Source: Rugalucina vietnamica (taxonomy: Eukaryota; Mollusca; Bivalvia; Lucinida; Lucinidae). From it: 64,000 nucleotides of DNA. The stretch is from NCBI GenBank assembly GCA_964017185.1, contig OZ024870.1:61854812-61918811 (forward strand). The letters are read 5' to 3'. Positions 1-64,000 of this stretch are shown here, piece by piece. The position numbers were made by a program, and so were the translations under genes. The notes under the pieces are model-generated. The model was not told the origin of the DNA. It was given only the letters and a program-made list of their open reading frames with translations, and made no database searches. Position 1 is the stretch's first letter, and every line of letters begins with the position of its first letter.

Positions 1-72
1 TTGCTCCATCCCTACATGACTAAAAAATGTAGACTTGGGATGTTAAACCGCAGAACAAACAAACACATCACT
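1..72 (+). mobile_element. 3' tail of a tRNA-derived SINE (truncated by window edge)
   Basis: Matches the 3' part of the better SINE copy at 267-472: a CATGACT...AAAAA-TGTAGACT stretch, then GTTAA and an ACAAACAAACA tail. The head lies outside the window. The tail ends about 10 bp before the splice acceptor of the first visible SURF6 exon. Confidence 0.55.
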
Positions 73-82
73 TTCGTTTCAG

Positions 83-235
83 CACTAGTAAAAGAAACCA
101 ATGGAAAGGGAGAGAGAAAAAGAAAACATAAGAGCAAGGAGAGGAAACATAGAGATAATTTACTGCACACCAAGTATGTGACAGAACTACAGGAGGAACT
201 AGCCAGCAAACAGAGCAATAGTAATAGTTTACTGT
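83..235 (+). CDS. SURF6: SURF6 internal exon
   Basis: Acceptor CGTTTCAG ends at 82 and donor GTAAGT starts at 236. The exon is 153 nt, enters and leaves in phase 1, and encodes a Lys/Arg-rich stretch (GKGERKRKHKSKERKHRDN) typical of the poorly conserved N-terminal half of SURF6. Confidence 0.75.
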
Positions 236-2964
236 GTAAGTAGTATATGAGTCGCATCATGAGAAAGGGAGCACGGTGGCGTAGTGGTAGAGCGTTGGAC
301 ACCGAATCGAGAGGTCCTGGGTTCGATCCCCACAAGCGGCACCGTGTTGTGTCCTTGAGCAAGACACTTTAACTCCCTACAGTACTGGTTAAACCCAGGA
401 AGCATTGGCTCTGTCCAGACATGACTGAAAAATTGTTGACTGTGACGTTAAGCTTCAATACAAACAAACAAAGCATCATGAGAAAACCAACTGTGTGTTT
501 TCTGAACAGGTCCGACACAAACTGGCTTGTTTAGTCACAGAAGCAGGCTAGAAGCTTGAAATTTCAGATTTAAGAAGAGGGATAGTACTATCCATGTAGT
601 GAAAACAAAGGCGCTGATCAGTGGTGCAGTAACTGCACAGTACTGCACAGTTGATCTGCGTCTTTGTTTTCACATTATGCTAAATGTTGCTTTTCTCAAG
701 ATGTGGCTGATATGTAGCTGCACCACTTAGTGAATGCCAAAAATCTGCTTTTGCTTTTGAGGTATATTTTACATGCAGTTCTAATACAGAATAAAGATAT
801 TTTTTTTTTTAAACGAATGGCCAAGATCAGCAGCAAAGTACATGGACTTGAAATGTGTTGGTTAAATGGGTTAGGGGTGGGGGTAGTTGTTCTAAAATGT
901 GGCCGGACTATGACATGCGGGGCAATTACTTTTTGATCGTCCCCACAGTGCAGGGGAAATTTAGACAGGATCCTTACCCAAGGGAGATTTTCTATTGAGA
1001 AGGGCAGAGCAAAGAGCAGTTTTGACTTCCAGTTTGTTCCCTGGGGATGGTGCTGATAGCAGGGCACTGAAAGCTGAAATGTCATAATCCCCGCCCTTCT
1101 CTGTGGGTGGGGGCCAGTGGTTACAAATGACTGGTGCATAACTCATTGTAACTCACCTTACTTGACATCTTGGTAAGTCACGTGACTCATAATGATACTA
1201 TTTGATATTGTCTTACTGTACTGTTACTCTATGCTGTACAATTTTCCCAGAGTTCAGCTTGGTTGTACAAGATATCATTAGATTTTCAGATGTCTGTTTC
1301 CTGTGTTTTAGATACAGAAATCAAGGCCAAGAAGGCGAGACTGGAACCAGAGTCCAAGGGATTTAACCCTCTCACTACAGTCAGTCTAGATGTGGATGAC
1401 AAGAGAGCAAAGCTTAGAGCTAAGATTGAGGAATTGCAAGGTATGCTTCATTGCATTAACACGCCAATGCAATAGACATATGAGCTGTGTTATGAGAAAA
1501 CCAACAATGTGGTTTCCGACCAGGTCCGACACAGACAGGCTGTATGGCCACAGAAGACAGCTAGAGGCTGGAAATTTTGGATTTAGAAAGTAGAGAAATT
1601 GTACTATCCTTGTAGCGAAAACAAAGGCGCTGATCAGCTTTGCAGTTACTCCGATGCTGATCTGCGCCTTTGTTTTCGCATATGCAAAATTTTGGTTTTC
1701 CCATGATGTGGCGTGTTATTCTTACAGTTGTAAAAATTAATTTAATTGAAAATTTTTAGTTTACAAAACTGTTTTGTAAACAATTTTAACAGTTTTAAAC
1801 ATAAACAATAAAACATTTCAATAATTTGTTATTTAACATACCCCTTTATACAATTTTTTATTTACAAGTGATAAAGGAATGATACGAGCAAAGATTACGT
1901 TACAAGCAAATTTCTGAGAATATATGTCTCTCACCTTGATATTTTAGTTACTGTAAATAAATATAATCTTGAGTATTACAAATATATATATATTAACTCA
2001 TTTAAGCTTGGCATCCCTTTTATGGGACATAGGCAAACAGAATAGCCCCAGATGTGACGCCGCAGAACGCAGCGTCCCATCTGGGGCTATTCTGTTTGCT
2101 TAGAGAATTTTCATCGAAAAATGAGATAAAAGATAAAAAAATCACTCCTAACACCCCTAAAAATGAAAATGGACTCACCCAACTGATAACGATGGGAGAA
2201 TCCATTCGTCAAATATGGGTTAAACAAGAAAAAAGAGCTATGTACCTATAGTTTTATAGTCTATCACTTAATCGGCAGTTGATTATTCTCATTTTGAACT
2301 TTCAGCGAAAAGAAAACTAAACCCCAGTGACAAAGCCGAGAAGAGACGGTTAAAAAGGAAAGAAAGTAAGATGAAGCTTAAAGAAAGGAGAAAAGCTTTG
2401 AAGCAGGGTAAACAGCATCTGAACTCGGACTCTAGTAAAGCCAGTCCTAACCAAAGTATTAATGGACCAAACAGAACAACTAAAACAATGAACACTCCGT
2501 CAAAGCCGGTGTTCAACAAAGAAGGACAGATGGTGTTCAGTAAATTTGATTTTACAGATTCAAATAAGAAAGAGAAGCATAAGAATGAATTCAGGGGTAA
2601 GGATTATAAGAGGTTGTTAGAAAAGGTAGAAAAGAGAAATGAGAAAATAAACAAAGTGAAAAGTAAAGATGAGACGGCAGGGAAAGTGTTGGAAGATAAA
2701 TTTAAATGGAAAGCTGCACTGGACAAAGCTGAAGGGGAAAAAGTGAAGGATAATCCTGAACTGTTGAAAAAAGCACTGAAACGGAAAGAGAAAATGAAAG
2801 TAAAATCAAAGAAGAAGTGGCAGGACAGAGAAAATACGGTGAAAAAACACCAGGATGCAAAGCAGGAAAAGAGGACTAAGAATATACAGAATAGAAAACA
2901 GAATAAGAAAGACAATAAGCTGAAAAAGGCTAAAAAGAAAGGCAGGATAATTCCTGGTTTTTAA
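83..2964 (+). CDS. SURF6: SURF6 (surfeit locus protein 6), 3' three exons of the gene
   Basis: Nucleolar, very basic protein of the SURF6/Rrp14 family, needed for pre-rRNA processing and ribosome assembly. Three exons are visible: 83-235, 1312-1440 and 2306-2964 (stop TAA at 2962-2964). All junctions are GT/AG and phase 1, so they splice into one frame of about 313 residues. The last exon holds the family's conserved C-terminal domain: a KPVFNKEGQMVFSKFDF segment, KDYKRLLEKVEKR, KWKAALDKAEGEKVKD, LLKKALKRKEKMKVKSKKKW, and a terminal KKGRIIPGF resembling the RKKGRILP end of animal SURF6. The second exon's LDVDDKRAKLRAKIEELQ matches the short helix before the basic region. The acceptor at 81-82 shows that at least one more 5' exon lies outside the window. 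Introns contain MITEs and a SINE but the frame is unbroken. Identity is by recognition only. Confidence 0.9.
246..712. mobile_element. Palindromic MITE, 'GAGCCGC' family, copy A, interrupted by a SINE
   Basis: The ends are inverted repeats (TATGAGTCGCATCATGAGAAAA at the left; CTTTTCTCAAGATGTGGCTGATA at the right). Internally there is a hairpin, GTGAAAACAAAGGCGCTGATC... to ...GATCTGCGTCTTTGTTTTCAC. Other copies are at 1479, 33132, 35398 and 58629, with a fragment near 57510. The SINE at 267-472 sits inside it. Confidence 0.75.
267..472 (+). mobile_element. tRNA-derived SINE, full copy with 13-bp target-site duplication
   Basis: Pol III A box (GGCGTAGTGGTAGAGCG) and B box (GGGTTCGATCCCC) form the tRNA-like head. 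Next comes a central domain with GTGTCCTTGAGCAAGACACT, a motif I recall from deeply conserved animal SINE central domains, then an ACAAACAAACAAA tail. It is flanked by the direct repeat GCATCATGAGAAA (254-266 and 473-485), so it inserted into the surrounding MITE. Not a functional tRNA gene. Confidence 0.85.
1312..1440 (+). CDS. SURF6: SURF6 internal exon
   Basis: Acceptor TGTTTTAG ends at 1311 and donor GTATGC starts at 1441. The exon is 129 nt, phase 1 in and out. It encodes the LDVDDKRAKLRAKIEELQ helix that precedes the basic C-terminal part in the family. Confidence 0.85.
1479..1714. mobile_element. Palindromic MITE, 'GAGCCGC' family, copy B
   Basis: Inverted ends (ATGAGAAAACCAACA and TTTTGGTTTTCCCATGATGTGG) around the same internal hairpin (GCGAAAACAAAGGCGCTGATC / GATCTGCGCCTTTGTTTTCGC). 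It lies in the last SURF6 intron, about 40 bp after the exon. Confidence 0.75.
1993..2223. mobile_element. Short MITE, 'TTAACTCATTTAAGC' family, copy A
   Basis: About 230 bp, starting TTAACTCATTTAAGC and ending ATATGGGTTAA. A strong internal hairpin pairs GCAAACAGAATAGCCCCAGATG with CATCTGGGGCTATTCTGTTTGC. Copies B and C are at 3078 and 4565. Confidence 0.75.
2306..2964 (+). CDS. SURF6: SURF6 terminal coding exon
   Basis: Acceptor ACTTTCAG ends at 2305. The exon enters in phase 1 and ends at TAA 2962-2964. It encodes about 219 residues with the whole conserved C-terminal SURF6 domain. An internal ATG at 2371 is not the start, because the reading frame and homology (KAEKRRLKRKESK...) continue upstream to the acceptor. 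Confidence 0.92.
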
Positions 2965-3077
2965 TAGCATCATAACTTGATCTGTCTGATTCTTTATAGT
3001 CTTTCAAACAATGAGCTTGTTATCAGTCATATTATGGAAGAGTACTGAATAGCTGGTTTGTAAATTTTGATATCTGT

Positions 3078-3313
3078 TTAACTCCTACAAGCCTGGCATC
3101 CTTTTTATTTGACATACCGGTAGGCAAATAGTATATCCCCTGGCCCAGATGTGAGTGGCGTCCCATCTGATGCTATACTGTTAGCGTAAAGAAATTTAAT
3201 CGAAAATTTGAATACATGTACAAAATTTAAATTACTCCTTATGTTCCTAAAAATGAAAATGGACTCGCCCAAATGAAAATGATGGGCAAGTCCATTCATC
3301 ATATATGGGTTAA
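3078..3313. mobile_element. Short MITE, 'TTAACTCATTTAAGC' family, copy B
   Basis: Diverged copy of the element at 1993-2223, with TTAACTCC and GGGTTAAT ends and the same AAAAATGAAAATGGACTC stretch near the 3' end. The central hairpin is partly eroded. Confidence 0.7.
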
Positions 3314-3597
3314 TACATTCACAAAGGCCTCTGCTTCAGAAAACCTGTCATACCTGTTACGTAGCAAGAAAGTTTTAATGTCTTATACTAAATGTGAACA
3401 CAAGTGTTGTTCAGATTGCAGATAAACACTATCAGTGCTTTATCCAGGTATCTCCAGGGTCAGAAAAGAGGCCCAACTGAAATTTTCCTAAAATCATGCA
3501 AAATTCCCAGTTTTGGCAACTTCCACCTAGAATTTTCATTCCCAAAAGCAGGTTATTTTCCCAATTTGGGGGAAAAAGCCTTATTCCCAAAATATCC

Positions 3598-3690
3598 TGG
3601 TGGTAGTGCATTAGACTTGAGAGCGAGAGGTCAGTGCTTTGGCATTTAATGCATCTATGTTGTGTTCTTGAAATAGCTGGCCACTAAAAA
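3598..3690 (+). mobile_element. Degenerate SINE fragment (tRNA-like head)
   Basis: GGTGGTAGTGCATTAGACTTGAGAG resembles the A-box/anticodon part of the SINE at 267. It is followed by TGTTGTGTTCTTGA, resembling the central domain. The B box is eroded. Confidence 0.4.
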
Positions 3691-3756
3691 AGTTCCTTTG
3701 TTGTTAAAAACGCATCATCTTCACTTGACAAGGTTTACTATTAATACATCAGGAAA

Positions 3757-4025
3757 GCATGTCCGTGTAATGTATACCCCCTTGAACCCCACTTTCATAT
3801 AGCAAAACTGGGGTATGCAGGGGTATACCTATTTTTCTTATTTTTGCTCCAAAACATAGATTGTGGGTACTCGTTAGAACCGTCTCGGCGAGGCGGTTCT
3901 AACGTGTACCCACAATCTATGTTTTGAGCAAAAATAAGAAAAATATCAAAAATTTTCCGCTGAAAATTTCCAATTTTTAAAGCTCATAAAATCTCTGTTT
4001 ATTGCATGGGCAAGTTTTCGTAATG
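3757..4025. mobile_element. Hairpin MITE, 'ATGTCCGTG' family, copy i
   Basis: The core is a near-perfect inverted repeat: CTTATTTTTGCTCCAAAACATAG through TAGAACCG...CGGTTCTA back to ACATAGATTGTGGGTAC read on the other strand. Flanks GCATGTCCGTGTAATGTATACC and GCATGGGCAAGTTTTCG mark the ends. Other copies are at 49897, 52950 (partial), 53664 and 60188. Confidence 0.75.
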
Positions 4026-4117
4026 AGATCTGTGTTATTACATGTACTGGAGATGATCACTGTAGAAATGTTGGCAATTTTCTTTACAGTTTTGTCTTTC
4101 ACCATGTGTAAATGGGG

Positions 4118-4290
4118 TAGTTATGGACCAATTTTAGAGCATTGGACTTAGAATGGACATGTCTTGGGTTCGGACTCCAATTGCACCAAGTTGTGCCCTT
4201 GAGAAAGGGACATTAATTCCCCATAGTACTCCCCAAGAAGCAGTTGCTGGCTGGGACATTTTAAAAACCACAGTCCAAACAAACAAACAA
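4118..4290 (+). mobile_element. Diverged tRNA-derived SINE
   Basis: Order as in the SINE at 267: TTTTAGAGCATTGGACTTAGA head, degraded B box (GGGTTCGGACTCC), GTGCCCTTGAGAAAGGGACATTAA central domain, CCAAACAAACAAAC tail. Confidence 0.65.
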
Positions 4291-4564
4291 AACTTTCTGT
4301 TAATGATCTCTGGTTTGACTTTTATTGCCACTTTGTCTGATCGTGTTTCAATAAGTTATGTCACAGAACATAATTAGTGCAGAATCAACTTGTTGACTGA
4401 TACTTAGAGGTTGATTGTTAAGAATATATATGATACAAACATAAATGTCTTGTTTCTGTGTATTGTTATCCAGTAAAACCACAGTCAGGTAGAAATTATC
4501 ATATTTACATGTAATCAGTTCTGAATTAAAACATTAAATTTAAGTTTGAAATGCACACAACGGT

Positions 4565-4801
4565 TTAACTCATTTAAGCCTCGCGTCCCTTTTATGGGAC
4601 ATAGGCAAACAGAATAGCCCCAGATGTGATGCCGCAGAACGTGGCATCCCATCTGGGGCTATTCTGTTTGCTAAAAGGATTTTCATCAAAAATTTATTTG
4701 AAAATTGAAAGTCACTCCTGATGCCCCTAAAAATGAAAGTGGACTCACCCAAATGATAATGATGGGAAAATCCATTCGTCAAATATTCAAATATGGTTTA
4801 A
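4565..4801. mobile_element. Short MITE, 'TTAACTCATTTAAGC' family, copy C
   Basis: Close to copy A, with the same GCAAACAGAATAGCCCC hairpin and the same TTAACTCATTTAAGCC / ATATGGTTTAA ends. Confidence 0.75.
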
Positions 4802-5186
4802 TTCCTTGTCATGGCAATAGTGCAAAACTCATATGCTTGATACATGTATTAACAGTTGTAAGAAAAGTCTGAGAAGGTCTAGGAATTGATGCAATTAAAT
4901 TTCAAATCTCATTGCGAGACACTAGGTGGGAAAGAAAAGACAGCACAAGACATAATATTGAAATCCCCCAAATAGTAAGATGACAAGCTATTTTCCAGCA
5001 ACATAGCCAGTACGAAGCTGCCTGTTGGAAAGAATTTAATTTACTGTACATAAATTAGTAATGAACAGTTTGAAGCAATGACCAGGAACTAATGCAATAG
5101 AACCAAAGTCCTGTTCTAAATCCAAAATGAGAGCCTCATCACCCACCCGTCCTTTTGGGAGGTTAGCAGTCCATATGAAACACTGA

Positions 5187-5285
5187 AGGGACAGTGGCTG
5201 AGTGGTTAAGAGCACTGATATTTCATTACCGCGCTTAACCATTCAATCATCTCGCCACTGTGTCTGGTGTGGGTTCGAGCCCCAT
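5187..5285 (+). repeat. tRNA-like sequence (SINE head or tRNA pseudogene)
   Basis: TGGCTGAGTGGTTAAGAGCA resembles a Ser/Leu-type A box and GGTGTGGGTTCGAGCCCC is a good B box. No convincing acceptor stem closes, and the spacing is too long for an ordinary tRNA, so a SINE head is more likely than a working gene. Confidence 0.4.
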
Positions 5286-7075
5286 GTTATGCTGAAACTT
5301 TAAATGAGGCTTTGAGGTTGTCTTTATAGCGTAAACTTCTGGCGACCTGGAGAGCGCTCGTTGAAAACTTTCATTGGGACTCTCTCATCAGATATAACAT
5401 ATTCCGTCTTGGCTAGCTTTTTAATACTGAGACTGTATGCATGCTTTGCATCCTTGTCTTCACCAGGATCTCTGTACATATGTGTTGAATCTTGTCTTGA
5501 CATTTGCTTTTAACATCTTCTCAAGCAGCATAGGTGGATATGGTTAATGCCCCTATAAGTCGAATCCCACGTTTCGTCGCGAATTAAGATATTTTAACAT
5601 TATCTAAGTGAGACGATCTTCACGAACATGCGTTAAAATAATTCGTATTGAAGTCTTTTTTATTTTTTCATTTTTTATTATTTTTATTATTTATTTTTTT
5701 TTTACATCGGCTGAATCTTAATCGCCACATATTCCGGGTATTCGGAACTTAAATTGTAGTTCGACAAAGAATTGGCTAATCCTGCGATTATATGGCGAAA
5801 CCGAAGTTTGACCACAAGAGGTGTGTACACGTTTTATCTGATAAGACGTCGGTATGTTACACGTGGACGTTTGGAATGCACCTGAATTTATAACTATGTT
5901 CATACAAGTAGTGTTACCCCTGGTTGGTATTGCATCTGCTGATCATCATCATCAATGATTGCCTCCCTCAGTACTTGAGTATTTTCGCAATGTGATGGAG
6001 AATGCCCACACCCCAAGGATTAAACGAGGTCTATGCAGGGAACTGTTATATAACAGCTCCCTGGTCTATGTAAACTGGTTAAATGGTTTAAAACTGTATC
6101 AGTATTATCTGAAACCCTCACCCTCGGAAAAAAAATCAACAATCGATATCTGTATCGTGTTCCGAGTAGGGCCAATGCTGGTATATTTCACTCCGGGAGA
6201 GAGAGCGTTGGTTGTTGTCAAAGCGATCATACTTCCTATCATCATATCCCACTTCATTTTTTCACGAGCCGTGTGATGTTGGGCCAATCTGCGCTGTAAA
6301 ATGGCTGTATCACGGGTATACCGGGCGTAGAATATACTATGCAAAATAAATTTAGCAATTTTTGATGTTACATATAATTTTTATTACCTTAGAGCAATTT
6401 TAGACATTTCTTTGATTTAAATGACAAGAACAGTGTCTTAGGCACATGCTACGATGAATTTAAAAACGCCATCCTTTAAAGAGGCTTCTGGAACAACCAA
6501 GAAATACAGAAATGGTGTGAATGCAAAATTCTCAACCATTGAACACAATGCAAGCAGCTGACTTTTGTTAAGTCTATTAGGCTCATCCTTTTCACTACTT
6601 TATGAACGTTGTTGTCTATTTCGGTAAAAACTTTACCTGCCAAAAACGACGTCAGCGCGCCGTCAAGTGGTCGAAAGTGCCTTAATTTCGAATTACTTGG
6701 TTTCTTTGGATTTTCATAAAAACAAAACAAGACAAATGAAGCACAATGTAGCCAATGACATGGTCAGTAACACTTGAACGTTTGGACGATAATGAAGGAG
6801 CAAAAGAAAAAAAAAACAACAACAAAAAAAAAACATCGAATTCAAAAACTTACGATCTTTATTTCTCGGCGATAAAATTTTGCTTCCAAACGTTTCAAAT
6901 GTTTTTCTTTGTTTTGATGACTAAACATTTGCTTAAGCATGATTTTCGTAATTTTTCGCTTGCAAGTTCTTGCAGAAGTTTACCACTTACGCCCATATTC
7001 CAAAATACGACTTTTATTCATTACGTGCAGAGACTGGCGAATGTTACGAAAATTGATAAATTTATTTACTATAAA
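5286..7075. other. Gene-free stretch
   Basis: No coding region recognised. ORFs of 79-118 codons are present but match nothing I know and have no splice context. There is a T-rich run at 5655-5704 and a 26-bp imperfect palindrome (AGGGAACTGTTATATAACAG...) near 6034-6062. Confidence 0.5.
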
Positions 7076-7398
7076 CATATTTCACTGGGTGCTTCCTTCG
7101 TCCCGATATAAAAACTTATTAAAAAGGTTTTGTTTGACTTTTACTATATGTCCCGATAAGATTTGATTTGATTCTTATTTATGACGTCACTGAAAGAATT
7201 TCAAGTCATAATATAGTGCTTTGAATGCAATTTTATGGTAAAATTTAATTTGATTCGTTAAAAAGTGATATCAATTCAGCAATTAATGTTATTGGCGACT
7301 CTGACTGTGTTAAAGAAGTAGAACAAAATCCGGTACCAAAAAGTCAAACAAAACCTTTTTTATATCGGGACCAAGGAAGCACCCAGTGATATTTGGAT
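7076..7398. repeat. Inverted repeat with about 63-bp arms
   Basis: The left arm (TTTCACTGGGTGCTTCCTTC...GTTTGACTTTT, 7080-7142) is repeated in inverse orientation at 7335-7395, separated by about 190 bp of AT-rich sequence. Probably a MITE or fold-back remnant. Confidence 0.6.
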
Positions 7399-7845
7399 TC
7401 GAGATATTTAACACCATTAGACATTTCTTGCCTAACGCGAGATAGATTTGTACACCATACACTGAATTACAAACGTATTTTTAATGGGGATGTCTCAAAA
7501 TAAATTCCAATCTTCTATACGTGTGGATCCTTTTTTGTTGATCAGACCGACGCTAACCTTGAGCTGCACAGTCAAGTCTGATAGCTGGTCCTATAATCGG
7601 CTAAGCGATCACACCAATGCTGATATGTGCACTGACAGAAAAAGCAGGTTATCTCATGACATTTCTTGTCTATTCGTACATAGTTTTGTACATCGTATTC
7701 TTATAATTGGTCGCGATGCAAGAAAACTTTCTTTTGTCAGGTTGCACAAGTACTTTTAAGACATACACGGACAACAGCTATGCCATGTAAGTTAGCCGCA
7801 CTGTTCTCGTGCAAGCCTTCCGGAACCAACCGGTGCTCTATGCAC

Positions 7846-7940
7846 ATTTCTTTCACCATAGGTTACTACCCGGGAAGCGGTGGTTCTGTTCCGACATGAC
7901 AAAACTGTTGACAGGGATATTTAACCATAATACGAACCGC
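7846..7940 (+). mobile_element. SINE 3' fragment
   Basis: CCCGGGAAGCGGTGGTTCTG...CCGACATGAC...AACTGTTGACAGGG...TTAACCATAATACGAAC parallels the 3' third of the SINE at 267-472. The tRNA head is absent. Confidence 0.5.
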
Positions 7941-7977
7941 TGACAGAAACCAAAAAAATCAGCGGATGACGGTGAAA

Positions 7978-8164
7978 GCGCGGATCCAGAGGGGGGTACC
8001 AGGGTTCCGGACCCCCCCCCCCCCCTAGAATTTGAAAATTTTACCTAAAAAAGGTAATTTCGGGATTTTTTTAGGGTTGGACCCCCCACCCCCCCCCCCT
8101 CGTCTGTGACCAAAAATTACCATTTTCGTTGGACCCCCTCTCATGAAAATTTCTGGATCCGCGC
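7978..8164. mobile_element. MITE with GCGCGGATCCAGA terminal inverted repeats
   Basis: Ends GCGCGGATCCAGAGGGGGG and TTTCTGGATCCGCGC are inverted repeats. The interior has two long C-runs (near 8016-8033 and 8085-8099) and AAATTTTACC blocks. No coding capacity. Confidence 0.65.
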
Positions 8165-8486
8165 ATGATATCCGTTACGTAGAAATGTTCTTATGAATAC
8201 ATGCTTCATGAAAGAAATATGCTGACCGTGGTCATTAATCTCGGGCTTGTTCGATACGAGCCATACACTTGGCCGATCTCGCAACCGAATTCGATTTGGA
8301 GTTATAAATCATTTAACTCCAAATACCGGTTGCTTGAACGGTCGAAAGAATAAGATGCATAATCACAGAAAATTATTACACTGAACGCATTGCCGAACTG
8401 AACACTTTTTGGAGTGTTTTAAACGCATACACGGTGGAAAGGCAACATTTATTTCATTTTAGCACTCCACTGGGCCTTCCATTTAA

Positions 8487-9000
8487 GGGGTGCTCACACA
8501 ACAGGGTATAGCGTCAACTTATGCCGACGTATTAGATATTTTGTCCATACGTTGGTGTACGTTCGGAATAAGTTATGCATAACTTCCGGATACGCTACAA
8601 TACGCTGACATACGTTGTCGTACGTCATGTACGCCCAGAATGTTGTGCGTGCACAAAATTTCCAACGTACGCCGACGTACTGATAATACATTACTCATAA
8701 GTTAGGCGTAGGCAACGAATACATTATGCACAAGTTCATGAATGATACCTGTAAGGAACTCATACGGTCGCATACGCTGTCATACGCCAAAGCCCTCCTG
8801 GATGTTTTTAGCGTATAAGAAGCGTATGCATAACGCATTGCCAACCTACGAGCAGCGTACTCGGAGCATATGCAGCGTAAGTTAAACGTGCGAAGAAAAT
8901 ACTCAGCGTATGCGCAACTTACGCGTAGCGCATCGGCCAGCCCAAAGCGCCGCGAGAACGCCAAGGAAAAACGAATATATTTGTGAAAAGGCAAACCAAG
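8487..9000. repeat. Block of degenerate TACG/CGTA codeword repeats
   Basis: Starts near GGTGCTCACAC. It is filled with variants of a short word on both strands (CATACGTTGG, TACGCTGACATACG, CGTACGCCGACGTAC, CATACGCTGTCATACGCC, AGCGTATGC), giving a marked local excess of TACG and CGTA. No open reading frame of note. It resembles the blocks at 9012-10085 and 59071-60094 in style but uses a different word. Confidence 0.5.
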
Positions 9001-9011
9001 ACATCATTAGT

Positions 9012-10085
9012 ACCGCGTTCTCTTTGCGTTGCTACGGAGTTCACACTGCGTTCTACCGCGTTTCTACAGAGTTCTAGCCGGTGATTCAAAACGCTTGCAC
9101 GACCTTAAAATTTTCACTGTCCTTGCGCGGCGCTTTTGGTGTGTACATTGCGTTTCCACGGCGTTCGCCTCGCGCTTCCATGGCGTTGTGGCACTGCGCT
9201 GATGGGTTATAGATGTCTCTGTCATTTGTACGTTTTGCTTTCAAGAATATCCTCTAATCTTAGCTCTGGCATCAGTCTGTGAAAATGACTATGCTGAAAA
9301 CTTCTGGCTGCCTCCAACCATGGCCAGACCCAAAGCATTCTTTGCTCCCTGCTCTGTGTCTTTACAGCACTATACTGGCAGCATCAACAGCATTTTATCT
9401 GCTGTGCCTATATATATACAAGTAATCAACAGTTGTTCGATAGACATTGTGAAAGAAATCCGTATACATGTATGTGCATCAGATTTAGATAGTGTTTGGT
9501 TTGCTTTTGTCATTTTTTTAGATTTGCATAATTAATCTATTTTCATCTATTTTTGTCATAAAAACACCATTGGACTCGGTAAGTGAAAGCTCCACGCGAG
9601 CGCAATGGTCGCCGTGACAGCGCCTCGCGAACGCCGTGACAGCGCCTAGCAAACGCCACAGGAAAAGTTAAACAGTAAAATAATTGACACGCCGTGAAAG
9701 CGCGGAATCGGCGATGTGTAGACGCAGTGACATCGTGATGGACGCCGTGCCATCTCTGTGCAAACGCCATTGGCTACCATGGCGTTTGCACTATTATCTC
9801 ATTGTGTGCCCGGGGAGCTCATGGCGCGTTGATGAAGTTGTCACCGCGTCGCCACGGCGTCCTCATATCGTCCACACGGCGTTCATACGGCGCCCTTATT
9901 ATAACGCAAAGCGACGGAATTTGTTTTGAGCATGTCCAAACGAAACGCCGACCCTTGGCGTGCTAGGATTTCCCATGGCTTTAGCTGGTGATGCCACCAC
10001 GTTGCTACGGCGTTGGTGGCGTTCGTATCGCTCATATCGGCGTTCTGCATTTTTCTAGAACATCGTGCTAGCGCCGCCCTGGTGT
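9012..10085. repeat. Block of degenerate GCGTT/AACGC codeword repeats, interrupted by about 350 bp
   Basis: From CCGCGTTCTCTTTGCGTTG to GCGCCGCCCTGGTGTGACA the sequence repeats variants of ACGCCGTGACAGCGCC and GGCGTTNNNACGGCG. A segment of ordinary composition (about 9205-9570) splits it. Motifs TTCACACTG (about 9041) and GGTGTGA (about 10079) resemble the ends of the element at 59071. No gene recognised. Confidence 0.45.
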
Positions 10086-10158
10086 GACAGGATTTCCGGT
10101 TAAGGATAACTGACAGATCGGACATGATCTTGGCTGTACGCCGTGGTCGTAAAGCAAG

Positions 10159-10191
10159 AAAACAAACAAACAAACAAACAAACGAACGAAC
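10159..10191 (+). repeat. (AAAC)n simple repeat
   Basis: Eight or so AAAC/AAACG units; possibly the poly-A-like tail of an eroded retroelement. Confidence 0.7.
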
Positions 10192-10344
10192 CGTGCGCAC
10201 AGACAAACATTTAATTTACAAATGAATAGTTGAATAAACGAAAGTGTTCTAAAAGTGCGTCATTGCAATGAAATATCTTGAGATAATCCCTGACTTTTTG
10301 TCAATGTATGGTGTATTTACATCTCAGAGTACATCTCGGGTTAT

Positions 10345-13300
10345 AGTCAAAGGGCTGGCGAGCTGGAGTAAAATTCTTTTCAACCCGTCTGGTAGAAAAA
10401 TTTCTTTGGTACCAGGCAAAAGTTAAACTATATAGAAGTTAAATTAGGGTGGATGCCAGAAACAAAAGTGGTGCAGATTTTTTTCAGACGCCATTTTGTT
10501 ACCCCACCCACTAAAATACATTTATTTCACATTATCGGGGGTAATAAGGCTTATCTTGCACCTCCAACACCCAATACTACTTCTCGTGGTTGTCAATATA
10601 TTTCTTGAGGCTCCTGAATTGCAATCAAAGTTTGTGTCTTAAATAAACTCAACCCAGATACATAAAATAACGGTTTCCATGGCAACCCATTACGTGTTTC
10701 CCTGAATTGGTAGTGTGGCTACAGAGTTCGTCATATATCTGCTGCTTCTTACCTTAGACCACAAAACTTGGTCTTATTTTAGAGCCTTGGCATATCCCTT
10801 TGGTTCACTGACACAGCATGCAATTAAACAAATTTGCATATTCATGTTTATTTAATATAAATTCATTAAAAATGTCAGAAAAATCATAAAATAAAAGCAA
10901 TGAATTTATGAAGGCCCGAACCATTGTGCAAAATTGGTTTATGTACAAATACCATTTAACAAACTTTCTACTGAACGTTATGAATCATTTTGACAATACA
11001 TGTATCTCATTTGTATATTCATGAATATTAATAAAACAATCTTAAGAATTCAGAGAAAAATCATGAAAATCTGAGGTAATGTACCCATTTTATCACTGTA
11101 TCTGGGTTGTAAAATGACCAAAATGTGCTAAAAAGTATCAATCAGATGTCAGTATAATAGATTTCAATATAGTCATGTACTCTTATATATACTGATGATT
11201 TGTATGATTTTAGTTTTCATAAACATTAATGAAAAATGTAGGTTATGCAGGAAATTGACAGATAAATTAGAACATTAAACATGTACATAGAAAATTACCT
11301 TATCTTAGCAACAAACTGCAATAGAATGCTGAAATTGATATGCAATGATTGCTAAGACTGCATCATAGCCCAAATGGTCTGATTTATACATGGTTTGATT
11401 TTTAATCCCATGAATGTAAATGAAAAACTTCCAATATCAGTGAAAAATTGTGCCAAACATATTGGGACGAACCTACAAAATCACTTGCATCTCAGACGTG
11501 AATTGTCATAGAGAGCTGGCAATGGTATTACATAAATACCAGTGCAATTTTATATAATCATGCAGTGTAATATTCAATTTATCCAAAGTTGTTTTCATAA
11601 ATATTAATGAAAATTGTAGATGCTGCAGGAAAATGATGGACAAAATGGCGTTATCTACCTAGAAAATAACCTAAATCTTTGCAGCAAATTGCCTTAGATC
11701 GCTGAATTGGTATCAAATGATTGCTGAGACATTGTACTTTAGACTTGTGGTCTGATTTATAAATTATATGATTTTTAATATTCGAATCTTATTGAAAACA
11801 TCCGACATGAGTGCAAAAGTTACTCAATAATATGGAAATGTACCTACAAAACCACTTGTGCCTTAGCTACGAATGGGTCTAGATTGCCAGAAGTGGTATC
11901 ACTTAATTACTAGGACAATGTTCTAAGGCTATGCAGTCTTCTGATGGATAGATAATCTGATGTTTTGTTTCATAGATATAAACAGGAGCTTTACATTCAA
12001 AACAACTATATCTCGGCTTCATATAGCCTCAATGTGCAGCAAATTGGGTCAAATAATCGTTAGGGCAACTTATTATTGTAAAGCTGTCCAATTCATTATC
12101 ATATGAGTTTTAAGTTGTCAAGTAGTTATAAAAACATTCGAAACATTGGGGAAATGTCAGGAAATATCAAGGAGCTGCACTTTCAAAATCACGTCAATGT
12201 TCGCTACATATAGTTCAAGAGTGCTGAAAAATACATCAAATGGCTGCCATGACATAGTATGAGTTACATGAGGTCAGATATACATTTAGAAGACGAGTTG
12301 GCAGACATGATTCAAAGACTTTGTTGGTATATCTCCTTACGTTTATGTTTCATCTGTGCATTATTTCCTACATTTTTAAAGACTTCCTTTATATTCATGA
12401 AACTAAAGCATGTATGATTTGTACATGTATATCAGACCGTCATCACGTGATAGTAGTGCCATGTCCTTGCAATCATTTAATAACATTTTCTGTGCTCTGT
12501 AACTACTAGCAAACAAAAAGCAATTGATTTTTAGGCATAACACCTTCATTTTTTTCATTTTCCTAATTCTCTGAAGTTTGTGAAATATAATATCTTAAAA
12601 CATACAGCCATACAATCTGTATATCAATTATTTGATACCACTTTCATCGCTCTAGGGCTACTGGCAACAAGGAAACAAGTGGTTAGGTAGATATTTCCCA
12701 CACATTTTTCATCAAATTTACTCTAACATACATACTATTCATTAATATTCATGAAAATTAAAACTAAATGAGTCTCAAGTTATGTCAGATAATAGCTCTA
12801 TAGCAAATAATCCTAGCTATCATTTGATATCATCTTTAGCACTATTTGCTGACCTACCTATTACTTTCTAAGGATACAACCAACATTTTGTCCATATTTT
12901 TCCAATTTCAAAAGTTTCCCAAAATATTCATGAAACAAATACCAGATTCTTGAAATATCAGCCTACATTACAATAGTAAATTGCATTCCAATTTACTTGA
13001 TAACATTTTGAGAACTATATTATATCAGTTAAAGCCCATATAAGAGGTATGCCTTACATTTACCATGATTTTTCTCCATTTTCTTAAGCATTTACTAATA
13101 TTCATGAATATGCAAATAAGATAATTGTCATATATGTTCATGATACAAGAAAATTTACATTATTGTTTCCTTGATACCATTTTAAGGACTATATGTCACT
13201 TACCAGCCCATAAACAAGAGGAATACCAACATTTTCCACGCTTTTTCGCGAATTTCTGAATTAATATTCATGAATGTGCAAATGAGATAACTGTCATATA

Positions 13301-14170
13301 TGTTCATGATACTAGAAAACATGCCAAATGCTATCAAAGATGGAAAAGCACCATGCCAAACAATGATGGTTTGGACCTTTTGTAGCTCTTTACTGGTTTT
13401 AATGAGTTTTCTGTAATGCTAAATGCATTTAATCTTCATGATTATGCAAATTAGATTATTTGCAAAACATGTCAGTGAATGATAGAGCTACAATAATGAG
13501 TAGTCTCATATATGAGATCAAGTTCTGTAGTCTAGCATTCACCAAATCTACAAATCTGTAAAGATATACCAGCATATGTCATTTGTTTCTCCTACTTAAT
13601 ACTTCTGCATATGGTTCAAACTTGTCATTAATATTCATTGATATGCAAATGAGGTAATGTTCATATGTCAGTTGCGAGAAAGAAGCTGTCAGTTCCATTA
13701 ATTGTGATATAAATATGCCACAATAATGGTAAGTGGATAAAATTAGTTTACTTGTGGTGTTTTATTGTTTTCTCCATGTTTTAATATCTGTTTTATGGTT
13801 TTTAACTTTTTATGATGATTAAAATTAATATTCATGAATATGCAAATCAAATTATTTGCATATGTTACCATAGGAAGTTAAGCCAATGTTTTAGCTGTAA
13901 TTTGGTATATAGTTCAATGCTTTAGGTTTAGTGGCAGCTGAGTTATGACTGATTTTGTAGGTGTACCCCCATTTATCAGAGTCATGTTACCGAATTTAGT
14001 GTAGGTGTGTTTGTTAGCTTATAAAAAAATCTGCACCACTTTCAGATCTGGCATCCATGCTTAAAGTGCCTCTTATGGACTATACTAACTCACTGTACCA
14101 CTGGGATTTTTCTACCAGATGGGTTGAAAAAGAATCTGAAATAGGGCTCTTTTTTGACTTGGCCCTTTGC
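10345..14170. mobile_element. 3.8-kb imperfect palindrome (fold-back element), non-coding
   Basis: The outer ends are inverted repeats: TTCTTTTCAACCCGTCTGGTAGAAAAAT at left (about 10375-10403) mirrors the complement at about 14107-14133, and GGATGCCAG...AAAGTGGTGCAGATTTTTTT at 10451-10487 mirrors 14012-14056. Interior blocks are mirrored too: ACCACTTGTGCCTTAGCTACG...CCAGAAGTGGTATCA near 11857-11911 pairs with the complement near 12633-12683. All pairs give a centre near 12.26 kb. The left arm also has a diverged tandem repeat (TTTTCATAAANATTAATGAAAA at 11213 and 11591, about 378-bp period). ATTCATGAATATGCAAAT-like words recur. No coding capacity. Confidence 0.7.
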
Positions 14171-14284
14171 CTATTAGGCAAGAAATGTCTATTAGTGAGC
14201 GATGCAATTGCAATACTGAACCAAAGGTCCCGGGTTTTTAATAGTTTCGATGGGGCTTGACCGGAGGGGATTAGTCCCGAGCTC

Positions 14285-14410
14285 TCACAAGAGAAGTAAT
14301 TTAGAATCACCCTCACAATAATCTGACATTTCAGCAGACGAGATAAGAGATTCGGGGACTTCATTCCAATCTCTAATAGTCTGGGAGAAAAAACTATGTA
14401 AATAGGCATT
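14285..14410 (-). pseudogene. CR1-like reverse transcriptase, C-terminal piece
   Basis: Read on the - strand this encodes NAYLHSFFSQTIRDWNEVPESLISSAEMSDY and stops soon after. This is the FFxQTIRDWNxLPxSLISSAE tail of CR1/jockey-type LINE proteins. It continues the fragment at 16388-16829; the element at 14414-16387 inserted between them. Confidence 0.75.
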
Positions 14411-14413
14411 TTT

Positions 14414-16387
14414 AGCTCACCTGAGCCGTCAGGCTCACAATGTGAGCTTATAGTATACCCATGCTCCGTCGTCCGTCCGTCCGTCCGTCGTCCGTCCGTC
14501 GTCCACCATTTTCAAAGATCTTCTTCTCTGAAACAGCTTGGCCAATCAAAGCCAAATTTTACATGAAGCATCTATGGGAAGGGGGAACCAATGTGTATAT
14601 AAATAATCCAGGTCACATGACCAAGATGGCCGCCATGCCCATATATGGTAAAAACCCTTCAAAAATCTTCTTCTCCGGAACCACTGGACCGATTTCAACC
14701 AAACTTGGCATGAAGCATTGATGACTCAAGTACTACAATGTGTATATAAATCATGACCTTGCGGTGACCTTGACCTATTTTACGGCAAGGTCAACATAGG
14801 TCGCCTTTGCATTTGAATGGGAAAAAATGTTAAATTGTCATTTAAAGGAAAAATCTTGCAGAAAATGAGCAGTAGGACTGAATATTAATGATTCTGAAAA
14901 AAATTGGTCACCAGGGGCTCATCCGCCCTCACCCCGGGGCAATATACATGTATATTATCATAGTATTCAAACATCTTCTCCTCTGAAACCGCTTGGCCAA
15001 TCAAAGCCAAATTTTACATGAAGCATCTATGGGAAGGGGGAACCAATGTGTATATAAATAATCCAGGTTACATGACCAAGATGGCCGCCATGCCCATATA
15101 TGGTAAAAACCCTTCAAAAATCTTTTTCTCCAGAACCGGTAGATCGATTTCAACGAAACTTGGCATGAAGCATTGATGGCTCAAGCACTACAAGGTATAT
15201 ATAAATCATGACCCTGTGATGACCTTGACCTTTTTTACGGCAAGGTAAACATAGGTCACCAATGCATTTTAATGGGGAAAACTTTAAAAATGTTATTTAA
15301 AGTGAAAGTCTTGCAGGAAATGGGCAGTAGGACTGAATATTAATGATTCTGAAAAAAATAGACCCCAGGCGCTCATCTGCCCCCACCCCCGGGCATTATA
15401 CATGTATATTACCCTAATATTCAAACATCTTCTCCTCTGAAACTGCTTGGCCTATCAAAGCCAAATTTTATGTGAAGCATCTATAGAATGGGGGAATCAA
15501 TCTGTATATAAATAATCTAGTTCACATGACCAAGATGGCCACCATGCCCATATATGATAAAAAACCTTCAAAAATCTTCTACTCCAAAACAGGTGGACCG
15601 ATTTCAAAGAAACTTGGCATGAAGATCAATGGCTAAAGTACTACAATGTATGTATAAATCATGACCATGTGGTGACCTTGACTTATTTTACGACAAGGTC
15701 AACATAGGTCACCAATGCATTTGAATGGGGAAAACTTTTAAAAAGTCATTTGAGGTGAAAATCTTGCAGGCAATGGTCAGTAGGACTGAATATTAATGAT
15801 TCTGAAAACAAATTGGACCCAAGGGCTTATCTGGCCCCACCCCGGGGCTATATACATGTATATTACCATAATATTCAAACATCATCTCCTCTGAAACCAC
15901 TTGGCTAATTAAAGCCAAATTTTATGTGAAGCACCTATAGGATAGGGGAACCAATGTGTATATTAATAATCTAGGTCACATGAACAAGATGGCCGCAATG
16001 CCCATATATGGTAAAAACCCTTCAAAAATCTTCTTTTCTGAAACCAATAGACAGATTTCCATGAAACTTTGCGTGAACCATTAATGGCTAAAGTACTACA
16101 ATGTATATATAAATCTTGACACTGTGATGACCTTGACCCAGTATATGGCAAGGTCAACATGGGTTGCCCATGCATTTGAATGGGAAGAACTCTTAAAATG
16201 TCATTTGAAGGGAAAAGCCAGCAGGAAATTGGCAAATGGACGGAATATTGATTATTCTGAAAAAAGAAAATGGCCCAAGGGCTTCATCTGCCCCTGCACT
16301 GGGGTTAAATACCATAATATTCAAACGTGTTTATGTGTATATGCAGCAGATCTCAGGTGAGCGTTTACAGGACCATTGGTCCTCTGG
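14414..16387 (+). mobile_element. AGCTCACC element 1 (non-coding, four internal units)
   Basis: Opens with the hairpin AGCTCACCTGAGCCGTCAGG...CTCACA, then CTTATAGTATACCCATGCTCC and a CGTCCGTCCGTC microsatellite. Four units of about 400-490 bp follow, each with TTCAAANATCTTCTNCTCTGAAAC, GGTCACATGACCAAGATGGC, TATATGGTAAAAACCCTTCA, TGATGACCTTGACCTATTTT and a CACCCCGGGGC block. It ends with CTCAGGTGAGCGTTTACAGG ACCATTGGTCCTCTGG. The subterminal GCTCACCTGAG and CTCAGGTGAGC are inverted. Open frames reading MTKMAAMPIYGKNPSKIF are repeat translation, not genes. Class unknown; a non-autonomous Helitron-like element is one possibility. Confidence 0.8.
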
Positions 16388-16829
16388 TTTGTACTTGCTG
16401 AAGGTATCTGAAATGCCAAGGAGTGTTGACACCCCCCCCCCCCCACACACACACACACCCTGTGTTGAATCCTACAACGCCTATTTTTGGGGATAAGGCC
16501 ATCCGTGGGTATTTTTGCTCTCCTTTTCAGACCTTTGTAAAGCAATATAATTCTATTATCCTTCCTTCTTTTCTGCAGGGATTCCCATTTTAGTTTTTAA
16601 GGATGTCAGTCACGCTACCTTTTTCATATGTATAATTCCTAGTTACAAACCTAGCTGCACGCTTTAGCTTATTCTCCAAAACGTCTATGAGACATTCATA
16701 ATTAGGATCCCAAACTGAGCTACCATATTCAAGAATAGGTCTCACCATATCTTTATAGACAGCTTCTCTCACAAGAGAAAACATATTTCGTCTAAAAAAA
16801 CCATGAGTATTCCATTTTAAATCCTTATT
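16388..16829 (-). pseudogene. CR1-like reverse transcriptase fragment
   Basis: The - strand encodes KDLKWNTHGFFRRNMFSL, then VRPILEYGSSVWDPN (the thumb-region LEYxxxVWDP motif), ENKLKRAARFV, and after a frame change LLYKGLKRRAKIPTDG, then AFQIPSAST at the left edge. A C/CA microsatellite (16431-16459) expands inside it. It is broken by frameshifts and by AGCTCACC elements on both sides. With 14285-14410 and 18378-18515 it forms one ancient LINE copy. Confidence 0.8.
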
Positions 16830-18377
16830 AGCTCACCTGAGCCATTAGGCTCACAAGGTGGGCTTATAGGATGGCCATGATCCGTCGTCCGTCCGTCCGT
16901 CGTCCGTCCGTCGTCCGTCCGTCCGTCGTCCGTCCACAATTTCAAAGATCTTCTTCTCTGAAACCGCTTGGCCAACCAAAGCCAAATTTTGTATGAAGCA
17001 TCTATAGGAAGGGGGAACCAATGTGTATAATATAAGAAATCCAGGTCACATGACCAAGATGGCCGCCATGCCCATATATGGTAAAAACCCTTCAAAAAAC
17101 TTCTTCTCCAGAACCGGTGGACTGATTTCAACGAAACTTGGCACAAAGCATTGATGGCTCAAGCACTACAACGTGTATATAAATCATGACCCTGTGATGA
17201 CTTTGACCTATTTTACGGCAAGGTCAACATAGGTCGCCAATGCATTTGAATGGGGAAAACTTTTAAATGTCATTTAAAGTCATTTAAAGTGAAAGTCTTG
17301 CAGGAAATGGGCAGTAGGACTGAATATTAATGATTCTGAAAAAGATTGGACCCCAGGGGCTCATCTGCCCCCACCCCGGGGCAATATACATGTATATTAC
17401 CATAATATTCAAACATCTTCTCTTCTCAAACCGCTTGGCGAATCAAAGCCAAATTTTATGTGAAGCGTCTATGGAATGGGGGAATTAATGTATATATAAA
17501 TTATCTAGTTTACATGACCAAGATGGCTGCCATGCCCATATATGGTAAAAACCCTTCAAAAATCTTCTTCTCCGAATCTGGTGGACCGATTTCAAAGAAA
17601 CTTGGCATGAAGCACCAATGGCTGAAGTACTACAATGTATATATAAATCATGACCCTGTGGTGACCTTGATATATTTTACGACAAGGTCAACATAGGTCG
17701 CCAATGCATTGGAATGGGGAAAACTTTTAAAAAGTCATTTGAGGTGAAAAGCTTGCAGGAAATGGTTAGTAGGACTAAATATTAATGATTCTGAAAAAAA
17801 AAAATGGACCTAAGGGCTCATATGCCCACACCCTGGGGCAATATACATGTTTATTACCATAATATTCAAACATCTTCTCCTCTGAAACCACTTGGCCAAT
17901 TGAAGCCAATTTTTATGTGAAGCATCTATAGGATGGGGGAACCAATGTGTATATTAATAATCTAGGTCACATGACCAAGATGGCGGCCATGCCCATATAT
18001 GGTAAAAACCCTTCAAATATCTTCTTCTCTAAAACCAATAGATTGATTTCAATGAAACTTGGCATGAAGCATCCATGGCTAAAGTACTACAATGTATATA
18101 TGATCATATAAATCATGACCCTGTGATGACCTTGACCAAGTTTATGGCAAGGTCAACATGGGTTGCCCATGCATTTGAATGGGAAAAACTGTTAAAATGT
18201 CACTTGAAGGGAAAAGCCAGCAAGAAATTGGCAAATGGACAGAATATTGATTATTCTGAAAAAAGAAAACGGCCCAAGGGCTTCATCTGCCCCTGCACTG
18301 GGGTTAAATACCATAATATTCAAACATGTTTATTGGTATATGCAGCAGACTCAGGTGAGCGTTTACAGGACCATTGG
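16830..18377 (+). mobile_element. AGCTCACC element 2
   Basis: Same layout as element 1: hairpin AGCTCACCTGAGCCATTAGG / CTCACAAGGTGGGC, (CGTCCGTC)n, three units with CCAAGATGGCNGCCATG and TGACCTTGACC, and a CAGGTGAGCGTTTACAGGAC CATTGG end that lacks the usual TCCTCTGG. It lies inside the same CR1-like reading frame as element 1. Confidence 0.8.
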
Positions 18378-18515
18378 TTTATTGTTACATCTTTCAACAT
18401 TTTCCAACACTGCACCACCAAGTTTGTAAGAAGCCTGAGTTTTACTAGTCCGTTTGTTTGTCAGCTGCATCATGTTGCACTTGACAGGTTGGCCCATTCC
18501 GGGACAAACTACCTA
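18378..18515 (-). pseudogene. CR1-like reverse transcriptase fragment (upstream part)
   Basis: The - strand encodes KCNMMQLTNKRTSKTQASYK LGGAVLENVE, the segment preceding the DLKWNTH motif in CR1-like RTs. It joins 16388-16829 once element 2 is removed. It is truncated at its upstream side by a Penelope-like 3' end. Confidence 0.7.
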
Positions 18516-18735
18516 AAAAGGTACAAGTAGGCAATGATCAGGAAATGGCGCAATCAGAGGGAACTAAAATGACACTTAGGTACGTATACCAAGAAAACAT
18601 TGTAAGCCGAGTGAGCAGCTATTCCCCAATAGGCGGCCACTCACTTGCCCGAACTGAGCTAAAAATATGAAAACGTACATAAGGCTCAAGCAGCACAAAA
18701 CTCGACTCCAAAACACAAAACAGGACAATGACGAT
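18516..18735 (-). mobile_element. 3'-end fragment of the Penelope-like element family
   Basis: AAAAGGTACAAGTAGGCAA, GGCGCAATCAGA, CGTAAGCCGAGTGAGCAGC TATT and GGCGGCCACTCA correspond in order to the 3' flank of the RT element at 40890-42918 and to the fragment at 61788-62205. No coding part remains. Confidence 0.65.
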
Positions 18736-18835
18736 CAATATCATTTTGAAGTTTCACTGTATCCTCCACATTCTTAATTTCGCGTTAACAAACACAATCA
18801 TCAGCAAAGAGTCTAATTTCCGATTCAATATCCGA

Positions 18836-19372
18836 GGTGTTATCATTAGCTCGACTGCACGAAGTGCATAGAGCTATTGCAGTCACTCCAGTCGTCCACA
18901 TTCCCGTTCCCGTGCGCGTTCCCGTGCGCGTCACACTTGCGTTAAAGTTTTCTAGAAGTCCTTATCTTGACAACCACTCATCAGAAAGCATTCATACTTG
19001 GACCATAGATACCCTGTAGGGTTAGCTTTCATTTTATGGCATCGGGCCCTTGGGTTCAGGCCAGGGGGTGGGGCTGGAGGTTAAAATCTAGAACACTTTC
19101 AAAAATGGCCGTTCTTGCATTAACGTTTTCTAGAAGTCCATATCTTGACAATCACTTATCAGAAAGCATTCATACTTGGACCATAGATACCCTGTAGGGT
19201 TAGCTGTGTAACTTTTACGAGGAGTCCATATCTTGACAACAACTTATCATAAAGCGTTCATACTTCATACACTTTAGGTTCCATGACATCGGTCGAACCA
19301 CTGGGTCAGAGTCATGGGGGTGGGGCTAGAGGTCAAAATCTAGAACTCCCTTATTTTTTTAATTACTTAGGA
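18836..19372 (+). mobile_element. AGCTCGACTGC hairpin element (non-coding, tandem units)
   Basis: Starts with the hairpin TTAGCTCGACTGCACGAAGTG CATAGAGCTA, then a CCCGTTCCCGTGCGCG simple repeat, then about three units of roughly 190 bp (TTTTCTAGAAGTCCNTATCTTGACAA, CATTCATACTTGGACCATAG, GGGGGTGGGGCTNGAGGTNAAAATCTAGAAC). Sequence differs from AGCTCACC elements but the plan is the same. Confidence 0.6.
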
Positions 19373-19399
19373 AGATGGTTGGTCATTCATCATTTGACT

Positions 19400-20710
19400 T
19401 TGCGACACTGACTTGTGTGTCATGACGGTAAGGGTCGGTTGACCTACTTTCCATGGTTCAGTAATTTTGCCTTATATCTTGACACTCAATTAATATATTT
19501 TCTTACTTCTTTCAGATTATGAGTGAGTATGACCAGGCCTTTGACTCTAATATACTTATAGGTCACTGTGACCTAATTTCGCGGTTCAGTGATTTTGCCT
19601 TATATCTTGACACTCAATTAGTATATTTTCATAGTGAGTATGACCAGACCTTTGACCCCAATATACTTATAGGTCACTGTGACCTAATTTCACGGTTCAG
19701 TGATTTCGCCTTATATCTCGCCACTTAATTGGTTTATGAACAAACTTCTTTCACACTATGTTTGTGTTTGACATGACCTTTGACCCTAAAGTAGTCCTAG
19801 GTCATTATGACCCAATTTCACGGTTCAGTGATTTTGCCTTATATCTCGGCACTCAATTGGTATATGAACATACTGTTTTCACGATATGTTTGCGTATGAC
19901 AAGACCTTTGACCCTGAAGTATTCCTAGGTCACTGTGACCTAATTTCATGGTTCAGTGATTTTGCCTTATATCTCGACACTCAGTTGGTATTTTTTCTTC
20001 CTTCTTTCAGATTATGAATGAGTATGACCAGACCTTTAACCCAAACGTACTTTTAGGTCACTATGCCCTAATTTCATGGTTCAGTGATTTTGCCTTATAT
20101 CTCGGCACTCAATTAGTTTATGAACAAACTTCTTTCACACTATGTTTGCGTATGACAAGACTTTTGACCCTAAAGTAGTCATAGGCCATTATGACCTAAT
20201 TACACGGTTCAGTGATTTTCCCTTATATCTCGGCACTCAATTGGTATATGAACATACTTCTTTTACGATATGTTGACAGACCTTTGACCGTAAAGTATTC
20301 CTGGGTCACTGTGACCTAATTTCATGGTTCAGTGACTTTGCCTTATATCTCGACACTCAGTTGGTATTTTTTCATACTTCTTTCTGATTATGAATAAGTA
20401 TGACCAGAACTTTAACCCAAACATACTTATAGGTCAATATGACCTTATTTCATGGTTCAGTGATTTTGCTTTATATCTCAACTCTCAATGGTTGATCATA
20501 TTTCTTTTTCATTATGAGTAAGTATGCCTAGACCTTTGACCCTGAAGTATTTATAGGCCAGTGTGACCTTATTTCACGGTTCAGTGATTTTGCCTTGTAT
20601 CTTGGCACTCAGTTGGTATATGAACACACTTCTTTCACAATATGAGTGAGACCTTTAAATCTTTGGTTGTTATAGTTAATTTTCATGGTTCAATGATTTT
20701 GCCTTATTGC
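19400..20710 (+). repeat. 125-bp tandem repeat array, about 10-11 units, with nuclear-receptor-type palindromes
   Basis: GGTTCAGTGATTTTGCCTTATATCT recurs about every 110-130 bp (near 19456, 19583, 19695, 19823, 19953, 20075, 20205, 20327, 20455, 20578, 20688). Units also contain CACTCAATTGGTATATGAAC, GACCTTTGACCCNAA and AGGTCACTGTGACCTAATTTC. The last is a perfect inverted AGGTCA repeat with 3-bp spacer at 19560, 19671 and 19927, degenerate in other units. No coding capacity. Confidence 0.8.
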
Positions 20711-20859
20711 ATCAAGGCAAAGAGATGTATGAGCATAATGCTTTGGGTTACAGGTCGGGTTTGGCCTAATGTTTGACAAAGGTCAGAAGCAGTCGAGCAC
20801 GCTGTCCTGCGACAGCTCTTATTTATATGATACACTTTGCATACACTTTACATGGCCAA

Positions 20860-21235
20860 GTCCTGGAGGTTGTCACAAGTGCAAAGTACTTGGGGTTGAT
20901 ATCTCCAGTGGCCTATTCTGGAATCCCCACATAGACCACATAACTAAAATTGCCACTCTGGCCTTAAGCCGAGGATCACTGTAAGCTGTCTGATATGGGT
21001 TGTCATGGTCACACTTGTTTTTGGCTGTCCATTTCTGGACGCTAAACTTTATCCAGCGGAAAATTAAGACAAAGAATCAAAAGGTACGAGAGACTGCCTA
21101 TAACGCCCTCAGCTGGAGTATGCCGCCCCAGTTTGGGACCCACACACTAAGGAGAAGGTACTCCAGCCGGAAAAAGTACAACGCATGGCAGCACGCTGGA
21201 CCAGCGCATCTGCCTAGAATGTCCGTGAGGGCGTA
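20860..21235 (+). pseudogene. LINE reverse transcriptase C-terminal fragment, + strand
   Basis: Pieces in different frames read LGVDISSGLFWNPHIDHITK, then RETAYNAL, then LEYAAPVWDPHT and VQRMAARWT. These are in the order of the C-terminal half of CR1/jockey-like RTs. Several frameshifts; dead copy. Confidence 0.65.
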
Positions 21236-21259
21236 TGGCAGTATACGAAGATAGATAGA

Positions 21260-21697
21260 TAGAAGAATAACAATGGACAAAGAACGGTGCCCTGAGGGAC
21301 ACCAGATACAGCAGGAGCCCAGTCAGATTTAACGCCATTTATCACAACTCTTTGTTGTCTGTAGCAAAGGAAAGCATCAATCCATTTAATTGTCTTCCCA
21401 CCAGTTCCATAACTGAACAATTTGCTTTTAAGGAGTTTGTGTGGAAGAGTTAAAAGCTTTTTCAAAATCCAAGATAAACGTATCAACCTGACCTTGATTG
21501 TCTAAGGTTTTTGCCCAATCATCAATCACTGTAACTAACTGAGTTTCACAGCTATGGGATTTCCTGAATGCATGTTGCCTGTGTGACAAAAGCTGATGTT
21601 CATCCAAATGAGACATGATATTAGAACACACTATATTATATGTTCCAGAAGTTACGCAGGTCAAGGAAGCTGGGCGATAATTGCAAACAAGGGACCT
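21260..21697 (-). pseudogene. LINE reverse transcriptase fragment, - strand
   Basis: The - strand encodes NYRPASLTCVTS, then SHLDEHQLLSHRQHAFRKSH SCETQL, then DTFILDFEKAFNS, and after a frameshift WIDAFLCYRQQRVVING and VSGVPQGTVLCPLLF. These are RT fingers/palm motifs in correct order. It ends head-to-head with the + strand fragment at 20860-21235. The left edge is cut by the MITE at 21707. Confidence 0.75.
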
Positions 21698-21706
21698 CTA
21701 AAATGC

Positions 21707-22260
21707 GGGTGCGTTCCTTTACCGGAATGGACCGGAATTGACATAATTACCGGAATGGACAATGCTGTGGCTTTGGGTGCTTTAAATAGTATTTTAGATG
21801 CATAAATGTCACTTCTGTAGTCGTGTAAGTTGTTTGCATAGGACAAATTTCATCTCAGTATAGCAAATTTGACTTCACAAGGTGATGAGGATAGCTCAGG
21901 GGGTGGGGTACCGTGTGGGGCCAGTGTTCAGCATTGTTCAGAGGTTTCTTTGATAAAAACAATAGAGTGATCACCAATGGTTGTTCTACAGCAAAACACA
22001 ATGGTGAATGGAAGTATAAATTAGCTTAAAAAGTGTTGGCACTTTGACCTATAAGCACATGCTCCTCGGCTAGGCGCTAACCCGTCATTCGGAACACAAT
22101 TTAAATGTACTTATACCACATACATTCTATGCATAGTCTAGGCCAATCTGTCCTCAAAAATGAAATGGAAAGTACTTCAGGACAAATATAAATGTCCATG
22201 CCGGTAGTCCATTCCGGTAATTATGTCCATTCCGGTCCATTCCGGTTAAGGAACGCACCG
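21707..22260. mobile_element. MITE with about 50-bp terminal inverted repeats and 9-bp target duplication
   Basis: The left end GGGTGCGTTCCTTTACCGG...GACATAATTACCGG is mirrored at 22200-22260. The direct repeat CTAAAATGC flanks it (21698-21706 and 22261-22269). The 9-bp duplication suggests a Mutator-like origin (inference). Interior non-coding. Confidence 0.75.
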
Positions 22261-22374
22261 CTAAAATGCCCTTCCTATATTCCAAAAGTGATTTAAACAT
22301 ATACGAACAGTATATGTTCGTATATGTTGCTGAAACAGTATTTCGTTATCAAACAGTATAAAAAATCAAACAGG

Positions 22375-22452
22375 CTGAGTTGACCCGGCCGAGTTGACCC
22401 GATGCCGAGTTGACTCGGTGGGCGAGTTGGTACCAGGCCGAGTGGACCCGCT
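22375..22452 (+). repeat. Degenerate CCGAGTTGACCC tandem repeat
   Basis: Variants of GNCGAGTTGACCCG recur five or six times with roughly 15-18-bp spacing. Non-coding. Confidence 0.55.
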
Positions 22453-22859
22453 TCCTACAAAAACGGCGTGCATGTTGTAAATATAAACAAATTCGCTAAA
22501 AGAAAGGGAAAAAAATCCGAGCTGAGGCTTCGAAAAAGCTTTGTTTTAAACCGATAGTTCTCTTGTATGTACTCTTTATGTGTTTCTCTATCGACAGTCC
22601 TATTAAAGAATAATTTGGTGACGATCGTTGAAGAAAAAACCTCAAATCATCCTGCTGAAGAGAAAGTTTTATGGCATTTTCCACTTCCTACTTTCGTTTT
22701 CAAGCGTCACATATTTGTACACCGGTGAAGGCAAATTTGGCGCATCTGCCAATTTGACTCATTGTTAATATTTTGGTATGTGCAATCATCAGATCGGACC
22801 AGAATGGACTGGATAGGACATAATTACCAGATCGTACCTATTTTTTCATTGATGTTCTG

Positions 22860-23130
22860 ATGGCTGTGGCTAGAATACCGTATTGTATCTTTAGCCTGTG
22901 GGCTAGAGATACGGTACCGTATCTTTCTTTCTTTCTTAAGATACTGATTCAATCAATTTCTGATCATCACCTCAGGTGTGCAGTGGGTGGCTAAATTTTG
23001 AATTTAGCGAAATAGAGGGAAAACATTCGGGATGTGCCATTAAAAGACTCTAGAAAGGCTAAAGGTTTGGTATAGATTAAAAGTCATAATATACTATTTT
23101 CAGGTGAGTTTTAAGTTAGCCTGTATCGGA
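22860..23130. repeat. GATACGGTACCGTATC repeat containing a LINE 3' tail
   Basis: Palindromic AGATACGGTACCGTATCT near 22908-22925 and a TATAGATTAAAAGTCATAATATA flank match, in inverse orientation, the repeat at 33520-33750. Between them, TTTCTGATCATCACCTCAGG ...GTGGGTGGCTAAATTT (about 22935-23015) is the - strand 3' tail of the LINE at 24750, so a truncated LINE inserted here. Confidence 0.55.
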
Positions 23131-24739
23131 AATGGATAAAGGTGCGGAAGACTAGAGATACAGACTTAAGGAAACAATCTTAATGGATAAAGTCTCAGAT
23201 CCAATAAATCCCGGATAGGTAACTACAGTATATTTATGGTATTTATTGGAAATATGTGGTCTCGGCTAGATTGTCAAAGCTGTAATTGATAAAGTTTATA
23301 AGCTGATAATTTAATTATTTGAGCAAGTATCCATGATATGTTTTCAAAAAGCATTAGCCTAATATATTAACTTTAAGACAGTATCATTTTATTTCTGGAG
23401 AAACCAACATGTTCCAGAGTTCTCGATAACTCCAATCTGGGTGTATTTTTACGCATGTTTTTCGTTTCGTACGCCTAAAATTCACTGCCATGGATTCTCG
23501 CTTACGCCATGTTTTTTCTGGTGACGCGTCCAAAACTTGAAAAAATAAGCTACCGCGGAAAGATCAAGGCAGAATAGCCGCAAGACATTGTTCAAAGATC
23601 AAGCAAGTGACTGACACGTGCCACTAATGTGGGGAAGCAAGTAGGCGTGAACTAATTGTGCCCATATCCAATCAGAGCGCAGTAAACATCAAGTTTTTGT
23701 TGATGGAGATTGACAGGTCAATTTTCACGGATCACAAATTTGTGTTGATTCAATGGATGTTTATTGTCAGGTCCTTATCTACACAAAGGGATGATAGGAA
23801 AACAAGATGTTGAAAAATATTATTAGCAATCATTGAAGAAAGTGTTCGCAGATCTATATGTTCGTCGTAATTTCGGTATGAAAACTCGCTTACGGAATTG
23901 GAACAATGTACACAATGGAGAGATCGTTTTCTGGTGTGATTTGTGTTTTTTGCATTCATTTCCAACCCTATTTGCATAGAAATTCTCTGAATGAGAGAAT
24001 GTATCACAATTTCAATTGCCTTTAAGAAATTCCGAATGAGAAATTGGCAGAAAAGAAGAGAAAAAAACCCACCTTTCTACCGCCACGAAAACTTATGACA
24101 TTACATCGGTCCCCTTAAAACACAGGCATATTTTTTATAGAGCAGTCTCTGGCATCGGTATTGGCCTGAATTGCTTTCATGTGTGATAAAAAACACTCAT
24201 TTATAAATTTTGGCTGCTTCAACTTCAGTAAAGTTGACAGAATCTTATCAATTATTTTGCGACGTCTGGAAAAACAAGTATTGGCTTTTGTTAAAAAAAA
24301 AAAATAATAATATTTTTTTTTTTTTTTTTTTTTGTTTGTTTTGTTTTGTTTACAGGATGTACAAATTTTAGGTGGAATCCTAGTTGAGAAAAAAGTTATT
24401 GAAATATATTTATAAGGTAAAACTCCAAGTTTTCTTGGTCAAACTCCAAGTTTTCATTTCTGACTCCAACTTTTTCCAGTGATGGATTCTTAGAATCCTG
24501 TTTTCAAAATCCTAGTGAGAACTCTGATGTTCTTCACAAATCGTCAAGAAAGCTAGGTGTCAAATTTCATTGTTTTCCAGATTTTGGTAAAAATGAAGGG
24601 AAAAACTCCATTTGCATTCAAAGTAACTTAAATTTTTTGATCAAACATGATAAAAACTTCTTATTAGAGCCTTAGTTGTCACAAACTCATTTTAGACCAT
24701 CCTAATGTGTTTTGTGATACTTAAAATCAAGCACAGACA
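23131..24739. other. Gene-free stretch with A- and T-runs
   Basis: No recognisable gene. An 85-codon - strand ORF (23750-24007) matches nothing I know. A/T homopolymer runs are at about 24291-24345. It ends where the LINE endonuclease coding begins. Confidence 0.5.
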
Positions 24740-24749
24740 ACATGAATTG

Positions 24750-27700
24750 ACACTCACTTTAGTGCCTTATCCAGGTTATTTTGGATCCGAGATAAAGTTG
24801 ATCATGAATTGTCAGTCAATTAAAAACAAAAAGGCTGAAATTCACACTGTCATAGAATCGGCTAAACCTGACATCATATTGGGAAATGAGTCATGGTTAA
24901 CCCCTGACATAAGAAACTCAGAGATTTTTCCTGAATCTGGAAAGACAGAGCTAGTGACGCGCATGGTGGTGTTTTTATTGCCTTTAGGCGTGATCTTCTC
25001 TGTACTGAAGCTCCGGAATTGGACACCAAGTGCGAAATAATTTGGTGTAAGTTGAACATTATTGGATGTAGGACTTTGTACCTTGGAGCATTCTATCGCC
25101 CCTCTAGGTTCCCAACTCAGGAGCTTGAATTGAAATATCTTGAGGATTTTAATACATCACTCTCTCGGATTATGTCAAATAAAAATGCCCATGTTCTTGT
25201 GACTTCAATTGTGGTGATATTGAGTGGAGCACAATGCAGGTACCCGAAGGGGTCCCAAAGAGGCCAATTCAGACTAAACTCGTAAGCATTATACAAGATC
25301 ACTGCCTCTCCCAGATGGTTAACATACACACCTGAGAAGACAAGACCCTTGATTTTACTCTTTACAAACTCACCATCCCCAATTAACCGTGTTAAAGGGT
25401 GTTAAAGGGATGCCCCCGATCGGCAAAGCAGATCATGACATTGTCTATGTTGAGTACGACATTAAGGCTAAATGGATCCAGCAGGCCCCACGTAAGATCT
25501 TTCTATATAAACGAGCGGACATGGACGGTCTACATGACCATCTGGCGCGCTACAGGGATTCGTTCCTTTCATCTGACCATAGTCGCATGTCAGTTAATGA
25601 TATGTGGGTCAGTTTCAAGTCTGAGGTTCTCTCGGCTATTGAAAGATTTATTCCATCAAAAATGACCAAAACAAAATACAGCTTACCTTGGATCGATAGT
25701 TCGATCAAATGCTTGATTAGGAAACGCGATAAGCTTTACTTTCGTGCTCGCAAGTCAAGTAGCCCTGACATAAAGAACCATTACAAACGGTTCAGAGCAC
25801 ATGTTCAAAAGAGCATTAGAGATGCATATTGGAAGCATGTTACCAATATCTTCTCATTTGAAAATGATAGCCCTGATCCCGACTGTCTCCGGAAAAATGA
25901 GAAGGCAAAAACGTTTTGGTCATTTGTCAAGTCCCTTAAAAAAGACGCGTCTGGGATCAATACCCTTAGAGAAAACAGAATTTTGAAGACTGACACCTTG
26001 GATAAGGCCAACATTTGTAATAGGCAGTTTCAGTCAGCCTTCACTCGCGAAACAAATGATGAAATCCCCTCCAAAGGCACAGGTCCCTTCACCGCCATGG
26101 GTGAAATTACAGTTGACCCCAAGGGGGTCACTAAACTGCTGAACAATTTGAATATACATAAGGCGCCTGGGCCAGATGGCCTGAGTGCTAGGGTGTTGAA
26201 AGAATGTAGTTCTGAAATTGCTCCTATCCTGGCCTGTATCTACAATGAGTCGCTTGCTCAGGGTGCTGTACCAGATGATGTAGCCCCGGTATTTAAGAAA
26301 GGTGAGAAATATGATGCAGCTAACTATCGACCGGTGTCGCTTACTTGCATCTGTTGCAAAACTCTAGAGCATATAATAGTCAGCAATATAAACAAGCACC
26401 TGGCCCTTGAAAGCATCCTTGCTGATTGTCAACATGAGTTCCGAAGTCAAAGGTCTTGCAAAACCCAGTTAGTTCAGTTTTATCATGACTTAGTTAGTAA
26501 TCTGGATCGAGCTGTGAACAGTGGGCATAAGCAAACAGACGTGATTGTCACAGATTTCTCTAAGGCCTTTGACAAGGTCCCACATAAAAGGTTATTATAC
26601 AAACTTGACTTTTACAGGATTAGAGGATCTACACATAAGTGGATCGACTCATGGCTCTCTGAGCGCTCTCAAAAAGTGGTATTAGATGGCCGAGCCTCAG
26701 ATCCAGTCCTGGTTCTATCTGGTGTCCAGCAAGGATTGGTCTTGGGACCGGTCCTATTTCTTATTTTCATCAATGATCTTCCGGAGATAATATCAGGTCA
26801 TCTGTTTGGCTATTCGCTGATGATTGTGTTTTGTACAGGAATATCAAGTCTCCATTGGATTGTCACATTTTGCAAGATGACCTGAATAGCTTGGCCAAAT
26901 GGGAAATGGATTGGCAAATGAAATTTAATGTTAGCAAATGTCATTCAATGAGGGTGACTCGGCTACACCCAAGCAATCATATACAGTTCAGCTACACATT
27001 GCATCAGCAAACATTAGAACAGGTTCAGTCCGCTAAATACCTAGGTTTAACTATTACAGACAACCTTGATTGGGGTCAACATATTTCCGAAATTACATGC
27101 AAGGCAACTAAGACTTGGCTTTCTTCGGTGCAATTTGGCATTGGCACCTAGGCATACTAAAGAAGTTGCATACAAAACATTGGTTCGCCCTCAACTTGAG
27201 TATGCAGCTCCTATTTGGCATCCCTATAATGAAACTCAGACTGCTAAGGTGGATAAGGTGCAGAAGACTGCAGCCAGGTGGACCTGCAGGAGATGGAGGA
27301 ACTCCAGTAGCGTCGGTGATATGCTTGACGAGCTTGAGTGGCCATCCCTGCGGTCCCGCAGAGAGCGGTCCTCCTTAACCTTCTTCTACAAGATACACTC
27401 TGGTACAGTGTCTCTTGATAAAGACAAATACCTGACCCCGGCACCCAACCTAAGGCGAACTCAGGCATCGCATGAATCACAGTATACAAGACAATTTGCC
27501 TATAGTGATGCCCTGAAAAACTCATTTTCCCCCAGAACTATTTCGGTTCGGAATAGTCTCCCTTCTTCAGTGGTCGCATCTAAGACCATTGAGGAATTTA
27601 AGGCTTCTATATAATCATAGGCCCAGAGGCATGCGTTTTAGTATGCTTCTATCTATATCTTGTAAATAGTTTTGATGGCCCACCGCAAATGTTTTTTTCC

Positions 27701-27771
27701 CTTGACTAAAGTCTAAATTTAGCCACCCACCCCACACCTGAGGTGATGATCAGAAATTGATCGACTCAGTA
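24750..27771 (+). mobile_element. Non-LTR retrotransposon (CR1/jockey-like LINE), nearly full ORF2, defective
   Basis: APE-type endonuclease then reverse transcriptase on the + strand, then a 3' tail (GATGGCCCACC...CACACCTGAGGTGATGATCAG AAATTGATCGA). The tail is cut at 27771 by insertion of the element at 27772-29814 and resumes at 29821 with TCAGAAGATAGATAGA. Further 3' tails of the family are at about 22935-23015 (-) and 35030-35222 (+). No ORF1 recognised. Confidence 0.8.
24790..27614 (+). pseudogene. LINE endonuclease-reverse transcriptase, frameshifted
   Basis: The endonuclease part reads NCQSIKNKKAEIHTVIESAK, PDIILGNESWL and, after a frame shift near 24960, LYLGAFYRPSR and DFNCGDIEW. 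The RT part (25389-26885) has PWIDSSIKCLIRKRDKLYFR AR, HKAPGPDGL, NYRPVSLT, VTDFSKAFDKVPH and LSGVQQGLVLGPVLF. The catalytic FADD falls in another frame (FADDCVLYRNIKS from about 26812), so one frameshift precedes it. The C-terminal part continues in two frames (26831-27151; 27066-27614) with SAKYLGLTITDNL and RPQLEYAAPIWHP. At least three frameshifts and in-frame stops near 25275-25390 make it inactive. Confidence 0.85.
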
Positions 27772-29814
27772 CAGTACCTTAATTAGGCTGCGTTTTTACG
27801 TAATTACCCAATTAAAATATGAAAAAACGCAAGTAATAACGATCTGGGTGCGTAAGAAAACGCAAAAGAAATCGCCGATACGCAATACCGGAAAAATCAA
27901 TTGCGTACCGGTTTTTATCAGTGTGCGCCGCACAACGGCTTACGCCGTCTACATTAAACAAAAATGTCATTGGACATGCGCAAATCGATCGATTGGAAGC
28001 CATTTCTTTTCTGTTTTTTCGTTGGTTGACTGCGATTTTTAGCTCACCTGAGCCGTCAGGCTCACAAGGTGAGCTTATAGTATACCCATGCTCCGTCGTC
28101 CGTCCGTCGTCCGTCCGTCATCCGTCCGTCCGTCGTCCACAATTTTCAAAGATCTTCTACTCTGAAACAGCTTGGCCAATCAAAGCCAAATTTTACATGA
28201 AGCATCTATGGGAAGGGGGAACCAATGTGTATATAGATAATCCAGGTCACATGACCAAGATGGCCGCCATGCCCATATATGGTAAAAACCCTTCAAAAAT
28301 CTTCTTCTCCGGAACCACTGGACCGATTTCAACCAAACTTGGCATGAAGCATCGATGACTCAAGTACTACAATGTATATATAAATCATGACCTTGCGGTG
28401 ACCTTGACCTATTTTACGGCAAGGTCAACATAGGTCGCCTTTGCATTTGAATGGGAAAAATTGTTAAATTGTCATTTAAAGGAAAAATCTTGCAGAAAAT
28501 GAGCAGTAGGACTGAATATTAATGATTCTGAAAAAAATTGGGCACCAGGGGCTCATCCGCCCCCACCCCGGGGCAATATACATGTATATTATCATAATAT
28601 TCAAACATCTTCTTCACTGAAACTGCTTGGCCAATCAAAGCCAAATTTTACATGAAGCATCTATGGGAAGGGGGAACCAATGTGTATATAAATAATCCAG
28701 GTCACATGACCAAGATGGCCGCCATGCCCATATATGGTAAAAACCCTTCAAAAATCTTCTTCTCCAGAACCGGTTGACTGATTTCAACGAAACTTGGCAC
28801 GAAGCATTGATGGCTCAAGTACTACAATGTGTATATAAATCATGACCCTCTGATGACCTTGACCTATTTTACGGCAAGGTCAACATAGGTCACCAATGCA
28901 TTTGAATGGGGAAAACTTTAAAATGTCATTTAAAGTGAAAGTCTTGCAGGAAATGGGCAGTAGGACTGGATATTAATGATTCTGAAAAAAATTGGACCCC
29001 AGGGGCTCATGTGCCCCCACCCCGGGGCAATATACATGTATATTTCCATAATATTCAAACGTCTTCTCCTCTGGAACCGCTTGGCCAAACAAAGCCAAAT
29101 TTTATGTGAAGCATCTATAGAATAGGGGAATCAATGTGTATATAAATAATCTAGGTCACATGACCAAGATGGCCGCCATGCCCATATATGGTAAAAACCC
29201 ATCAAAAATCATCTTCTCTGAAACCAATAGACTGATTTCAAGGAAACTTGGCGTGAGGCATCGATGGCTAAAGTACTCCAATGCGTATATAAATCATGAC
29301 CCTGTGATGACCTTGACCAAGTTTATGGCAAGGTCAACATGGGTTGCCTATGCATCTGAATTGGGAAAACTGTTAAAATGTCATTTGAAGGAAAAAGCCA
29401 ACAGGAAATTGGCAAATGGACAGAATATTGAAGATTCTGAAAAAAGAAAATGGCCCAACGGCTTCATCTGCCCCTGCACTGGAGTTAAATACCATAATAT
29501 TCAAACATGTTTATTGGTATATGCAGCTGATCTCAGGTGAGCGTTTACAGGACCATTGGTCCTCTGGTAGTTAATTCTCTCAACCAATCAATGTTTCCCT
29601 TTTATTTTATGCTATGCAAAAGCGAAAGTAGAAGAAAATAAGGAAAGTACACCTCAAACATCATTTTTACCAAATTGTTTTCCATTTTACCCAATTGATT
29701 GAAAATAGAGTGCGTAACAGAATTGAACTTACCCAATTAAAATTCCAGATACGCAATTGAATGAAAAAGGGGTGTGTAAATACCCTATAGGCTAAAAAAT
29801 TAATTAAGGTACTG
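27772..29814. mobile_element. DNA transposon/MITE with CAGTACCTTAATTA terminal repeats, split by AGCTCACC element 3
   Basis: The left end CAGTACCTTAATTAGGCTGCG and the right end (complement CAGTACCTTAATTA) are inverted repeats. The direct repeat TCAGTA flanks it (27766-27771 and 29815-29820). The interior has ACCCAATTAAAAT and ACGCAAT words on both sides of the nested element. No transposase seen. Confidence 0.75.
28041..29567 (+). mobile_element. AGCTCACC element 3
   Basis: Hairpin AGCTCACCTGAGCCGTCAGG /CTCACAAGGTGAGC, (CGTCCGTC)n, three units with CATGACCAAGATGGCCGCCA and TGACCTTGACC, and end CAGGTGAGCGTTTACAGGAC CATTGGTCCTCTGG. Closely related to element 1, with near-identical first units, so recently active or converted. 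Confidence 0.8.
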
Positions 29815-29820
29815 TCAGTA

Positions 29821-30480
29821 TCAGAAGATAGATAGAGATTTCAATTTTATTTCTAACCCCGTGGAACAAAATTTTCAATGAATATATTTGAGTGTGTGTT
29901 TGACTGTGCAACATCATCGATCATTATCTACAATAATTTGAGCGACATCAAAGGATATAAAGCCAAATCGCAGTATGAAAGTTTCTAACGATAGGTGAAG
30001 ATAATAATAAGATAATGTTAGCCTTGATTAGTTGCTTTACCATCAATACGATGTCCGCGTCTCAATGTGCAAACAACAAACACGGCATTAATGAAGTGTT
30101 GATTTATTTTGTTCTACTGCTAAACCCCTGAAGTAAGACATTGGCATTGTTTGATTTGCCAATTATTATTTGGCAAATGCTTTTAAATTTTGTTATGGTT
30201 AATTGAGTAACTGCAAAATAAAACAATTAAGCTATTACTCAATTCAATCGCCGTACAATTATATAACATGCATGCAAATCTTGATTCATACGGTCAGAAT
30301 GGCTCATATACTTCACATGGGGCAAAAATTTGAAAACTATCAAGCATTTGAAAGTGCTATTGAGTGCTATCAGAATGTCTATAGCGTTCAGTTCTAGAAG
30401 AGAGATTCTAGAAGTGTAGAAAAGGTGCAAGTGCGTATTTCGTTTAATGTGAACGAAAGATTGAAATACTATGAGGTTAC
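29821..30480. other. Gene-free stretch
   Basis: Remnant of the LINE tail at the left edge, then AT-rich sequence. One short palindrome, ATTTGCCAATTATTATTTGG CAAAT (about 30150-30177). No gene recognised. Confidence 0.5.
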
Positions 30481-30486
30481 ATTCTA

Positions 30487-30735
<249 letters not shown>

Positions 30736-30872
30736 AATTGTGGAATTTGGCGGCTCTCTAAGTCAGTGCATTTACTTGAAAATTTTGACATTTTCTTATA
30801 CAAGTTTGCAATTTCAAAGTTAGAATCTGTAGTTGAAAACATGCAAACCGGTTTTGTCTCTTACATATTTTT

Positions 30873-32850
30873 AGCTCACCTGAGCCGAAGGCTCACAGGT
30901 GAGCTTATAGGATAGGCAGGCATCCGTCGTCGTCGTCCATCGTCGTCGTCCGTCCACAATTTCAAAGAAGAATATTTCTGAAGCTAGTAGGCCGATCTTG
31001 ATCAAATTTAATGTGAACGGGGGATTGATGGCATTAGGTTTTGGAGCAGATTGTATCAAAATTGTGGTTTCCATGGCAACAGATAGGTCCCATAGACTTA
31101 CAATGGGAAAAACTAAAAAAATCTTCTTCTCTGAAACCACTAGGCCCACAGCTTTGATATTTGGTATGTAGCAATGGCTTATGGTCCTCTACATAAATTA
31201 TGCCATTCATGCCCCTGGGGTCAAATTTGGCCACACCCCGGGGGTCGATAGTCTCCATAGACTTACTATGGGAAAAAAAATCAAAAATCTTCTTCTCTGA
31301 AACCACAGGGCCCACAGCTTTGATATTTGGTATGTGGCAATGGCTAATGGTCCTCTACATAAATTGTGCCAGCCATGCCCCTGGGGTCAAATTTGGCCAC
31401 GCCCCGGGGGTGGATAGTTTCCATAGACTTACAATTGGAAAAACTAAAAAAATCTTCTTCTCTGAAACCACTAGGCCCACAGCTTTGATATTTGGTATGT
31501 AGCAATTGCTAATGGTCCTCTACATAAATTGTGCCATTCATGCCCCTGGGGTCAAATTTGGCCACGCCCCGGGGGTTGATAGTCTCCATAGACTTACTAT
31601 GGGAAAAAAATTAAAAAATCTTCTTCTCTGAAACCACAGGGCCCACAGCTTTGATATTTTGTAGGTGGCAATGGCTAATGGTCCTCTACATAAATTGTGC
31701 CAATCATGCCCCTGGGGTCAAATTTGGCCACGCCCCGGGGATCGATAGTCTCCATAGACCTACAATAGGAAAAAAAACTAAAAAAATCTTCTTCTCTGAA
31801 ACCACTAGGCCAACAGCTTTGATATTTGGTATGTAGCAATGGCTAATGGTCCTCTACATAAATTTTGCCATTCATGCCCCTGGGGTCAAATTTGGCCACG
31901 CCCCGGGGGTTGATAGTCTCCATAGACTTACTATGGGAAAAAAATTAAAAAATCTTCTTCTCTGAAACCACAGGGCCCACAGCTTTGATATTTTGTATGT
32001 GGCAATGGCTTATGGTCCTCTACATAAATTGTGCCAATCATGTCCCCGGGGTCAAATTTGGCCACGCCCCGGGGGTCGATAGTCTCCATAGACCTACAAT
32101 AGGAAAAACTGAAAAAATCTTCTTCTCTGAAACCACTAGGCCCACAGCTTTGATATTTGGTATGTAGCAATGGCTAATTGTCCTCTACATAAATTGTGCC
32201 ATTCATGCCCCTGGGGTCAAATTTGGCCACGCCCCGGGGGTTGATAGTCTCCATAGACTTACTATGGGGAAAAAAAAAAAAATCTCCTTCTCTGAAACCA
32301 CTAGGCCCACAGCTTTGATATTTGGTATGTAGCAATGGCTAATGGTCCTCTACATAAATTGTGCCATTCATGCCCCTGGGGTCAAATTTGGCCAGGCCCC
32401 GGAGGTTGATAGTCTCAATAGACTTGCTATGGGAAAAAAAATTCAAAAATCTTCTTCTCTGAAACCACAGGGCACACAGCTTTGATATTTTGTATGTGGC
32501 AATGGCTAATGGTCCTCTACATAAATTGTGCCAGCCATGCCCCTGGGGTCAAATTTGGCCATGCCCCGGGGGTAGATAGTCTCCATAGACTTACAATGGG
32601 AAAAACTAACAAAAATCTTCTTCTCTGAAACCAAAAGGCCCAGAGCTTCTATATTTTGTATGTAGCAATGTTTGGTAGTCCCCATTATAAATTGTGACAG
32701 TCATGCCCCTGGGTCAAATTTGGCCATGCCCCGGGGGTCAATAGTGTCCATGCATAGACTTTCATTGGTCGATTCTCAGTTAATTTAAATCTCATGAGCT
32801 TACAATGTGATAATCTCTCAGGTGAGCTACAGGACCAATGGTCCTCTAGT
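30873..32850 (+). mobile_element. AGCTCACC element, second subfamily, about 10 units of 167 bp
   Basis: Hairpin AGCTCACCTGAGCCGAAGGC TCACAGGTGAGCT, CGTCGTCGTCC repeat, then ten units of about 160-169 bp keyed by GGCCCACAGCTTTGATATTT (31144, 31313, 31480, 31649, 31812, 31977, 32145, 32313, 32473, 32640). Each has GGTCCTCTACATAAATTGTG CCA, GCCCCTGGGGTCAAATTTGG CC and CTCCATAGACTTACNATGGG. End: CAGGTGAGCTACAGGACCAA TGGTCCTCTAG. The ends match elements 1-3 but the interior is unrelated. Confidence 0.8.
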
Positions 32851-33131
32851 TAGTTGTTATATGCATAATTTCCCAATAGCGCTTACAAAGTCCTAATGCA
32901 CACCAGCTTTACAGAATAAATTATGCTAAATTTTGTCAAATTTCTGCTGGTACGTATCAACGAGGTTGCAACACTATGTAAATACATCCTGTATTGGCAT
33001 TGTGAGGAATTTGAAGCAACTCATGAAAGTTAGAAAAAAAATCACTTTATTGCCTCATGAAATGTCGAAATGACATTTCACACTTAACATGCTTAACTTC
33101 ACACTGAGAAAATTGTAGCTATCATTGAGTA

Positions 33132-33372
33132 TATGAGCCGCCCCATGGGAAAACCAACAATCTGCATATGCGAAAACAAAGGCGCAGATCAGCTTCACGG
33201 TAACCGCAAAGATGATCAGCGCCTTTGTTTTCGCTACTCGGATAGTACAATCCCTCTACTTCCTAAATACGAAGTTTCATGCTTCTAGCTGTCTTCTGTT
33301 ACTGTGCAGTCCGGTTTGTGTCGGACCTGTTTGGGAACCACATTGTTGGTTTTCCCACAAGGCGGCTCATAT
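33132..33372. mobile_element. Palindromic MITE, 'GAGCCGC' family, copy C
   Basis: Ends TATGAGCCGCCCCATGGGAA AACCAACAA and TTGTTGGTTTTCCCACAAGG CGGCTCATA are inverted repeats. Inner hairpin GCGAAAACAAAGGCGCAGAT C / GATCAGCGCCTTTGTTTTCG C. Best-preserved ends of the family. Confidence 0.85.
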
Positions 33373-33519
33373 AATTGTTGTGCTCAAGCAATTACCAACA
33401 ATTAACGCTAGTATGCTACTACTGTTAAGATTATTGTACATGTGTAGAGCTTGCCCAACAATGAAACTGTGAGAAAAACAAGTCGCCCATAAATATTTAT
33501 TTTTATGATTCTTTAGGAT

Positions 33520-33750
33520 ACTTGCAATGATTCAACTTAAAACTCACCTGAATATATTATTGACTTTTAATCTATACCGTACCTTTTAATAGCCATTTCT
33601 GATATAGGCTAAAGATATGGTATCGTATCTCTAGCCGCCAGGCTAAAGATACGGTACCGTATCTCTGGCCCACAGGCTAAAGATACGGTACCGTATCTCT
33701 GGCCCACAGGCTAAAGATACGGTACCATATCTCTAGCCACTGCCTTTAGC
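33520..33750. repeat. 39-bp tandem repeat of AGATACGGTACCGTATCT palindromes
   Basis: Three to four units of AGGCTAAAGATACGGTACC GTATCTCTGGCCCAC from about 33603 to 33745, each holding the 18-bp palindrome. The flank at 33530-33600 is homologous in inverse orientation to 23063-23125. Confidence 0.7.
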
Positions 33751-34466
33751 AATAAGCTCGTGTATTTTCAGTCATTTTAACATCCTAGCCCTTCGAGCAA
33801 CTTTGTGGTTGGTCATAGTTGTTCTTTTCCAATTTAGAGTTATGAATTTGGCGACAAGCTGCTAGGTTCATGTTTGAAGATTCTAAAATACCGAATATGT
33901 ACAAAACCATGCCAAACTATGCACAGCAGACTAAAAACTACATGAAGATATTCATTAGATCATTGTAAACTTTTCTTGCATTAACAGAATCAAAACAATT
34001 TATACATCAACTGATTGCATTCGATCTTTTTCCATACTAAAGAGAAACTAACAAATCAATGGTAGGTAGGTTTTCCTCCAGTATGTGGAGATTTGGAGAC
34101 ATGGATTTTTGGTCCTGGTACCCTTCTAAATTCAGTTTTACCCCCACATTAAGCACTAGACATGTTTTGTATGATGACATGCCATGAAATATTCAAGTGA
34201 ATGCATGTGAAAGCCATAAATAAAAGGGAAATTTAGGTCCGATTCGGTAATTGTGTCCGATCCGATCCAATCCTGTCCGATCCGATGATTACACTAACTG
34301 ATAATATTTTTCTTTGGAAGTCCTGAATTATTATTATTTTGTGGCATGGGTAATGAAACACATTAGAATGATTTTGGATGGTAAATTTGAGTAATCTCTC
34401 TTGAAATAATTGAGAAAATGCTGATTTATTTTCACTAAACGAGTTTTTTTGTAGAATTTATTTGTC
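33751..34466. other. Gene-free stretch
   Basis: No gene recognised. A TCCGATCCGATCC codeword cluster lies at about 34233-34290, similar in style to the other codeword blocks. Confidence 0.5.
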
Positions 34467-34760
34467 ATTCTAACACACCTCGCCTATATAGCCAATGGTA
34501 AAAAAACGTGTTATATTGTGCAACAATTTCACTGGGCGAATAAGCGTGACGTTACTTTGCGGCATTTGTGACGTCAGCTATCCCACAAAGCAGCGTTAGA
34601 CGGTGAAACGTCATTTTAGCGCACAACAAACGTAATAAGTGTGTGTAAATACCAGCATTACAGTCAAATATTTGGCGGGATATCTGCAATGCAATGGTGG
34701 AAAGCTGAACGATATTGACGGTTTCAGCAACATTTATTCCGTTTATTGTGTGTTAGAATC
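34467..34760. mobile_element. MITE-like segment with ATTCTAACACAC ends
   Basis: ATTCTAACACACC near 34467 is mirrored by TGTGTGTTAGAAT near 34747-34759. The 290-bp interior is non-coding. It abuts the hairpin at 34762, so both may be one element. Confidence 0.4.
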
Positions 34761-34761
34761 G

Positions 34762-34932
34762 AAATAGATCAGCTCAAGTGCGTGAATTGTTGAGTAATAA
34801 TTCACTGTTTGTCGGTCAGTTGTAAGAAGATAAATCACTCGCGCTACGCGCTCGTGATTTGATCTTCTTTACAACTGACCTCCAAACAGTGAATTATTAC
34901 TCAACAATTCACTGCTAGAGCTGATCTATTTC
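34762..34932. repeat. Long hairpin, arms about 80 bp
   Basis: AAATAGATCAGCTC...TGTTGAGTAATAATTCACTG TTTG...TCAGTTGTAAGAAGAT is followed by its complement after the loop ATCACTCGCGCTACGCGCTC GTGAT. Arms are nearly perfect, so it is young or conserved. Confidence 0.75.
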
Positions 34933-35029
34933 TTAAATAGCAATTACGAAATGATCAGGAACATAACTGTTCATAAATCAACGACTAAATACACAATCCA
35001 GGTTTAATGGGATGGGTTTGTCAGGGTGG

Positions 35030-35222
35030 GCAATCAAAGACTGCTGAAGAATTCAATGCTCTTATTTAGATCTGGGGTTCAGAGGTATACGTGTTAGTAT
35101 GCCTCTGTCTAGCTTCTTGTAAATAGTTTTGATGGCCCATCCCGTATGTTTTCCCTATTTTGCTAAATTCAAAATTTAGCACCCACCCAACACCTGAGAT
35201 GATGATCAGAAATTGATCGTAT
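35030..35222 (+). mobile_element. 5'-truncated LINE copy (3' tail only)
   Basis: GAAGAATTCAATGCTC...TCTTGTAAATAGTTTTGATG GCCCA...CCTGAGATGATGATCAGAAA TTGATCG follows the end and 3' UTR of the LINE at 24750-27771. Confidence 0.7.
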
Positions 35223-35397
35223 GTCATGTATAATAGGAATTTATCTTTTCAACGACCATCGTGGTTAAAATTAATATTACAGTGATTACAGAGGTAAAGT
35301 TAAAAGTGAGGAATGCTCAGGAAGGGGTGCTATCAGAGCCAAAGTCCTGCTAAAAACCTGATAGGGAAATAACCAAACTGACAATTAGACACTGATA

Positions 35398-35638
35398 TAT
35401 GAGCCGCATCATGGGAAAACTGGATTTTTGCATATGCAAAAACAAAGGCTCTGATCAGCTGTGCAGTTAAACTGCACAGCTGATCAGGGCCTTTGTTTTC
35501 ACTACTCGGATAGTACAATTCCTCTCCTACTTATAGCCAAAATTTCAAGCCTCTAGCCTGCTTCTCTGACTGTACAGGTCGATTTGTGTTGCACCTGGTC
35601 AAAAACCCCTAAGACCTGTTTTCTTGCTGGTCAGCTCA
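35398..35638. mobile_element. Palindromic MITE, 'GAGCCGC' family, copy D
   Basis: TATGAGCCGCATCATGGGAA AAC start and inner hairpin AAAAACAAAGGCTCTGATCA GC / GCTGATCAGGGCCTTTGTTT T. The right end is diverged. It ends about 110 bp upstream of the first exon of the large gene. Confidence 0.75.
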
Positions 35639-35749
35639 GGTGATACAAAGAGAACATATGGTAAACCAAGTGAGCAACTTTTTCCCTTAAGATGATCACT
35701 GAGTTTACATGCACTTGACTAGATAAGAAAATGATGGCTTCTTTTGCAG

Positions 35750-38700
35750 GGTCACTGTTGATGGTAACATTGCAAAATGGAGGAAGAAACGGAACAGCAA
35801 CAGTCTTGCAACTATTACAGACTGGTTACGCTGCTTATTGACATCGGTGGGGAGGTGCTGAGAGACGAATTGTTGAAAGAAATTCCATTGAACACATTTG
35901 GAAATGTCCTACAAAACAATATTAATTTATTGACAAGATTAAGGAATATGAAAGTTCTGACAGAACCTCAGTTTGCTCTTTTGCTGGAATCACCACCTGA
36001 TCCAAACAAGTTTGATGTATCTTTGTTGGTGGCCTTGTTGAGGAATTTGTGCCCACATATAAAGCCAGTACCAGACTGGACTATTGGTGTTCCTGGTCCT
36101 ACTGATCATAGTATAGGAGCTGAACTTCTTAGAATTAAAAACATTAGAAACACAAAGATGCACATTCCAACAACAGTAATGCCAAAGTCAACATTCCAGC
36201 CTCTTTGGACTGAACTTGCTGCCATAATTCACAGTATTGCATTTCAAGTTAGTCAAGAATGTTGCTTTAAGATCTCCAAAAAGATTTTGATCTTAGAAAA
36301 TGCCAACGTAGATCCATCGGGTGAAAAAGAACAGCGACTGCTGAAAACTTTGAAGGACTGGCAAGAACAGATAATTGACATCTTGAATGAGAAGGTCAAC
36401 TCAATTCAGAAGTCCTTGGAAAGCCTCCATCTTAAGGTAAATACAGTAGTATAAAATATTAATCCAAGTATAAATGTACTTCATTTGCGCTTGCTAAGAT
36501 GATTCTCACGGAGAATTTCATGGTGAAAAAAAGCAAGCCAAGTTTCTTCTTGAAATGTCGTGGAGATATACAGGTTTTTTAAGGTTAAAAAATGAACTGT
36601 AAATGCTAAATACACTAAAATTTCCAGGATAAATATCAAATTTCTTGGAGAAAGTCTTCAAGAAAACATACATTTGATCATAGGGAAGTCATATTTTTAT
36701 CGCACCTGCTTATAGCAGGGTGCGATATAGGAGTCCAAATTTCCGTCCGTGCGTTCGTCTGTTTGTCCGTCCGTCAACATTTATGTCGAAGTTTGTTTTT
36801 CTTTACATCAGTGAGAGCTAGGAGTGTGAAACCTTGCATAGTAATTGTCCTTGACATACCCTTCAAGCACGCACCTTGACCCGGTACTCTTGACCTATAT
36901 TTTACGGTCCATTGATTTTGTTAATTTTTACGTCAAAGTTTGGTTTTCTCTGCATCAGTGATAGCTGCGAGTGTGAAACCTTGCATACTAATTGTCCTTG
37001 ACATACCCTTCAAGCACGCACCTTGACCCGCTGACCTTGACCTATATTTCACGGTCCATTGACTTTGTTAATTTTTATGTCAAAGTTTGATTTTCTCTAC
37101 ATCAGTGATAGCTGCGAGTGTGAAACCTTGCATAGTAATTGTCCTTGACATACCCTTTAAGCATGCACCTTGACCTGCTGACCTTGACCTACATTTCATG
37201 GTCCATTGACTTTGTTAATTTTTATGTCGAAGTTTGGTTTTCTCTGCACCTGTGATAGCTGCGAGTGTGAAACCTTGCATAGTAAATGTCCTAGACATAC
37301 CCTTTCAAAATACACATTGACCTGGTGCCCTCAACCTATATTTCCCGTTTTTAGTTATTTTGCCAGATGCAGGTGCGATATCGACCTCCGCGGAGTTCTT
37401 GTCACTGTATACATGTTTATGTATTATTGTTTCAGAGTGTCAGAGGACTAGATGTAGTTGATGCTTTAAGAGAAGCTGGTGATGCCAACAGTGCTAGGCT
37501 GGAGTCAATAAAAGACTCTATGTCTCAGATTGCCAGGGATGTGTCCATCATTAGCCAGGATGTCTCGAGCATATCCAACCAGGCTCAGGTAGCAATACAA
37601 ATGAAGAATCTGATAATTTTTTGTGCAGAGTAAATATGTCTTGTTCATGTATACAGCACAACATCACAGCAGGGTTTGAACCCAAGACTGCTCGATACAG
37701 AGTCCAACGCTCTATGTTAAGGGTGAATATGAAATACCCCAAGTTTGGTAGACTGGTTGTTAGGATACATTTCACCAGAGACTTGCTTATTTGGTTTGTG
37801 GAAAAAATCCTTGATTTCCCAAAGAAAGCAACATGACAGTTACTTGTTAAAAGGATGGACACTCAGATTGCATGGATTTTTAGCTCACCTGAGCCGGCTT
37901 ACAGCTTATATGATAGGCAGGTACCCGGCGTCCATCTGACATCGTCCACCATTTTCAAAAATCTTCTCTCAAACCGCTTTGCAAATCAAAGACAAATTTT
38001 AGAAGAAGCATCTATAGGAAGGGGAAACCAATGTGTACATAAATATTCCAAGTCACATGACCAAGATGGCCACCATGCCCATATATTGTAAAAATTCTTC
38101 AAACATCTTCTAAGGAACCAGTTAATTTATTTTAATGAAACTTAATATGTAGCATCGCAGATTCAAGTACTACAATGTATATATAAATTATGACCCTGTG
38201 ATGACCTTGACCTGTTTTACGGCAAAGTCAACATAGGTCGCCCATGCATTTGAATGGTGAAAGTTGTTAAAATGTCATTTGAAGGGAAAAACTTGAAGGA
38301 ATGGGCCAGTGGACTGAAAAAATGTGGATCCCAGGGATGTTTGGCCTCCACCCTGGGGGAATATACATGTATATTAACATAACATTCAAAGATCTTCTTC
38401 TCTGCAGCTGCGCAGCCAATAAAAGTCAAATTTTGTATGAAGAATCTCTTGGAAGGAGGAACCAATGTGTACATTAATAATCTGGCTCACATTACCAAGA
38501 TGGCCGCCATGCCCATATGTGGTAAAAATCCTTCAAAAATCTTCTCCTCTGGAACGGGTAGATCGATTTTGACAAAACTTGGCATGTAGCATTGGGGAAT
38601 AGAGTTTTACAATGTATACAGAAATTATGACCCTGTGATGACCTTGACCTATTTTATGGCAAGGGTAACTTTGGTCGCATATGCAGAAAACTGCTAAAAT

Positions 38701-41700
38701 ATCATTGAAGGGGAAAACTAAGGTGCAGGAAATGGGTAAATGGACAGAATATTTATGATTTAAAAACAATCAACCCCAGGGGTTCATCTGCCCCTGCCCT
38801 GGGGCTATATACATACATGTATATGACCATAATAGTCAAGCTTGTTTATTGGTATATATCCCAGATCTCAGGTGAGAGTTTACAGGACCATTGGTCCTCT
38901 GAAATATATTTTATGTATTATGGAGATCCTTATGAAATATGATGGAGATATCACATGTATGCCAATAGTAGATTATTAGCTCACCTGATCCGAAGGCTCA
39001 CAAGGTGAGCTTATAGTTTACCAATCCGTCTGACGTCCGTCCGTCGTCCACAATTTCAAAGATCTTCTCTGAAACAGCTTGGCCAATCAAGGTCAAATTT
39101 TATGTGGAGCATCCATGGTAGGGGAAACGAAAGTTTGATCGTGAAATACAGGTCACATGACCAAGATGGCCGCCACGCAGATATATGGTAAAAACCACTA
39201 AAAAATCTTCTCCAGAACTGGCAGGCCGATTTTCACGAAACTTGGTATGTAGCATTTGGGACTCCAGCCCATCGTAGTTTGATCAAATGATGACCCTTGG
39301 ATGACCTTGACCTATTTTAAGGCAAGGTCAATTTTGGAAACATAGGCTTTTACATGGGAAAAAGTGAAAACTATGGATTTTTTGAAAAATATTGCAGCCT
39401 GAGGCCTCAAAAGTGGTAGATGCAAACAACTAATGGAGTGATTAATTTAGGTCAAGGTCATCTTTTGACCTTGGCCGGTCTGTCATCCATACACACTTTT
39501 CAAAGACCTTCTCTGAAACCACTTGGCCAATCAAAGTGAAATTTTATGTGGAGCATCCATGGGTAGGGGGAACAAAAGTTTTATTGCGAAATCCGGGTCA
39601 CATGACTAAGATGGCCGCCACACTCATATATGGTAAAAACCACTCAAAAATCTTCTTCTTCAGAACCGGCAGGTCGATTTTCACAAAACTTGGTATGTAG
39701 CATTTGGGACTCCAACCCATCGCAGTTCAATCAAATGATGACCCTAGGATGGCCTTGACCTATTTTACGGCAAGGTCAGTTTTGGAAACACAGGCTTTTA
39801 CATGGGAAAAAGTGAAAACTATAGATTTTTAGCTCACCTGAGCCGAAGGCTCATAGGTGAGCTTATAGTATACCCATGCTCCGGCGACCGTCCGTCGTCG
39901 TACATCGTCCGTCCGTCCATCGTCCACCATTTTCAAAGATCTTCTTCTCTGAAACCGCTTGGCCAATCAAAGCCAAATTTTATATGAAGCGTCTATAGGA
40001 AGGGGGAACCAATGTGTATATAAGAAATCCAGGTCACATGACCAAGATGGCTGCCAGTCCCATATATGGTAAAAACCCTTCAAAAATTTTCATCTCCAGA
40101 ACCGGTGGACCGATTTCAACGAAACTTCGCATGAAGCATTGATGGCTCAAGCACTTCAATGTGTATATAAATCATGACCCTGTGATGACCTATTTTACGG
40201 CAAGGTCAACATAGGTTGCCAATGCATGTGAATGGGGAAAACTTTTAAAATGTCATTTAAAGTGAAAGTATTGCAAGAAATGGGCATTAGGACTGAATAT
40301 TAATGATTCTGAAAAAATTGGACCCCAGGGGCTCATTTGCCCCCACCCTGGGGCATAATACATGTATATTACCATAATATTCAAACATCTTCTCCTCTGA
40401 AACCACTTGGCCAATGAAAGCCAAATTTTATATGAAGCATCTATAGAAAGGGGGAACCAGTGTATATATAAAAAATCCAGGTCACATGACCAAGATGGCC
40501 GCCATGTCCATATATGGTAAAAACCCTTTAAAAATCTTCTTCTCCAGAACCGGTGGAACGATTTCAATGAAACTTGGCATGAAGCATTGATGGCTCAAGC
40601 ACTTCAATGTGTATATAAATCATGACCCTGTGATGACCTTGACCTATTTTACGGCAAGGTCAACATAGGTCGCCAATGCATGTGAATGGGGAAAACTTTT
40701 AAAATGTCATTAAAGTGAAAGTCTTGCAAGAAATGGGCATTAGGACTGAATATTAATGATTCTGAAAAAATTGGACCCCAGGGGCTCATCTGCCCCCACC
40801 CTGGGGCTTAATGCATGTATATTACTATAATATTCAAACATCTTCTCCTCTGAAACCGCTTGGCCAATCAAAGCCAAATTTTATATGAAAAGGTACAAGT
40901 AGGCAAAGACCAGGAAAAGGCGCAATCAGAAAAAGATTCCCACTCCAAAAACCGAGGTGGGAAAAAACCAAACTAACAATCAGGTACTTATACCATGAAA
41001 CATATCGTAAGCCGAACGAGCAGCTATTTTCCCAATAGGTGGCCACTCAGTTACCTTAACTTAACTAAAAATATGAAAACATACATAAGGCGCCAACAGC
41101 ACAAAAAATTTTAAACACCAAGACATAAAACAAAAAGAACCACTACAGAAGTATCGACTTGGAACGATCAGTAACACAAAGTTACTGGCGGGCTTAAACC
41201 GGTTTTACAGGTACCTAACCTCACCCTCAGCTTCTGCAGTGGTTCACAACATTTAGTTAGTTCTTCGGTCCTCGTGGTGAATCTCTAACTAGTCAATGAA
41301 TCATCAAGAACAAACAAATAAATCATGATAAACATCCTGATGAATCAAAAACCAGGACTCACAGATTGAGTAAGCTGCCCGACGATGGAGATCCCTGGGC
41401 GCCGAATAACCTACTAACTCCGGAGCAAAAGAAAAACACCAGTTGGACCCCGGTGGGCCAAGCAACAGACAAGAAGCTCCGGCCCCAACCAACTAAAATG
41501 AATAGCTTTAAGTCGGGGCCATCATAGAGTCTGACGCCCGACCCACCGGCGTGCAATTAAAGAAGGCAGCATAGTTATCAACCATGATTGGGTTAAAAAC
41601 TAAGCATGCAGACTGTCGCATAACATTCAAGTTATAACCTATACGTCTGTAACGTGATATGATTTTTCCGAACTGAAGAGAAAAATCAGTTATTCCTTTA

Positions 41701-44700
41701 AGTTTCTTTAATTTGTAAACCAAGTCACCATAAAATTCAGGTTCCGAAAGGCCCTCACTTAAAAGTGTCTTTAACCCAACATTATATTTGGAAATCAATT
41801 CATAGTGTCTACGATAAAATTTAGAAAAGGTTTTTCGAAGTTTATGATACCGATAGCCCTGTTGGAGAAGTTTTGCCGTTAAACATTTATTTCGAGCGTT
41901 GAAGTCTGTAACATGATTGCAGACTCTAGCAAACCTAATAAGTTGCGAAATGTATACACCATAAGAAGCACGACGAGGAACGTCACCATCCAAAAAAGGA
42001 AAATTTACTATATCAAAATCAAAGTCATCGCGCTTATCATAAATTTTAGAAGAAACAAATCCATTTGCAACAGAAAGATGTAGATCTAAAAAGGGGGCTT
42101 CGGTATCTGAGATATTAGCTTTGTTCAACTGAAGTTCAGGTGGATAAATTTGATTGACCATACCTTCAAAATAAGGGTTGTCAATGTTCAAAAGGTCATC
42201 GAGGTACCTAGATGTGGAATTAAAAGCCTCGATAACATCAGCTTGATTATCATGGTTAAGAGAATCCATGAAATCTCTTTCGTAGCAGTATAAAAATAAA
42301 TCAGCTACGAGAGGTGCGCAATTTGTACCCATCGGAATTCCAACAATTTGTCTGTATAACTTGGTCCCAAATCTAATATAAATATTATCAAGGAGATAGG
42401 ATAAGGCGTCGCACACATTCTGACATGACCAAAGGGTATACCGACTTTGGTCAGAGGAAGTGAAAAAAGCCTTTCTATCATTACATGCCAAATAAAGTGA
42501 ACCATAGTTTTTTAATGCCCTTTTGAAGGTCCACTCTATCAAATCCAGAAGTTTTTCTTTAATTAGATTATGTGGTAATGTTGTATACAGAGTAGAAAAA
42601 TCATATGTGGACAAGCTTGTCGCACGGAACCCTCTACACTTCAATTTACTGAGCACCTCACCAGAATTTTTTATTGACCAAAACCAATTTTTATTTGAAG
42701 TTTCATACACTGTCTCACAGTATCTTATAACATGAGATTTGATAGCAGTAAGACAAGAAGTTAATAATTTAGAAAGTTCAGTGGTAGTACAAGAGCTAGA
42801 ATTTGCAATAAATCTAGCTTTGTATGGTCTTTTGTGAAGCTTAGGTAACCAATACATCGTAGGAAGTTTGTCTTGGCCTTCATTGACACAAACAGAAAAC
42901 TTAACAGGTAAATCGTTAATGAAGCATCTATAGAATGGGGGAATCAATGTATAAATAAATAATGTAGGTCACATGACCAAGATGGCTGCCATACCCATAT
43001 ATGGTAAAAACCCTTGAAAAATCTTCTTCTCTGGAACGGGTTGACCGATTTCAAAGAAACTTGGCATGAAGCATCGACGGCTAAAGTCCTACAATGTATA
43101 TATAAATCATGACCCTGTGATGACCTTGACTTATTTTACGACAAGGTCAACATAGGTCGCCAATGCCTTTGGATGGGGAAAACTTATAAAAAGTCATTTG
43201 CGGTGAAAATCTTGCAGGAAATGGATAGTAGGACTGAATATTAATGATTCTGAAAAAAGTTTGACCCAAGGGCTCATATACCCCCTCCCCGGGGCAATAT
43301 ACATGTGTATTACCATAATATTCAAACATCTTCTCCTCTGACACAAATTGGCCAATTAAAACCAAATTTCATGTGAAGCATCTATAGGATGGGGGAACCA
43401 ATGTATATATTAATAATCTAGGTCACATGACCAAGATGGCCGCCATGCCCATATATGGTAAAAACCCTTCAAAAATCTTCATCTCTGAAACCAATGGACT
43501 GATTTCAATGAAACTTGGTGTGAAGCATTGATGGCTAAAGTACTACAATGTATATACAAATCATGACCCTGTGATGACATTGACCCAGTTTATGGCAAGG
43601 TCAACATGGGTTGCCTATGCATTTGAATGGGGAAAACTGTTAAAATGCCATTTGAAGGGGAATTAAAACCAGTGGGAAATTGGCAAATGGACAGAATATT
43701 GATTATTCTGAAAAAAGAAAATGGCCCATGGGCTTCATCTGCCCCTGCACTGGGGTAAATAAATACCATAATACTCAAACATGTTTATTGGTATATGCAG
43801 CAGATCTCAGGTGAGCGTTTACAGGACCATTGGTCCTCTGGTTTTAAAACTATTGCAGACTGAGACCTGAAAAGTGGTAGATGCAAACAACTAATGGAGT
43901 TGTATATTAATGAATATGGTAAAAACTCTAAAAAATCTTCTCCAGAACCGGCAGGCCAATTTTCACAAAACTTATGGTATATAGCATTTGGGACTCCAGC
44001 CCATCATAGTTTATTCAAATGATGACCCCAGGATGACCTTGACGGTGTTTGACCTATTTTACGGCAATGTCAGTTTTGGAAACATAGGCTTTTACATGGG
44101 AAAAAGTGACAACTTGGTCTCAGGTAAGCATTTACAGGACCAATGATCCTATGGAAACTATTGCAGACATAGACCTGAAACATGACCAAGATGGCCGTCA
44201 TACCCATATATGGTAAAAAAAACCAACCACTTTGTCCAGTGACTGTACTCGTTGAGTCTCAGGTGAGCAATTGTTGCCCTTGGGCTACTTGTTTAGTTAG
44301 GGTTTTGTTAATTGCATTTTGATTTTATGTATCTTTTTTTAAGCATAACTTAACTGCTGAGACACAATCAGGGTTTTTCAATTTTTCATGGTGTCTTTAG
44401 TTGGCAGGTAAAAAAATTACACCCATGATTAGAACATGATTTTTTGGTATCTAGTCTTTCATTGTTAAGACAATAGAAAGTTTAGAATCAATGGAAGTTG
44501 AATTTATCCTCACAGTGAAGAGTACTTGTTTTTTTAAAAATCATCATTTTTATGTAGAGTCTGTAGCCCCTATTTTCATAATGGATGTTCAAAGCCAGAT
44601 TCCTATTAAAAAGGATGAAATGGTCTTATTATTTTTCAGACTGAGGACTAGTAAAACATGGCTGAAGGTTTTGTCAAGAAATTGTATAGGACCGCTGATG

Positions 44701-47700
44701 TGGTCAAATATATTTTTTGCATGGCCTGTAGAGTCTGTAGCCCCATGTTAAGAGACGCCCTAGAAATAAAATGTGTGTTGCAGTCAAGGTTTCCTTCATC
44801 TTTTCATATGCAACCACACATGTTACATTGTATTAAATTAACTGCAGCATGGAACAATGACTTATCTAGGCTGCATATGAGCAGCATATTTAAGCAGCCC
44901 AAAACACTGGTTTGAAGCTCCTTTTCTGAACTATTCCCATTACCCACTATGGTGAAATTTGAAAAACGCGAGAGCCAAAAGAATTATTTCTGGAATATAA
45001 ACCTGATAGGTCATAAGTTATTATAAACCAAGAAAAATGAAAATACAAAGAGGTTACTTTTTTGCCTCAAGTGCAACACAAAAGGCAACCCGGATTGTGT
45101 CTCGGCCGTTAAGGAAAAAACCTCTGCGTTTAATTGATATATCATTAAGGTCCAACAATTTTTCTAATCTTTAGTTTCAGGGAGGCGGAGACAGCATTCC
45201 TGCTGAAAGGTCAGATATTGCTGAGCTTAAAGACCATTTACTTTACCTACGTCAGGAACTGGCATCCATGAAACGTCAGATTCATCACCTGACTGAGGGA
45301 AACCATCCCATAACCTATACAGGTAATTTTAGGACTTATTGTATTAAGAGGTCCTCATGGAAGATTGGGGTAATTTTAGGACTTATTGTATTAAGAGGTC
45401 CTCATGGAAGATTGGTGAAAAAGAAATAGTCACCCCTCTGAAAAGTCGCACATGGAATATGCAATGAGCATTTCTGGTATTCTTTCATTTACAGACTTCC
45501 CAGGGAGGTACATGACTTAAAATGTTATTAGCTCACCTGAGCCGAAGGCTCATAGGTGAGCTTATAGTATACCCATGCTCCGGCGTCCGTCCGTCGTCCG
45601 TCCGTCCGTCCGTCCGTCCGTCGTCCGTCCGTCGTCCGTCCGTCCGTCGTCCGTCCGTCGTCCACAATTTCAAAGATCTTCTTCTCTGAAACCGCTGGGC
45701 CGATTGTTCTCATATTACACATACACCATCTATAGGTAGGGGGAAAGAATAATTGTGTTTTTTGTTTTGATCGGAAAAGGACTCTGGTTGCTATGGCAAC
45801 TTATGCTTCCCATAGACTTATAATGGAAAAAAGTGAAAATTGACAGTTTTTGCTGTCTTGTTGGAGATATTTGAATTTTGTTTTTGCAGAAATGTTTATT
45901 GAGTAGTCCTCTACGTTTCATGTGACTTTTGTCCTAATCCTTCATTTTGATTGGTTGCAGGGGCCCCATATAGGGCAAAATTTCGAAAAACGTTCAAAAA
46001 TCTTCTTCTCAGAAACTGTCAAGGAGATGAAACCTGTACTTTGTATACATGTTCCTGACAGTGGCCTCTACATAATTTGTGTTTTTTATTCCAGGCGGAT
46101 AAGAACTCTTGTTGCTATGGCAACTTAAAGTTTCAATAGGCTTATAATGGGAAAAGTGGAAATCGGCTATTTTTCAGCTAAAATTGTAGACATTTGAATT
46201 TTGTTTTTGCAGAAATGTTTATTGAGTAGTGTTTGACGTTTCTTGCGAGTTTTGTCCTAATCCTTTATTTTGATTGGTTGCTGGGGCCCCATAAAGGACC
46301 AAATTTTGAAAAAAACATTCAAAAATCTTCTCCTCAGAAACTGTCAAGTGGATGAATCCTGTACTTTGTATACATGTTCCTGGCAGTAGCCTCTACATAA
46401 TTTGTATTGTTTATTCCAGTCGGATAAGAACTCTGGTTGCTATGGTAACTTTAAGTTTCCATAGACTTATAATGGGAAAAGTGGAAATTAGCTATTTTTT
46501 GAAAACTATTGCAGCCTGAGATCTGAAAAGTGGTAGATGCAAACAACTAATGGATTAGATGAAGGTATATGATTAATTTAGGTCAAGGTCATCTCTTGAC
46601 CTTGGCCGGTCGGTCGTCCATACACACTTTTCAAAGATTTTTTTCTCTGAAACCACTTGGCCAATCAAAGCCAAATTTTATATGAAGCATCTATAGGAAG
46701 AAGGAACCAATGTGTATATAAATAATCCAGGTCACATGACCAAGATGGCCGCCATGCCCATATATGGTAAAAACCCTTAAAATATCTTCTTCTCCAGAAC
46801 CGGTGAACTGATTTCAACGAAACTTTGCATGAAGTATGGATGACTCAAGTACTACAATGTATATATAAATCATGAATAAATCATGACCCTGTGGTGACCT
46901 TGACCTATTTTATGGCAAGGTCAACATAGGTTATCAATGCTTTTAAATGGGGAAAACTTATTTTAAGTGAAAGTCTTGCAGGAAATGGGCAGTAGGACTG
47001 AATTTTAATGATTCTGAAAAAAAAATGGACCCCAGGGGCTCATCTGCTTTTAAAATGTTATTTGACAGGAAATTTGCAAATGGACAGAATATTGATTATT
47101 CTGAAAAGAGAAAATGGCCCATAGGCTTCATCTGCCCCTGCACTGGGGTTAAATACCATAATATTCAAATATGTTTATTGGTATATGAAGCAGATCTCAG
47201 GTGAGCGTTTACAGGACCATTGGTCCTCTGGTTTATCACATTCCCAAGGCTCTTTGATACCAAATGTACAAATTTGCAAGTCCCTAGAGCCAAAGTACAC
47301 TTATTAAGGTATTAATGAATCCAATCCAGAAATTGGTATCTCAAAATTCACAATCTGGCATACCGGTAATATTGATGATAATGTCAACTTTTATGCATTT
47401 ATTCAAAAGTATTGGTTAAAGCAGCATACAGCATTGGTCAGCTTACCCCATGACTCGAAATTACACAGTTTGCAGAATTACGGAATAACATTATTATCGG
47501 TATGTTAGTTCTCTAAAATGGTTGGAAATTCACATAACTGATAAACATTAAAAAGACAAATAAAAAGTAGACTTTAATAAAATGGCCCAACAAAGCAGGC
47601 AAATTCATGGGAAAATTGTGAAAAGGCGGTTCATTCATCATTGTAAAGCATCATTTTTTGTGATATAAGGTATGTTTTTGGATTTATCTTATTGGCTAGG

Positions 47701-50700
47701 TTATGTATGCCATGTTGTAATCAAGTTTTTTATGAATCAGGCCTTTAAAGGAATTTTTCGGGAAACATTGTTGATTTTAGTATGTTTTTTTTCTCCCCAA
47801 ATTGAGCTTGATGCCAAATTTTAGACAGAACTCTGCCTTAGACCTCTTTGAAGAGTTGAAAAGCTAATTAAATAACCAGAGGACCAATGGTCCTGTAAAG
47901 GCTCACCTGAGACCTGAGATATACAATGTATACCAATAAACTTGACTAGAATGGTTATATATTTGTAGGGACAGGGCCAGAGCAACCTCTGGACTCAATT
48001 TCTTCTTTAAATCATAAAGACTAAGTCCATTTGCCAATTTACCTCAAGTTTTGCCCTTCAAATGACATTGTAACAATTTTCCTCATTCAAATGCATGGGC
48101 AACCTAAGTTGACCTTGCTGTAAAAAAGGTCAAGGTCATCCAAGGGTCATGATTTATATAAACTTTGTAGAGCTCCATTGCCTGATGCTTCATTCCAAGT
48201 TTCAAAATCATTGGCCTTCTGGTTCTGGAGAAGAAGATTTTTAAAGGTTTTTGCTATTTATAGCCATGGCGGCCATCTTGGTCATGTGACCTCTACCATT
48301 AATACAAACTTTTATTGCCCCTTCCTAACAATGCTTCACATAAAGTTTGGCTTTGATTTGCCATGTGGTTTTAGAGAAGAAGATGTTTGAATATTATGGT
48401 CATATACATGTATAAAGCCCCGGGGCAAGGGCAGACAACCCCCTGGGGGCAAAAGTTTTTCATTAACATAAATATTCTGTCCATTTGCCCATTTCCTGCA
48501 AGTTTTGCACTTTAAATCATATTTTAGCAATTTTCCCCATTCAAATGCATGGGCGACCTATGTTGACCTTGCCGCAAAATAGGTCAAGGTCATCCCAGGG
48601 TCATGATTTATATAAACTTTGTAGACCTCCTTTGCCTGATGCTTCATGCCAAGATTCAAAATCATAGGCCTTCTGGTACTGGAGAAGAAGATTTTTTAAA
48701 GGTTTTTGCTATTTATAGCCATGGCGGCCATCTTGGTCATGTGACCTTAACCATTTATATAAACTTTCTTTCCCCCTTCCCGAGGATGCTCCATATGAAG
48801 TTTGGCTTTGATTGACCAAGCGGTTTCAGGGGAGAAGATGTTTCATTATTATGGAAATATACATGTATATAGCCCAGGGGCAGGGGCAGACAACCCCCCA
48901 GGGGCTAAAATTTTCCATTAACATTAATCTTCTGTCCATTTGCTTATTCCCAGTAAGTTTTACCCATTAAATAGCATTGTACCATTTTTTCCCATTCAAA
49001 TGCATTGGTGACCTAATTTGACCTTGCCGTAAAATAGGTCAAGGTCATCCTAGGGTCATGATTTATATAAACTATGATGGGCCCGCGTCCTCCATGCTAC
49101 ATACCAAGTTTCGTGGAAATCGGCCCACTGGTTCTGGAGAAGAAGATTTTTAAAGGTTTTTGCTATTTATAGCCATGGCGGCCATCTTGGTCATGTGACC
49201 TGGACCATTTATATAAACTTTCGTTCCCCCTTCCTAAGGATGCTCCACATGAAGTTTGGCTTTGATTGGCCAAGCGGTTTCAGAGGAGAAGATCTTTGAA
49301 ATTGTGAACGACGGACGGACGGACGGACGGACGACGGACGGACGCCGGACGGACGCCGGAGCATGGGTATACTATAAGCTCACCTGTGAGCCTTCGGCTC
49401 AGGTGAGCTAAAAATGGTTTGGTGATCACCATTTTTGACCCCCCCCCCCCCCCCCCCCCTTAAATTTGACCCCCGTAGTGATAGAGCGTCGGACTTTGAA
49501 TCCAGAGGTCCTGGGTTCCATCCCCACATGTGTCACCGTGTTGTGTCCTTGAGCAAGACACATTAACTCCCTACAGTACTGGTTAAACCCAGGAAGAGTT
49601 GGCTCCGTCCTGACATGACTGAAAAATTGTAGACTGGGAAGTTAAGCCTCAATACAAACAATAAAAAATTCTTAAAGTTTGACTAAATAATTAATCATTT
49701 CTTGACAGGGCAGCAAAATATACAAAGTTCTTCTATCCAGACTGGTGAAAATGTTGGTGACTTGTCGGACAGAGACATAGATTTTATAGCTGGCAAACTT
49801 GGCTTTGACTGGGAGAGAATTGCTATATTCTTAGACTATGAGTCTCATCAGATTGATGATTTGAAATTCATATACAGAGATCAGGTAATTTTCATTACAA
49901 AAACATGCCCATGCAATATACAGAGATTTTTAAAGTTGTAAGAAATGAAAGTTTTCAGTAGTTAATTTTGATATTTTTCTTATTTTTGCTCAAAACATAG
50001 ATTGTGGATACACGTTAGAACTGCCTCGCATAGGCGTTTCTAACAAGTACCCACAATCTATGTTTTGGTGCAAAAATAAGAAAAAATAGGTATACACATG
50101 CAAACCCCAATTTTTCTATGTAAAAGTGGGGTTCAGTAGGGTATGCTTTTCATGGACATGTTTTCTGTAGTATGCTGTAAGGCCTAGTTTCCACGGACAA
50201 GTTTTCTCTGACAAAGCAGGTTTGTCACAGAAAAATATGCATGTGTAAATTAAATTCCGTGGCGAAGTTTCACTGTTAAATATATGTGTCAAAGGTGAGC
50301 GAGCTAAGTAATAGAAGAAATCTTTGCTGTGTGTGAACACAAACTCATTGCCAAAGTTTCTGTGACAAATAATCTTCATCAAAGAAGAATGCCACGGAGG
50401 TCGATATCGCACCTGCATCAGGCAAAATAATGAAAAATGTGAAATATAGGTCAAGGACCTCAGGTCAATGTGTGCGCTTAAAGGGTATGTCAAGGACAAT
50501 TACTATGCAAGGCTACCTTAGATGTAGAGAAAATCAAACTTCGACGTAAAATTTAAAAAGACCATGGACCATGAAATGTAGGTCTAGGGCACTGGGTCAA
50601 GGTGTGTGCTTGAAGGGTACATCAAGGACAATTACTATGCAAGATTTCACACTCCCAGCTATCACTGATGTAGAGATAACGAAACTTTGAGGTAAAATTA

Positions 50701-52897
50701 ACAAAGTCAATGGCCCTTCAGCGATAAATTTGGAAGGGGCCATGGGCAAAATTGCCCTTTAATTATCAAAATGGCCCCTTCATTTTGAAATAATGGACCT
50801 GTTTTATAATGTAAGGAGATAGGCAATAATGATTCTAGCTGTGCTTTTTCCACATAATGGCCTCTTACATTTTCAAGCCAACAATATCCCTGGACCTTGA
50901 AATAAGGGCACTGGGTCAAGGTGCATGCTTGAAGGGCATGTCAAGGACAATTACTATGCAAGGTTTCACACTCGTAGGTATCACTGATGCAGAGAAAACC
51001 AAACTTTGATGTGATTTTAAATTAAAATCAATGGACCATGAAATGTAGGTCCGGGGCACAGGAATAAGATGCATGCTTGAAGGGTATGTCAAGGACAATT
51101 ACTATGCAAGGTTTCACACTCAAGGCTATCACTGATGCAGAGAAAATGAAACTTCAATGTAAAAATTAACAAAGTCAGTGGACCATGAAATATAGGTCAA
51201 GGGCACTGGGTCTAGGTGCTTGCTTGAAGGATATGTAAAAGACAATTTCTATGCAATATTTGAGACTTGCAGCTATCACTGATGTAGAGAAAATGAAAAC
51301 TTCAACGTAAATGTTGACGGACGTTGACGAACAGGCGGGCAGAAATTTGAACTCCTAAATCACACCTTGCTATGTCCATGGAAACCAGGCTTAATCATAC
51401 TCTTAAGTGCATTAACATTTGCCAAGACCAAGCTGAAGTGGAATTCTAGTGTTTTATAGCACAAGCATTTACAATAAAGGACCGACTATTAGAATTTAGC
51501 TTAAGAAGATTTTTTCAGACACGATTATGGATTTTGTGCCCGATATTTGAATTATGGATTTCTTGCTGCAAGGTTGTAATATATGACACAAAGCAGACAG
51601 AATTTAGTTCACATTTAATGCAAAACTCTATGATGCACACTAGGGCTGCGTATTGCCACCTAGGAGGCGATACAATACAGTTCGCGATACAGGTACAGCA
51701 ATACGCAATACGGTTTGCAATACGGTGAACTTTTGTAATTACCCGTAAATTAGCACTTACAAAAAATAATCCTTATACGCATCAGTTCACATGATTATCG
51801 CCAGCTGAAACGGCTGCATTCATAATGCAGCTAAGTTTCACCTTTGACATTGTTTATTGAGGCGTGTAATAATGTCAGTACACAAATATGCACACCAAAT
51901 TTCCCGCACTTTTTGTCCAGTGCCTACTTATGAATATTAATGAGCTGTGCGCACACAATTGCGCATAAAAACAATTGGGGTCTGCCTAAATACAGTAAAG
52001 TAGCGCAAAGTGGCGTAAAGAGGCGTAAAGTAGCGCAATGGGGCGCAAAGTGGCGTAAAGTGGCGTAAAGTTGCGTAAAGTTGGCGCAAAGTAAAGTAGA
52101 ATGACACAAAACCGTATTATTTATCAAACATGAGGTAAATGATACACTTTCAGTCATATGCATGCATGCAATTCGCATGTAGGGGTGAGGAGGAGGCAGG
52201 GATGTGCGCAACATATCTATAGTCTGATGAACAGAAACTTATTTTTTTAACTATTTTCGGCAATGTTTTGAAATGCAGAAAAAATAGTTGTGATTGTGTA
52301 TCATGATGGTTTAAACTTTTGACGGAATGTACGGGGCATTTATTTTATTATGGTAGGCTTTTTCTTATGTTCATAATATTGATATGTTAGAGATACTCAG
52401 ATAGGCAATGTCTCTGTTACTAAGTACAAAATAAAGTGTCGCAAACGTGGTGAAATGTGTCAAATATTGATTGGAAATTGTGGTCGTTTTACTTTTTGCT
52501 CTCAGAATTTTATATTAATGGAAAGAAAGAAGAGAGAAATAATTTTGTGTATTCAAAATCCTTTGTGTATTAAGATCATGTGTCTTTAACTCAATAAAAG
52601 GTGTGAAAACGTGTGTTCGGTTACCGTGCGGTAATCGAATTATCAGTCACGCGTCTGTTTGTGAGGTGGTAAAACAATCGGCTACTGTTGTTAAGCGCGT
52701 GTCATTAATTAGTGATAATCATATCAGGTTTATTTAACTTGAAATGTTTACTAATTTTGAATTACGGAATGTTTTTACACTGGCCTTAGTAGTCCAATGG
52801 ATAGCGCATCAGAATAACATGTCCATGAAGGAATATATCATTTTATATTGTTAAACTGGAGGTTACAGGGTTAACTTATTTTATTTCTTTTTTTTTT

Positions 52898-52938
<41 letters not shown>

Positions 52939-54154
52939 TCAGAAACAAAATGTCGGTACTCGCTAAAACCGCCTCGTTGAGGCGGCTCTAACGTGTGTAT
53001 ACAATCAATGTTTTGAGCAAAAACAAGAAAAATATCATTTTTTAATCTGAAATTTTTCAATGTTTGAAACTGAGCAAAAATCTGTATTTTACATGGGCGT
53101 GTTTTCGTAGCCGTACTTGCAATTTTTATGTACGATGTTGCGAAAGTAAGACAAACGGTTACGAGAGGCGTAAAGTAGCTTATAAAACTTTACAAAACGT
53201 AGCATTTCAATTCTCAATCTTGTATATTCCAGTATTTCAGCTTAAGTTGAAAAAAGAGTCTTCAAATAAGGAAACTTTCGGTTTCATATCAGAACATCTG
53301 AACAAAGTAATAACCGTTGACATGGTTTTCAACCGGTTTCGTTCAGAAAGGTAATAAATGATGAGACAATTTTATAAAGATTTTTTTTCAAAGATAGGGG
53401 GACTATATTATTCGACGATGTAAATGCATATGACAATTGAAGCTGGGCCTGGGGTCGAAAAGGTCCTCAAGAAAAATGGTCATAAATCAGATGGGGGTCC
53501 ATTGGTAAAGTAATATAAATTTTGCATCTTCTTTAATCTTTTCAGTTAACCTAAAGGTACTCAGACACATTTTCTTATAAAAATGTTTCTGCACTTTTTT
53601 CACACAACGGGTATTAACGCTTTGCATTATATGTAGCGATAGCTGATAAATTCTAGCATCAGTAAAGCATGTCCGTGAAATGTATACCCCCTCAAACCCC
53701 ACTTTTATATAGCAAAACTGGGGTATGCGGGGGTATACCTATTTTTCTTATTTTTGCTCAAAACCGTGATAGATTGTGGATACTTGTTAGAACCGCCTCG
53801 TGGAGGCGGTTCTAACGTGTACCCACAATCTATGTTTTGAGCAAAAATAAGAAAAATGGCAACATTTTTCAGCTGAAAATTTTCATTTTTTAAGCTCGAA
53901 AAATGTCTGTTTATTGCATGGGCAAGTTTTCGTAATGGTTAGCGATTGCATACTAGAGATAAACAGTATAAACCGTGAAGACGATTTGTAAAATCACAAT
54001 CCTAACTATCAGCCATGCCAAATTAAAATGTTAAATCCAAAGAGTACGGGTACGCTACCCATTTCCGTGAAATACCATTTTACGTACATGACGGCATCAG
54101 CTTTACCTGACGTTATGTTTGATCTATAGAAGAATCGAACGTAAGCTGCCATTT

Positions 54155-54191
<37 letters not shown>

Positions 54192-57100
54192 TTTTTGGTC
54201 GCAGTGCACTATACATAATGGTCTAAATGTTCTTTTTCCTAAAACATACAAGTTTGGTGTTGGGGTGTCATGTGCGCATGTTTCCGTCATTCATATTTTT
54301 TGATATCCGTACTCAGTTGTATAAGGAATAATTAATGTACACAAAGACTAAGCCGAATATTCAACTGAAACGAAATCGTGACTCGCAAGGTTTTCCGAAG
54401 AAGCGAAAATATAAATGAAAATGAAACATGCGCTAAACATGCGTCAGACCATGCAGTTGAGCGATATTAACACAGTCTGTTCGTCTATTGTGCGTCCTCT
54501 CGTTAGTCGTATATAATGGTAATGCCGGAAAACGTAGCATACTCATTTTTTCTACTCCAAATGTTAATGCCGGTATACCAGAAGACTAATGAATGTTTAG
54601 TCCAAATGCCTGTGAATGACGCTTTAGCGCAAACTAACTTAATTTGGATGGGGAAAAAGTAATTGCTCAAGGATTGAACGTGTCATAGTCGCGCAATCAT
54701 AAAAAGCTAGATTAATCTCGGAACCAAACTATGTTTATTGGATTCGAGAATTAATGAAATTTAACATCGCGCAAACATTTGTATTGCAAAAAAAATAGTG
54801 CTGCACCGATCAAATAAAATTGTAACACCGTGCATGTCTCCGTTTTGGGAATAAAAGTATTTCTGGCGAAAAGAAATATTAAACCCTATGGGAGGTTTGC
54901 CATTATTACTTAGGCATGTACCAGCCAGGTATCGAACCAGCAACCTCTTGATTGCAAAGATAATACTCTATCAATTAGACCACCACGGCCGGTATGAAAC
55001 GTTCTTATTTCAAATTAGGAAATATTTCGTTATAAATGTATAATAAATGACACACGCTATCAGAGATTAATTCAACGATAGTAGCCGATTGTTTTTACAC
55101 CTTACAAACAGACACGTGGCTGATAATTCGATTACCGCCCGGTAACCTGACACACGTTTTCACACCTTTTATTGAGTTCAAGAAACATGATCTTAATATA
55201 CAAACGATTTTCAATACACGTAATCATTTCTTCTTCTTTCTCTCCATTAACAAATATACCCCTTTATAATTATAAGAGCAAGAAATAACAACGACCACAA
55301 TTTCCAATCTATAATTGACATACATACATGTATTTCACCTTGTGTGTGACATTTTGTAGTTTGTAACAAAGACGTTGCCTATCAGAGTATCTCTAACATA
55401 TCAATATTATGTACATAAGAAAAGGCATACCATCATAAAATAAATGCCCCGTACCTTCCGTCAAACCCATCATGATACACAATCGCAAATATTTAATTCA
55501 TTCTGTACTTTAAAACATTGACCAAAATTAATGCAAAAATAAGTTTCTGTTCATCAGACTATGTTGCGCCTAATCCCCTCTCCTAACCCCTACATACGGA
55601 TTGCATGCATGTATATGACTAAAAGTGTATCATTTACCTCATGTTTGATAAATAATACGGTTTAATGTCATCCTACATCACTTTGCGCCAACTTTACACC
55701 ACTTTGCGCCCCTTTGCGCCCCTTTACGCTTCTTTACGCCACTTTACGCTACTTTACTGTATTTAGTGACATCGAAACAATTGGCGTCCAAGGTTTTTGG
55801 GACCGATTTGGTCGGATTTTCATTATTTTCGGTGTGTATTCCCTACAGTATAGTATAGCACTCGCTATATGGGAAAAAAAAATAAATCAGCCAATAAAGC
55901 ATGCTTCTTTGGCGTGCTAATCCCAAGGTCACGTCAGCTTGTCTGGTTTCCAGCTCCTCGTGAATTTACAGTGCACCGTTCAGCTGAGTAGGAATGCATA
56001 CAGTTGGATTTTCCGACATATATTTATTATTAGAATGGCTTCCTAGAAACATTGCGTAAATAATAGGACAATTATAGACGCAATTCTGCTCAAAACATGT
56101 CAGTTTTCTTAAAAAAAAGGAGAGTTTTCTTCATAAAATCTTTTCTAAGGAGGTTCGCGAACCTTGTGTAAAAGCAGGTGGCGATACGATACGCTGGTTC
56201 GTCGGCCGTTGTACCGCAAATACTCGAGTGTTCGATATATCGCTGCAGCCCTAATGCACACAAATTTTATGGTGCTTTTTCTTAACCAAATTTTTGTTCT
56301 TCTCATTTTAGCCATAGCATGAGAAATTCTGTTTTTGTAAAAATGCTAAAACATAGGCAAATGTCAGCTACTCAGTTGATTATAGCCCCGGCATTTATGC
56401 CGACGGGTATATAGTTTTTTCAGTTCCGTTTGTCCGTTCGTGTGTTCATTAGTTAGTTAGGTAGTTAGTTCGTTCGTTAGTTCGTTTGTAATTCTGGAAA
56501 GTTTCTCTGGTGGTGTATATCTCATGAACCAATGATCAGAAACCATTCATATTTCAACCATAGGTACCCTATAGAGTTTGCTTTGTTTCCGTTAGTTCAC
56601 ACCCTGGGTCCATGCCCGGAGGTGGGGCTAGAGGTCAAAATCTAGGTCACCTTTAATTTGGGTCAAAGTTTTGGTCGAAGTTTCTCTGGTGGTGTATATC
56701 TCATGAACCAATTTTCAGAAATCATTCATATTTGGACTTTAGGTACCCTATAAGGTTTGCTTTGTTTCCATGAGTTCGTACCTGAGGGTCCTTGCTCGGG
56801 GATGTGGCTAGAGTTCAAAATCTAGGTCACCTTGAAAATGTGCTATTTACATAGTGTTTTTTTCATCTCTAAGTTCATATCTTAACAAATACTTATAGGA
56901 ATGTACTCCTGTTTAGATCATAGATACCCTTTAGGGAGGGTTGAATTAAATTACTTGGCACCAAACTCTAGGGGTGGGGCTGGAGGTCAAAATCTAGGAC
57001 ACATTTATAAAATACAATAGTTACCAAGATTAATATTCTGTTTGTCTATATCTTGACAACCATGTGTCAGAAAGTGTTCATGCTTACAACATAGGTACCA

Positions 57101-60100
57101 CATGAGGGCTAGACCCAAGGGTCCATGCATGGGGGTGGGGGTTGGACCCGAGGTCAAGATCTAGGACATTTTTTTTTTTTTTTTAAGAATGACATTTTAC
57201 TTTCATTTCACTTTTTTTAAGAATGACATTCTACTTTCATTTCAATCTAGGACTGAGGACCTGACCCACAATGTGCCCAATTATGTCAGCTCTGTATACA
57301 GCTCTAAAATAGATGTGTCATCATGTTTGTACGAAAGTGCTTTATACTGCTTGATTAGGGCACTGTCTTTCATTGGGGATTTGAGGCTCAATGTCAGGGG
57401 TGAGCATGTGCTGGGTGTTTGGATAGGGGGTAGGGAGGGGGGCTTGGTGGCTACCAGCCGGGGGGTATATATGCCTCTCAAGGGTGCCTCTCAAGACACT
57501 TTTTCTAGTTAGTGCAGTTCTTTTCACTTTTTAGATGGTGCACTCACATTGCATACTTATGAAGTCTACTTTCTGAATTCAAAATTTCAAGCCATAGTAT
57601 ATGGTTGTACAGTCCATTTTATGTCAGACCTGTTCATAAATCAAGAACACAGACTTTCTCATGACATTGCACATTAAAAACAACAACCAAAATAATAATA
57701 ATAAATGTGAGACAAGCCAAGTTCTGCTTGCGGGTGTGCCTGGTGGTTTTTCTCGGGGCTCTCCCGTTTTCGCCCACCTACTGATTGGCCCGTCTTATAT
57801 GAGCTGAAATAATCTTGAAAGGGACGTAAAACAATTAAAAAGAAAAAAAAAATAATAATAATGAAAAAAAGCATGAGCAAAAATGCTAATTAATTTTCAG
57901 CCTGTGACCCGCAACTCAAGAATGATCAAGCGTTGGGCTGATGTGGTTGTGAGTTGTGGTGAGAGCCCTAGAACTCTCCTGGCAGCAGCTTTTGCCAGTA
58001 TACAGAACAATGAGATGGCCCAGTCACTAGTCACAGCTGAACAAGTACAAGGTGAAAGAAATGATTCATTTAATAAAATTAAAAACAAAGTGATCATGAG
58101 AATAAATGAATGAGATTGGTACTCTTTGTATTTTTTATTTTTAAGATCTCACTGAACAATTTATAAAAGTGTTTTACTGTTTAAAATATTTCAACTTTAA
58201 ACAGAATCCCAAAAGATCTGCTGTTGAAAATGATTGAATAATAATCATCTCCAGTTTAAGACAGTAACACATTTAGATAGGCTAATCTTCCATGAGGTCC
58301 ACTTGACAAACTAATGCAAAAATGGATTAGCTTCAAAGGAAAATTCATTTTACCTTAACAGTGATCCAGGATCAAGAGGCAAGCCAGGAGACAAAGGCCA
58401 AGATTAAACAAATAAAGTTTGATGTAAAGGCAAGCAGTAAGTATATTTTTATTTATTATTTAATAGTAGGTTCTATGTCATTACAATATGAAGATTTCTA
58501 GTGTCGTTTCTTTAATAATAAGGAAGGAAATATTGGAATAAACATAGGAAATAAGTAAAGAAATGGGCTTGGATGAAAATTTGAGTGCTTTATGATAGTA
58601 ACAGCCAAAGGTTTTCATATTTAAGATTTGAGCCGCCACATGGGAAAACCAACAATCTGTCTAGGCGAAAACAAAGGTGCAGATCAGCTTCGCAGTAACT
58701 GCGAAGCTGATCAGCGTCTTTGGTTTCGCTACTCGGATAGTACAGTTCCTCTTCTACTTAAATCCAAAATTTCAAGATTCTAGCTCTTTTCTGTAATTGT
58801 ACAGGTCGGTTTGTGTCGGACCTGGTCGGAAACCACAGTGTTGGTTTTCCCACGAGGCGGCTCATTTGTTGCAGCCGCTGTTGAATTCATATTACATTAC
58901 AGGAATAGGACCAGAAACTTCTAAATGTTCTGCATATGATAGACTTGTGTACCTGAATATTAGGTTTGCAATAAGGTTTTTGAAAATCAACAAACTTATA
59001 GGAATGTCATAATGGTTTAAAATGTCCTAAATGAGGCTTTGAGACAATCATGAAACAATAGCTAATGCAGCTTTCACACTTATCACGATTCCATCGCATC
59101 AGATCGTATGATGTTGTAACAAATATCAACAAATCGTATCTTATCTTATTCCTAAATCGTGGTGATCGGGATGGACCAAAACACCGCGATCTGTTGAGAT
59201 GAGTTGTGATCTCCTACGAATTGTTATGGTCTGTTACAATTCGAGAAAAATTGCCTGGCCCGATTAAGTTCGATGCGATGCGGATGACTCCTGATAGGAT
59301 ACAATCTGATACGAGTAAATGGGATGAGACACGACAAGCCACGCGTTTGCCACGGATGCTTACGATCTGTTACGGATTATCAGTACATTAAACAGATCGG
59401 GCAAGATAAATGACTTTTATTCTTTGATCAACAATAGACAAGTAAATATCTATTAAATATCTATACGGTCCTTTTCAGTATTAATTCGAAATATGAAGGA
59501 TGCCAGGAAATGGCAGCAGAGACCTGGGTAGAAAGGAGACGGATATGGCTTTATCATAAGCATGCAATAATAATGCAAATGCCGCATTCTTGTCATTCTC
59601 AGCTCCTCAATCATAAATGTTGTTTCGTCTTCAGAGATTAAAAACGTAATGAGGTGTATGTTTGTTTTCAAAGTATATATACCAATCGTGGTCTCATCGT
59701 GACACAATCGTGGCTACAATCACCAAAAAGTCAAGCCAACAATCGTAAATTAACGCAATACATCGTAACAGATCTTGAGACTCGTACCAGAACGCATCTA
59801 CGCGTATCAGTTCGCATCAAATCGCGGTCACGTATCGTGATAATCGTGTCAGATCGCATTAGGATCGGGGGCTTGATCGTAATAATCCTATCGGATCGCA
59901 ACTAATCGTATCCATCCGGGACCAATATTATGTCACCAGATTTTGACCGATCGCCACCCTATCGTATTGGATTGCAACAGATTGTATCAAAACGCAACGA
60001 CTCGCAACAGAACGTCAAATTTTTGCAAAATGTCCCGATTAGCTACGATTTGTCAATCGTGGCATTGTTAACAGATCGTGCTCTAGTGTGAAAGCCCCAT

Positions 60101-63079
60101 AAAGTATGCAGCTTGTTTGGAATCAGACTAGCTAAAACCTCTGTCATGCAGGTTGGAATCACACTGGGAACCACGGTAAAAACATATTTACTTTACGAAA
60201 ACATGCCCATGTTATATTTAGAGATTTTTTCAGCTAAAAAAGTATGAAAATTTCATTAGAAAAATTTTGATATTTTTAATATTTTTGCTCAAAACATTGA
60301 TTGTAGGTACACTTTAGAACCGCCTCACCGAGGCGGTTCTAATGAGTTCCCACAATCTATATTTTGGATCAGAAATAAGGAAAATAAGGCATACCCCCTT
60401 TAAACCCCAGTTTTACTGTATAAAAGTGGGGTTTAAGTGGGTATTCTTTTAATGGACATGTATTCATGATGACTAGAATCAAGTAAATCACAATTTGTCT
60501 CAGGTAGTTCATCTAGAAGAAGCCCTGTGATAGCTATAGGTGGTGAGGGTGGGATCAATGTTTTTGATGGGGAGGTTAACCTAAGTTCACTGTCTGTCTA
60601 TCCAAGTGTCGGCTCATCTGTACAAAGGTTACCAGGTAAGTCATAGTCTGTATGGAGTGTTAGGTATAAAATATGCTGTTTGTTAACAGCATATGGGACG
60701 GTCTGTGGCGTGTTCATGATAGAAAAAATGCTGTTAAGAGTACACAGGAAGTGTTGACTCTAGCCTGAAAATCTGTTTACCGAATATTAAGCCATAAGCA
60801 ACCAATCTCATTTTGTTCTAAATCAGAAAAATAAAATCATCTATCAGATTATAAATAAATAGACCATTGATAAATGTATTTGTAGCAGTCTGAACAATGA
60901 ATGCATATTAATGTCAGAGATAAATGGATGGTGTGAAAGAAAAGTAACTGTGTTTGAATTTGTTCACTAATCACTGCTAAAAGTAAACATTTTGACAACT
61001 ATCCTTTACAGACCCGTCATCTTTGCCCATTTGTAGCAGTATACAAGTTGGTGGCCCTGGCAGTCTAAATATACATGGTGGTAATGTGAAGGTAGCCCAA
61101 CACATCGGCATTGGACAGCCTTCTCTGCTTTACAGCAGGACTTCAGATGTTTGCAGAGGTGAGGGTATTCAAAGGTTATGGAAGATTAAGCTCTAATAGT
61201 TCGGGTTTAAATATTTCATTAGCCTTGACTGCATGAAGAGCTATTGTAGTCACCTTGGTACTCCACATTCCCGCTCCGTGCTCGTTCCCCTGCACATTCC
61301 CATGCGTCACACTTGTGATAAAGTTTTTTAGAAGTCGAGAAAGGGAGAACCAATGTGTACTGTAAATAATCCACATGACCAAGATTGCCGCCATGTCCAT
61401 ATATGGACAAAAGCCTTCATAAACTTTTCCGGAACTGGTGGACTAATTTCAACAAAACTTGGCATGTTGCATTGTGGACTAAAGTACTTCAATGTGTGCA
61501 TAAATTATGACCCTGTGATGACCTTGACCTATTTTATGGCAAGGTCAATAAATGTGGCCCATGACCATAATGGTCAAACAAGTTTATTGGTAAATATCCC
61601 AGATCACAGGTGAGCGTTTACAGGACCATTGGTCCTCTAGTTTTACTTATTGCCACCCATCAGCCAGGCAAAAATGTATTTTGCCAAAATGCTTGAAGGG
61701 TATGACTTCATCTTTACATCATATGTGTGGAAGTTGATGGGACACTGTAAAGTACTCCCTGATTTTTTTACTTCTTACATTATAAAAAGGTACAAGTAGG
61801 CAAAGATAAGGAAAAGGCGCAATCAGAAAAAGATTCCCACTCCAAAAACCGAGATGGAAAAAAAACTAAATGAACAATCAGGTACTTATACCATGAAAAC
61901 ATATCGTAAGCCGAATGGGCAGTTATTTTCCCAATAGGTGGCCACTCAGTTACCTAAACCTAAACTTAACTAAAATTATGAAAACACACATAAGGTGCCA
62001 ACAGCACAAAAAAAAATTAAACACCAAGACATAAAACGAAAGAACCACCACAGAAGTATCGCCTTGGAACTATCAGTAATATAAAATTACTGGCGGGCTT
62101 AAATCGATTTTACAGGTACCTCACCTCACCCTCAGCTTCTGCAGTGGTTCATAACATTTAGTTAGTTCTTCGGTCCTCGTGGTGAATCTCCTAACTAGTC
62201 TTGCCTTATAAAATTCACTTTACTACAAAAGCCACAGTGTGTAAACTTTGTTCACCTTTTTGCAATATGGAGTATAATTCGGCAAATAGGTTACTGTATG
62301 GGCGTTACCTCATGAATACGCTATTGGGTATGGTCTACTTTTGACCTAGGTAAAAGGTATACAGTTGAAAGATTAAACACATGTTTTTCGTTAGAAAATA
62401 AGAATTAAATACAAGTTTGTCTAATTCACTGGATTGGACAAATTACAGGTAGCTGATTTCTAATGGTAAATAAGTGACAACACTCTAAGCTGACCGAGTC
62501 CGACTTTTCTATAATCTCCCTACTTGAACAGATGGACTAGCCAACCCCGCCCAGATATGAATATTAAAGTTGCCGCCTATACAGTGACCTATTTGTCCAA
62601 TTATACTTTACTATATACACCGGCAGAGAAGTTAGATATTAGATATGCATGAACTGTACTGATGTGTTTAACAAAGCAACAGATCATTGATGCTATACTA
62701 TATTATGCCATAATTTGCAATTTAGCTCTCAGTCTCATTTAGGTCGTTTTGTAATACATTACTTTCTAAATGTTCTGGCAGCTACATTTTGCATGTCGTT
62801 TTACACAAACAAGCTTAGAATAGTGCATTATTTACTTTTGACCTGCAGGTGAAGGAGTTGATATGACAGATAGTATCGTCAAATCCTCTAATAGTTCTGA
62901 TATGAAGAACATGAAGAAATCCAAAGATGACACTATGTCTCACCCAGTTGTGAAACAATACAATGACATTATGGAGTCCGTTGGAGCTCTTGTTGGATAT
63001 GATCAACTCATTGGAACTGTGTTCAGGGTCGGCACAAAGTATGTCATGACGGCATGGCATTGCATACAAGAAATAATTG
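35750..63079 (+). CDS. HEPN-coiled coil-Death-RHIM-like-trypsin-like protease gene, 5' nine exons (3' end outside window)
   Basis: Nine exons join with consistent GT/AG boundaries and phases (0,0,1,0,1,1,1,1,1 at the donors), giving 622 residues plus one base before the window ends. Exon 1 carries 27 nt of 5' UTR after an acceptor, then ATG at 35777 (GCAAAATGG). Domains: HEPN of the DZIP3-like type (about 10-160; R124-N-x3-H129 motif), helical linker (221-318), Death domain (about 336-421), Gly/Ser region with two RHIM-like motifs (462-472 and 507-517), and the N-terminal lobe of a trypsin-like peptidase (from about 590; catalytic H616 in TAWHC). No signal peptide or membrane segment is seen, so a cytosolic protein is expected. 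Likely an innate immune or cell-death protein (inference). The catalytic Asp and Ser, and any further domains, lie beyond 64000. Confidence 0.8.
35777..36436 (+). CDS. Exon 1: DZIP3-like HEPN domain
   Basis: Start ATG at 35777; donor GTAAAT at 36437; 220 residues. The order CNYYRLVTLLIDIGGEVLRD, then LTEPQFALLLESPPDPNKFD VSLLVALLRNLC, then LLRIKNIRNTKMHIPTTVM and FQPLWTELAAI is that of HEPN domains found in DZIP3/hRUL138-like proteins, which are expanded in molluscs. R124, N125 and H129 form the R-N-x3-H signature of metal-independent RNase HEPN domains, so RNA cleavage is possible; many DZIP3-type members are untested. The C-terminal 60 residues are predicted helical (LLKTLKDWQEQIIDILNEKV). 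Confidence 0.8.
36699..37391 (+). mobile_element. ATCGCACCTGC element A (non-coding, tandem units)
   Basis: Opens with the hairpin ATCGCACCTGCTTATAGCAGG GTGCGAT, then TCCGTCCGTGCGTTCGTC simple repeat, then about four to five units of roughly 120 bp (GTGTGAAACCTTGCATAGTA ATTGTCCT..., CACCTTGACC, TTGACCTATATTT), ending GCAGGTGCGATATCGACCTC C. Copy B, inverted, is at 50397. Its right end lies only about 45 bp upstream of the exon 2 acceptor. Confidence 0.75.
37436..37588 (+). CDS. Exon 2: coiled-coil-prone linker
   Basis: Acceptor TTGTTTCAG ends at 37435 and donor GTAGCA starts at 37589. Length 153 nt, phase 0 in and out. Encodes residues 221-271 with the heptad-like run LREAGDANSARLESIKDSMS QIARDVSIISQDVSSISNQA Q. 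No motif beyond probable helical self-association. Confidence 0.75.
37635..37725 (-). mobile_element. Degenerate SINE head, - strand
   Basis: On the - strand, AGAGCGTTGGACTCTGTATC and TCTTGGGTTCAAACCCTGCT GTG align with the A-box side and B box of the SINE at 267. No central domain. Confidence 0.5.
37882..38902 (+). mobile_element. AGCTCACC element 4 (eroded hairpin, two units)
   Basis: AGCTCACCTGAGCCGGCTTACAGCTTATA start with a collapsed hairpin. Two units with GTCACATGACCAAGATGGCC and TGACCTTGACCTNTTTTA. End CAGGTGAGAGTTTACAGGAC CATTGGTCCTCTG. More diverged than elements 1-3. Confidence 0.75.
40890..42918 (-). mobile_element. Penelope-like retroelement, 5'-truncated, with 5-bp target duplication
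   Basis: Inserted on the - strand into AGCTCACC element 6, flanked by ATGAA (40885-40889 and 42919-42923). The coding part is 41508-42918. The 3' region (40890-41507) ends GCCTACTTGTACCTT and is shared with 18516-18735 and 61788-62205. The N-terminal part of the protein is missing and I see no GIY-YIG endonuclease, so the copy is probably incomplete. Assignment to Penelope-like elements rests on the RT motifs. Confidence 0.65.
41508..42918 (-). CDS. Penelope-like reverse transcriptase, open frame of about 470 codons
   Basis: Uninterrupted frame entering from the truncation point (the ATG at 42947 lies in flanking DNA and is not a real start) to a stop at 41508. Motifs in order, numbered from that ATG: YWLPKLHKRP (32-41), the LPKxHK signature of Penelope-like RTs; YDFSTLYTTLP (115-125) with the first catalytic Asp; VGIPMGTNCAPLVADLF (202-218); RYLDDLL (247-253) with the catalytic Asp pair; and PRRASYGVYISQLIRFAR (324-341) in the thumb region. 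Catalytic residues are intact, consistent with a young insertion. It is a retroelement gene in an intron of the large host gene, on the opposite strand. Confidence 0.75.
44286..45180. other. Gene-free intron sequence
   Basis: Sequence between element 5 and exon 3. An 86-codon ORF at 44491-44751 resembles nothing known. The segment TGTAGAGTCTGTAGCCCC occurs twice in diverged form (near 44553 and 44727). Confidence 0.45.
45181..45322 (+). CDS. Exon 3: helical linker
   Basis: Acceptor TTAGTTTCAG ends at 45180 and donor GTAATT starts at 45323. Length 142 nt; phase 0 in, phase 1 out. Encodes residues 272-318, including RSDIAELKDHLLYLRQELAS and MKRQIHHLTEG, a likely short coiled coil. Confidence 0.75.
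45323..45416 (+). repeat. 47-bp tandem duplication including the exon 3 splice donor
   Basis: GTAATTTTAGGACTTATTGTATTAAG...GGAAGATTGG occurs at 45323-45369 and again at 45370-45416 with almost no changes. A second candidate donor therefore sits 47 nt downstream of the first. Confidence 0.85.
45530..47231 (+). mobile_element. AGCTCACC element 7, mosaic of subfamilies
   Basis: Hairpin start (AGCTCACCTGAGCCGAAGGC TCATAGGTGAGC), long (GTCC)n run, two units with GTTGCTATGGCAACTTANNN and CCTCTACATAATTTGT (about 45680-46490), a bridge with GGTCAAGGTCATCTCTTGAC CTTGGCC as in element 5, then element-1-type units (from about 46640) and the end CAGGTGAGCGTTTACAGGAC CATTGGTCCTCTGG. Composition suggests recombination between subfamilies. 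Confidence 0.75.
47232..47874. other. Gene-free intron sequence
   Basis: AT-rich; no gene or recognised repeat. Confidence 0.5.
47875..49409 (-). mobile_element. AGCTCACC element 8, opposite orientation
   Basis: Begins CCAGAGGACCAATGGTCCTG TAAAGGCTCACCTGAGA and ends with (GGAC)n, GGAGCATGGGTATACTATAA and the hairpin AGCTCACCTGTGAGCCTTCG GCTCAGGTGAGCT. Three units with GCCATGGCGGCCATCTTGGT CATGTGACC and AGGTCAAGGTCATCC. Same family in reverse; internal units are a distinct, closely similar set. Confidence 0.8.
49439..49460 (+). repeat. Poly-C run
   Basis: About 20 consecutive C. It sits between element 8 and the next SINE; length likely unstable in assembly. Confidence 0.9.
49474..49664 (+). 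mobile_element. tRNA-derived SINE copy
   Basis: GTAGTGATAGAGCGTCGGAC head, B box GGGTTCCATCCCC, GTGTTGTGTCCTTGAGCAAG ACACATTAACTCC central domain, GTTAAGCCTCAATACAAACA tail. Very close to the copy at 267-472. It ends about 45 bp before exon 4. Confidence 0.8.
49709..49884 (+). CDS. Exon 4: N-terminal half of the Death domain
   Basis: Acceptor TTCTTGACAG ends at 49708 and donor GTAATT starts at 49885. Length 176 nt; phase 1 in, phase 0 out. Encodes residues 319-377. LSDRDIDFIAGKLGFDWERI AIFLDYESHQIDDLKF is the classic Death-domain helix 1-3 pattern (D..IA..LG.DW..LA..LGL...I), with Trp in the DW position. Confidence 0.8.
49897..50165. mobile_element. Hairpin MITE, 'ATGTCCGTG' family, copy ii (inverse)
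   Basis: ACATGCCCATGCAATATACA start, hairpin TTTTGCTCAAAACATAGATT GTG...CACAATCTATGTTTTGGTGC A, end ATGGACATG. It begins only about 12 bp after the exon 4 donor. Confidence 0.7.
50179..51392. mobile_element. Element with AAGGCCTAGTTTCCACGGA ends, host of ATCGCACCTGC element B
   Basis: AAGGCCTAGTTTCCACGGAC at 50179 is mirrored by GTCCATGGAAACCAGGCTTA at 51374-51393. The left interior repeats GACAAA/TTTGTC words. Most of the interior is the inserted ATCGCACCTGC element. Confidence 0.6.
50397..51372 (-). mobile_element. ATCGCACCTGC element B (inverse)
   Basis: AGGTCGATATCGCACCTGCA TC at the left equals the right end of element A inverted. Units carry AAGGACAATTACTATGCAAG and TATCACTGATGTAGAGA; the other end is AACTCCTAAATCACACCTTG C. 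Near 50700-50880 a unit-like segment is replaced by unrelated sequence (GGGGCCATGGGCAAAATTGC). Confidence 0.7.
51995..52105 (+). repeat. GCGTAAAGTG codeword tandem repeat (left arm)
   Basis: About ten 10-11-bp variants of GCGTAAAGTG/GCGCAAAGTG. The inverse counterpart CACTTTGCGCCCCTTTACGC lies at about 55680-55760 in the right arm. Confidence 0.75.
52786..52875 (+). repeat. tRNA-like sequence in left palindrome arm
   Basis: GGCCTTAGTAGTCCAATGGA TAGCGCATCAGAA resembles the 5' half of an Arg-type tRNA; GGAGGTTACAGGGTTAAC resembles a weak B box. Interrupted; not a functional tRNA. Confidence 0.35.
52889..52937 (+). repeat. Poly-T tract
   Basis: Nearly uninterrupted T for about 48 bases, with a few C; counterpart of the poly-A at 54155-54187 in the other arm. 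Confidence 0.9.
52950..53110 (+). mobile_element. Hairpin MITE, 'ATGTCCGTG' family, partial copy iii
   Basis: ACTCGCTAAAACCGCCTCGT TGAGGCGGCTCTAACG hairpin tip, ATGTTTTGAGCAAAAACAAG AAAAATATC, and ACATGGGCGTGTTTTCGTA end. The left half is missing. Confidence 0.6.
53664..53940 (+). mobile_element. Hairpin MITE, 'ATGTCCGTG' family, copy iv
   Basis: Full-length and close to copy i (3757-4025): GCATGTCCGTGAAATGTATA CCCCCT start, GTTAGAACCGCCTCGTGGAG GCGGTTCTAAC tip, GCATGGGCAAGTTTTCGTAA TG end. Confidence 0.8.
54155..54187 (+). repeat. Poly-A tract
   Basis: About 33 consecutive A bases. Confidence 0.95.
54908..54994 (-). repeat. tRNA-like sequence in right palindrome arm
   Basis: On the - strand, GGCCGTGGTGGTCTAATTGA TAGAGTATTATC looks like an A-box half and GGTTGCTGGTTCGATACCTG GC holds a B box. 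The anticodon stem does not close well. Probably SINE-derived or a tRNA pseudogene. Confidence 0.4.
56388..57175 (+). mobile_element. CCCCGGCATTTATGCCGACGGG hairpin element (non-coding, tandem units)
   Basis: Short hairpin CCCCGGCATTTATGCCGACG GG, then GTTAGTTCGTTCGTTAG simple repeat, then about four units of roughly 180 bp (GTTTCTCTGGTGGTGTATAT CTCATGAACCAAT at 56500 and 56681; GGGGNTGTGGCTAGAGGTCA AAATCTAGG in each). Units resemble those of the element at 18836-19372 (GGGGTGGGGCTNGAGGTNAA AATCTAG). Ends near a T-run. Confidence 0.65.
57510..57665. mobile_element. 'GAGCCGC' MITE fragment
   Basis: AAAATTTCAAGCC...GTACAGTCCATTTTATGTCA GACCTGTTC...TTTCTCATGAC follows the right half of copies C-E; the left half and hairpin are missing. 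Confidence 0.45.
57700..57850 (+). mobile_element. Probable SINE/retroelement 3' end
   Basis: GGTTTTTCTCGGGGCTCTCC CGTTTTC...TCTTATATGAGCTGAAATAA TCTTGAAAGGGACGTAAAAC, then an A-rich tail. I recall similar tails in mollusc SINEs. It ends about 50 bp before exon 5. Confidence 0.45.
57901..58051 (+). CDS. Exon 5: C-terminal half of the Death domain
   Basis: Acceptor TTAATTTTCAG ends at 57900; preferred donor GTGAAA starts at 58052. Length 151 nt; phase 0 in, phase 1 out. Encodes residues 378-427. RMIKRWADVVVSCGESPRTL LAAAFASIQNNEMAQSL is Death-domain helices 4-6 (ML..W......TV..L..AL......D.A). A second donor candidate (GTACAA at 58045) would break the frame with exon 6. Without splicing, the frame runs on for about 20 residues to TGA at 58111-58113. 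Confidence 0.78.
58362..58436 (+). CDS. Exon 6: short charged helical linker
   Basis: Acceptor TACCTTAACAG ends at 58361 and donor GTAAGT starts at 58437. Length 75 nt, phase 1 in and out. Encodes residues 428-452, IQDQEASQETKAKIKQIKFD, probably helical. Confidence 0.7.
58629..58865. mobile_element. Palindromic MITE, 'GAGCCGC' family, copy E
   Basis: Inverted ends GAGCCGCCACATGGGAAAACC AACA and TGTTGGTTTTCCCACGAGGC GGCTC; inner hairpin GCAGATCAGCTTCGCAGTAA CTGCGAAGCTGATCAGCG. Close to copy C. Confidence 0.85.
59071..60094. mobile_element. 1-kb element with CTTTCACACT ends and ATCG-codeword interior
   Basis: CTTTCACACT at 59071 and AGTGTGAAAG at 60085 are inverted. The interior repeats variants of ATCGCATCAGATCG, ATCGTGTCAGATCGC, ACGCAACGACTCGCAACAG in both orientations through most of its length, apart from an ordinary segment (about 59400-59700). 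No coding capacity seen. Confidence 0.65.
60188..60462. mobile_element. Hairpin MITE, 'ATGTCCGTG' family, copy v (inverse)
   Basis: ACGAAAACATGCCCATGTTA start, GCTCAAAACATTGATTGTAG GTACA...TAGAACCGCCTCACCGAGGC GGTTCTA hairpin, AATGGACATG end. It lies about 45 bp upstream of exon 7. Confidence 0.75.
60504..60635 (+). CDS. Exon 7: Gly-rich exon with first RHIM-like motif
   Basis: Acceptor TTTGTCTCAG ends at 60503 and donor GTAAGT starts at 60636. Length 132 nt, phase 1 in and out. Encodes residues 453-496. The core IAIGGEGGINVFDGEVN (462-478) aligns without gaps to the core of exon 8. The pattern hydrophobic-x-(I/V)-G then Gly-rich then N-hydrophobic resembles the RIP homotypic interaction motif (IQIG in RIPK1, VQVG in RIPK3). 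RHIM identity is an inference. Confidence 0.7.
61012..61158 (+). CDS. Exon 8: Gly-rich exon with second, canonical-looking RHIM-like motif
   Basis: Acceptor ATCCTTTACAG ends at 61011 and donor GTGAGG starts at 61159. Length 147 nt, phase 1 in and out. Encodes residues 497-545. IQVGGPGSLNIHGGNV (507-522) has the IQVG tetrad of RHIM cores, followed by IGIGQPSLL. It shares G-G-x-G-x-x-N-x-x-x-G-x-V with exon 7, suggesting exon duplication. Confidence 0.72.
61213..61640 (+). mobile_element. Chimeric hairpin element (AGCTCGACTGC-type start, AGCTCACC-type body)
   Basis: ATTAGCCTTGACTGCATGAA GAGCTATTG and GTTCCCCTGCACATTCCCAT GCGTCACACTTG match the start of the element at 18836. From about 61345 it changes to AGCTCACC-type sequence (AACCAATGTGTACTGTAAAT AATCCACATGACC) and ends CAGGTGAGCGTTTACAGGAC CATTGGTCCTCTAG. 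Confidence 0.7.
61788..62205 (-). mobile_element. Penelope-like element, 3' end only, with 8-bp target duplication
   Basis: Homologous to 40890-41325 of the RT-bearing copy. Flanked by TTATAAAA (61780-61787 and 62206-62213). A 5'-truncated insertion consistent with target-primed reverse transcription. No coding. Confidence 0.7.
62214..62848. other. Gene-free intron sequence
   Basis: AT-rich, no recognised repeat; ends in the exon 9 acceptor (TTTTGACCTGCAG). Confidence 0.5.
62849..63079 (+). CDS. Exon 9: linker and start of trypsin-like serine protease domain
   Basis: Acceptor ends at 62848 and donor GTAAGT starts at 63080. Length 231 nt, phase 1 in and out. Encodes residues 546-622. A charged Ser/Lys linker (DSIVKSSNSSDMKNMKKSKD D) is followed by VGALVGYDQLIGTVFRVGTK and YVMTAWHCI. 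The latter is the strand before the catalytic His of chymotrypsin-fold proteases (consensus GTGFxV...xLTAxHC); H616 is the presumed catalytic His. The intracellular trypsin-like peptidase family (HtrA/peptidase_2 style) fits better than secreted trypsins, as there is no IVGG activation site. Confidence 0.78.
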
Positions 63080-63174
63080 GTAAGTAGCATGTTGTTATTG
63101 ATTTCTTTCATTATCTGTAATTGAAATGCCACTGTTTGGAAACAGAGAATGATTTAGTTGACCCAAATTACTAG

Positions 63175-63345
63175 GGCAATGTACATGTATGTATATTACC
63201 ATAATATTCAAAGATCCTCTTCTCTAAAACCGCTAGGCCAATCAAAGCCAAACTTAATGTAGAGCATCCTTAGGAAAGGAGAATGAAAGTTTGTATAAAT
63301 GATCAAGGCCACATGACCAAGATGGCCACCATGGCTATAAACTGA
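63175..63345 (+). mobile_element. Fragment of an AGCTCACC-element unit
   Basis: ATTACCATAATATTCAAAGA TC...CGCTAGGCCAATCAAAGCCA AA...CACATGACCAAGATGGCCAC CATGG; no terminal hairpin or end. Confidence 0.65.
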
Positions 63346-63349
63346 CAGG

Positions 63350-63480
63350 CTGTCAACCAATTCCTATATTCCTATTAAACTCCTATATTTTGAGTCCAAA
63401 TCCTATATTTTTAAGCACCTCCTATATTCCTATAAATTCTCCTATATTTTGAAAATATTTCCTATATTTTTAGGAAAATC
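63350..63480 (+). repeat. Irregular TCCTATATTTT repeat
   Basis: TCCTATATT(C/T) words recur nine or ten times at 12-22-bp spacing. Confidence 0.7.
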
Positions 63481-64000
63481 TGTTGCAGATGAATGATCAT
63501 ATGTAGTAAATAGTAGTGCTCTGAAACTGCATTTTGCCTTTTTATTCTTCATTCTTTATTTTGTATATAAAATTATATTCTTACTATTTATCATATATAT
63601 TATTTTAGAATGCTACCATAAAATAAAACACAAACTGATAAACTTGATTTGTCTTTATATATGTTATCCATTTGTCTCAACATCAGAAAACATACTTTAT
63701 GCAATAACGGCTGTTATAGCAATACTGACAAATTAGTGACAATCCTGTCCAATACGCACATACACAAATTATGTTATGCATGAATATACTAATCAAACAG
63801 ATTCAAATATAACTTTTTGAACTTTTAGAAATGGGTGAATATGGTCACTGGAGCTTGAATATTGGCTGGTTGAACGTCTTAGCAATCATTACATATTATT
63901 GTGGCGATTTTGTAAACACCCTAGCTATTCAATGTTTTTGAATTTTGATTTTGAATATTTTTATTTAAACTATCCTGGCTATTTTATACGAATGAAACGA
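63481..64000. other. Gene-free intron sequence to window edge
   Basis: AT-rich; no exon with a valid acceptor and in-phase continuation of the protease was seen. The next exon should enter in phase 1. Confidence 0.5.

Follow-up and report, generated by a model that had tools for sequence, protein, structure and literature searches.

Does the 64-kb stretch of DNA analysed here (the window, G000:C2:61854812-61918811; the assembly comprises 47 contigs and 1.09 Gb) encode a single protein in which a HEPN domain, a Death domain and a trypsin-like protease are joined? A first-pass annotation had proposed such a chain, with helical linkers and RHIM-like motifs between the domains. We found eight coding exons inside the window (35777-63079, + strand) which leave the coding frame unclosed, and a closing ninth exon was found in the DNA downstream of the window (Table 1). 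When the nine exons are joined, the reading frame runs for 825 codons up to a stop codon, with GT-AG boundaries at all eight introns and phases in agreement throughout, which confirms the single phase-consistent chain. This gene structure supports the HEPN-coiled coil-Death-protease order of the first-pass annotation, with exon 9 completing the protease, whereas the RHIM part did not hold. We propose, with moderate confidence, that one gene encodes an 825-aa intracellular protein of the order HEPN-coiled coil-Death-two motifs-FAM111-type protease, and that this protein would be activated by assembly.

Table 1 Features of the gene model (positions are those of the window unless another coordinate system is given)
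Feature	Position	Strand	Residues	Phase	Content
Exon 1	35777..36436	+	1-220		Start Met and DZIP3/hRUL138-type HEPN
Exon 2	37436..37588	+	221-271	0-0	Coiled coil; GT-AG
Exon 3	45181..45322	+	272-318	0 to 1	Coiled coil
Exon 4	49709..49884	+	319-377		Death domain, first part
Exon 5	57901..58051	+	378-427		Death domain, second part
Optional exon, candidate	58362..58436	+	25 aa	1-1	
Exon 6	60504..60635	+		1-1	Gly/Asn motif copy 1 (GGEGGINVFDGEVNLS)
Exon 7	61012..61158	+		1-1	Gly/Asn motif copy 2 (VGGPGSLNIHGGNVKV)
Exon 8	62849..63079	+			FAM111-like protease start: helix before barrel and catalytic His591 (TAWHC)
Exon 9, outside window	L009:9058-9743 = G000:C2:61927769-61928454 = extended 72958-73643	+			Asp644, Ser755, stop

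Splice-site and codon scores are in support of this chain. When sites were ranked with rough weights, all eight donors fell within the best 6.3% of the 2068 GT sites in the span and all eight acceptors within the best 9.5% of the 2144 AG sites; the donor of exon 2 was the weakest in the chain (1.49) and that of exon 6 the strongest. In each of the nine exons the proposed frame outscored the two other frames in codon usage, with a score trained on 1333 codons from four other stretches of the same genome; because this training set includes the FAM111-like relatives L033 and L034, its independence is incomplete for exons 8-9. Among stop-free intronic stretches of 40 codons (n = 2940, overlapping), the proportion scoring as high as an exon lay between 0.7% (exon 2) and 9.1% (exon 9) for the exons other than exon 7; the codon signal of exon 7 was weak, its score being matched by 34.8% of the 2940 stretches. 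At the 5' end, the ATG at 35777 is the sole ATG of the exon 1 frame after an in-frame stop at 35765, and an acceptor-like ttgcag lies upstream, ending at 35749. At the 3' end, exon 9 follows a tttcag acceptor in phase 1 and has the stop codon at its end. The alignment with the Ruditapes protein P0004 scores 117 when the optional exon is left out and 139 when it is included; aligned alone to the same protein, this exon was equalled by 152 of 2000 shuffles.

The last intron contains a retroelement on the minus strand (L009:2640-7025) with repeated ends, Ngaro/DIRS-like by eye, whose frames are gag-like, reverse transcriptase, tyrosine-recombinase-like and SGNH-hydrolase-like. A reverse-transcriptase frame, Penelope-like by eye, was observed on the minus strand of intron 2 (window 41508-42968). 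A stretch of ~630 bases also appears to occur twice, 1884 bases apart (L009:2-629 and 1886-2513), to judge by identical frames in the list of open reading frames.

Exon 1 encodes a HEPN domain that scored 70.8 bits against the Pfam family PF18738 (cut-off 27; E 1.3e-19 to 1.3e-18). The R-x4-6-H active-site motif is present as R124-N-T-K-M-H129. The score above cut-off and the residue check together bear out the HEPN domain with R124-N-x3-H129 that had been read from the letters. According to passages of PMC9646362, Rx4H is the commonest form of the motif in Pinctada fucata, and 202 HEPN proteins of the DZIP3 kind were counted in the diploid of this species. Compared with PDB sequences, the HEPN exon gave no match at E<=1. 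Exons 2 and 3 are rich in heptads by a simple count, with the pattern in aa 228-294 and beyond; the helical linkers suggested earlier are coiled-coil-like by this count, and no homolog was seen for either exon. Elsewhere in the genome, five HEPN exons with 37-40% identity to exon 1 are found at G000:C9:48967579-49391807, a contig that is absent from the protease matches listed by the full-chain search. On the minus strand of G000:C7:56282800-56322499 (L027-L030), a frame of TIR-like appearance by eye comes after a HEPN exon. The TIR identity of this frame (C7:56.32 Mb) was rejected, as no Pfam family scored above cut-off and no PDB match was obtained.

Exons 4-5 resemble Death domains of the PDB sequence set, with PIDD at 8.6e-4 and RIPK1 at 0.015, and the PIDD alignment runs ungapped through the exon 4/5 junction. 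In Pfam, the 110-aa piece scored 14.9 bits for Death (PF00531), below the cut-off of 22.6 (E 0.03), and the full 825-aa chain gave no Death match at E<=1. The Death domain of the earlier reading is partly confirmed, by its similarity to PIDD and RIPK1, although it lies under the Pfam cut-off; in the HMM searches, HEPN and the peptidase were matched and Death weakly so. The combination of HEPN-DZIP3 with Death is established in animals. Passages of PMC3710099 include DEATH among the fusions of DZIP3-type HEPN, a family expanded in oyster, and an Aplysia protein described in passages of PMC9334734 combines NACHT, LRR, Death-like and HEPN domains.

While the gene structure leads us to infer that HEPN lies in the same transcript as the Death part, this common transcript is also where our largest doubt lies. 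In the frames of exons 3, 6, 7 and 8, no Met lies between the exon and an in-frame stop upstream, and exon 4 has none inside and none back to the upstream in-frame stop. Considering that exons 3 and 4 both lack a Met ahead and exon 4 lacks one inside, a further exon of matching phase must precede the Death part. This exon need not be exon 1, because a Met precedes exon 2 in its frame, a possible alternative start, and the HEPN exon could terminate alone at an in-frame stop (36452-36454) located 18 bases beyond its donor.

Database relatives, the nearest named of which come from Ruditapes and Mercenaria, link the downstream part of the chain. The whole-chain protein search yielded one match, Mercenaria LOC128547239, and the search with the protease part yielded four proteins. 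Ruditapes LOC132729826 is 35% identical; the three others are 'lgn' proteins, two of them with identities of 39 and 40% and one with 29%, the last with a membrane-span-looking stretch ahead of the protease. Ruditapes LOC132729826 contains the second half of Death, then the two motif copies and the protease, in the same order as residues 385-824 of the model, and its start matches exon 5 over 41 residues with 54% identity. This collinear protein independently supports exons 5-9 as one gene. The Met with which it starts corresponds in the alignment to M385, a residue within the Death domain, as would be expected from a truncated prediction. Pfam gave no HEPN or Death match in any of the five database relatives (Mercenaria, Ruditapes and three 'lgn'); the half Death of the Ruditapes protein is visible by alignment only, and P0001, P0002, P0003 and P0005 have the protease and no Pfam match for HEPN or Death. 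A homolog search with residues 1-520, in which the 7992 candidates with the most words in common were scored, returned none at E<=10. As to whether the exons belong to different genes, LOC132729826 ties the second half of Death, the motifs and the protease together, but it does not tie in HEPN. HEPN, Death and protease in a single chain are seen at one locus only.

These observations bear on an alternative with two neighbouring genes, in which exon 1, perhaps together with exons 2-3, would encode a short HEPN protein of its own and precede a Death-motif-FAM111-like protease gene. Such an arrangement would accommodate the lack of HEPN in the Ruditapes model, the stop at 36454 near the HEPN exon, the Met ahead of the exon 2 frame and the long introns holding retroelements, as well as the 28 HEPN matches in the genome compared to protease matches listed by the full-chain search at four loci including the studied one. 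However, the Death part requires an in-phase upstream exon, and the Ruditapes start inside the Death domain fits a truncated prediction. Also in favour of a common gene, the best-scoring HEPN relative in the full-chain genome search, at C7:56.41 Mb, is followed within 14 kb downstream by a coiled-coil-like repeat frame and half a Death domain (22.8 bits, cut-off 22.6), both as predicted frames. We consider the two-gene arrangement somewhat unlikely.

Exons 8-9 encode a protease of the trypsin fold. Pfam Trypsin (PF00089) matched these exons at 24.3 bits (cut-off 20.6) and the full chain at 20.4 bits, slightly under the cut-off, and Trypsin_2 reached 25.0 bits, below its cut-off of 27.6. The triad H591/D644/S755 is complete and invariant in all eight aligned family proteins. 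Thus the trypsin-like protease of the first-pass annotation is upheld: its TAWHC box lies within the window, and the exon with the catalytic Asp and Ser, located beyond the window, could be added. The numbering of the histidine as H616 had to be corrected to H591 in the 825-aa model, to which H616 would correspond if the optional exon had been counted. By tblastn, exon 8 matched the Ruditapes protein at 2.7e-12 and the Mercenaria protein at 4.2e-12, and exon 9 the Ruditapes protein at 1.9e-34.

A PDB search with the peptidase as a single sequence missed FAM111A and remained at chance level (mostly HSP90, best E 0.11), so that family profiles were needed to reach it. A six-member family profile found FAM111A in the PDB set at 5.8e-12. 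With an eight-protein profile, FAM111A (8s9k) was found at 8.3e-23 (profile 3-283, chain 6-266), compared to 4.8e-5 for the best other molecule. The helix that precedes the barrel is included in the alignment, with exon 8 aligned from chain residue 6. Judged by sequence comparison, animal FAM111A appears to be the closest relative of the protease, and we refer to the domain as FAM111-like. The protein is not called a FAM111 ortholog, as the Pfam scan of the 825 aa gave no UBL match (Pfam may miss FAM111 UBLs) and the FAM111A-like proteins of lancelet and coral are also without UBLs in passages of PMC9798293. Structure predictions were too poor, with a mean pLDDT of 32.3 for P0004 alone and 37.3 with alignment A3. 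In FAM111A, as described in passages of PMC10920703, a helix at the start of the protease domain forms the dimer, dimerisation orders the oxyanion hole and is required for activity in vitro, and the N-terminal region may autoinhibit; the enzyme is of the chymotrypsin-like kind.

FAM111A works at replication forks (passages of PMC10920703 and PMC9798293), which would suit a housekeeping protease acting on protein-DNA crosslinks or replication stress, with HEPN and Death serving just as localisation modules. However, FAM111A is directed to forks by a PIP box that originated within the mammals (passages of PMC9798293), and in related proteases of this genome the modules in front are LRR and RING/B-box. 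The housekeeping role is therefore quite improbable in our view.

The relatives were recovered by the full-chain genome search, whose 31 matches comprise the gene's own exons, HEPN exons elsewhere and the protease at three other loci. At C7:3.25 Mb (L034, G000:C7:3253900-3260899), LRRs and a FAM111-like protease are encoded at 3398-4915 and 6330-6962. An uninterrupted 506-aa frame contains the LRRs (PF13855, 6.3e-15), a hydrophobic stretch that is by eye a probable membrane span, and the protease start with its His; the Asp and Ser are in a separate frame further on. As LRRs and protease start share one frame, their linkage is independent of splicing. The locus resembles a Toll receptor with a protease in place of TIR. 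At C13:42.14 Mb (L033, G000:C13:42140800-42146799, minus strand), a 467-aa frame encodes a FAM111-like protease with the triad (Trypsin_2 34.2 bits, cut-off 27.6) and carries MGCCLSTC near its start, which by eye is lipid-anchor/myristoylation-like. A Gly-rich stretch of L033, SITVVNTKTIVGGDQITIGEGAKNVSVTLGDRN, resembles amyloid signalling motifs by eye. On the minus strand at C7:44.96 Mb (G000:C7:44960800-44964799 and 44968200-44988099; L035, L031 and L032), frames with RING (2e-8) and B-box (5.1e-11, two stretches) are followed by FAM111-like exons that have Gly at the Asp position and Leu at the Ser position, possibly a TRIM-pseudoprotease. A genome search with Trypsin_2 gave seven matches, namely L033, L034, C3:25.32 Mb and four at C2:66.1-66.2 Mb, and did not list the studied gene's own protease exons. 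The match at C3:25.32 Mb was rejected as a FAM111-like protease, being an ordinary trypsin by eye and not FAM111-like in tblastn.

The occurrence of these proteases behind other immune-type front ends is a hint that immune switches built on a protease may form a family. We tentatively suggest, as a plausible reading that could well prove wrong, that the bivalve FAM111-type protease may be an interchangeable immune effector in the slot of TIR, caspase or kinase, and that the vertebrate antiviral FAM111A may represent one surviving branch of this older set of immune proteases. The front ends would then be HEPN-Death in the studied gene, LRR plus a probable membrane span in L034, RING/B-box at C7:44.96 Mb and, in L033, a lipid-anchor-like N-terminus with a Gly-rich stretch after it, with the dead-site RING/B-box protease acting as decoy or sensor.

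Between the Death domain and the protease, exons 6 and 7 hold one copy each of a motif with the by-eye consensus G-x-[GS]-[ILF]-N-[VI]-x-[GD]-G-x-V, and the two Gly-rich motifs noticed at first sight are thus present. In six pairwise comparisons among these two copies and the two Ruditapes copies, 0 to 2 of 1000 shuffles were equally good: none of 1000 for the exon 6 motif against each Ruditapes copy, and for the exon 7 motif 2/1000 against exon 6 and 1 and 0/1000 against the Ruditapes copies. The motif exons had no match among PDB sequences at E<=10. A genome search with both exons (three candidates scored) found these two only and no motif-sharing partner protein. The core of a RHIM reads I/V-Q-I/L/V-G-x-x-N-x-M. 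IQVG occurs in one of the four motif copies and the longer core in none, and none of the four matched RHIM in Pfam at E<=10, a search in which HMMER filters drop most weak matches. The RHIM reading was consequently rejected. A RHIM-type amyloid adaptor in a necroptosis-like pathway might draw on the single IQVG and on the presence of two Gly/Asn-rich motifs, loosely like amyloid signalling motifs; given the Pfam result, the missing longer core and a genome search in which the motif exons found only themselves, we regard it as very improbable.

That the gene is decaying or unexpressed, as long introns with retroelements could indicate, is likewise very improbable, because its 825 codons are free of stops and frameshifts, the triad and the HEPN residues are intact and the codon signal is specific to the used frame.

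A single gene for the HEPN-coiled coil-Death-motif-protease chain is the reading we prefer, and it draws support from the gene structure, the domain homologies, the intact active-site residues of HEPN and protease, and the order of half Death, motifs and protease in another clam. Inside the cell, the HEPN part would meet an RNA or partner signal, or another Death-domain protein would recruit the chain. The coiled coil, the Death domain and perhaps both motifs would then form an oligomer that brings the protease domains together, and dimerisation would turn them on by proximity, as in FAM111A. The active protease may cleave host or invader proteins as its substrates and HEPN may cut RNA, which would suit a role in immunity or cell death.

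If true, sensor-like, adaptor and protease parts would be combined in one chain, a compact form of Death-type protease activation outside caspases. To our knowledge, the upstream control of FAM111A in antiviral defence is little understood, and the gene would give FAM111A an evolutionary setting.

The N-terminal HEPN with R-x4-H, an immune-type partner domain and many copies per genome are common to the studied protein and the DZIP3/hRUL138-type HEPN proteins of bivalves and other animals, including HEPN-NACHT and HEPN-Death (passages of PMC3710099 and PMC9646362). The studied protein differs from these by its C-terminal protease. The partners of DZIP3-HEPN tabulated in PMC3710099 are TPR, Zn-ribbon, RING, ankyrin, CARD, NACHT, DEATH and LRR, and neither these tabulated fusions nor passages of related literature give a peptidase partner. 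In the open-access literature, we found no paper on a Death domain plus trypsin-like peptidase architecture in oyster, which may be published, and no bivalve paper on FAM111. Bacterial conflict systems that join a Death-like domain to trypsin, likened here by their description in passages of PMC8195603, differ in being bacterial and having operonic partners. PIDD and RIPK1 are similar to the bivalve chain in the sequence of the Death domain; in contrast to them, the bivalve chain has no kinase or LRR match in Pfam and carries a protease in the same chain. With FAM111A and FAM111B of vertebrates and the FAM111A-like proteins of lancelet and soft coral, the bivalve protein has in common the whole protease domain, the triad and the pre-barrel helix. 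Two N-terminal UBLs mark FAM111 proteins, whereas the bivalve protein has no UBL match in Pfam and a front end of HEPN, coiled coil, Death and two Gly/Asn motifs. The architecture is a further case of immune domain shuffling in bivalves, itself a known phenomenon.
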